Virus record (IMG/VR): IMGVR_UViG_3300042392_002433 | Coordinates: 1-32,070 of that record | Strand: one strand, 5' to 3' | DNA from: a virus | Length of the DNA: 32,070 nucleotides | Shown here: positions 1 to 32,070 of the stretch, piece after piece | Position numbering within the stretch: position 1 is the stretch's first letter | Layout: each line of letters starts with the position of its first letter | Made by a program: the position numbers and the translations under genes | The notes under the pieces: model-generated | What the model was told of the DNA's origin: nothing | Databases searched by the model: none | Seen by the model: the letters and a program-made list of their open reading frames with translations, nothing else

Positions 1-245
1 TCCTCACCGCCATCGGCCGCCTCCAAGCCACCCCCGCCGCCCACGCCACCATCCCCCAACTCGCCGCCCAACTCGCCTGCACCTTCCAAGCCATCGCCCA
101 ACACGCCGCCAAACACAACGACCTCATACAAACCGAAAAACCCCCCACCGGCCACGCCCTCATCCGCCTCACCATCACCGCCCCCGCCATCCGCCTACTT
201 CTCCAAGTCCAAAGAACCACCCGCACCATCGCCGCAAAACTTTAA
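1..245 (+). CDS. Hypothetical protein, 3' end only (5' cut by window)
   Basis: An open frame enters from the left edge (first full codon at base 3) and stops with TAA at 243-245, giving about 80 residues. The visible part is rich in Ala, Thr, Gln and Leu (TIPQLAAQLACTFQAIAQ is typical) and reads as helical. Codons end overwhelmingly in C, as in the phage backbone genes downstream, so it belongs to the backbone rather than to the cassette that begins right after its stop. I do not recognise the family. Its position just before the terminase genes would suit a small early or packaging-associated phage protein, but nothing in the sequence proves that. Confidence 0.6.
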   Translation, partial: LTAIGRLQATPAAHATIPQLAAQLACTFQAIAQHAAKHNDLIQTEKPPTGHALIRLTITAPAIRLLLQVQRTTRTIAAKL

Positions 246-255
246 CTCGGAATCC

Positions 256-663
256 ATGAAAAAACACTACGAAGGATCGATCGACCCGCTCGGGACACAA
301 GACTGTTCTCCGTCTTTATTGACGCCGGAAACAGACGCGATGCTCGCCGCCGATCTGCACCACTTGGAAGACGATGAAAGCTGCCCGGCCTCCGCATACT
401 GGCGGATGGTGGAGCTAACGCGGACGCTGGAACGAGAGCGCGACGAATGGCGGAAGAAAGCGGTGGATCTCCATGCCCGCTACAAGGGCGCACTGGAAGA
501 CATCGAAACGGCGATTGCGGAACGGAACATGGCACGCGCTACCGCGAACACCTTCCGGCAATGCGCGGAGGTCACTTTCGGGGTGATGCCGTTCCCGCGC
601 AAATTCCATTGGGAGAACGTCCAAGGCCATGCGCCCGAAGAGAAAGGATCAGCCAATGAGTGA
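256..663 (+). CDS. Hypothetical coiled-coil protein, first gene of cassette 1
   Basis: This is a 135-residue protein of unknown function. Residues about 55-100 form a charged heptad-like helix (ELTRTLERERDEWRKKAVD and onward) that probably makes a coiled coil. No catalytic motif, signal peptide or membrane segment is seen. The ATG at 256 lies 11 bases after the previous stop, with only a weak CGGA upstream. Base composition is symmetric (C about equal to G), unlike the C-rich genes on both sides. It overlaps the next gene by 8 bases, so the two are probably co-translated. Such small coiled-coil proteins are common accessory genes in phages; I cannot name a family. Confidence 0.75.
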   Translation: MKKHYEGSIDPLGTQDCSPSLLTPETDAMLAADLHHLEDDESCPASAYWRMVELTRTLERERDEWRKKAVDLHARYKGALEDIETAIAERNMARATANTFRQCAEVTFGVMPFPRKFHWENVQGHAPEEKGSANE

Positions 664-1000
664 GCAACTGGAGAGCTTCACCGGGTCGAATGCGCCGCCT
701 TGTTCGGCGTTGGACGCTGCGCTCGCACTGGTGGACTTCGGCCCGTGCCGAGGCGCTGAACGCCCGCAAGACTGGATCAATGTGGCGAGTCCGATGTGCG
801 CTCACTGCGATGGAGTGGAAGACGTGAATCTCGCCGCCGCTCGCATCATCGCCGCCGAATATCGGAAGGCGCTCGCCGTTATCGAGGCCATCGAAGAGCG
901 ATACATCGACGGCTGCGACACCTACGAGGATTGGAAATTCATGGGAAGCTCCGCCCGCGACTATCTTCTTCCGCCGAACAGTGAAGTATCCCCCCAATAA
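656..1000 (+). CDS. Hypothetical protein ending in NSEVSPQ, second gene of cassette 1
   Basis: A 114-residue protein. I start it at ATG 656 because AGAAAGGA at 641-648 sits 7 bases upstream, a good Shine-Dalgarno site, which is rare in this window. The frame is open further upstream but has no comparable site. A Cys pair is visible (MCAHC, about residue 47) together with a helix rich in Ala and Glu (about 60-85). No family was recognised. The last codons run into repeat copy R1, so the C-terminal heptapeptide NSEVSPQ is encoded by the repeat and is identical to the end of the cassette 3 protein at 16093-16380. Base composition is balanced, as in its overlapping partner upstream. Confidence 0.75.
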   Translation: MSEQLESFTGSNAPPCSALDAALALVDFGPCRGAERPQDWINVASPMCAHCDGVEDVNLAAARIIAAEYRKALAVIEAIEERYIDGCDTYEDWKFMGSSARDYLLPPNSEVSPQ

Positions 1001-1014
1001 GTGTCCATAACACC
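973..1014 (+). repeat. Cassette-end repeat R1
   Basis: First of three dispersed direct repeats. It begins GCCGAACAG, continues TGAAGTATCCCCCC and ends AATAAGTGTCCATAACACC. The stop codon of the cassette 1 gene lies inside it (TAA 998-1000), and the small terminase start follows 29 bases later. R3 (16353-16393) is nearly identical. R2 (3753-3795) shares both ends but has a different centre. Confidence 0.9.
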
Positions 1015-1042
1015 CTAATCCTCCATTTTAGCATCTACCCCC

Positions 1043-1558
1043 ATGCCCCCCTACCCCAAAGACCCCCGGCACCAGCGCATTGCCGACCTCATCCTCGCCG
1101 GCAGCAGCAAAGTCGATGCCTACCTTGCCTCCGGCTTCAAATCCACCCGCGCCTCCGCCTACCACGCCGTCACCCGCGTCCTTCGCCGGCCAGACGTCAA
1201 AGCCTACTTCGACCACATCAAAACCGCCGCCCAAGCCGCCGCAGAACAAGCCAGCGTCCTCACCGTCCTCGAAAAACGCCAATTTCTCGCCCGCGTCGTC
1301 CGCACCCCCCTTGCCACCCTCGATGCCACAGACCCCTCCGCCAAAGACGGAGACCTCATCAAATCCTACTCCCTCACCGAATCCGAAGCCTCCCGCTCCG
1401 AACGCATCGAAAAACTCGACCCCCTCAAAGCCATCGAAATGGACAACACCCTCTCCGGAGACGACGGCCAGCGCGACCTTCAACAAGCCCTCCACCAAGC
1501 CCTCGCCTCCCTCGCCGTCCGCTCCGCCCTCCCAGACGCCCCCATGCCCCTCGAATAA
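1043..1558 (+). CDS. terS: Terminase small subunit
   Basis: A 171-residue DNA-recognition subunit of the packaging motor. The N-terminal part (about residues 8-65) has the pattern of the Terminase_2 family: a helix beginning HQRIADLILAGSSKVDAYLA, then an Ala-rich helix-turn-helix-like stretch with ASAYHAVTRVLRRPDVKAYF, the usual 'repeated units, late p-V' signature. The rest is helical and charged and probably mediates oligomerisation and contact with the large subunit. The ATG follows CTACCCCC with no Shine-Dalgarno site, as usual for backbone genes here. The large subunit begins two bases after its stop, which supports the call. Composition is strongly C-rich. Confidence 0.8.
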   Translation: MPPYPKDPRHQRIADLILAGSSKVDAYLASGFKSTRASAYHAVTRVLRRPDVKAYFDHIKTAAQAAAEQASVLTVLEKRQFLARVVRTPLATLDATDPSAKDGDLIKSYSLTESEASRSERIEKLDPLKAIEMDNTLSGDDGQRDLQQALHQALASLAVRSALPDAPMPLE

Positions 1559-1560
1559 CC

Positions 1561-3138
1561 ATGCTCCAGCTCGCCAACACCCCCCTCGTCTCCCGTGCCT
1601 GGCGGCTCATGAACCTCTACACCATCCGGGATTCAGACAGCAACCTCATCCCCTTCGTCCCAAACATCGCCCAACGCCACTTCTGGAACCGCCGCTGGAA
1701 CTCCAACCACGTCCTCAAAGCCCGCAAACTCGGCTTCTCCACCTTCCTCCAAATCGAAAACCTCGATGCCCTCCTCTTCACCCCTGGCCTCACCGCCGGC
1801 ATCATCGACTTCACCCTCCCCGATGCCAAAGAAAAACTCTTCATGCTCCGCACCGCCTACGAAAACCTCGACAACCCGGACCTCCACCCCACCACCCACA
1901 AACTCGGCGCCATCATCAAACAAACCATCCCCATCTCCGGCTCCACCATCAAACTCGAATTCGCCAACAAATCCACCATCCGCTGCTCCACCTCCCTCCG
2001 CGGCGCCACCCCCCAGCGCATCCACTGGTCCGAAGCCGGCAAAACCGCCATTTGGTTTCCCGGCAAATTCACCGAAATCGTCAACGGAGCCCTCAACTCC
2101 ATCACCCCCGGCAACACCATCGACATCGAATCCACCCACGAAGGAGGCAAAGCAGGCGGCCACTACACCCTCCTCCGCAAAACCATGAAACAAAACGACG
2201 ACCACCTCACCCCCGTCGACCGCCGCTTCCACTTCTTCCCCTGGTATCTCGACCCACGCTACCAACTCCATCAACCCTCTCACCCCATCCGCACCGAAAT
2301 CACCCAATACTTCACCGACCTCTCCAAACAACTCAATCGCACCTTCACCCACTCCCAAGTGCTTTGGTATGACAGAAAACAAGACGAACAAGGCCATGGC
2401 ATGCTCAAAGAATTCCCCAGCACCCCCGGCGAAGCCTTCCAAGCCATCAACGACCACGCCATCTACGGCAAACAAATGGCAGACCTCCGCGCCTCCCGCC
2501 GCATGATCGACTTCGCCCCCGAGCCCGGCTACCCCCTCGCCGCCTTCTGGGACCTCGGCCTCTCAGACTCCACCGCCCTCTGGATCGTCCAGCCCCACGA
2601 CCGCGCCTACCTCGTCCTCCACTGGCTCGAAACCATTGGCGATCCCGCCTCTGCCATGCCAGACCACATCCTCCGCCTCGAGCGCGACCTCGGCCGCCCC
2701 ATTGCCCTCCACTACCTTCCCCACGATGCCGCCACCCGCGACCGCGGCACCGGCCTCTCCTACCAACAAACCCTCGCCCAATACGGCCTCAACAACACCA
2801 TCATCGTCCCCCGCACCCCCGACATCTGGCTCGGCATCGGCCACGTCCGCGACGTCCTCCCCCACTGCTGGTTCCACGCCACCCATTGCGACACACCCCG
2901 CGACTACATGGGAGAAGAACACCCCTCCGGCATCGCCTGCCTCGAAGGCTACTCCCGGGACATCTCCCCCACCTCCTCCACCCTCCGCGAAAAACCAAAA
3001 CACGACGCCTTCTCCCACTCCGCAGACGCCTTCCGCACCTTTGCCGAAGCCCGCCACCTCAACCTCCTCGACCGCCTCAACCAAACCACCAAAACCACCC
3101 CCCCAAAAATCATCCGCCCCCCTGTCCGCCGCCGCTAA
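1561..3138 (+). CDS. terL: Terminase large subunit (ATPase/nuclease)
   Basis: A 525-residue packaging motor protein. A Walker A-like segment KARKLGFST lies at residues 53-61, a variant without the classical GKS/T but typical of many phage terminases. The hydrophobic strand plus acidic pair RIHWSE (Glu158) fits Walker B. The C-terminal RNase H-like nuclease is marked by FWDLGLSDST with Asp331, by HDAATRDRGTG, and by HDAFSHSADAFR with Asp482 and Asp489. Length is normal for the family. It follows the small subunit by two bases and probably shares its transcript. The start has no Shine-Dalgarno site. Codon use is C-rich throughout, with no sign of a break. Confidence 0.92.
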   Translation: MLQLANTPLVSRAWRLMNLYTIRDSDSNLIPFVPNIAQRHFWNRRWNSNHVLKARKLGFSTFLQIENLDALLFTPGLTAGIIDFTLPDAKEKLFMLRTAYENLDNPDLHPTTHKLGAIIKQTIPISGSTIKLEFANKSTIRCSTSLRGATPQRIHWSEAGKTAIWFPGKFTEIVNGALNSITPGNTIDIESTHEGGKAGGHYTLLRKTMKQNDDHLTPVDRRFHFFPWYLDPRYQLHQPSHPIRTEITQYFTDLSKQLNRTFTHSQVLWYDRKQDEQGHGMLKEFPSTPGEAFQAINDHAIYGKQMADLRASRRMIDFAPEPGYPLAAFWDLGLSDSTALWIVQPHDRAYLVLHWLETIGDPASAMPDHILRLERDLGRPIALHYLPHDAATRDRGTGLSYQQTLAQYGLNNTIIVPRTPDIWLGIGHVRDVLPHCWFHATHCDTPRDYMGEEHPSGIACLEGYSRDISPTSSTLREKPKHDAFSHSADAFRTFAEARHLNLLDRLNQTTKTTPPKIIRPPVRRR

Positions 3139-3200
3139 TTCCCACGTCCCAAGTGTGCCACCCGCCGACGATAAAACTCCACCAACGAAATCAGACGTAT

Positions 3201-3503
3201 ATGAACCAACAGACTGACAAAGCCGTTGATGGCGGGTTGCACACCACTGACTTGTTCGCTGGGCCGATGCGCTCCGCTATGGTGTTCGCTGCCCGCTACA
3301 CCCACACCCGGAACACAGGCGGCACTCTCGCCGTAGTCCGCGCACTAAAACAATGCTGGCACGTCTTGGACGATCACACACGCGACCAGATCCTCCGCGA
3401 GTCGCACGAAGCGGAATACAACCTCGATGACTGGCAACACCTCCGAGATTTTGCAGCGAACGATCATGAGCAGCAACCCGAAAGGAGCGCCCCAGATGCC
3501 TGA
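3201..3503 (+). CDS. Hypothetical protein, first gene of cassette 2
   Basis: A 100-residue protein of unknown function starting at the ATG after ACGTAT. It carries RYTHTRNTGGTLAVVRALKQ and a C-terminal DDWQHLRDFA helix, a pattern I associate with small conserved phage proteins, without a known activity. The frame is open further upstream, but there it is only a shadow of the terminase gene. Balanced base composition sets it apart from both neighbours. It overlaps the next gene by 8 bases, exactly as in cassette 1, so the pair is likely translated together. No membrane segment or catalytic motif is visible. Confidence 0.75.
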   Translation: MNQQTDKAVDGGLHTTDLFAGPMRSAMVFAARYTHTRNTGGTLAVVRALKQCWHVLDDHTRDQILRESHEAEYNLDDWQHLRDFAANDHEQQPERSAPDA

Positions 3504-3765
3504 ATCCACCACGAAACTGCCCGCTCCTGAGGGTTGCGCTGCCTCTGCTGGTTCTGCGTTGGCGGACCAAGTGGGCGGTCGCCACTACAAATCTCTGGCC
3601 ATCCAGCCGGCCGAATACTGCCAGCGGAACCGTCTCCCCTACTGCGAGTCGAGCGTGATCCGCTATGTGACCCGCCACCGCGAAAAGAACGGCCGTGAGG
3701 ACATCGAAAAGGCCATTCACTGCCTAAAGCTACTGCTGGAACTCGAATACCCGCAGAACAGTTAA
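3496..3765 (+). CDS. DUF3310 family protein, second gene of cassette 2
   Basis: An 89-residue protein. Residues about 26-85 match the DUF3310 pattern of many phages: GGRHYKSLAIQPAEYC, then a helix ending SSVIRYVTRHREKNGREDI, then EKAIHCLKLLLELEY. Members are sometimes annotated as nucleotide kinases, but no P-loop is present and the function is unknown. The ATG at 3496 is chosen because GAAAGGAG (3480-3487) lies 8 bases upstream; an in-frame ATG at 3469 is the alternative. Like the other cassette genes it has symmetric base composition and a Shine-Dalgarno site. Its stop lies inside repeat copy R2. Confidence 0.85.
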   Translation: MPESTTKLPAPEGCAASAGSALADQVGGRHYKSLAIQPAEYCQRNRLPYCESSVIRYVTRHREKNGREDIEKAIHCLKLLLELEYPQNS

Positions 3766-3795
3766 TTATGGGAATCAATAAGTGTCCATAACACC
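3753..3795 (+). repeat. Cassette-end repeat R2 (variant centre)
   Basis: Second repeat copy. It shares the ends GC(A)GAACAGT and AATAAGTGTCCATAACACC with R1, but the middle is TAATTATGGGAATC instead of GAAGTATCCCCCC. The cassette gene stops at the TAA near its left end. The next backbone gene appears to use the GTG inside its right end as start codon. Confidence 0.85.
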
Positions 3796-4204
3796 GTCAC
3801 CCCTCCACCTCGCCGCCGTCGCCTGGCACTCCACCCCGGATCCGCCAAACACCTTTGCGGAAATCCTCGACTTCCACCTCTCCACCCCTGGCGCCGTCGT
3901 CATCTCCCTGCCGGATTCCTTCCTCATGGCCCGCCCCGTCATCGCCGCGCAGCCAGAAACACACCTCCACTTCACTTCCCCCCTTCAATCGCCACCCATC
4001 GCCGATTGCTGGCACGTTGCCTCCGCAGCAGGAAGCGTTCGCGCCTTGCTCATGCTTGCACACCGTCACCCCCTCCCGTGGGTCTCTTACTGCCGGCATG
4101 GGCAAGACCGCATCCGCCTCCACCAACTTCACACCCTCCTCCGCCATGGGCTCCCAGAAATCTCCAAAACTCCCAGAACCAGCCCCGCCACCTCCCCCCG
4201 TTAG
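3782..4204 (+). CDS. Conserved hypothetical phage protein upstream of portal
   Basis: A 140-residue protein of unknown function. The central segment DCWHVASAAGSVRALLMLA followed by LPWVSYCRHGQDRIRLHQL resembles small proteins often found just before the head-tail connector in T7-like phages; this is recall of a pattern, not a database match. The only initiator upstream of the good coding region is GTG 3782, which lies within repeat R2, so the original start may have been displaced when cassette 2 arrived. ATG 3926 is an internal alternative but would remove convincing sequence. C-rich codon use marks it as a backbone gene. It overlaps the next small gene. Confidence 0.65.
   Translation: MSITPSPLHLAAVAWHSTPDPPNTFAEILDFHLSTPGAVVISLPDSFLMARPVIAAQPETHLHFTSPLQSPPIADCWHVASAAGSVRALLMLAHRHPLPWVSYCRHGQDRIRLHQLHTLLRHGLPEISKTPRTSPATSPR
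3981..3993 (+). repeat. 13-mer CCCTTCAATCGCC, copy 1
   Basis: First of three exact copies of CCCTTCAATCGCC (others at 7728-7740 and 13806-13818). This copy lies inside the gene at 3782-4204, while the other two lie in intergenic leaders. Function unknown. Confidence 0.7.
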
Positions 4205-4325
4205 CGCCACCGGCACAGAACAAGCCACCGCCGACATCGAGGAACGCCGCCGCAAAGGCAAACGCTACACCTTCGAGAACACCATCATCGCCCCCGGCAC
4301 CACCGGACGCCAAACCCTCGGCTAA
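4146..4325 (+). CDS. Small conserved phage protein before portal
   Basis: A 59-residue protein with a Pro-rich N-terminus (PEPAPPPPP), then a basic helix EERRRKGKRYTF and the end GTTGRQTLG. Tiny proteins with a basic RRRKG segment followed by a small-residue G..TLG tail commonly precede portal genes in podoviruses and siphoviruses; their function is unknown. ATG 4146 is preferred, with ATG 4098 as an in-frame alternative giving 16 more residues. It overlaps the upstream gene by 59 bases or more and ends two bases before the portal start, so it belongs to the head operon. Real coding is supported by position and by the basic helix rather than by length. Confidence 0.6.
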   Translation: MGSQKSPKLPEPAPPPPPVSATGTEQATADIEERRRKGKRYTFENTIIAPGTTGRQTLG

Positions 4326-4327
4326 CC

Positions 4328-5992
4328 ATGTCCACCCCAGACCCAAAGGCCGAAGCACTCCTCGCCCAAAACGCCACCCTCGTCGCCGAGCGCTCCGCCT
4401 GGGATAGCCTCTGGCAAGACTGTGCCGACATCGTCCACCCTCGCCGCAACCAAATCACCCAGAAAACCCCCATCGGCCCGCCCGATCGCACCACCCTCCA
4501 CCGCAACAACGACGGCACCGCCATGAGGGCAAACAACACCCTCGCCACCGGCCAATCCGTCCGCATCACCCCCATGGGCGCCCGCTGGTTCATCCTCCGG
4601 CCCCCGCCCTCCCTCCAAGGAAACCAAATCGCCGAAAACTACTTCGCCCGCGCCACCGAAATCCTCGTCGCCTCCCTCGGCACCTCCAACTTCTACAACC
4701 GCGGCCACGAATGCTACCTCGATCGCGGATGCTTCGGCATCGCCGCCCTCGAAGTCACCGGCGGCCCAAACAACCGCGGCCTCCACTTCCGCACCTACCC
4801 AGTCGGCTCCTTCTCCATCGCCCAAAACTCCTTCGACGAAGTCGACGTCATCCACCGCAACTACGAGCAAACCCCCGCTCAACTCCTCGAAGCCTTCGGC
4901 CGCAAAGCCCTCCACGAAGACATCCTCAAAAAATTCGACAACCCCGCCACCCGCTACCAACGCACCGAACAACTCATCCACGCCATCCACCCCCGCACCG
5001 ACCGCGACCCCCGCCGCCAAGACGCAGCCCACAAACCCTACGCCTCCACCTACCTCCACAAAGGCACCAACACCATCATCCTCGATTCCGGCTTCGACGA
5101 ACTCCCCACCGCCGTCTCCCGCTGGTCCACCTGGGGAGAATCCCCCTACGGCTGGGCACCCGCCTACGCCGCCCTCCCCGAAGCCTCCCAGCTCGACTTC
5201 CTCGAGCAAATGCTCGACACCCTCGTCGAAACCGCCGCCTTCCCCCGCGTCCTCGCCCCCGCCGGCATGAAGAACGAAATCGACTTCACCGCCTGCGGCC
5301 TCACCATGTTCGATCCCGCCATCACCCAAGTCCCCCAAGAATGGCTAACCGGCGGCCGCTACGATGTCGGCAAAGACCGCGCCTTCGAAAAACGCCGCGC
5401 CATCGAAACCGCCTTCCACGTCGAACTCTTCAACGCCATCTCCCAGCTCGACCCCAAAGCCACCGCCACCCAAATCTCCGCCATCATCACCGAGTCCCGG
5501 GAACTCTTCCACCCCATCTATTCCAACATGGTCCGGGAATTCCTCACCCCCGTCCTCCGCCGCTCCTTCGCCCTCCTCCTCCGCCAAGGAGTCATCCCTC
5601 CGCCGCCCCTCTCCATCCTCCAGACAGACAGCCTCTCCGCCTTCCTTGAGGAGCCGGCCGTCGAATACGTCTCCGCCATGGCCCTCGCCCTCGAGGCCTC
5701 CCACCTCCACAAATTCCAAGAAATCATCGGCGTCCTATCCCCCCTCGCCAATCTGGATCCCACCATCCTCGACTACATCAACCCCGCCACCATTGGCGCC
5801 CACTTCCACCGCACCTCCGGCCTCCCCACCGTCCTCCTCCGTACACCCCAGGAACTCCAGGAACTCCAAGAAGCCCGCGCCCAACAAGCCCAAGCCCAAC
5901 AAGCCCTCCAAGCCACCGAAGCCATCCGCAACCTCGGCGGCCCCCAAGAAACCCTCCGCGCCGCCCAACAAGCCGCACCCCTCGACGCCTAA
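4328..5992 (+). CDS. Portal / head-to-tail connector protein (T7-like)
   Basis: A 554-residue portal protein forming the ring at the capsid vertex through which DNA enters and leaves. It matches the T7-type 'head to tail connecting' family. The N-terminus has a helix ending WDSLWQDCADIVHPRR, followed by ATGQSVRITPMGARWFILRP. The central part has FYNRGHECYLDRGCFGIAAL and the conserved strand region FRTYPVGSFSIAQN. Further on comes SPYGWAPAYAALPEASQLDF, which is typical of the connector stem. The last 50 residues are Gln/Ala-rich (QAQQALQATEA). Size is as expected (T7 gp8 is 536 residues). The gene lies between terminase and scaffold in the usual order, with C-rich codons and no Shine-Dalgarno site. 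Confidence 0.9.
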   Translation: MSTPDPKAEALLAQNATLVAERSAWDSLWQDCADIVHPRRNQITQKTPIGPPDRTTLHRNNDGTAMRANNTLATGQSVRITPMGARWFILRPPPSLQGNQIAENYFARATEILVASLGTSNFYNRGHECYLDRGCFGIAALEVTGGPNNRGLHFRTYPVGSFSIAQNSFDEVDVIHRNYEQTPAQLLEAFGRKALHEDILKKFDNPATRYQRTEQLIHAIHPRTDRDPRRQDAAHKPYASTYLHKGTNTIILDSGFDELPTAVSRWSTWGESPYGWAPAYAALPEASQLDFLEQMLDTLVETAAFPRVLAPAGMKNEIDFTACGLTMFDPAITQVPQEWLTGGRYDVGKDRAFEKRRAIETAFHVELFNAISQLDPKATATQISAIITESRELFHPIYSNMVREFLTPVLRRSFALLLRQGVIPPPPLSILQTDSLSAFLEEPAVEYVSAMALALEASHLHKFQEIIGVLSPLANLDPTILDYINPATIGAHFHRTSGLPTVLLRTPQELQELQEARAQQAQAQQALQATEAIRNLGGPQETLRAAQQAAPLDA

Positions 5993-6025
5993 CACCATCC
6001 CCCAAAATCCTCTCAACCCCACCCC

Positions 6026-6556
6026 ATGACCCAACCTCCCCGCCATGCCCACTCCCCCACGCAAAACCGCCCCTCGCAAAGTGACGCCGCCAAACAAGAA
6101 CGCGCCAAACTCCTCTCCGCCATCCATGCCACCCTCACCAGCGACCCCGGCAAACAATTCCTCACCTGGCTACACACCGCCGCCCCCATCGACTGCCCTC
6201 TCAACGATGCCGACCACTTCGACTCCACCTTCGATCCCGCCGTCTTCCTCGCCCTCTTCACCACCGTCCCCGGCCGCACTACCCTCGCCTGGCTTTGCCA
6301 CATCGGAGGAACAGACCGCCCCGTCTACCAGCTACTCCCCGCCAACGCCCACCTCGACCCACTCGCCGCTTGCGTCCGGGAAGGCCGCCGCCTCATCCCT
6401 GCCATGCTCCGCTCCCTTGTCAACGGCACTTACCACCCGGGAATCCCCGACGACACCCTTGCAGCCACCAAAGACGGCCTCCGCCAACTCCACCTCGAAA
6501 TCCTCTCCACTCTCGCCGACGCCAAAGCCGAGCACTCCATCCTCGGCCCCGAGTGA
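6026..6556 (+). CDS. Hypothetical head-region protein, possibly Bbp19-like
   Basis: A 176-residue protein between portal and scaffold. It contains two related-looking segments with the pattern P-G-(K/R)-x3-L-x-W-L: SDPGKQFLTWLH (about residue 41) and VPGRTTLAWLCHIGG (about 83). They are followed by the acidic/aromatic region and VREGRRLIPAMLRSLV (about 117-132). The second segment resembles the Bbp19 family of small podovirus structural proteins, where a GR..L..LL..G motif precedes an F..GRR helix; I hold this only moderately. The first 20 residues are low-complexity. The start follows AACCCCACCCC. A second reading frame with no start continues right after its stop (next entry). Confidence 0.6.
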   Translation: MTQPPRHAHSPTQNRPSQSDAAKQERAKLLSAIHATLTSDPGKQFLTWLHTAAPIDCPLNDADHFDSTFDPAVFLALFTTVPGRTTLAWLCHIGGTDRPVYQLLPANAHLDPLAACVREGRRLIPAMLRSLVNGTYHPGIPDDTLAATKDGLRQLHLEILSTLADAKAEHSILGPE

Positions 6557-6737
6557 CCGCCCCAAGCCCTGCCCCACCCTCGGCCACGGCTCCCTCGAAT
6601 ACTTCACCTGGTCCGCCGCCCACGATACCGACGCCGAATTCCTCCGCCTCTACAGCCTACGCGCCGAGAAAATGGCAGCCCGCTGGCCAGATGCCACCGC
6701 CGCCAACAAACGCCTCCACGCCCTCCTCAACCCCTAA
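6555..6737 (+). CDS. Start-less downstream reading frame (frameshift extension or small gene)
   Basis: After the stop at 6554-6556, the +1 frame holds a convincing protein segment of about 60 residues, with GHGSLEYFTWSAAHDTDAEF and then LYSLRAEKMAARW, ending TAA at 6737. It has C-ending codons like the backbone. In this frame I find no ATG or GTG for over 90 bases upstream. TTG 6459 would give a Ser/Pro-rich leader that looks like a shadow frame, and ATG 6672 would discard most of the good part. The junction reads GGC CCC GAG TGA C. A +1 slip on CCC, or at the weak UGA-C stop, would fuse it to the upstream protein. A separate gene with an unusual start, or a sequencing error, are the alternatives. 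Confidence 0.45.
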   Translation, partial: DRPKPCPTLGHGSLEYFTWSAAHDTDAEFLRLYSLRAEKMAARWPDATAANKRLHALLNP

Positions 6738-6763
6738 CTCTACCCACAACCCCACCCAACCCC

Positions 6764-7660
6764 ATGAAATACCGCACACCATTCCAAATCCTCCGCACCG
6801 AAGCCATCCTCGAAGCCCCACCAGCCGGCGGCGGAACCCCCGCACCCACTCCCGCCCCAGCAGCCACACCACCCCCAGCTCCCGCCATCCTCAACCCGGA
6901 CGGCACCTTCGGAGAAAACTGGCACACCGCCCTCGGCGATAACTTCGCCCCCCACGCCTCCTCCCTCACCCCCTTCAAAAACGTAGGAGACCTCGCCAAA
7001 TCCTACCTCCACTTCCGCTCCAACGGCCCCGCCTACCCAGAAGCCAACGCCGCCCCCGAAGACGTCGCCCGCTTCCGGACCCTCGCCCGCGTCCCCGAGG
7101 CTCCGGAAGGCTACAACATCAAGCCCCCAGCAGACATCCCAGAAGGCATCACCTTCGATGCAGACCTCGCCGCGAACATCGCCAAAATCGCCCACGCCAA
7201 CCACGTCCCCGCTCCCGCCCTCCAAGCCCTCGTCGACGCCCAATTCCAAGCAGAAGTCGCCCGCCACACCGCCTTCACCACCGCCCAGCAAGAAGCAACA
7301 CGCGCCGCACAAGACGCCCTCGTCGCCGAGTGGGGAGGCAAATTCAACGAAAACTCCTCCATCGTCCGCCACCACCTCGCCCTCCACGCCGAGGCCGCCG
7401 GCATCCCCGCAGACTCCCCCGTCCTCGCCCAGCTTGCCAACATGCCCGAGGTTTCAAAACTCATGCTCCAAGTCGCCCGCCTCACCGCAGAAGACCACGC
7501 CCGCACCCCCAACGGCCTCGGAGACCTCCGCTCCCCACAAGAACGCGCAAACGCCATCATGGACGGCACCGATCCCACCTGGTCAGAACGCTACAAAAAC
7601 GGAGACCCAGACGCCTACAACACCGTCGCCAACCTCCTCAAACAAGCCTCCGGCCAATAA
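6764..7660 (+). CDS. Scaffolding / capsid assembly protein
   Basis: A 298-residue protein placed directly before the major capsid gene. After a Pro/Ala-rich linker (residues about 20-45) come DGTFGENWHTALGDN, the segment NVGDLAKSYLHFRS and PEGYNIKPP. This order is characteristic of podovirus scaffolding proteins: a 'FKNVDDLAKSYL' helix, then a 'PE.YEFK.P' turn. A long Ala/Gln-rich helical region (about 150-215) follows, as expected for a scaffold. It acts inside the procapsid to guide shell assembly and is normally released before maturation. The start is ATG 6764 after CAACCCAACCCC. A strong terminator follows the stop, separating it from the capsid gene. Confidence 0.82.
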   Translation: MKYRTPFQILRTEAILEAPPAGGGTPAPTPAPAATPPPAPAILNPDGTFGENWHTALGDNFAPHASSLTPFKNVGDLAKSYLHFRSNGPAYPEANAAPEDVARFRTLARVPEAPEGYNIKPPADIPEGITFDADLAANIAKIAHANHVPAPALQALVDAQFQAEVARHTAFTTAQQEATRAAQDALVAEWGGKFNENSSIVRHHLALHAEAAGIPADSPVLAQLANMPEVSKLMLQVARLTAEDHARTPNGLGDLRSPQERANAIMDGTDPTWSERYKNGDPDAYNTVANLLKQASGQ

Positions 7661-7689
7661 CCTCACCTCCCCTCCACCCCTGGCCACAC

Positions 7690-7722
7690 AAACCCGCCCC
7701 CGCCAAGGGGCGGGTTTCTTCA
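7690..7722 (+). terminator. Rho-independent terminator after scaffold gene
   Basis: Perfect 11-bp stem AAACCCGCCCC (7690-7700) / GGGGCGGGTTT (7707-7717) with a 6-base loop, followed by a T-containing tail (CTTCATTC). It would separate head-assembly transcription from the capsid gene, or attenuate it. Confidence 0.85.
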
Positions 7723-7918
7723 TTCTCCCCTTCAATCGCCAAACTCTCCCTAACAGCACCATCTTAACCACGCCACAACGGCCACAGCCTATCCTCCCTG
7801 GTGGGGGACCTGTCCAGCCTCTCAGCCCTCGGCGCAAGGACACGCGCAAGGACCGACCCGCTCAGGACTATCGGAACGCGATCTAACCACCCGCATTCAC
7901 GCCAACCCCACCACCACC
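7723..7918 (+). promoter_or_regulatory. Leader / probable promoter region of the capsid unit
   Basis: About 195 bases without a convincing gene, between a terminator and the major capsid start. The region is noticeably less C-skewed than the flanking genes. It holds one copy of the 13-mer CCCTTCAATCGCC, a direct repeat CGCAAGGAC (two copies three bases apart, near 7832-7853) and a possible hairpin in CTGGTGGGGGACCTGTCCAG. I cannot define -35/-10 boxes. A promoter is inferred because the most abundant virion protein follows a terminator. Confidence 0.45.
7728..7740 (+). repeat. 13-mer CCCTTCAATCGCC, copy 2
   Basis: Exact copy of the motif also found at 3981-3993 and 13806-13818. Here it lies 11 bases after the terminator stem and 178 bases before the capsid start. 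Confidence 0.7.
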
Positions 7919-8872
7919 ATGCCACTCGCCGTACCAGACCACTTCACGACCCAATTCGGTCGCAACTTCCAACACACCGTCCAACAGAAAGTCTCCCGCC
8001 TCCGCAAATGCGCCGTCGTAACCACTGGCTGCACCGGAGAAGCAAAGACCCACAACCTCGTCCTCCCTGGCGAAGATGAGGAAACCACCGGCCAACGCTA
8101 CAAGAAAGTCGTCATCTCCGACCTCGACACCGAGAAGCGCTGGAACACCCCGCGCAAATTCCGGAAAGTCACCGGCGCCGACGAATTCGACGAGATCCTC
8201 CTCGCCCCCACCATTCTCCCGGGAGGCGATCATCTCATGGTCCACGCCGCCACCTTCGGCCGCCGCACCGACTCCATCCTCGTCGAAGGTCTCCTCGGCA
8301 CCAACTACAAGGGCAAGACCGGAGCCACTCCCGTCGAAATCCTCGCCGAGCACACCATCCCGATCGACTACGTCCACACCGGCGCCGCCGCAGACTCCGC
8401 CATGACCGTCGCCAAAATCATCGAGTCCGTCAAACTCCTCCGCAAGTCGGAGGCCTGGAACGATGAAGCCCGCGCCGCCGGCGTCCGCCTCTGCGGACTC
8501 CTCAACGCAGACCTCAACGCCGCCCTCCTCAACGATGCCAACGCCGCCACCGGCTCCCGCCTCTTCTCCAAAGACTTCCTGCCGCCCGTCCTCGACGAAA
8601 ACGGCATGATCACCCAGTTCCTTGGAGTCAACTGGATCCACTACGAAGGCCTCCTCACCGGCACCGATGGCGGAGAATCCATCGTCAAATCCGCCGTCTG
8701 GACCTCCGATGGCCTCCACCTCGATATTTGGAAGGACATGGCCCACAAGGTCTCCATCCGCAACGACCTCGACGACGCCGTCCAGTTTGTCACCAAATAC
8801 GCGATGAACGCCTGCCGCCACCAGGAAGAACAAGTCGTCCAAATCAACTGCCTCGACCTGTCCGCCGCCTAA
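7919..8872 (+). CDS. Major capsid protein
   Basis: A 317-residue shell protein. The N-terminus (TQFGRNFQHTVQQKVSRLR), a middle with FDEILLAPTILPGGDHLMVH and FGRRTDSILVEGLLGTNYKG, and the long helix AAADSAMTVAKIIESVKLLR match the pattern of the Phage_capsid_2 family of HK97-fold capsids found in T7-like and related podoviruses. In that family a conserved (G)R-x-D-xx-(I/V)-xx-(A/G)L-x-G follows the first helical region. Position after scaffold and before a small decoration-type gene agrees. Terminators or hairpins flank it, suggesting its own high-level transcript. The ATG follows CACCACCACC with no Shine-Dalgarno site. Codons are C-ending, but somewhat more AAG/GAG-containing than in neighbours, which fits high expression. 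Confidence 0.88.
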   Translation: MPLAVPDHFTTQFGRNFQHTVQQKVSRLRKCAVVTTGCTGEAKTHNLVLPGEDEETTGQRYKKVVISDLDTEKRWNTPRKFRKVTGADEFDEILLAPTILPGGDHLMVHAATFGRRTDSILVEGLLGTNYKGKTGATPVEILAEHTIPIDYVHTGAAADSAMTVAKIIESVKLLRKSEAWNDEARAAGVRLCGLLNADLNAALLNDANAATGSRLFSKDFLPPVLDENGMITQFLGVNWIHYEGLLTGTDGGESIVKSAVWTSDGLHLDIWKDMAHKVSIRNDLDDAVQFVTKYAMNACRHQEEQVVQINCLDLSAA

Positions 8873-8880
8873 CCCCCACC

Positions 8881-8905
8881 GCCGGGGAGGCACCACCTCC
8901 CCGGC
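8881..8905. terminator. Strong hairpin after capsid gene
   Basis: Perfect 10-bp inverted repeat GCCGGGGAGG / CCTCCCCGGC around a 5-base loop, 9 bases after the capsid stop. No T-run follows, so it is more likely an mRNA-stabilising or processing hairpin, or a partial terminator, than a full intrinsic terminator. Confidence 0.6.
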
Positions 8906-8939
8906 ATAACCCCCACCAAACACTCACACACTTACCACC

Positions 8940-9413
8940 ATGGCCACCTTCAAATCCACCCTCGTCCAACTGCAAGAAGCCGCAGCCCTTCGCGCCAGTG
9001 ACGGCCTCCGCGATGGAGACGACGCCTTCGGCATCGTCGCCCTCGCCACCGCCACCGTCACCCTCACCGGAGACACCGCCGCAAACGACCTCCTCGAGAT
9101 CGTCCCCGCGGCCCAAGTCCCGGTCGGCGCCGTCGTCGTCCCTCAGCTCTGCTCAGTCCAATGCTCCGCAGATCCCGGCACCACCCTCACCCTCGACGTC
9201 GGAGACGCAGGAAACACCGATCGCTACGCGGACGGCATCGTCCTCTCCGCCGGCGGCCTGGTCGGTTTCTGCTCCACCGGCGTCCCCGAGGCGGCAGTCA
9301 CCCCCTACCGCATCACCGAGCAAGGCAAAATCTACGCCACCGTAGCCAGCGCCAACACCATCACCAACGGCACCACGCTCACCTTCATCATCGCCTACCG
9401 CGCCAAGGCCTGA
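8940..9413 (+). CDS. Putative capsid decoration / head protein
   Basis: A 157-residue protein. The N-terminal helix FKSTLVQLQEAAALRASDG is followed by a largely beta-predicted domain rich in Val, Thr, Ala and Gly (ATATVTLTGDTAANDLLEIV, then AYRAKA at the C-terminus). Small beta-rich proteins directly downstream of this capsid family are usually head decoration or stabilising proteins. That is inference from context, as no specific family signature was recognised. The gene lies between the capsid hairpin and a strong terminator, so the two proteins probably share a transcript. The start is ATG 8940 after TTACCACC. Confidence 0.6.
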   Translation: MATFKSTLVQLQEAAALRASDGLRDGDDAFGIVALATATVTLTGDTAANDLLEIVPAAQVPVGAVVVPQLCSVQCSADPGTTLTLDVGDAGNTDRYADGIVLSAGGLVGFCSTGVPEAAVTPYRITEQGKIYATVASANTITNGTTLTFIIAYRAKA

Positions 9414-9474
9414 GCCACCACGCCACACACAAACCATCTCCCATCGGTTGAGGATCCGGTGGGGTAATTAGGGG

Positions 9475-9510
9475 AACACCCGGCCCAACTCGGGCCGGGT
9501 GTTTTTCTTT
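9475..9510 (+). terminator. Rho-independent terminator after decoration gene
   Basis: Perfect 12-bp stem AACACCCGGCCC (9475-9486) / GGGCCGGGTGTT (9492-9503) with loop AACTC, followed by TTTCTTT. This is the strongest terminator in the window and it closes the capsid/decoration unit. Confidence 0.92.
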
Positions 9511-9539
9511 CCTCTCACCATCCCACTCTCCGCTCCCCA

Positions 9540-10772
9540 ATGACCTCCACCCAAATCGCCAACCTCGCCCTCGACCTCCTCGGCGAGCCACCCCTCACCG
9601 ACCTCGAAACGGACACCTCCACCACCGCCGAGACCGTCCGCCTCCACTACAACCACACCCTCGAAGTCCTCCTCGAGCAACACCACTGGGCCTTCGGCAC
9701 CGCCCCCGCCAATCTCCTTCCCCTCGACGAAGCCCGCGCCGCCACCGCCACCCTCAACCCCACCGGCACTAACAACGACATCCTCATCACCGCACCCGCC
9801 ACCGGCCCGGATGGCAACCTCCTTACCGCAGAAATCGCCACCTCCACCGACCACGCCCTCACCGTCGCCAAAACCGCAAACCACATCCTCATCACCGCCG
9901 GAGCCAAACACCGCATCACCATCACCGGCCCCCTCTCTCCGGACGTAACCGAAACCCACCTTTTCGGCACTCTCCAAAACGACCGCCCCGCCTACTACTA
10001 TCCGGAATTCACTTTATCCTTCACCTCCATCATCTACTGGACCGGGACCAAATGGCTCATCATCACCAACCCGCCAAGCCCCGGCACCAGCTGGGAATCC
10101 ACCGAAGACAGAGCCACTCCTGACCTCGTCACCTCTTGGACCGCCACCGGATCCGCCACCGGCACCCCCACTCTCGTCGCCTCCCCGCCCACCGCCGCCC
10201 AAGCCATCGCCGCAGCAAACGCCGCCCTCGAAGAAACCTTCGCCAACGCCCCCGGCTCAGACGGCACCGGCACCCTCGCCGCCGTCCCCTCCACCCCATT
10301 CCAAGGCGGCCGCACCACCCTCCTCCCGGACTGGGGAACCGCCTACGACCTCCCGGCCGATTGCCTCCGCGTCCTCAAACTCACCGGCCCAGATCGCGGC
10401 GCCCCTATCACCGACTTCCGCATCATCGGCCGCAAACTCCTCCTCTCCCCCCTCGCCGCCCTCACCGATCGCCTCCACATCGAATACATCACCAGCGAGG
10501 CCTCCGACTGGTCTGCCACCTTCCGCGAGGCCTTCCGCTACCTCCTCGCCTCCCGCATCGCCACCCGCATCACCGGCTCCCCAAACCTCGCCGCCCAGCT
10601 CCTCCAAGACCACCGCGAGACCCTCGCCCGCGCCACCCTCAAAGACTCCCAGGAAACCTCCTCAAACGAAAACAACCCCATGCGGGAAATGATCCTCCGC
10701 TCCCCCCTCGCCCGCGCCCGCCGCCGCTACTCCGGCTCCCCAGACTACACCCCAGAACCCCCGAACGCATGA
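9540..10772 (+). CDS. Tail tubular protein A-like (T7 gp11 family) with a large insertion
   Basis: A 410-residue gatekeeper/adaptor protein that joins portal and tail nozzle. The N-terminus QIANLALDLLGEPPLTDL, then VRLHYNHTLEVLLEQHHWAF, is the family signature. The C-terminal part has YDLPADCLRVLKL (about 269-281), GRKLLLSP and a helical end (ATFREAFRYLLASRIATRI). T7 gp11 is 196 residues; here about 180 residues are inserted between the two halves (about 68-255). The insert is Thr/Ala-rich and beta-like, and includes FTSIIYWTGTKWLIITN and EDRATPDLVTSWTATGSATG, a module I associate with surface-decorating beta domains. The stop overlaps the next start (ATGA), indicating coupled translation with the nozzle gene. 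Confidence 0.82.
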   Translation: MTSTQIANLALDLLGEPPLTDLETDTSTTAETVRLHYNHTLEVLLEQHHWAFGTAPANLLPLDEARAATATLNPTGTNNDILITAPATGPDGNLLTAEIATSTDHALTVAKTANHILITAGAKHRITITGPLSPDVTETHLFGTLQNDRPAYYYPEFTLSFTSIIYWTGTKWLIITNPPSPGTSWESTEDRATPDLVTSWTATGSATGTPTLVASPPTAAQAIAAANAALEETFANAPGSDGTGTLAAVPSTPFQGGRTTLLPDWGTAYDLPADCLRVLKLTGPDRGAPITDFRIIGRKLLLSPLAALTDRLHIEYITSEASDWSATFREAFRYLLASRIATRITGSPNLAAQLLQDHRETLARATLKDSQETSSNENNPMREMILRSPLARARRRYSGSPDYTPEPPNA

Positions 10773-13700
10773 ACTCCCTACTCCTCACCTTCAACTCCGG
10801 AGAAATCTCCCCCCACCTCCGCTTCCGGCTAGACCTCGAAAAACACCTCGGCGCAGCCTCCACCCTCGAAAACTTCCTCGCCCTCCCCTACGGCTCCATC
10901 ACCAAACGCCCCGGCCTCCGTTGGCTTGCCCAGACCCTCACCGCCGGCGCAAACACCCGCGCCTTCCCCTTCCAAGCCACAGACCGCTCCCGCTACATCC
11001 TCCACTTCACCGCCGGCAAACTCCGCATCCTCCGCCCAAACGGCACCACCGCCGCCACCCTCGATTGCCTGCCAAACCTCACCCTCGCCACCCCACCCAG
11101 CCCCCTCACCACCGGCTACTGGGACGCTCCCTTGCGCGACCTCCAACTCATCGCCATCAACGACACCGCCTTCATCACCCACCCCTCCACCGCGCCCCTC
11201 CGCCTCCGCCGCCTCACAGACACCTCCTGGACCCTCGACTTCATCCCCTTCACCAACGCCCCCTCCCTCGACGAAAACCTCGACCCAAACAAAACCCTCA
11301 CCGTCCTCGCCCACCCCGTCTCCAACAACTGGACCCCGGAAAACCCCTACACCCCCGGCGATACCGTCGTCTCCCAAAACGCCGAGTGGGTATCCCTCAC
11401 CACCCACACCTCATCCCTGTCCACCGAGCCCGGCCGCGGAGGCGACTGGAAAACCAACTGGCGGCGCCGCCTCTTCCTCCCCGGTGAAGCCATCACCCTC
11501 ACCGCCGGCCCCCGCACCGCCACCCCCTGGCTCGATACCTTCCGCCTCTTCACCCCCGGAGAAATCTTCGTCGCCTCCAGCGTAGACCCCGGCGACCCCT
11601 TCGAATACGGCCACATCTGCCTCCTCGCCTTCCGCAACCTCCCAGACACGGAAGAACCAAACGCTCCCCCAAACACCACCCACTTCGCCCGCTGCGATCA
11701 ATGGGACCGCGGCGGAGACCTCGAAGACGACACATGGGACGTTGGCGACTACTGCGTCCACGATGGCACCCTCTACGAATGCACCCAAGACCACGGCAAC
11801 CACGTCCCCGGCGTCAACGCCTCAGAACCCGGCACCGGCACAGACTGGGAAGACTACTGGCTAGAACTCGGCCCCTTCACTACCTTCACCGCCTGGACCC
11901 TTGCCACCGAGGAACTCCCCATCGGCTTCCAAGTCCTCCACAACGGTGCCACCTACACCGTCACCACCGCCCACAGCCCCACCCCAGACACCGAGCCCGG
12001 CACCGGCGTCGACTGGGAAGACTACTGGCTCGAAACCTCCCTCTTCCAAACCACCCACGCCGCCCTCTCAGGCACCACCCCCGGCTCCTATTGGACCGCC
12101 TCACCCTCCCGAGACGACAAAGACTTCCAAGTCGAACTCGCCGCCCTCACCACCAACAACGGCAAAACCTCCCCCATCATCGCCGTCGATGGCGGCTGGA
12201 ACCTCAACACATTCGGCACCTGGTCAGGCACCTTCACCCTCCAACGCTCCCTCGACAACGGCACCACCTGGGAAACCATCCGCTCCTACCAAGCCACGGC
12301 CGACCGCAACGTCGCAGACTCCGGCACCGAAGACACCCCCGTCCTCATGCGCATCGCCTTCGCCAGCGAATCCGGAACCGACACCTCCGGCAAACAACGC
12401 GCCGTCCTCACCCCCGAGCTTCCCTACATCCGCGGCACCGCCCTCGCCACCACCTACATCTCCCCCTCCGCCATCCGCGGCACCGCCATCACCGCCCTCC
12501 TCTCCGGCCAGACAGATCGCTGGGCGGAAGGAGCCTTCTCCTCCCTTCGCGGCTTCCCTGCCGCCATCGGCCTCCACGAAAAACGCCTCATCTTCGGCGG
12601 CACCACCCACGCACCCGCCACCCTCTGGCTTTCCCAATCCGACGACCTCAACAACTTCGAGCCCGGCACAGACGACAACACCTCCATCACCTACCCCATC
12701 CCCACCCCAGCCCTCGCCCCCATCCGCTGGATCATCTCCCAACGCCGCCTCATCATCGGCACCTCCCGGGGAGAGTGGATCATCGGCAGCGAAACATCCG
12801 ACCAACCCCTCACCCCCTCCAACTTCCTCGCCCGCTCCTACACCGCCTTCGGCACCATCCCCCTCCAACCCGTTCCCGCCAACGACGCCATCCTCTTCGT
12901 CGAACGCAAAGGCTCCCGCCTCCGCGAGCTGGCCTACACGCCAGACGACACCAACGCCGCCGGCGACCTCACCCGCCTTGCCGAGCACCTCACCCAACCC
13001 GGCATCTGCTCCCTCGCCTGGCAACAAACCCGCGAGCCCGCACTCTGGGCAGTCACCCGCCCCGGCGTCCTCCTCCACCTCGCCTACAACCGCACCGAGC
13101 GCCTCTCCGCGTGGTCCCGCCACACCACCCCCTCCGGCACCTTCCGCGAAGTCATCGTCCTCCCCTCGGATGATGGAGACGACGACGTCTTCTTCATCAT
13201 CGACCGCGGCAACACCTCCCACCTCGAACGCCTCCCCGCCCACTGGCTCCAAACCCTCGAAACCGCCCAAACCCCCGGCCTCCCTGCCGATCCCGCTTGG
13301 CCCTACTTCTACCTCGACGGCATCGAAGGCACCGGCACCACCATCACCGTCCCCACCCACCTCCAAAACACCCCCCTCACCCTCCTCACCCTCACCGGCG
13401 CCGCCGTCGTCCCCACCACCACCAGCGTCAACTACAACACCAGCCCCGTCACCATCACCAACGCCCGCTACCACCTCGGCCGCCCCTACACCGCCACCTA
13501 CAACTCACTCCCCATCGACCTCGCCGCCCAAGACGGCTCCACCGCCGGCCGCCTCCGCCGCCTCAACCGGATCCGCCTCAACACCTACCGCTCCCGCGAA
13601 GGCACCGTCTGGAACGCCTCGCCCGCCCGCGCCCAACTCATCCACAGAAACCCGGACGTCACCACCCCCCTCCTCGATGGCTGGCAAGAAATCGTCCTCG

Positions 13701-13804
13701 ATCCCGGCAACCTCACCGAGACCACCATCAACATCACCCACGCCTCCCCCTACCCCCTCACCCTGCGCGCCGCCTCCCTCTCCTGGAACATCCAAGAACC
13801 CTAA
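10769..13804 (+). CDS. Tail tubular protein B-like nozzle protein with three CBM-like modules
   Basis: A 1011-residue tail nozzle protein of the T7 gp12 type. The N-terminus FNSGEISPHLRFRLDLEKHLG, then NFLALPYGSITKRPG (the characteristic G-x-(I/L)-x-(K/R)RPG), begins the beta-propeller-like nozzle fold. The second half has LWLSQSDDLNNFEPG, IGTSRGEWIIG and FVERKGSRLRELAY, all typical. Inserted at about 188-424 are three related modules of 45-60 residues with the pattern Y..GD.V.H.G..Y ... EPGTG.DWEDYWLE, reminiscent of CBM5/12 carbohydrate-binding modules; copies two and three are nearly identical at the end. T7 gp12 is 794 residues, so the insert accounts for most of the extra length. It acts at the tail tip during adsorption and DNA ejection. 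Confidence 0.85.
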   Translation: MNSLLLTFNSGEISPHLRFRLDLEKHLGAASTLENFLALPYGSITKRPGLRWLAQTLTAGANTRAFPFQATDRSRYILHFTAGKLRILRPNGTTAATLDCLPNLTLATPPSPLTTGYWDAPLRDLQLIAINDTAFITHPSTAPLRLRRLTDTSWTLDFIPFTNAPSLDENLDPNKTLTVLAHPVSNNWTPENPYTPGDTVVSQNAEWVSLTTHTSSLSTEPGRGGDWKTNWRRRLFLPGEAITLTAGPRTATPWLDTFRLFTPGEIFVASSVDPGDPFEYGHICLLAFRNLPDTEEPNAPPNTTHFARCDQWDRGGDLEDDTWDVGDYCVHDGTLYECTQDHGNHVPGVNASEPGTGTDWEDYWLELGPFTTFTAWTLATEELPIGFQVLHNGATYTVTTAHSPTPDTEPGTGVDWEDYWLETSLFQTTHAALSGTTPGSYWTASPSRDDKDFQVELAALTTNNGKTSPIIAVDGGWNLNTFGTWSGTFTLQRSLDNGTTWETIRSYQATADRNVADSGTEDTPVLMRIAFASESGTDTSGKQRAVLTPELPYIRGTALATTYISPSAIRGTAITALLSGQTDRWAEGAFSSLRGFPAAIGLHEKRLIFGGTTHAPATLWLSQSDDLNNFEPGTDDNTSITYPIPTPALAPIRWIISQRRLIIGTSRGEWIIGSETSDQPLTPSNFLARSYTAFGTIPLQPVPANDAILFVERKGSRLRELAYTPDDTNAAGDLTRLAEHLTQPGICSLAWQQTREPALWAVTRPGVLLHLAYNRTERLSAWSRHTTPSGTFREVIVLPSDDGDDDVFFIIDRGNTSHLERLPAHWLQTLETAQTPGLPADPAWPYFYLDGIEGTGTTITVPTHLQNTPLTLLTLTGAAVVPTTTSVNYNTSPVTITNARYHLGRPYTATYNSLPIDLAAQDGSTAGRLRRLNRIRLNTYRSREGTVWNASPARAQLIHRNPDVTTPLLDGWQEIVLDPGNLTETTINITHASPYPLTLRAASLSWNIQEP

Positions 13805-13805
13805 A

Positions 13806-13818
13806 CCCTTCAATCGCC
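13806..13818 (+). repeat. 13-mer CCCTTCAATCGCC, copy 3
   Basis: Third exact copy, in the 44-base gap between the nozzle gene and the internal virion protein gene, beginning one base after the nozzle stop codon. Confidence 0.7.
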
Positions 13819-13848
13819 CCCACCCAAAACCCCAGCCATCATCCCCTC

Positions 13849-14331
13849 ATGTTCTTCGGCGCCATCGGCCTCATCGGCGGTCTACTCTCCACCGGCCTCG
13901 CCATCTCCGGCGCAAAGGCCCAGGACAAAATGCAACGCCAAGTTGCCAAATACAACGCCCGCCTCGCGGAAATGGAGGCCCACAACCGCGAACTCGAAAC
14001 CGCCGAATCCATCCGCCGCCAATCCATCAACGACCGCTCCGCCCGCGCCACTCTCCTCACCCGCGCCGCCGCCTCCGGCTCCTCCACCACCTCCGGCTCC
14101 ATCCCCCTCATCCTCGGCCGCGCCGCCGCCGCCCAGACCCTCGCCATCAACGATGCCGCCCGCTCCGCATCCATCCAAGCCGCCGCCCTCCGCCAACGCG
14201 GCGCCATGGAACTCTGGCAATCGAAAGTCCAATCCCTCAACACCAAAAACCAAATCCGCGGCCTCGCCATCCAAGGCATCGCCCAAGCCGCCTCCACCTT
14301 CAACCAAAACCGCCAACTCGGCGCACGCTGA
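13849..14331 (+). CDS. Internal virion protein, T7 gp14-like
   Basis: A 160-residue protein. A Gly/Ala/Ile-rich N-terminal segment FFGAIGLIGGLLSTGLAISG could insert in a membrane. It is followed by a long helical region (AKYNARLAEMEAHNRELETA), a Ser/Gly-rich turn (SGSSTTSGSIPLILG) and a second helix. This order, together with position right after the nozzle gene, is that of gp14-type internal virion proteins (T7 gp14 is 196 residues). Those proteins leave the capsid on infection and form the outer-membrane pore of the ejection channel. The start ATG 13849 gives the expected hydrophobic N-terminus. C-rich backbone codon use. Confidence 0.72.
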   Translation: MFFGAIGLIGGLLSTGLAISGAKAQDKMQRQVAKYNARLAEMEAHNRELETAESIRRQSINDRSARATLLTRAAASGSSTTSGSIPLILGRAAAAQTLAINDAARSASIQAAALRQRGAMELWQSKVQSLNTKNQIRGLAIQGIAQAASTFNQNRQLGAR

Positions 14332-14339
14332 AAATCCTC

Positions 14340-14564
14340 ATGCCCTGGCAACCCCCAGACACCGCCCCCAAAGACGGCACCCCCATCCTCGGCGACTTCG
14401 GCTGGTCCTCCCCAAACTTTGCCGTCTGGGATCAATGCTATGAAGAATGGGCCATCGTCACCGTCGAAACCTCCCCAATGGAAAATCGCAAACCCCACAC
14501 TTCCCTAGAAATCGACACCGAAAAACCCGAGAACCTCAAACGCTGGCTCCCTCTACCCCCATGA
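14340..14564 (+). CDS. DUF551-like small protein
   Basis: A 74-residue protein beginning MPWQPPDTAPKDGTPILGDF and ending KRWLPLPP, with FAVWDQCYEEWAIVT in the middle. The layout W-(x)-TAPKDGTPI-(L)-G ... W ... W-x-PLP is that of DUF551 and related small phage proteins of unknown function. It starts 9 bases after the previous stop, and its own stop overlaps the next start (ATGA). Its position among internal virion genes is unusual, because DUF551 genes are mostly in early or accessory regions. Codons are slightly less C-ending than in neighbours (GAA, AAA, TGG), but not enough to call it an island. Confidence 0.72.
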   Translation: MPWQPPDTAPKDGTPILGDFGWSSPNFAVWDQCYEEWAIVTVETSPMENRKPHTSLEIDTEKPENLKRWLPLPP

Positions 14565-15967
14565 TCCGCCTCCCCCAACTTTCCCCCACCTCCCTCGGCA
14601 ACCCCGCCGCGCCCACGCCAGACGTCTCATCCGGCACGAACCAAATCGCCAACGCCATCGGCCAAGTCTCCGGAGCCTTCGTCCAAATCTCCCACGACAT
14701 CGCCCGCGCAGACAACGCCCGCAAAAAATCCGAATTCCGCCAAACCCTCGGCAAAAACTACGCCGACCTCCAAATCCAACTCCAGACCATCACCGATCCC
14801 CAAGAACGCCTCACCCGCACCAACGACTTCCTCGCCTCACAACGCGCCAACGTCGACAACCCCGACTTCCCCCCCGTCCTCGTCGAAGAACTCCGCACCT
14901 ACTACGACGACTTCGCCACCACCGCCCAAATCCGCGCCGCCCAAGACGCCGCCCAACTTACCTTCAAGCGCTCCCAAATGGCCCTCCAGAACGAAATCGA
15001 CGGAGCCGTCCAAACCGGAGACGCCGCCGGCCTCGAAACCGTCATCGACACCGGCGTCGAAGGCGGACTCATTTTCCCCGAAGAAGCCGACGACATCCGC
15101 ACCCGCTTCCAGCGCCAACAAGCCGAGCGCAACATGATCGACCTCATCGAAGCCGAACCCACCGGCGCACTGATCGACCTCGACACCGACGACTTCCTCG
15201 CCCGCAACCCAAACATCCTCCCCACATCCATCCCCCAACTCAAAAACCACGCCAAACGCATCATCGAAGAACGCCGCCGCGAAGAACTCGACGCCATCGA
15301 CACCGCCATCCTCAACGGCACCTACGATGCCGAAGACGTCGAAGCCGCCCAATACCTCACCCCCTCAGACCGCGCCCGCATCATTGCCGGCCAAAAACAA
15401 GAAGGCCCGCCGCAAACCAAAACCCACTCCGCCGCCTGGGACCTCATGTTCAAACTCCGCGACGAATTTACCGATCCATCCCTCTCAGATGAAGAATACG
15501 CCAAACGCTGGAACGACACCCGCATCGAAATCTTCTCCGCCATCCCCGAGCAATTCCGCGGCGATTTCACTCAGGAATTCTCCTACCGCTCCCCGGCAAA
15601 CCGCAAAGGCGGCAAACCCGTCAACGCATCCCCAGACGCCGACATCAAATCAAACGCCCAACAACGAATCAAACGCGCCTTCGATTCCGGCCTCTTCGGA
15701 GAAAAAAACTCCCCCAAAGCCTTCGACCAATTCCAAAAACTCAACATCCACCTCAACCAATGGCTTGCCGCCAATCCCGACAAGCCATGGCCCGAGGTGC
15801 AATACTACACCCAGACCCTCATCTCCGGCACCTTCACCGACAACGACGCCCTCATCATCCCCACCGCCCCCACCGCCGTCTCCTTTGACGACCGGATAAA
15901 CAAAGCCCTCGGCATCTCCCCCGGACCCGCCGGAACAGACACCTCCCTCCTCCCCCCAAAGCCGTAA
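14561..15967 (+). CDS. Internal virion protein, T7 gp15-like position
   Basis: A 468-residue, mostly helical, charged protein. An early helix is ANAIGQVSGAFVQISHDIAR. Long Gln/Glu/Arg-rich helices follow (QDAAQLTFKRSQMALQNEID; DDIRTRFQRQQAERNMIDL), with a Pro-rich tail. There are no membrane segments and no enzyme motif. Size and position, between the gp14-like protein and the giant virion protein, match the second ejection protein of T7-like phages (gp15, 747 residues), though it is shorter. The role as a periplasmic part of the ejection tube is inferred. It starts in an ATGA overlap with the gene before, and cassette 3 begins after its stop. Confidence 0.6.
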   Translation: MIRLPQLSPTSLGNPAAPTPDVSSGTNQIANAIGQVSGAFVQISHDIARADNARKKSEFRQTLGKNYADLQIQLQTITDPQERLTRTNDFLASQRANVDNPDFPPVLVEELRTYYDDFATTAQIRAAQDAAQLTFKRSQMALQNEIDGAVQTGDAAGLETVIDTGVEGGLIFPEEADDIRTRFQRQQAERNMIDLIEAEPTGALIDLDTDDFLARNPNILPTSIPQLKNHAKRIIEERRREELDAIDTAILNGTYDAEDVEAAQYLTPSDRARIIAGQKQEGPPQTKTHSAAWDLMFKLRDEFTDPSLSDEEYAKRWNDTRIEIFSAIPEQFRGDFTQEFSYRSPANRKGGKPVNASPDADIKSNAQQRIKRAFDSGLFGEKNSPKAFDQFQKLNIHLNQWLAANPDKPWPEVQYYTQTLISGTFTDNDALIIPTAPTAVSFDDRINKALGISPGPAGTDTSLLPPKP

Positions 15968-16021
15968 CCACCAGCTTCCAAAACTCCAAACAACACCGCC
16001 AGCCCATCCCCCAGCCTACCC

Positions 16022-16096
16022 ATGGTAATGCAATCCTCAATCACGAACGCCAACAGCCCATCCGGTTCGGACGGACAAACCACCCCACAACAATGA
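16022..16096 (+). CDS. 24-residue ORF at the head of cassette 3
   Basis: ATG GTA ATG CAA ... TGA encodes 24 residues (MVMQSSITNANSPSGSDGQT, then TPQQ). It overlaps the next ORF in an ATGA arrangement, echoing the overlapping gene pairs in cassettes 1 and 2, so it may be a relic or minimal first gene. There is no Shine-Dalgarno site and no family. The 54 bases before it, after the stop at 15967, contain nothing I can name. Confidence 0.3.
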   Translation: MVMQSSITNANSPSGSDGQTTPQQ

Positions 16097-16380
16097 GCGG
16101 ACTAGACGGCCTTGGATGGCCCACAAATACCCCGAGCGGAACAACTGACGAGTCTGAATCGGATGCGGCGAATTGTTCGGCATTGCCTGATGCCTCCGGC
16201 CTCTGGTGGCAGTGGTATCAAGGCATGTGGCAACTCTGTCAGTGCCAATACAGCACAATCATGACTCGATGGGAGTTCCGCTGGATCAACGGTCAACACT
16301 GGTTTCGGTGCTACCCCGGATCGTTCCTGCGCTGCGACCCTCCAAGTTGTCTGCCGAACAGTGAAGTATCCCCCCAATAA
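16093..16380 (+). CDS. Trp/Cys-rich hypothetical protein, second gene of cassette 3
   Basis: A 95-residue ORF with an odd composition: eight Trp and five or more Cys, mostly in the second half (LWWQWYQGMWQLCQCQY; RWEFRWINGQHWFRCY). The end SCLPNSEVSPQ is contributed by repeat R3 and matches the end of the cassette 1 protein. Base composition is symmetric, unlike the genes on both sides. No Shine-Dalgarno site is visible, though the start overlaps a short ORF. It may be a real small protein or a decayed cassette kept open by chance. I favour a real ORF because the repeat is read in the same frame as in cassette 1. Confidence 0.5.
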   Translation: MSGLDGLGWPTNTPSGTTDESESDAANCSALPDASGLWWQWYQGMWQLCQCQYSTIMTRWEFRWINGQHWFRCYPGSFLRCDPPSCLPNSEVSPQ

Positions 16381-16393
16381 GTGTCCAAACACC
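16353..16393 (+). repeat. Cassette-end repeat R3
   Basis: Third repeat copy. From GCCGAACAG through TGAAGTATCCCCCC to AATAAGTGTCC it is identical to R1, then differs slightly (AAACACC against ATAACACC). It lies 17 bases before the start of the giant polyvalent gene and supplies the stop codon of the cassette 3 gene. Confidence 0.9.
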
Positions 16394-16409
16394 TCCCACC
16401 CTCCCACCC

Positions 16410-19400
16410 ATGTCCCTCTTCGACCCCGAACAAACCGCCTTCTCCGCCCTCACCACCCTCGAAAGCGCGGACCCCCAGCTCGACACCCCACTCCCAGACG
16501 GCACCACCGTTCGCGCCCGCGCCCGCACCACCCTCCAAGACTACGTCACCACCGCCCGCTCCCACAACCACCCCCTCTTCCCAAACATCACCCGCCAGGC
16601 CAACCAGAAACGCACCGAATACCTCGAAGGCCTCTTCACCAAGCCCCTAGAATCCCTCATCCCCGCCCAATACCTCGCCCAGATCGAATCCCGCGCCGCC
16701 GCCTCACCAGATCCCATCGCCTTCCGCCACCGGGAAATCAACCGCACCTACCTTTCTGCCCTCCTCGGCCGTCCCCTCGATGGCCCCACCTACGAACTCG
16801 CCCGCGCCTCCTTCGCCAAAACCCACCTCGGCCTCGATCCCGTCGCCACCACAGACACCACCTTCCACCAAGCCGTCAAAACCCGCATCCTCGAAGACCA
16901 AGCCGCCACCACCACCACCGGCACCCTCCGCAATCAAGTCTTCCAATCCGTCCTCGCCGGATCCGCCGCACCGGAAATCGACCTCACCACCATCCCCGAG
17001 CGCCACCGGGATTCCGCCGTCGCCGCCATCTCAGACGCCCGCCTCGAGGCACGCCGCATGCGCCGCGCCCTCCTCCCCAACGTCGACAAAGCCTTCACCC
17101 TCCTCGAACGCGCCGCCACCGTCGAAGAAAGCTTTCAGCCTGGTTCCCAAATGGTAGCCAACGACCTCATCCTCTCCGCCTTCCGCGATTCCTACCCCCA
17201 GAACAAAGCCGACCGCCCCCTCTACTTCGCCCTCCTTGCCGAAAAACTCCAAACCCTTCCCGAAGACAAACGCAGCGTCTTCGAGCGCTCCCTCCAATCC
17301 GCCGCCCGCTCCATCAACACCATCGGCGAAAACATCGGAGACCTCGCCCGCGCCGTCGAAACCACCGTCGCCCCACGCCCCGGCTTCACCCCGGAAGACC
17401 AAGACCTCGCCACCGACTTCCGCCAATTCCAACGCCTCTACCAAACCGAAGGCGCAGGCCTCCAAAAAGCCACCGACACCTTCTTCCAACGCGGAGCCCT
17501 CGGCGTCGCCTCCTCCCTCCCCTACACCCTCGCCGCCCTCGCTGGCCCCTACGGCATGACCCTCAACGCCGGCTCCTTCGCTGGCGAGTCCATCACCGAG
17601 CAACGCATCGCCACCCCGGAAGGAAACCGCAACACCCAACTCGCCAGCGCCCTCGTCACCGGAACCATCGAATCCGCCATCGAAACCACGCTCACCAAAG
17701 TCGGCGTCAAAGCGATGCAAGGAAAACTCCCCACCGTCTTCAACCTCCTCAACCGCGCCAACCTCACCGGCCTCCCCCGCGCAGCCGCCGGAGGCCTCGC
17801 CGCTGCCACCATCACCGGTGCTTCCGAATACACCGAAGAATTCCTCCAGGCAGGCACCCGCGAATTCACCCAAGCCGTTGCCCGCGACCTCTCAAACCTC
17901 GGCTCTCCCTACAACTGGCAAGGATTCTTCGACAGTTGGACCGCCGCCCAACGCGACATCATCCCCACCGTCACCATCTTTGCCCTCGTCGCCGGCGGCG
18001 GCGCATCCTTCTCCCACTTCCGCCAAGGCGAAGCCATGCGGAAAAACCGCACCGTCCTCGCCGCCCTCGGCGTCCCGGATGCAAAAATCGACTCCATTGC
18101 CAACGCCGCCACCCCCGCAGAAGCAGACGCCGCCACCGCTGCCGCCTTCAACGAAGGCCTCGAGACCCGCACCGCCGCCCAACGCCAAGCCGCCCTCGAC
18201 GTCCTCCGCGAAACCAACGCCCTCCTCACCCAAGCAGGCCTCGCCCGCATCGAACCTTCCACCAACACCTTCACCGGGGAACAGGAGTGGACCTTCACCA
18301 ACCCCGTCACCTCGGAACAACAAACCTTCGAAACCGAAGAAGCCGCCCTCGACCACTGGCGCGACTACGCCGCCAACCAACGCGAGACCGACCTCGACAC
18401 CCTCTCAGACCTCGCCGAAACCTCCTTCCTCGACTTCATCCAGTCCGAAGGCACCGCCTCCGCCGATACCGACGTCGAAATCTCCACCAAACCCCTCCGC
18501 CTCGCAGACGTCCGCGCCGAGCTGCAAACCCGCGAAAAAACCACCCTCGCCGCCCTCGACAAAGAAACCAACGCCGTCCGCCGCGCAGACCTCAACACCA
18601 CCCTTGAGGAAATCAACGCCTCCCGCGCCCGCCTCGATGCCCGGATCCAATCCTTCGTCCTGCAGCACGGCCCATCCGCCGCCGACAAGCTCGACCAATT
18701 CCTCATCACCGGCCGCCGCTTCACCGAGCAAACCCGCACCGGCCTCACCCGCCACGTCATCCAGCTCTTCCGAGGCCGCACCATCCAGGACGTCATCGAA
18801 GAATTCTCAGAAGACTTCCTCGCCCGTGGCATCGCCGACGGCATCATCGACCCCCAAGCCATCCTCCGCGACATCCGCGCCTTCCAATCTTCCACCGGCC
18901 AAACCCTCCTCCCCGCCAATTACGACTACACCACCGAAAACTCCCTCCCCCTCCTCGAAGCCTTCTCAGACCTCTCCCGCGCCGCCGCCCTCTCCCAAGT
19001 CCGCACCGGTCTCCTCCCCGCGGAAGTCGCCCAGTGGATCGAACTCCAAACCGCCACCATGGCCTCCACTATCGGAGACGCCAACAAACTCGCCGCCGAC
19101 CTCCGCCGCACCGCCGACTGGAAAGCCGCCCTCGACAACGGCAACCTCACCCCCGAACTCGAATCCCTCATCCAAGACTCCCTCGGCCTCAACCAGGAAG
19201 CCCGCGCCCAGCGCTTCGAAATCCAAGCCCGCGCCCAACTCGCCGCCGAGGCCATGGAAGGCTTCCCGGAAATCGCCGACTCCATCTCCGGACGCCTACC
19301 CCACCCGGAAACCCTCCGCAAAGAAAACCACCCCCTCCTTGGCGAAGTCCGCACCCTCTGGCAATCCCTCCTCAAACCCACCCGCCGCCGCTCCAAAACC

Positions 19401-22400
19401 GGCCGCACCGTCGATCGCACCAACGAAGCCAACGCCTTTTTCCTCCCCATCGGAACCATGGTCGACCTCGACGACGTCCGCCGCTCCCTCAACGAACGCG
19501 GCTTCGCCTTCGAAACCCCCGCCGCCATGCTCGACGCCGCCATCGACTCCCTCGCCTACGGCAAACCCCAATACGGAACCAGCTCACTGCTTGACGAATC
19601 GTTCTCAATCTCTCCAGATTCCCCCATCGACCCAACGCAACCCGGCGGGGAAAACATCGGTGAATCCATCCCATCGGCTCTTTTTGAGGAATCAAACCGG
19701 ATCACCAATCTAAACCCCACCGGGGCAATGATGGCCGCAATCAAACGGGAAAACCCCGGTTTTGATCCCACCAGTCCTATCACCACAGTCTACCGCGCCA
19801 CCATCGGCCAAACCTTGCGCCTCAACGACTACGTCGCCATCAATCCAGCTATCGCCAAAGCGCACCTCAAATCGCTCAAACAACGCGGAGAAACCGGCAA
19901 ACTTCTCACCCTCCAAGTCAACACTGCCGACCTATTGATGGCCAACGACGCCACGGAATTTATTTGGTATCCCGCAAATTTTAACCAGTCCACCCCGGCA
20001 GCATCTGGGGAATCCTTCTCCATCGCTCCCGATGCCGACTACCTCGCCGCAGTGAAGGCAGACGACATGGAGACGGCCCAACGCATGGTCGACGAGGCTG
20101 CCCAGGCTGCAGGATACACCGAAGCCTCCAGTCATGTCACAGATCGGGCCTTTGATGCTTTCAAACGGGCCAAATTTTTTGGGGATGGAACCGACCGCAT
20201 TGGCTTTTTCTTCACCAGTTCGGAACAACTTCTCAACGAACGCGCAGCCCAACTTCGCAAAAACATCCAACGTGGAAGCGGTGGGACAGGAATTCGAATC
20301 CTCAACGTCTATCTCAATCTCCAAAACCCCAAAATTCTTACAGATCGCCAAGAACTAAACCGCTGGATTGCCGACGCTGATGTCCGCCTAAATGACTCCA
20401 ATTTTGTCGATCGCGGAGAATCTCGCCAACCTGGAGAAGATCTCAATTTTGCCGAATCAGTTTCCGAATTTGAAAATGATCCACTGTTTGGCATGACTTT
20501 TAACTCAACAGACCTACTAAGCTACAACACCAACCCCGCCATTCGAAAAAAAGTTCATGACTATCTTGTCAGTCCCATGGGCAGAAATACCTTTTACCAA
20601 GAGGCCTCGGAACTTGCGGAAAAAGCTGGAAAAGAATCAACTTACGATGGACTCATCATTCAAAATGACCAAGAAGCCGGCCAAGCTCTAGTTGTCTTCA
20701 ACCCCTCCCAAATCAAATCCGCCGACCCAGTAACCTACGACGCAGACGGCAACGTCATCCCGCTTTCCCAGCGCTTCGACTCCACCAAGGACTCGATGTC
20801 CTTCTCCCTCTCCCTCAACTCCCTCCAACGCATCGAAACAGCCATCGCCCGCCGCATGAACGCCGGCCCCGAGGAACGCGCCGACTTCTTCGAGCGCCTA
20901 CGCAATCGCCTCGCCGCCATCGTCCAGCGCATCGAAGACACCAACGCAGGCCTCGGCCCATTCGGACGCACCGCCACCGCCGATCCCGTCATCGATGAAC
21001 GCCGCCGCATTGCCGACGCCATCGCCGAAGCCCGCACCATCATCGACACCCTCCCGCCCGAAGCCCGCGGCCGTGTCGGCATCGACTACAACGACCTCGT
21101 CTCCCAGACCACCGAGCGAGGCCGCGTCAACGCCCTCCTCCGCCTCATCGATCGCGCCGACGAAGCCCTCGAAGCCCTCCTCATCACCCAATACACCGAG
21201 GCCCTCGAAAAACTCAGCGACCTCGCCAAGCCCAACCTCCAGCCCAACAAACAAATCCGTGGCCGCCTCACCCCGGAAATCCAGCGCGTCGTCAACCGCG
21301 CCATCTCCGCCATGGGACTCACACCCCAGGAGCATTCCGTCGCCACCATCACCCAGCAAGCCACCATCACGGAACTTGAAGCCCAGCGCGACGCCGAGAC
21401 CGATCCCGACCGCCTCCCAGACCTCGAAGCCGCCGTCGTCGATGCCTACCTCACCCAACACTTCCTCGAAACCTTCGGCAACATCGGCAGCATGTCCGCC
21501 CCCCAGCTTGCCAACGCCTACCGCGAACTCCTCACCCTCTACTCCACCGGCCGCAGCCAGCGCACCATGATCGACCAGGCAAACCGCCAGGAGCTCATGC
21601 AGGCCCGCCGGGAAATCCTCGACAGCCTCCCCGATGTCACGCAGCCCCAATGGGCCAAGCGCACCGAAAACCAAGGCATCCTCGACAACCTCGAATCCTT
21701 CCGCCTCGGCCTCTCCTCATTCCACCAAGTCATTGAGTGGATCCTCCCAAACAGCCTCGCCGCCCGCGACTTCCAAGACGCAATCCGCAAAGCAGACCGC
21801 GCCTTCACCCGCGCCAAGATCGACGCCCGCGACCGCTTCGACGCCGCCATGTTCGCCGCATGGAACCTCACCGGCCGCAGCAAACGCCGCCGCATGAACC
21901 GCATCCTCGCCGGCCTCTCCAAACGCCGCGACGATTGGAACATCGGCATCCGCGAATCCAACGGCACCGAGGAAATCAAAATGTCCGAGGAACAAGCCGC
22001 CGCCATCCTCGACGGCACCCTCAAACCCGGATGGGAAACCGACCCCATCGCCATGGAATCCCTCCGCCAATCCCTCACCGACTTCCGAGCCCAACGCCGC
22101 AAAGCCCAGGCCGAAGACAAAGCCTTCACCAAAAAAGTCATCCGCTTCCAAAAAGTCCGCTCCCGCGCCCCCCAAGTCTGGCTCCACGCCTCAGACATGG
22201 AAGCCGTCTACTGGCTCCAACTTTGGGACCAAGAGCAATACCGCCCCACCCTCGACAAACACGGCTTCACCGCCGAAGTCATCGACCAGATCCGCGCCAA
22301 GCTCTCCCCCAAAGCCCTCGACGTCTACGCCCACCTCCGCCGCGAATACAATGCCGAGTATGACCGGCTCAACCCCGTCTTCCGCCGCCTCTACAACCTC

Positions 22401-24221
22401 GACATGCCCCGCATCCGCAACTACGCCCCCGGCAGTTTCGAGAACGTCGCCGGAGCCCCTTCCGAGCTGGACGCCCACGGCAACCCCACCACCTCCTCCA
22501 TCAACGCCATGTCCACCGGCTTCACCAAGTCCCGGACGCACCACATGGCCCGGCCCAAGCAGGCCAACGCCCTCGGCCTCTACTGGTCCCACCTCGAAGC
22601 CACCGAATACTTCGTCGCCTACGGGGAAACCATGCGCGACGCCCGCATCCTCTTCCGCAACCCCGAGCTCCGCCGCAAAATCGAAGGCCTCTACGGCACC
22701 CGCGTCGCCGGAGATTGGTCCCGCTGGCTCGATGGCCTCGAACTCGATGGCCGCTTCAAATCCGCCAACGTCGCCGCCATGCAAGCCATGGTCCAATCCA
22801 CCCTCAACACCACCTCCGCCGTTGGCCTCGCCTACAACGTCGGAACCCTTTTCAAACAAGCCTCCGCCGCCTTTGGAGTCTTCATGGAACTCCCCACCGC
22901 CGCCGCCATCCGCGGCATCATCGGCGTATTCCAAAACCCCGGAGACCTCCGCACCATCTGGCAAACCGAATCCATCCAACAGCGCATCCTCTCCGGCGTC
23001 TCACCAGAAGATCGACGCATCCTCGAAGCCGCCCAAGCATCGCCCTCGGAGATCATGGAACTCCTCATCCTCGGCCGCCTCCCCATCGCCTACGCAGACG
23101 CCGCCTTCACCACCGCCGCCGGATCCATCGCCTACCGCTGGCATTACGACGAAGCCATCAAAGCCGGCCTTGGCGACTCACAGGCCCACGAAGCCGCCCT
23201 CGCCGTCATGGACCGCGTCGTCACCCGCACCGCCCAACCCGCCACCACCCAAGACAAATCCCTTGCCGAACTCTCCGCCGTTGGCTTCGGCAAACTCCTC
23301 TTCCTCTTCCGCTCAGATCCCCGCCAGAAATTCGCCATCACCCTCGATGCACTCCGCCGCGCCTTCACCGGCCGCATGTCCAAAAAAGAAGCCGCCAACC
23401 GCGCCCTCTGGTCATGGGCCATCTACGGCATCATGTCCGAACTCATGACCGACACCTGGCACGCCATTTCCCGCGACGACGACGATCCCGAGCGCTGGTC
23501 CTGGCAAGACTACCTCGCCGCCGCCGTCGCCGGTCCCATCTCCGGCGTCCCCATCATCGGCTCCGGCATCGAATACATCATCCGCTCCCAACTCGGAACC
23601 AAAGCCTTCGCCAACTCCGCCAACCCGCTCGACAAGGCCGCCGCTTCCATCTTCACCCAAAGCGGCGTGAACTCCAAACTCTACGAAGACCTCGCCGCCA
23701 TCGCCAACGAAGACAAACCCCTCGACTTCACCGACCTTATCTCCGCCGCCCAAAAAGACTCCGCCGCCGCCGCCGCCCTCATCGGCGCCTTCGATTCCCG
23801 CGCCGCCATCGTCCCCGCCCTCCTCCGCGCCGCCCGCGACCTCGGCGGCATCACCTCAAACATCTTCGAACTCGTCTACGAGTCAGACCAATCCAAAATC
23901 GCCCGCATCCTCGAGGAGGAAAAACAAAACACCACCACCACCCGCGAATCCCGCACCACCACCCTGGACGACCTCGAAGCCCAGCTCCTCACCCTCTCCC
24001 CAGAAGCCCGCGAAGCACGCCTCGCAGCCATGGACGGCACCCAAGCCGCCACCCTCCGCCGCCGTCTCCGCACCCGCACCCTCGCGCCCGACGAGCGCAT
24101 CCTCGACTCCCTCCCCACCGCCCAGCGCCAAGCCGCCATCGCCCGCATCCTCGCCGCCATCCAAGACCCCGCCCGCCGCGAAGCCCTCGCCGATCGCTAC
24201 GCCATCCTCTTCCCTGATTGA
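16410..24221 (+). CDS. Giant polyvalent virion protein (2603 residues) with ART-like modules
   Basis: The largest gene here, in the position of T7 gp16 (internal, injected protein). Residues 1-350 are helical with no named domain. Gly/Ala-rich hydrophobic segments at about 361-395, 456-475 and 516-535 could cross a membrane. Two modules bounded by FSISP/FSIAP/FSLSL linkers (Phe1065, Phe1203, Phe1465) resemble ADP-ribosyltransferases. The second ends SQIKSADPVTYDADGNVIPL, the hallmark of the ART domain of phage polyvalent proteins. The remainder is helical with HASDMEAVYWLQLWDQEQY and, near 2331-2397, hydrophobic stretches like those of 'large polyvalent protein-associated' domains. I see no clear transglycosylase motif. 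It is probably ejected with DNA to counter host defences or reprogram the host. The ATG follows CTCCCACCC. Confidence 0.82.
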   Translation: MSLFDPEQTAFSALTTLESADPQLDTPLPDGTTVRARARTTLQDYVTTARSHNHPLFPNITRQANQKRTEYLEGLFTKPLESLIPAQYLAQIESRAAASPDPIAFRHREINRTYLSALLGRPLDGPTYELARASFAKTHLGLDPVATTDTTFHQAVKTRILEDQAATTTTGTLRNQVFQSVLAGSAAPEIDLTTIPERHRDSAVAAISDARLEARRMRRALLPNVDKAFTLLERAATVEESFQPGSQMVANDLILSAFRDSYPQNKADRPLYFALLAEKLQTLPEDKRSVFERSLQSAARSINTIGENIGDLARAVETTVAPRPGFTPEDQDLATDFRQFQRLYQTEGAGLQKATDTFFQRGALGVASSLPYTLAALAGPYGMTLNAGSFAGESITEQRIATPEGNRNTQLASALVTGTIESAIETTLTKVGVKAMQGKLPTVFNLLNRANLTGLPRAAAGGLAAATITGASEYTEEFLQAGTREFTQAVARDLSNLGSPYNWQGFFDSWTAAQRDIIPTVTIFALVAGGGASFSHFRQGEAMRKNRTVLAALGVPDAKIDSIANAATPAEADAATAAAFNEGLETRTAAQRQAALDVLRETNALLTQAGLARIEPSTNTFTGEQEWTFTNPVTSEQQTFETEEAALDHWRDYAANQRETDLDTLSDLAETSFLDFIQSEGTASADTDVEISTKPLRLADVRAELQTREKTTLAALDKETNAVRRADLNTTLEEINASRARLDARIQSFVLQHGPSAADKLDQFLITGRRFTEQTRTGLTRHVIQLFRGRTIQDVIEEFSEDFLARGIADGIIDPQAILRDIRAFQSSTGQTLLPANYDYTTENSLPLLEAFSDLSRAAALSQVRTGLLPAEVAQWIELQTATMASTIGDANKLAADLRRTADWKAALDNGNLTPELESLIQDSLGLNQEARAQRFEIQARAQLAAEAMEGFPEIADSISGRLPHPETLRKENHPLLGEVRTLWQSLLKPTRRRSKTGRTVDRTNEANAFFLPIGTMVDLDDVRRSLNERGFAFETPAAMLDAAIDSLAYGKPQYGTSSLLDESFSISPDSPIDPTQPGGENIGESIPSALFEESNRITNLNPTGAMMAAIKRENPGFDPTSPITTVYRATIGQTLRLNDYVAINPAIAKAHLKSLKQRGETGKLLTLQVNTADLLMANDATEFIWYPANFNQSTPAASGESFSIAPDADYLAAVKADDMETAQRMVDEAAQAAGYTEASSHVTDRAFDAFKRAKFFGDGTDRIGFFFTSSEQLLNERAAQLRKNIQRGSGGTGIRILNVYLNLQNPKILTDRQELNRWIADADVRLNDSNFVDRGESRQPGEDLNFAESVSEFENDPLFGMTFNSTDLLSYNTNPAIRKKVHDYLVSPMGRNTFYQEASELAEKAGKESTYDGLIIQNDQEAGQALVVFNPSQIKSADPVTYDADGNVIPLSQRFDSTKDSMSFSLSLNSLQRIETAIARRMNAGPEERADFFERLRNRLAAIVQRIEDTNAGLGPFGRTATADPVIDERRRIADAIAEARTIIDTLPPEARGRVGIDYNDLVSQTTERGRVNALLRLIDRADEALEALLITQYTEALEKLSDLAKPNLQPNKQIRGRLTPEIQRVVNRAISAMGLTPQEHSVATITQQATITELEAQRDAETDPDRLPDLEAAVVDAYLTQHFLETFGNIGSMSAPQLANAYRELLTLYSTGRSQRTMIDQANRQELMQARREILDSLPDVTQPQWAKRTENQGILDNLESFRLGLSSFHQVIEWILPNSLAARDFQDAIRKADRAFTRAKIDARDRFDAAMFAAWNLTGRSKRRRMNRILAGLSKRRDDWNIGIRESNGTEEIKMSEEQAAAILDGTLKPGWETDPIAMESLRQSLTDFRAQRRKAQAEDKAFTKKVIRFQKVRSRAPQVWLHASDMEAVYWLQLWDQEQYRPTLDKHGFTAEVIDQIRAKLSPKALDVYAHLRREYNAEYDRLNPVFRRLYNLDMPRIRNYAPGSFENVAGAPSELDAHGNPTTSSINAMSTGFTKSRTHHMARPKQANALGLYWSHLEATEYFVAYGETMRDARILFRNPELRRKIEGLYGTRVAGDWSRWLDGLELDGRFKSANVAAMQAMVQSTLNTTSAVGLAYNVGTLFKQASAAFGVFMELPTAAAIRGIIGVFQNPGDLRTIWQTESIQQRILSGVSPEDRRILEAAQASPSEIMELLILGRLPIAYADAAFTTAAGSIAYRWHYDEAIKAGLGDSQAHEAALAVMDRVVTRTAQPATTQDKSLAELSAVGFGKLLFLFRSDPRQKFAITLDALRRAFTGRMSKKEAANRALWSWAIYGIMSELMTDTWHAISRDDDDPERWSWQDYLAAAVAGPISGVPIIGSGIEYIIRSQLGTKAFANSANPLDKAAASIFTQSGVNSKLYEDLAAIANEDKPLDFTDLISAAQKDSAAAAALIGAFDSRAAIVPALLRAARDLGGITSNIFELVYESDQSKIARILEEEKQNTTTTRESRTTTLDDLEAQLLTLSPEAREARLAAMDGTQAATLRRRLRTRTLAPDERILDSLPTAQRQAAIARILAAIQDPARREALADRYAILFPD
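19602..20015 (+). other. Module 1 of the giant protein: small ART-like domain (residues 1065-1202)
   Basis: Between linkers FSISP and FSIAP lies a compact module with VYRAT (Arg1129), NDYVAINPAIAKAHLKSL and ADLLMANDATEFIWYP (Glu1183). The order Arg, then a 'dYV..np.iA' helix, then a strand leading to Glu is that of R-S-E type ADP-ribosyltransferase folds. Tentative: no Ser-Thr-Ser strand is obvious. Base composition is balanced, unlike the rest of the gene. Confidence 0.5.
20016..20801 (+). other. Module 2 of the giant protein: ART-PolyVal domain (residues 1203-1464)
   Basis: It starts FSIAPDADYLAAVKADDMET and continues with a helix ending VDEAAQAAGY, then SHVTDRAFDAF (His1242), GFFFTS (1265-1270), NVYLNLQNPKIL, YDGLIIQN and VVFNPSQIKSADPVTYD. 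This order matches the ADP-ribosyltransferase domain described in phage polyvalent proteins. The usual HG(T/S) is HVT here and the usual (Y/F) strand is FFF, so activity may be altered. Most of it has balanced base composition. Confidence 0.78.
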
Positions 24222-24258
24222 ATAGCCCCCCCGCCTTTCCGCTGGCATCCTTCCCCCC

Positions 24259-24534
24259 ATGCCCGCGCCCACCCTCTCCGCCGACGAAGACTCCCTCGAC
24301 TTCACCACCATCCCCGGCCGCGAATACGCCCTCGGCCTCATCTCTGAAACCGCCACCTGGGGAGCCACCGTCAACGTCGTCGCCCTCAATGGCACCAACC
24401 AACTGCCCCTCGAATCCTACACCGTAAACGACGGCGACGCCATCCTTGCCCCCACCGAAACCATCCGCGTCATCCTCGACGGCACCCCAGCCGCCCCCAT
24501 CACCGTCCGCCTCACCGAAACCACCGGGAAATGA
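24259..24534 (+). CDS. Small beta-rich protein upstream of tail spike
   Basis: A 91-residue protein with alternating Val/Thr/Ile pattern (TVNVVALNGTNQ; ESYTVNDGDAILAPTETIRV) suggesting a small beta-sandwich. No signal peptide, membrane segment or catalytic motif. The stop overlaps the spike start (ATGA at 24531), so the two are translationally coupled. A head-fibre, tail-fibre adaptor or chaperone role is possible from position only. Codon use is C-rich, as in the backbone, and the start follows TTCCCCCC. Confidence 0.6.
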   Translation: MPAPTLSADEDSLDFTTIPGREYALGLISETATWGATVNVVALNGTNQLPLESYTVNDGDAILAPTETIRVILDGTPAAPITVRLTETTGK

Positions 24535-26051
24535 GCCTCACCTCCCCCCTCGTCCGCTCCCTCGTCCGCCCGCTGGTCACCCCCCTCACCGGCCGCGTCT
24601 TCGAGCCCACAATCACCTCCCTCGCCTTCGTCGGCGACTCCACCACCGCCGAAGCTGGTAACGCTGGAATCCAACCCTATGGGATGAGTGGAACCAGCAC
24701 CAGCATCGCGGCGGCGTGGGCGAACGCCGTTTCATGGGCGCTTGGGAAAGAGATTCCGATCATTCTGGACACCACCGCAAGCCCGAGTCTTGTGACTTTC
24801 GCCCGTAGCGGAGTCAAATCGGATCACGTCCTCGCGACTCAGATTCCTGCCATCCTCGAATCCGAAACTTTGCCTTCTCATGTGGTGTGGAAAATCGGGA
24901 CGAATGATGTTTCGCAAAGCTACCCGATTGCAGATTCGGAGGATAATATCCGGGATGGAATTGCGCTGCTGAAAGCGGCGGGCATCACGTCCATTCTAAC
25001 CAGCATCAACCCGCGGCGGGAGGTGAGCGGGAAGACTGCGGACGTTGAAGAGTTTAACGATTTGCTGGAAGTGATCGCCGCCGATACCGAAAGTATTTGG
25101 GTTGATTCTCGCCCCCTGCTGGAATCGGCTCCGGGTGTTGAGTTTTGGGGTAGCCTGTATGACGGAGTCCATCAATGGCAGATGACAAATTACGCCATGG
25201 CCGCTGATTTCGTGGATCAAGTGGCATCGCGATTCAGTCCTTCATTGGTCGATCCGTTTGACCTTGGTCCGCTGCTTCACACCCACTCCGACATCGTGGG
25301 CACTCTTCCTTCCGGGGTGACGACATCGCAGACCAGCGTGCCTCGGGAGGATGGGGTCGCCGGAAACTGGTATCGCTGTTCTGTTACAAGCAGCCCGTCT
25401 ATCACTATCGGCGCTGGAAACTCCGGCGTCTCTTACACTCCAGTCGGCCCGGAAACCAACGACACGATTGCGATCTATCATCGAACCACGGCCTTCAATT
25501 CATCTTTTTCCAACGGCGGTGATCCTTTGATTTCCGTGGGAGTCCTGACCAATGGTCGGAATTTCATCGAGGTGCGTGCGGAAACCAGCGGCGCGACCGT
25601 GCTAACGACCGCCGCCGAGGTAGTAGCAGCGATCAATGCGGACCCGGTGGCCAGCCTCCTTGTGACTGCCGCCCCTGTCGGAGATGGGACAGGGTTGATG
25701 GCCGCAGGCAGTGGGTGGAGCAACTGGTCACTGTTATTGGCAAACGCCGCAACCAATCCGGCGGAGGGATCATGGGTGCGGGCGATTTGCGAGGTTTACA
25801 ACCGCGATCAGATCCGTGATGTCGGGCAGTTGCGTTTGTGGCGCACGACGCCTTCATCCACTTCGCTTCGCACGCTTCCGACAACAATACCGGCATCGAC
25901 AATTCTCCTTCCGTCTCGGCGATGGTTGATCGCGACGCCATGGCATCAAATCGGATCGGGAGAATCCGGCTGGCGGGCGCAAATGAGTTTCGGGGCAGAA
26001 AAAGGCACCGTCGATATCGGGCGGTTTGGTGTGCAGCTTTACAACGGATAA
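24531..26051 (+). CDS. Tail fibre/spike with SGNH (GDSL) hydrolase domain
   Basis: A 506-residue protein. Residues 1-30 are a short anchor-like N-terminus. The SGNH esterase fold follows: block I FVGDSTTAE with Ser37, block II ARSGVKS with Gly94, block III KIGTNDVS with Asn125, and block V YDGVHQW with Asp211 and His214, so the whole catalytic set is present. Residues about 240-506 form a Ser/Thr/Gly-rich beta region ending DIGRFGVQLYNG, probably receptor-binding. Likely substrates are acyl or acetyl groups on host surface polysaccharide. The first ~40 residues use C-ending backbone codons. From about base 24656 composition becomes balanced to the end of the gene, suggesting that everything after the first catalytic motif was acquired by recombination. 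Confidence 0.82.
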   Translation: MSLTSPLVRSLVRPLVTPLTGRVFEPTITSLAFVGDSTTAEAGNAGIQPYGMSGTSTSIAAAWANAVSWALGKEIPIILDTTASPSLVTFARSGVKSDHVLATQIPAILESETLPSHVVWKIGTNDVSQSYPIADSEDNIRDGIALLKAAGITSILTSINPRREVSGKTADVEEFNDLLEVIAADTESIWVDSRPLLESAPGVEFWGSLYDGVHQWQMTNYAMAADFVDQVASRFSPSLVDPFDLGPLLHTHSDIVGTLPSGVTTSQTSVPREDGVAGNWYRCSVTSSPSITIGAGNSGVSYTPVGPETNDTIAIYHRTTAFNSSFSNGGDPLISVGVLTNGRNFIEVRAETSGATVLTTAAEVVAAINADPVASLLVTAAPVGDGTGLMAAGSGWSNWSLLLANAATNPAEGSWVRAICEVYNRDQIRDVGQLRLWRTTPSSTSLRTLPTTIPASTILLPSRRWLIATPWHQIGSGESGWRAQMSFGAEKGTVDIGRFGVQLYNG

Positions 26052-26058
26052 TCTAACC

Positions 26059-26733
26059 ATGCGCGCCATCCTCACATTCCAAGGCTTCCGCGAGTCCAAT
26101 GCAGCCCGCACCGGAACCGAAGATGCGTTCTACTCCATCATCCGTCTTTTCGCCTCCTCAGGAATCACCACCTATCACCCGAAAAACTGGACCGCAGACG
26201 TAAAAGAACTTGCCCACGAACTCGCCCGCCAAGGCATCCGCAACGTCGCCCTCGTCTCCTACTCCCACGGCCAAGCCGCCGCCGTCGCCTTCGCCAAATT
26301 CGCCTACACCCTCGGCATCTCCACCGACCTCTGGCTTGCCTGCGATCCCGTATACCGCCCCACCTTCCTCCCCCGCTGGAACTGCCTCCAGCCCCTCGCC
26401 TTCCGCGCCATGCTCCCCAACGGTAAAATCACCGTCCCCCGCTGCATCCGCCGCGTCGCATGGGTCCGCCAAAAAATCGACCTCCCCCGCGGCCACGACC
26501 TCATCGCCGAAGACCCCACCAGCACCCACGTCGCGCAACCCCTCATCATCCCCCTCCGCCACACCCTCATCGACCACGCCCCCCGCTGGGTGGACCTCAT
26601 CCGCCAAGAACTCTACACCTGGGCCAACCCTCCCGCAGCTATCCCCGTTTGCGAGCCATGCAAGACATCTCCACCTTCTTCACCCACCTTGCCATCATCC
26701 TCGGAGCCATCACCACCATCCTCGCCATCGTAA
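26059..26733 (+). CDS. Alpha/beta-hydrolase-like protein
   Basis: A 224-residue protein. The N-terminal strand MRAILTFQGF and a helix are followed by the strand-turn-helix VALVSYSHGQAAAVAFAKF, a nucleophile elbow with Ser69 (S-Y-S-H-G in place of the common G-x-S-x-G). LACDPVYRP (Asp96) and LIDHAPRW (His173) are candidates for the other catalytic residues. A lipase/esterase or LysB-type envelope esterase is plausible because the amidase gene is close by, but the substrate is unknown. There is no signal peptide. The last 25 residues (Ser/Pro-rich) overlap the next gene by 76 bases. The first ~100 bases are less C-rich, continuing the balanced block before it. Confidence 0.65.
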   Translation: MRAILTFQGFRESNAARTGTEDAFYSIIRLFASSGITTYHPKNWTADVKELAHELARQGIRNVALVSYSHGQAAAVAFAKFAYTLGISTDLWLACDPVYRPTFLPRWNCLQPLAFRAMLPNGKITVPRCIRRVAWVRQKIDLPRGHDLIAEDPTSTHVAQPLIIPLRHTLIDHAPRWVDLIRQELYTWANPPAAIPVCEPCKTSPPSSPTLPSSSEPSPPSSPS

Positions 26734-27269
26734 AAAAGTGGATCAACGCCGCTTCCAAAAACGTTCAAACCGGCCTCGAACACATCCTCCAAGACACCGG
26801 CACCGCACTCCTCCGCCAATTTGAAACCGTCCCCCCCGAAACCTACCTTACCCTCGACTTCCGCCAGGTCGACGGCTCCCGCGAACTCTTCGTCCCCCTC
26901 CACCCCATCCACATCTCCGAGCCCCTCACCGGCCTCCGCCTCCGCCTCATCGCCGCCCGCCCGGATTGCTCCCTCTACGAAATCGACACCGTCAACCACC
27001 CAGTCCCCATCCGCATCCCCTGGCACCACCACGACGGCACCGAAACCGTCACCATCATCGAAGGCACCATGACCGACACCTCCACCGGCCGCGTCTACCG
27101 CGCCGGCGAAACATGGGAAATCCCACCCGGCACCGACCACACCACCGAGTTTCACTGCGCCTTCGCCGTCGCCCGCATGCGCCCACCACTTCCCAACGGA
27201 AAAACCCGCCCCATGCAACTCGCAGGCATCACCCACATCTACGACAACCACCAACGCCGCGCCTCATGA
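26658..27269 (+). CDS. Membrane-anchored cupin-domain protein
   Basis: A 203-residue protein. Residues about 10-27 (LAIILGAITTILAIV then KKW) form one transmembrane helix. A helical linker and then a beta domain follow, with the cupin pattern: WHHHDGTETVTIIEG (His123-His125, Glu129), then YRAGETWEIPPGTDH (His161). These correspond to the metal-binding His/His/Glu and second-motif His of cupins. It sits between an alpha/beta hydrolase and a tiny membrane protein in what looks like the lysis module, an unusual place for a cupin. It starts inside the previous gene and ends in an ATGA overlap, so the genes are coupled. Role unknown: possibly envelope-associated, or a holin with a cytosolic sensor. 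Confidence 0.7.
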   Translation: MQDISTFFTHLAIILGAITTILAIVKKWINAASKNVQTGLEHILQDTGTALLRQFETVPPETYLTLDFRQVDGSRELFVPLHPIHISEPLTGLRLRLIAARPDCSLYEIDTVNHPVPIRIPWHHHDGTETVTIIEGTMTDTSTGRVYRAGETWEIPPGTDHTTEFHCAFAVARMRPPLPNGKTRPMQLAGITHIYDNHQRRAS

Positions 27270-27337
27270 ACCCCAAACCCATCGCCGCCGCCATCCTCCT
27301 CCTCTTCCTCACCCTCTGCCTCCTCGCCATCCTCTAA
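27266..27337 (+). CDS. 23-residue single-helix membrane peptide
   Basis: MNPKPIAAAILLLFLTLCLL followed by AIL and stop. Almost the whole product is one hydrophobic helix after a short basic N-terminus. It starts in an ATGA overlap with the cupin gene and ends 11 bases before the amidase, which suggests a small lysis accessory or pinholin-like peptide. The evidence is position and hydrophobicity only. Confidence 0.55.
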   Translation: MNPKPIAAAILLLFLTLCLLAIL

Positions 27338-27348
27338 CCCCTCCCCCA

Positions 27349-27963
27349 ATGACAATCTCCCCACTCCACATCCTCACCGGCCCCGAAGTCATCCACAGCC
27401 CCATCCCCGGCGGCGCCACCATGGCCATCCGCCGCTTCCTCATCATCCACTTCACCGCCGGAGCCTCCGCCCAATCCTCGATCAACTGGTGGCGCGATCC
27501 CAAAGCCAAAGGCACAAGCGCCCACATCGTCATCGACCGAGACGGCACCATCTACCAATGCCGCCCCTTCAACCGCACCGCCGGCCACGCAGGATCCAGC
27601 AAATGGAAAGACCCCAAAACCGGCATCCTCTACCACGGCCTCAACGCCTGCTCCATCGGCATCGAACTCGCCAACGCTGGCGACAACTGGAAACTCGCCG
27701 GCAACTGGACCAAGCTCCCCCCCGTCGTCGCCTACCACAAACACGGCGGACCCGAGCGCAAATGGGAAGACTACCCCGAGCCCCAAATCACCGCCCTCGA
27801 AGCCCTCACCCTCCTCCTCTTCGAACGCTACAACCTCGACGACCTCATCGGCCACGAAGACATCGCCCGCGGCCGCAAGACCGACCCCGGCCCCGCCTTC
27901 ACCCCCCACATGATCCACCTCCGCACCCGCCTAGGCCTCCCCTCCAAAATCCCCACCCTATAA
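27349..27963 (+). CDS. Endolysin: N-acetylmuramoyl-L-alanine amidase (Amidase_2)
   Basis: A 204-residue zinc amidase that cleaves the bond between MurNAc and L-Ala in peptidoglycan at the end of infection. The zinc and active-site motifs are clear: LIIHFTAG (His34), SAHIVIDRDGTIYQ, YHGLNACSIGIELANAG, and GHEDIARGRKTDPGP with His169 and Asp179. Length and order match the phage Amidase_2/AmpD-like group. There is no signal peptide, so export would depend on a holin. The start ATG 27349 gives the family's usual N-terminal stretch (VIHSPIPGG); Met25 is an in-frame alternative. It is the last + strand gene before the attP region. Confidence 0.93.
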   Translation: MTISPLHILTGPEVIHSPIPGGATMAIRRFLIIHFTAGASAQSSINWWRDPKAKGTSAHIVIDRDGTIYQCRPFNRTAGHAGSSKWKDPKTGILYHGLNACSIGIELANAGDNWKLAGNWTKLPPVVAYHKHGGPERKWEDYPEPQITALEALTLLLFERYNLDDLIGHEDIARGRKTDPGPAFTPHMIHLRTRLGLPSKIPTL

Positions 27964-27974
27964 CCTTCCCCCCA

Positions 27975-28163
27975 TCGGAACAAACTCGGAACACAACCCA
28001 AAAACCCAACCCCCACAAGTAGCCTTACTAGGATTCGAACCTAGTTTCAAAGTTTCCGTTATCTCGCTTTTCGCGCATTTCCACGGGTTTTCACGCCTTC
28101 ACCACTCCCAACCCCGCGAGAATCACCGCCACCCACCCGCCTCTCATCGGAACCATTCGGAAC
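27975..28163. repeat. Paired TCGGAAC heptamers flanking the att core
   Basis: Four TCGGAAC copies: 27975-27981 and 27986-27992 to the left of the tRNA-like core, and 28147-28153 and 28157-28163 to the right. Both pairs are preceded by CA and spaced 10-11 bases apart, and they form a longer imperfect direct repeat. The right pair is inside the 3' end of the integrase gene. They may be arm-type integrase or excisionase sites. Confidence 0.5.
28020..28050 (-). other. Probable attP core: 3' tRNA fragment (T-arm and acceptor)
   Basis: On the - strand: T-stem CTAGG, loop TTCGAAT, T-stem CCTAG, acceptor TAAGGCT and discriminator A. No D-arm or anticodon arm precedes it, so it is a tRNA 3' end, not a tRNA gene. 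Such a fragment 8 bases beyond an integrase stop codon is the classical tyrosine-recombinase attachment site that restores a host tRNA on integration. The tRNA species cannot be told from this part. Confidence 0.8.
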
Positions 28164-29357
28164 ACCACCCGCCAGCATTTCCGGCCTAACAGAAAACCAC
28201 TCCACCCCTTCCTCCTTCGTCCTCGGATTGTGGTAGTGGCGGTGCAACATCGTCTCCGAAGTCCCCATCTCCTCCGCCACCTGGCCAAGATTCCGCAGCA
28301 CGGCATTCCGATAAGACCCGAACGAATGCCGCAGCGCATCTTGTGGCCAACCCACACCCGGCCACACCAACTTGCCCACCCGCTTCAACTCCAACGCCAC
28401 CGCCGGATTCCGCAGGCACACCGGCCCACTCATCCCCGGCTCGATCCCCGCCCAGCGCAACCAATCCTTGCCCGCCTCACACAGCGGCACGATCCGCGGA
28501 CGATTCACCTTCGAAACCTCTGCCGCCACCCGCACCACGCCAAACTCCCAATCAATCTCCTCGCACCGCAAACCCCGCTTCCCTGCCCGCTTCGTCGCCG
28601 ATGGACAAACCTCCTCCGGCCGCAACCCACAGAAAGCCCCCAGCACCACCCACGCCCTCCACTCCCGCCGCACCTCTCCCAGCACCGCCAGCAACTCCCC
28701 AGGCGAAAGCACCACCCGCGACCCAGCCCCCACCTTCGGAGTCGGCAACCGCTCCGCCACCGTCACGCCATCACCCACCGCTCCCTCCCGCTTTGCCCAG
28801 CGCCAGAACGCCACCAGCGCCGCCCGCAGATCCTTCCGCCGCTTAGGCCCACACGCACCTCCCCGCTTCTCCCACCACCGCGCCAGCTCCCCCGCCTCGA
28901 TCGCCGCCACACCTCTCCCGGCAAACGCCCCGGCCATCTCCTCCAAAGCCTTCCGCACCGTCGTCAAATGCGGCGTCTCCTCCCCCGCCTCCACCACCTT
29001 CCACGCCACAAACCGCCTCACCGCCTCACCCACCTCCACGCTTCTCTCCCGGCTTTCCAGAAACGCCAACACCTCCGCCTCATCCCCCGGCCTCACCAGC
29101 CGCGCCACATCCGACAAAAACCTCCGCCTTCCCTCACTCAACCCACTCCACACCACCCCGCCCATCGCCTTCTCCCGGAGCATCTTCTCCGCCGCCACCT
29201 TCGCATCCTCCAAAACCCCACACGTCTTATACCGCCACCGCTCACCATCCAACCAACCAAACCTCCACCCCTTCCTCTTCGTCCCCGGATGCACCCACGG
29301 GAAAATCGTCACCCGCAAATCCCCCACCCTCACTTGCTGCTTGCGCTTCGTGCTCAT
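28059..29357 (-). CDS. int: Tyrosine recombinase / phage integrase
   Basis: A 432-residue integrase. Residues about 1-60 contain the strand-rich arm-binding-like start (VTIFPWVHPGTKRKGWRFGW). About 105-200 is the core-binding domain. The catalytic domain carries FCGLRPEEV (Arg246), the beta-hairpin Lys in EVSKVNRPRIVPL (Lys283), ALRHSFGSY (Arg343, His344) and HRHYHNPRT (Tyr375). The usual His three residues before the second Arg is Asp340. It reads toward the att site, 8 bases from the tRNA fragment. Its coding strand is G-rich with G-ending codons, the mirror image of the + strand genes. The C-terminal 35 residues are Gly/Arg/Ser-rich. Confidence 0.92.
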   Translation of the reverse strand: MSTKRKQQVRVGDLRVTIFPWVHPGTKRKGWRFGWLDGERWRYKTCGVLEDAKVAAEKMLREKAMGGVVWSGLSEGRRRFLSDVARLVRPGDEAEVLAFLESRERSVEVGEAVRRFVAWKVVEAGEETPHLTTVRKALEEMAGAFAGRGVAAIEAGELARWWEKRGGACGPKRRKDLRAALVAFWRWAKREGAVGDGVTVAERLPTPKVGAGSRVVLSPGELLAVLGEVRREWRAWVVLGAFCGLRPEEVCPSATKRAGKRGLRCEEIDWEFGVVRVAAEVSKVNRPRIVPLCEAGKDWLRWAGIEPGMSGPVCLRNPAVALELKRVGKLVWPGVGWPQDALRHSFGSYRNAVLRNLGQVAEEMGTSETMLHRHYHNPRTKEEGVEWFSVRPEMLAGGVPNGSDERRVGGGDSRGVGSGEGVKTRGNARKAR

Positions 29358-29380
29358 AATTTTTGAAATCGGGAATCCTC

Positions 29381-29560
29381 ATGAACTGGAACAAAATCTG
29401 CCCAACCCACATTTCTTTTGCCGGACTTATTGGAGGAACTACCTGGATCATTATTGGACTGATTGGCATGGCACCACCTCAAGCCTATCTCCTCGGCGCG
29501 ATCGCCTACGGCTTTGCCTACTTTGATATCCTCCACCACTATCAACGCCGTGAAAAATGA
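29381..29560 (+). CDS. Small two-helix membrane protein
   Basis: A 59-residue protein starting MNWNKICPTHISF, with two hydrophobic segments (about 13-31, AGLIGGTTWIIIGLIGM; about 35-51, AYLLGAIAYGFAYFDIL) and a charged end HHYQRREK. ATG 29381 has GGGA 6 bases upstream; TTG 29363 is an in-frame alternative. It is divergent from the integrase with only 23 bases between the start codons, so its promoter and that of the integrase must overlap neighbouring genes. Composition is balanced. Holin or superinfection-exclusion roles are possible, but nothing decides between them. Confidence 0.65.
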   Translation: MNWNKICPTHISFAGLIGGTTWIIIGLIGMAPPQAYLLGAIAYGFAYFDILHHYQRREK

Positions 29561-29576
29561 TGAGGCCAAAACGGAA

Positions 29577-29861
29577 TCACTCGGTTCCATTCCTCTCCTT
29601 TTTTGCTTGTTCGTCAGCCACCCGTAGCGCTGGCGCCTCCACATTATCCCGGTAATTCACCGACCTCCGCTCCCGCGCTGCATCTGCCACCACCCGGGCC
29701 AGATCATAATTGACCGCCCGCAAATCCTCCAGGCCCACCGCCATACACAGGCGCATCAAATCCGCCTTCGACAACCCAGTCCGCCGCGAGGCCTCCACCA
29801 ACTTCTCCTCCAACTCAGGAGGAATGTTTAGCGGGTAAACCGATCTCTTTTTTGTAGCCAC
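29577..29861 (-). CDS. Ribbon-helix-helix-like regulator (left of divergent pair)
   Basis: A 94-residue protein. Residues 8-47 have the ribbon-helix-helix pattern: a strand (VYPLNIP), helix A (ELEEKLVEASRRTG) and LSKADLMRLCMAVGL as helix B. The C-terminal half is basic and Glu-rich. It probably binds the palindromic intergenic operator as a dimer. The start is GTG 29861, since an in-frame TAG lies 9 bases upstream. It is related over about 40 residues to the divergent gene at 29941-30138 (shared YPL, LSK, D, MRL). A lysogeny repressor or antitoxin-like role is inferred. It converges on the small membrane protein gene. Confidence 0.7.
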   Translation of the reverse strand: MATKKRSVYPLNIPPELEEKLVEASRRTGLSKADLMRLCMAVGLEDLRAVNYDLARVVADAARERRSVNYRDNVEAPALRVADEQAKKERNGTE

Positions 29862-29940
29862 GCCCCACTATTTCCGCCCCTGCATAAAAAAACAATACAA
29901 TTCTCTTGTCTGCATAGGTTTTCTATGCAAGCCTCCATCC
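29862..29940. promoter_or_regulatory. Divergent operator/promoter region with palindrome
   Basis: A 79-base AT-rich gap between two divergent RHH genes, in a window that is otherwise very C-rich. It contains the perfect inverted repeat TGCATAG-GTTTT-CTATGCA (29911-29929) and a further half-site TGCATA at 29881-29886. A run of A residues lies between. Likely operators for one or both regulators; -10/-35 boxes cannot be fixed with confidence. Confidence 0.7.
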
Positions 29941-30138
29941 ATGCCTAAGCCAACCCCCACCACACCACCCAAGGCACCGGTCACTTACCCGCTCCGGCTT
30001 TCCAAAGCCCTCGACCAGAAAGTCACCGATGCCGCCGCCAAAACCACACTCAGCAAGCAAGACGTCATGCGCCTCTCCATCGAACGCGGCATCGACATCC
30101 TCATTGCCCAACTCACCACCCCGGCCTCCGCCGCCTAA
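29941..30138 (+). CDS. Ribbon-helix-helix-like regulator (right of divergent pair)
   Basis: A 65-residue protein with a Pro/Thr-rich N-terminus, then TYPLRLSKALDQKVTDAA and TTLSKQDVMRLSIERGIDIL, the same strand-helix-helix layout as the gene at 29577-29861. The two look like diverged paralogues facing each other across a palindromic operator, reminiscent of a cI/cro arrangement but built from RHH proteins. ATG 29941 has no Shine-Dalgarno site. It heads a run of small + strand early genes that follow with short gaps. Its role as the antirepressor side of a switch is inferred. Confidence 0.7.
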   Translation: MPKPTPTTPPKAPVTYPLRLSKALDQKVTDAAAKTTLSKQDVMRLSIERGIDILIAQLTTPASAA

Positions 30139-30170
30139 CCCCTCCCCAATTACCCCACCTCCTCAACCAC

Positions 30171-30407
30171 ATGAACGCATTCCAAACCTTCGCCACCAAC
30201 CGCGGCCTCATCACCGGCAGCGCCGCCCACACCCTCGCCGCCGAAGCCTGGGACCACGCCATCGCCGCCGCCATCCAAGCCGCCCTCGACTACGACCCCA
30301 CAGCCGACGCCGGCGAAACCCTCGGAGCCACCAAAGCCTGGAACCGCATCAAAGCCCTCCCCTCCACCGTCGTCCCCCAAGACGACTCCACCCCAGCCCT
30401 CCTCTAA
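30171..30407 (+). CDS. Hypothetical early protein
   Basis: A 78-residue protein, Ala-rich and helical (AAEAWDHAIAAAIQAALDYD) with a polar C-terminus. I recognise no family, membrane segment or DNA-binding motif. It starts at ATG 30171 after CTCAACCAC and ends two bases before the next start, inside what looks like an early operon led by the RHH gene. C-ending codons match the backbone. Confidence 0.6.
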   Translation: MNAFQTFATNRGLITGSAAHTLAAEAWDHAIAAAIQAALDYDPTADAGETLGATKAWNRIKALPSTVVPQDDSTPALL

Positions 30408-30409
30408 CC

Positions 30410-30667
30410 ATGAGCGGCCCAGCCTCCATCCCCATCGATCCCGAGATGCGCCAGGCCATCATCCAGCGCACCGCCGAAATCCTCGCCGACCGCGCCGAAG
30501 CCCACCTCGGCACCCTCGATCGCTTCATCCTCATCAAAACCCCCACCGCCGCCCAAATGTTCGGAGTCACCCGCCAATACATCGGCCGCAAATTCACCAC
30601 CCACGCCATCAACGAACGCGAAACCGGCGTCCTACTCGCCGACATCAAAGCCGCCCTCGGCCAATAG
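30410..30667 (+). CDS. Small helix-turn-helix protein
   Basis: An 85-residue protein. Residues about 45-68 (TAAQMFGVTRQYIGRKF) fit a helix-turn-helix: A-x-x-(F/L)-G-V-(T/S)-x-x-(Y/T)-(I/V)-x-x-x-(F). The N-terminal helix is EMRQAIIQRTAEILADRAEA. Small HTH proteins downstream of the divergent regulators may act as excisionase, Cro-like or early activators; no specific match is recognised. The start follows the previous stop by two bases (TAACCATG). Confidence 0.6.
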   Translation: MSGPASIPIDPEMRQAIIQRTAEILADRAEAHLGTLDRFILIKTPTAAQMFGVTRQYIGRKFTTHAINERETGVLLADIKAALGQ

Positions 30668-30687
30668 CCCCACACCAACCTTCCAGC

Positions 30688-30762
30688 ATGACTCCCATCA
30701 TCATCATCGCCGCCATCATAATCCTCGTCATTTTGTTCTTCGGACTTCTCCTCGATCAATAA
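30688..30762 (+). CDS. 24-residue single-helix membrane peptide
   Basis: MTPIIIIAAIIILVILFFGL followed by LLDQ and stop. Nearly all residues are hydrophobic, so it should lie in the membrane. C-rich leader and C-ending Ile codons match the operon. It resembles the peptide at 27266-27337 in size and character but not in sequence. Function unknown. Confidence 0.5.
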   Translation: MTPIIIIAAIIILVILFFGLLLDQ

Positions 30763-30782
30763 CCCCACACCAGCTCCCAGCC

Positions 30783-31049
30783 ATGAAATTCTCCAAAGTC
30801 CGCCGCACCGACTACCGCACCACCGGATCCGCACCCGCCCCTCGCACCGGCCTCGACCACCTCGCCGCCAACAACGCCCACGAAGCCGCCAACCACGACC
30901 GCGCCGTCGCAGACTACCCCCCCCACCTCATCGACAGCGCCCTCACCGACATCAACCGCCACGGCCCCCTCACCAACCGCAAAGACCCAGAGACCCGCTG
31001 GCGCATGGCCCGCAAAGCCGCCCTCTGCCGCCGCGCCGCCAAACTCTAA
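30783..31049 (+). CDS. Hypothetical early protein
   Basis: An 88-residue basic protein: N-terminus MKFSKVRRTDYRTTG, a middle helix HLAANNAHEAANHDRAVADY, and a basic end RWRMARKAALCRRAAKL. It may bind nucleic acid through the Arg/Lys-rich ends, but no family is recognised. It lies in the early gene run with the usual pyrimidine-rich leader and no Shine-Dalgarno site. Confidence 0.6.
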   Translation: MKFSKVRRTDYRTTGSAPAPRTGLDHLAANNAHEAANHDRAVADYPPHLIDSALTDINRHGPLTNRKDPETRWRMARKAALCRRAAKL

Positions 31050-31061
31050 CCCCCTCACCCC

Positions 31062-31298
31062 ATGCAAGCCATTCCGGACTCCATGATGCTCCTCTCATGC
31101 GGCAAATGCGGCCACACCGCAGACTTCGAAGAATTCTGCCACACCCCCATCGCCGGCGAACTGCCCCGCGGAACCCACCAATGCCCCGCCTGCCGCAAAG
31201 CCTGGCGCATGGAAAAAACCTCCCCCGGCAAATGGCTCAACGCCGAACTCTACATCCCACCATCCACCCGCGCCGTCACCATCCCCACCATCCTCTAA
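31062..31298 (+). CDS. Zinc-ribbon protein
   Basis: A 78-residue protein with C13-x2-C16 (SCGKCGH) and C41-x2-C44 (CPAC), a four-Cys zinc ribbon. RKAWRMEK follows, then a short beta-like C-terminus. Such small ribbons in phage early regions are often RNA polymerase or nucleic-acid binding adaptors; the partner is unknown here. It starts 12 bases after the previous stop and ends one base before the next start. Confidence 0.7.
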   Translation: MQAIPDSMMLLSCGKCGHTADFEEFCHTPIAGELPRGTHQCPACRKAWRMEKTSPGKWLNAELYIPPSTRAVTIPTIL

Positions 31299-31299
31299 C

Positions 31300-31602
31300 A
31301 TGACCTCCCACCTCCTCCGTTTCCTCGCCTGGGCCCGCCGGGAAAAACTCAACCGCACCCGCCTAGAAATTCTCCTCCTCCTTCACGGCCGGGAAATCAC
31401 CACCCTCACCACCCTCACCCAAGAAACCGGCATCCCCTCCCGCGAGCTACTCCACGCCCTCATCCGCCTCGAAGACCTCGAACTCATCCAGCGCCACCGC
31501 ACCCGCTGGCGCTATGGCAACACCAAAGCCATCTCCCTCACCCCCGCCGCCCGCGCACAACTCAACCAACTCCTCAACCCCACCCTCACCCCATGCTCCT
31601 AA
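31300..31602 (+). CDS. Winged-helix DNA-binding protein
   Basis: A 100-residue protein with the layout of a MarR-like winged helix: helix TRLEILLLLHGRE, then LTQETGIPSRELLHALIRLEDLELI (helix-turn-helix with recognition helix), then the wing RHRTRWRYGNTKAISLT and a final helix AARAQLNQLL. It is likely a transcriptional regulator of the early region. The start is ATG 31300, one base after the zinc-ribbon stop. It overlaps the next small membrane protein gene by 10 bases. C-rich backbone codon use. Confidence 0.7.
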   Translation: MTSHLLRFLAWARREKLNRTRLEILLLLHGREITTLTTLTQETGIPSRELLHALIRLEDLELIQRHRTRWRYGNTKAISLTPAARAQLNQLLNPTLTPCS

Positions 31603-31769
31603 CCCTCGCCACCTACCTCGGCATTGCCTTTGCCTTCTTCGCCATCGGCTTCTTCGCCGCCTCCCTCTTCTACGAGTCCCAAACCCGCGACCTCGTTGCA
31701 GAAAAACACCGCCTCATCCGCCGCATCGCCGCCCTCGAAAAACAAATTCGCCTCCTCACCCGCCGCTAA
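31593..31769 (+). CDS. Small membrane protein with coiled coil
   Basis: A 58-residue protein: one transmembrane helix (LATYLGIAFAFFAIGFFAA, about residues 5-23) followed by a charged heptad-like helix (VAEKHRLIRRIAALEKQIRL). This N-in/C-out-like plan is seen in phage i-spanins and in small membrane regulators, but no spanin partner or lipobox is visible nearby. It overlaps the winged-helix gene by 10 bases, supporting co-translation. Confidence 0.6.
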   Translation: MLLTLATYLGIAFAFFAIGFFAASLFYESQTRDLVAEKHRLIRRIAALEKQIRLLTRR

Positions 31770-31803
31770 CCCCGCCCCTTTCAGCCTTTCAACATTTACC
31801 CCA

Positions 31804-32070
31804 GTGACCCTCACCCTCCCCATCCCCGCCCTCGCCCTCCGCCCCAATGGGCGAGCGCACCCCATGAAAAAATCCAGCGCCGTCCGCAAAGCCCGCGAAC
31901 TCGCCTTCTTCGCCACCCTCACCGCCTTCGGAGCCAAAGCCGTCCCCACCCGCATCACATTCTCAGACGCCCAAAAACTCGGCCTCCCCACCGGCACCCG
32001 CACCCACCAATTCTACCACAAACTCTCCAACCTCCTCCTCCCCGGCCCCTTCCCCCCCATCACCTCCTAC
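31804..32070 (+). CDS. RusA-like Holliday junction resolvase, 5' part (3' cut by window)
   Basis: The first 89 codons are visible. VTLTLPIPALALRPNGRAHP, then KKSSAVRKARELAFFATL, follows the start of RusA-like endonucleases: a strand with P-x-P, then 'PN.R.h' and a basic helix with the 'R..A' pattern. The catalytic Asp residues would lie mostly beyond the window. The start is GTG 31804; ATG 31864 is possible but would remove the P-N-G-R motif. RusA cuts branched DNA and would act in phage recombination or before packaging. C-ending codons mark it as a backbone gene. Confidence 0.65.
   Translation, partial: MTLTLPIPALALRPNGRAHPMKKSSAVRKARELAFFATLTAFGAKAVPTRITFSDAQKLGLPTGTRTHQFYHKLSNLLLPGPFPPITSY

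Follow-up and report, generated by a model that had tools for sequence, protein, structure and literature searches.

Three loci in the phage DNA analysed here are best explained as integron cassette arrays whose cassettes are swapped by a phage-encoded IntI, a reading to which we assign a probability of about 0.93. The DNA (called the window for simplicity) is a 32,070-base IMG/VR virus record with a terminase, a head-tail connector (PF12236, 1e-95) and further phage genes. Read on the minus strand, each locus would start with attI, formed by a tail (...CACTG) that all three loci share, and continue with one or more cassettes in the canonical attC orientation. A phage IntI-type tyrosine recombinase, encoded just outside the truncated contig, would swap cassettes at attI and attC by cutting between G and TT on the minus strand (between AA and C on the plus strand). 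Each cassette would consist of an attC whose hairpin loop contains the RBS and the start codon, followed by an ORF that points toward attI, i.e. runs co-directionally with the phage operon, is read from upstream phage transcription and receives its last codons and stop codon from attI or the next attC. A sequence-only reading of the same DNA had named no described element with this layout; as attC, attI and IntI are present, we assign the system to the integrons, as an unusual phage type. The features of the window are the following.

240 to 311, minus strand: site 1, candidate distal attC of cassette 1a, placed by sequence and box pairing only, hairpin weak and boundary predicted; outer boxes CTTTAAC at 240-246 (at the preceding gene's stop codon) and GTTCTCC at 305-311
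256 to 663, plus strand: ORF of cassette 1a, no family found
612 to 708, minus strand: site 1, attC at the boundary of cassettes 1a and 1b, placed by arm alignment, extra bases on the plus-strand right arm
656 to 1000, plus strand: ORF of cassette 1b, no family found; attI supplies the stop codon
979 to 1014, minus strand: putative attI of site 1 (shared tail), assigned by position and conservation as at the attI-intI of relatives
1043 to 3138, plus strand: backbone, small terminase (1043-1558) and large terminase (1561-3138)
3139 to 3260, minus strand: site 2, distal attC of cassette 2a, placed by sequence, identity between the window and contig L003 ending at 3142; boxes TTCCCAC at 3139-3145 and GTTCGCT at 3254-3260, start codon 3201 in the loop
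3201 to 3503, plus strand: ORF of cassette 2a, weak match to phrog_11947
3455 to 3557, minus strand: site 2, attC at the boundary of cassettes 2a and 2b; the hairpin has z -1.5 and its plus-strand right arm carries extra bases
3496 to 3765, plus strand: ORF of cassette 2b, DUF3310 domain protein (PF11753, 7e-6, above cutoff)
3759 to 3795, minus strand: putative attI of site 2 (shared tail), common to L003 and L004 despite other cassettes
3849 to 5992, plus strand: backbone, gp3 (3849-4325) and head-tail connector (4328-5992; PF12236, 1.2e-95)
16042 to 16181, minus strand: site 3, attC of cassette 3, long arm pairing, extra base on the plus-strand right arm, z about 0
16093 to 16380, plus strand: ORF of cassette 3, no family found; attI supplies the stop codon
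16359 to 16393, minus strand: putative attI of site 3 (shared tail lacking one base), absent together with the cassette in contig L010

In all five window cassettes, the last 7-8 bases are the reverse complement of the cassette's own first bases: GTTCTCC at 305 with GGAGAAC at 612 (cassette 1a), GTTCGGCG at 702 with CGCCGAAC at 972 (1b), GTTCGCTG at 3254 with CAGCGAAC at 3454 (2a), GTTCTGCG at 3551 with CGCAGAAC at 3752 (2b) and GTTCGGCA at 16175 with TGCCGAAC at 16352 (3). Complementary cassette ends are the circular-cassette rule of integrons. Arrays of such cassettes lie directly before intI in L003, L008, L022, L029, L030, L032 and many other contigs. When cassettes were counted as linked if one cassette's end had the next one's start 40-170 nt after it, 63 were found on the plus strand and 5 on the minus strand, versus 0 and 0 in reversed and complemented controls. 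Single 8-mer matches (191 on the plus strand versus 88, 56 and 71 in controls) include chance ones, and for this reason the all-hit count of ORF orientation was replaced by dereplicated and linked-only counts.

The attC hairpins of the relatives have mean z values of -2.4 (28 attCs) and -2.6 (11 attCs), and their extra bases are on the expected arm in 35 of 39 cases. The side of the extra bases is the bacterial one in 24/28, 11/11 and 3/3 phage attCs, as compared with 15/19 bacterial attCs. The window attCs show arm pairing and weak folding (z of -0.2, -1.5 and 0.0), the MFE of attC 612-708 (z -0.2) being no better than that of shuffles. The cassettes had been described as lacking attC features, a statement contradicted by the sites at 612-708, 3455-3557 and 16042-16181 and by the complementarity of the cassette ends. 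The outer box is mostly GTTCNNY in phages, its fourth base being mostly C where bacteria mostly have A; with the same detector, GTTRRRY was found in 2 of 80 phage and 19 of 50 bacterial boxes, the latter fraction indicating that the consensus is not strictly diagnostic. An attC in plus orientation (cassette starting from GTTCGGC, attC at the 3' end) was rejected, since the extra bases are found on the opposite arm, the right end beside intI is where the attI-like stretch lies, and the ORFs would be left without start codons of their own. One-ended transposition from an IS end or of the ISCR type was also rejected: no transposase or second end was seen, and the cassette-end rule fits the layout better.

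The start codon of ORF 1a lies inside attC 240-311, and those of ORF 1b (656) and cassette 3 (16093) lie in the loops of attC 612-708 and attC 16042-16181, respectively. As the attC loop holds the start codon and also the stop of the preceding ORF, adjacent ORFs overlap by 8 nt at 656-663, 8 nt at 3496-3503 and 4 nt at 16093. These overlap lengths had been noted correctly from the sequence, together with two ORFs per cassette; at the third locus this last point fails, with 16093-16380 as the one convincing ORF and a 24-codon 'ORF1' that overlaps the distal part of the attC.

The shared tail was recognised earlier as one 3' repeat ending all three cassettes, and this holds up well: the full tail, AACAGTGAAGTAT-N6/7-AATAAGTGTCCATAACACC, scores 25-27 of 28 at all three sites. 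Its last 19 bases are exactly AATAAGTGTCCATAACACC at 996-1014 and 3777-3795, where shuffles expect 0, and AATAAGTGTCCAAACACC, one base shorter, at 16376-16393. The position directly upstream of a backbone gene was likewise borne out, the tails being followed on the same strand by terS (1043), gp3 (about 3849) and a 2603-aa ORF (16410). The proposed search for the repeat recovered it in four further viral contigs only, all of them the window phage; the exact repeat had no match in the bacterial genome contigs searched, and in about 1.2 Mb of fetched sequence the other tail matches of at least 25 came from relatives of the window phage only. On the minus strand, the tail reads GGTGTTATGGACACTTATT-N6/7-ATACTTCACTG and then, across the predicted cut, TT, or nearly so. 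In the relatives, 28-63 nt separate the last cassette from intI, and the plus strand of this stretch often starts with AACAGTGATTATCC, like the window tail; such a stretch with a conserved start was found in about 20 phages. A second attI-like type, AACCACTGATTCAACCGC..GCGGTTTTATT, precedes intI with small changes in L003, L008, L029, L150 and L152 and L029 has it again at its site 2. A terminator-like hairpin is present in one of the attI types. From its position and from the L003/L008 junction described below, we infer that the shared tail is a putative attI on the minus strand, and the window contains three such attI-like copies, all away from intI.

The comparison of closely related contigs captured cassette exchange between nearly identical flanks. 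At site 2, flanks that are 98-99% identical between the window and L003/L004 surround wholly different cassette content, which is followed by the same tail and the same next gene; this is the variation of the ORF pair that had been proposed as a check. Modular gene capture with a common recombination site, as proposed from the sequence, is a correct description. The left switch is at base 3142, at the predicted crossover, and on the right the switch occurs 19 nt into the tail, so that homologous exchange may have moved this array. At site 1, where the crossover is predicted between 978 and 979, L003 and L008 have lost the bases between 488 and 999 and retain a tail stump. Given this decay in L003 and the weak folding of the window attCs, some arrays may be fossil. 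The empty sites that the sequence-only reading had suggested looking for are represented by site 3 of L010, which has neither cassette nor tail. L003 and L008, whose integrases are 99% identical, carry different cassettes in the intI-proximal array, and their identity starts exactly at AAC, the predicted crossover between AA and C, 51 bases before the intI start codon. Such natural junctions are consistent with IntI-catalysed single-strand attC recombination, and exchange probably proceeds through single strands. Cassettes and their sites also recur in other contexts: a methyltransferase cassette found in L031 at site 2 is also present in L105, in the array next to intI (81% DNA identity), and part of attC 3455-3557, belonging to the DUF3310 cassette, recurs in L106 as an 88% identical stretch.

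The window itself does not contain an intI gene, presumably because it starts mid-operon. As sequenced it is an attC cluster without integrase, and its close relatives have intI just upstream, where the window is truncated. L003 and L008 (about 99% identical to the window) reach further upstream and encode a 326-aa IntI-type recombinase whose gene ends about 2.7 kb before window base 1 according to the L003-window alignment; another cassette array and a putative attI lie directly before it. The best family of this protein, whose active-site tyrosine is Y304 in L003, is the integron integrase TIGR02249 (260 bits; cutoff 265) and its best solved relative is V. cholerae IntI4 (5e-47); the IntI-specific region of the relatives' integrase aligned to 2a3v. 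TIGR02249 was the best family for all phage IntIs scored, and 5 of 8 full-length proteins passed the cutoff, those of L003, L022 and L029 falling just below it. IntIs occur at a comparable place in related terminase-bearing contigs. Among about 50 viral IntIs, most fall into viral-only clades and many are accompanied by attC-linked arrays ending at attI-intI; among large ORFs selected from the other IntI contigs, only a part had PHROGs matches, and the assignment of these contigs to phages therefore depends in part on IMG/VR. The window phage itself presumably encodes IntI and uses all three attI copies.

The phage cassettes differ from bacterial ones in the direction of their ORFs. Among dereplicated clear calls, the ratio of ORFs pointing toward attI to those pointing away was 44:3 in phages versus 3:34 in bacteria (p=1e-16), and with linked cassettes only it was 35:4 versus 2:18. 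With intI drawn on the right, the extra bases are on the right arm in phage and bacterial arrays alike, so phage and bacterial attCs are oriented identically with respect to attI and intI. Most phage ORFs have their start inside attC, 25-109 nt ahead of the R box, and their stop in attI or the following attC. Because they face the other way, they would not be driven by a promoter at attI, and the window cassettes are probably read through from upstream phage genes. The inverted ORFs make the phage system a variant, not a typical integron.

In a quick tree of 92 IntIs, which was a short search with some long branches and unsure deeper joins, the label 'viral' needs 7 changes versus 30 when shuffled. 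A viral clade of 22 rows is sister to IntIs of Akkermansiaceae/Verrucomicrobiales, and the L003-type IntI belongs to another viral clade, together with Rctr41k. A sample of 388 genomes from the phylum to which a Luteolibacter MAG belongs contained 33 with terminase homologues, the best homologue being 61% identical, and the hosts are likely Verrucomicrobiota. The Verrucomicrobiota genome with this best TerL match (G270) carries a terminase remnant, with no linked cassettes and no intI match. Most of the 66 cassette ORFs have no family; at least 8 match DNA methylases, 2 (L152 8643-8933 and L091 9601-9906) match the Acb2/Tad1 hairpin family just above cutoff, and single ORFs match Lar, DUF3310, PAPS reductase and RNA ligase. 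These family names suggest a counter-defence role, and the arrays may serve as a reserve from which accessory and counter-defence genes are exchanged.

Other explanations were weighed against these data. The arrays could be passengers, i.e. attC clusters captured by accident from a host integron with no phage system behind them, as the arrays without intI in the window and known phages with host-derived integron pieces (PMC9892861) might indicate. We regard this as unlikely, since close relatives encode IntI at a constant position, viral IntIs group in exclusively viral clades, and the arrays, with phage ORFs inverted relative to bacterial ones, do not resemble copies of a host array; no host genome with inverted cassettes and a near-identical IntI was found among the best 80 matches. 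Ordinary mosaicism, in which morons are swapped by homologous recombination and the tail is a promoter, terminator or other signal, is quite improbable: phage genomes are indeed mosaic, the right switch at site 2 is inside the tail and one attI type has its terminator-like hairpin, but mosaicism predicts neither complementary cassette ends nor attC hairpins with extrahelical bases, neither intI beside the arrays nor the exact AAC junction, and it is contradicted by the 63 linked cassettes versus 0 in the reversed and complemented controls.

The IntI-like enzyme is a tyrosine recombinase in a phage and is labelled integrase in PHROGs, which would suit a lysogeny integrase that generated the arrays as a by-product of insertion into host attC/attI. 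Variable arrays abut intI in many relatives, and the window encodes a separate tyrosine recombinase (28059-29357, minus strand; phrog_1, 2.4e-12) adjoining a stretch that by eye resembles a tRNA 3' end, although ARAGORN found no full tRNA; this origin is thus very unlikely. The idea of a new capture system without attC that only resembles integrons draws on the departure of the end box from GTTRRRY and on the ORFs facing the opposite way, and with attC architecture, attI and IntI all found it is hardly credible. Integron arrays served by a phage IntI remain our preferred reading.

Integrons are a bacterial device for stockpiling genes, and phage integrons were earlier reported mainly as captured host pieces. 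The phage integron family is widespread and little described. An own IntI, an inverted format and several docking sites would give phages site-specific exchange of accessory genes, and the cassettes of unknown function are a concrete place to seek new counter-defence proteins. Because of the inversion, one can test which factor determines the direction of an ORF with respect to its attC, and whether this keeps the cassette pools of phages and bacteria separate. We lean toward a phage-specific integron class with its own IntI lineages, a separate inverted cassette pool fitting phage operons, several attI per genome and counter-defence swapping among phages, largely those of Verrucomicrobiota.

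Phage morons are similar as small accessory genes between backbone genes; as generally understood they have no such recombination site or dedicated integrase. The chromosomal integrons of Verrucomicrobiota (L172, L175, L220) share the IntI family and are nearest to the L022-type viral clade, and these and other chromosomal integrons share the attC orientation relative to attI/intI and the complementary cassette ends. In bacterial chromosomal integrons, however, 34 of 37 ORFs point away from attI, whereas 44 of 47 phage ORFs point toward it. In the open-access library searched, we found no report of phage-specific IntI lineages, systematic ORF inversion or a multi-attI phage; apparently new are the integrase lineages dedicated to phages, the inversion of cassettes and the presence of several scattered attI in one genome. 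In Treponema integrons (PMC3607928), transcription of intI runs in the direction of the cassette genes, an atypical co-directionality shared with the phage type, but there intI points toward attI and the cassettes away, whereas in phages the cassettes point toward attI and intI away. IntI, attI, attC and methyltransferase cassettes were described in phage genomes by Qi et al. (2023; PMC9892861), as is the case here, and those phage attCs recombine with attI1. Most cases in that study were CALINs, and the integrases were of host type (Vibrio, class 1, Shewanella), whereas here the IntI clades are exclusively viral, the ORFs are inverted and one phage has several attI copies.

Comparison of the window with L010, a relative lacking the cassette and its tail at the third site, revealed three variable segments (positions 11547-11918, 13849 and 14332-14551) that are strongly divergent, inserted or absent, with flanks that are 89-98% identical. 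None of the three carries the putative attI, the 3' tail shared by the cassettes; they may represent further swap points in the phage tail or morphogenesis region. Immediately 3' of the third attI lies a single ORF of 2603 amino acids (16410-24221). In addition to the integron-type recombinase of close relatives, there is a second, conventional-looking tyrosine recombinase in the window itself (28059-29357, minus strand; match to phrog_1, 2.4e-12), and the adjoining sequence at about 28020-28060 resembles a tRNA 3' end. Together, the gene and this stretch are possibly a lysogeny integrase and its attachment site.

In five contigs (L003, L008, L029, L150 and L152), the attI type found in the interval between the last cassette and intI, the gene of the integron-type recombinase IntI, carries a terminator-like hairpin followed by a T run directly past the crossover. 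The array at site 2 of L029 ends in the same hairpin-bearing attI sequence that precedes its intI.

A protein with an Acb2/Tad1 hairpin, scoring marginally over the Pfam cutoff, is encoded by both L152 (8643-8933) and L091 (9601-9906); the two cassettes are related, and the IntIs of the respective phages belong to different clades. The intI frame of L016 (1439-2422) is disrupted, with stops in its upstream part and an open frame in the C-terminal portion only, and cassettes are still present before the broken gene. A named phage genome, Virus Rctr41k (KX853513; L087), harbors at 4680-5678 a gene annotated as 'integrase-like' which clusters with the viral IntIs of the L003 type.
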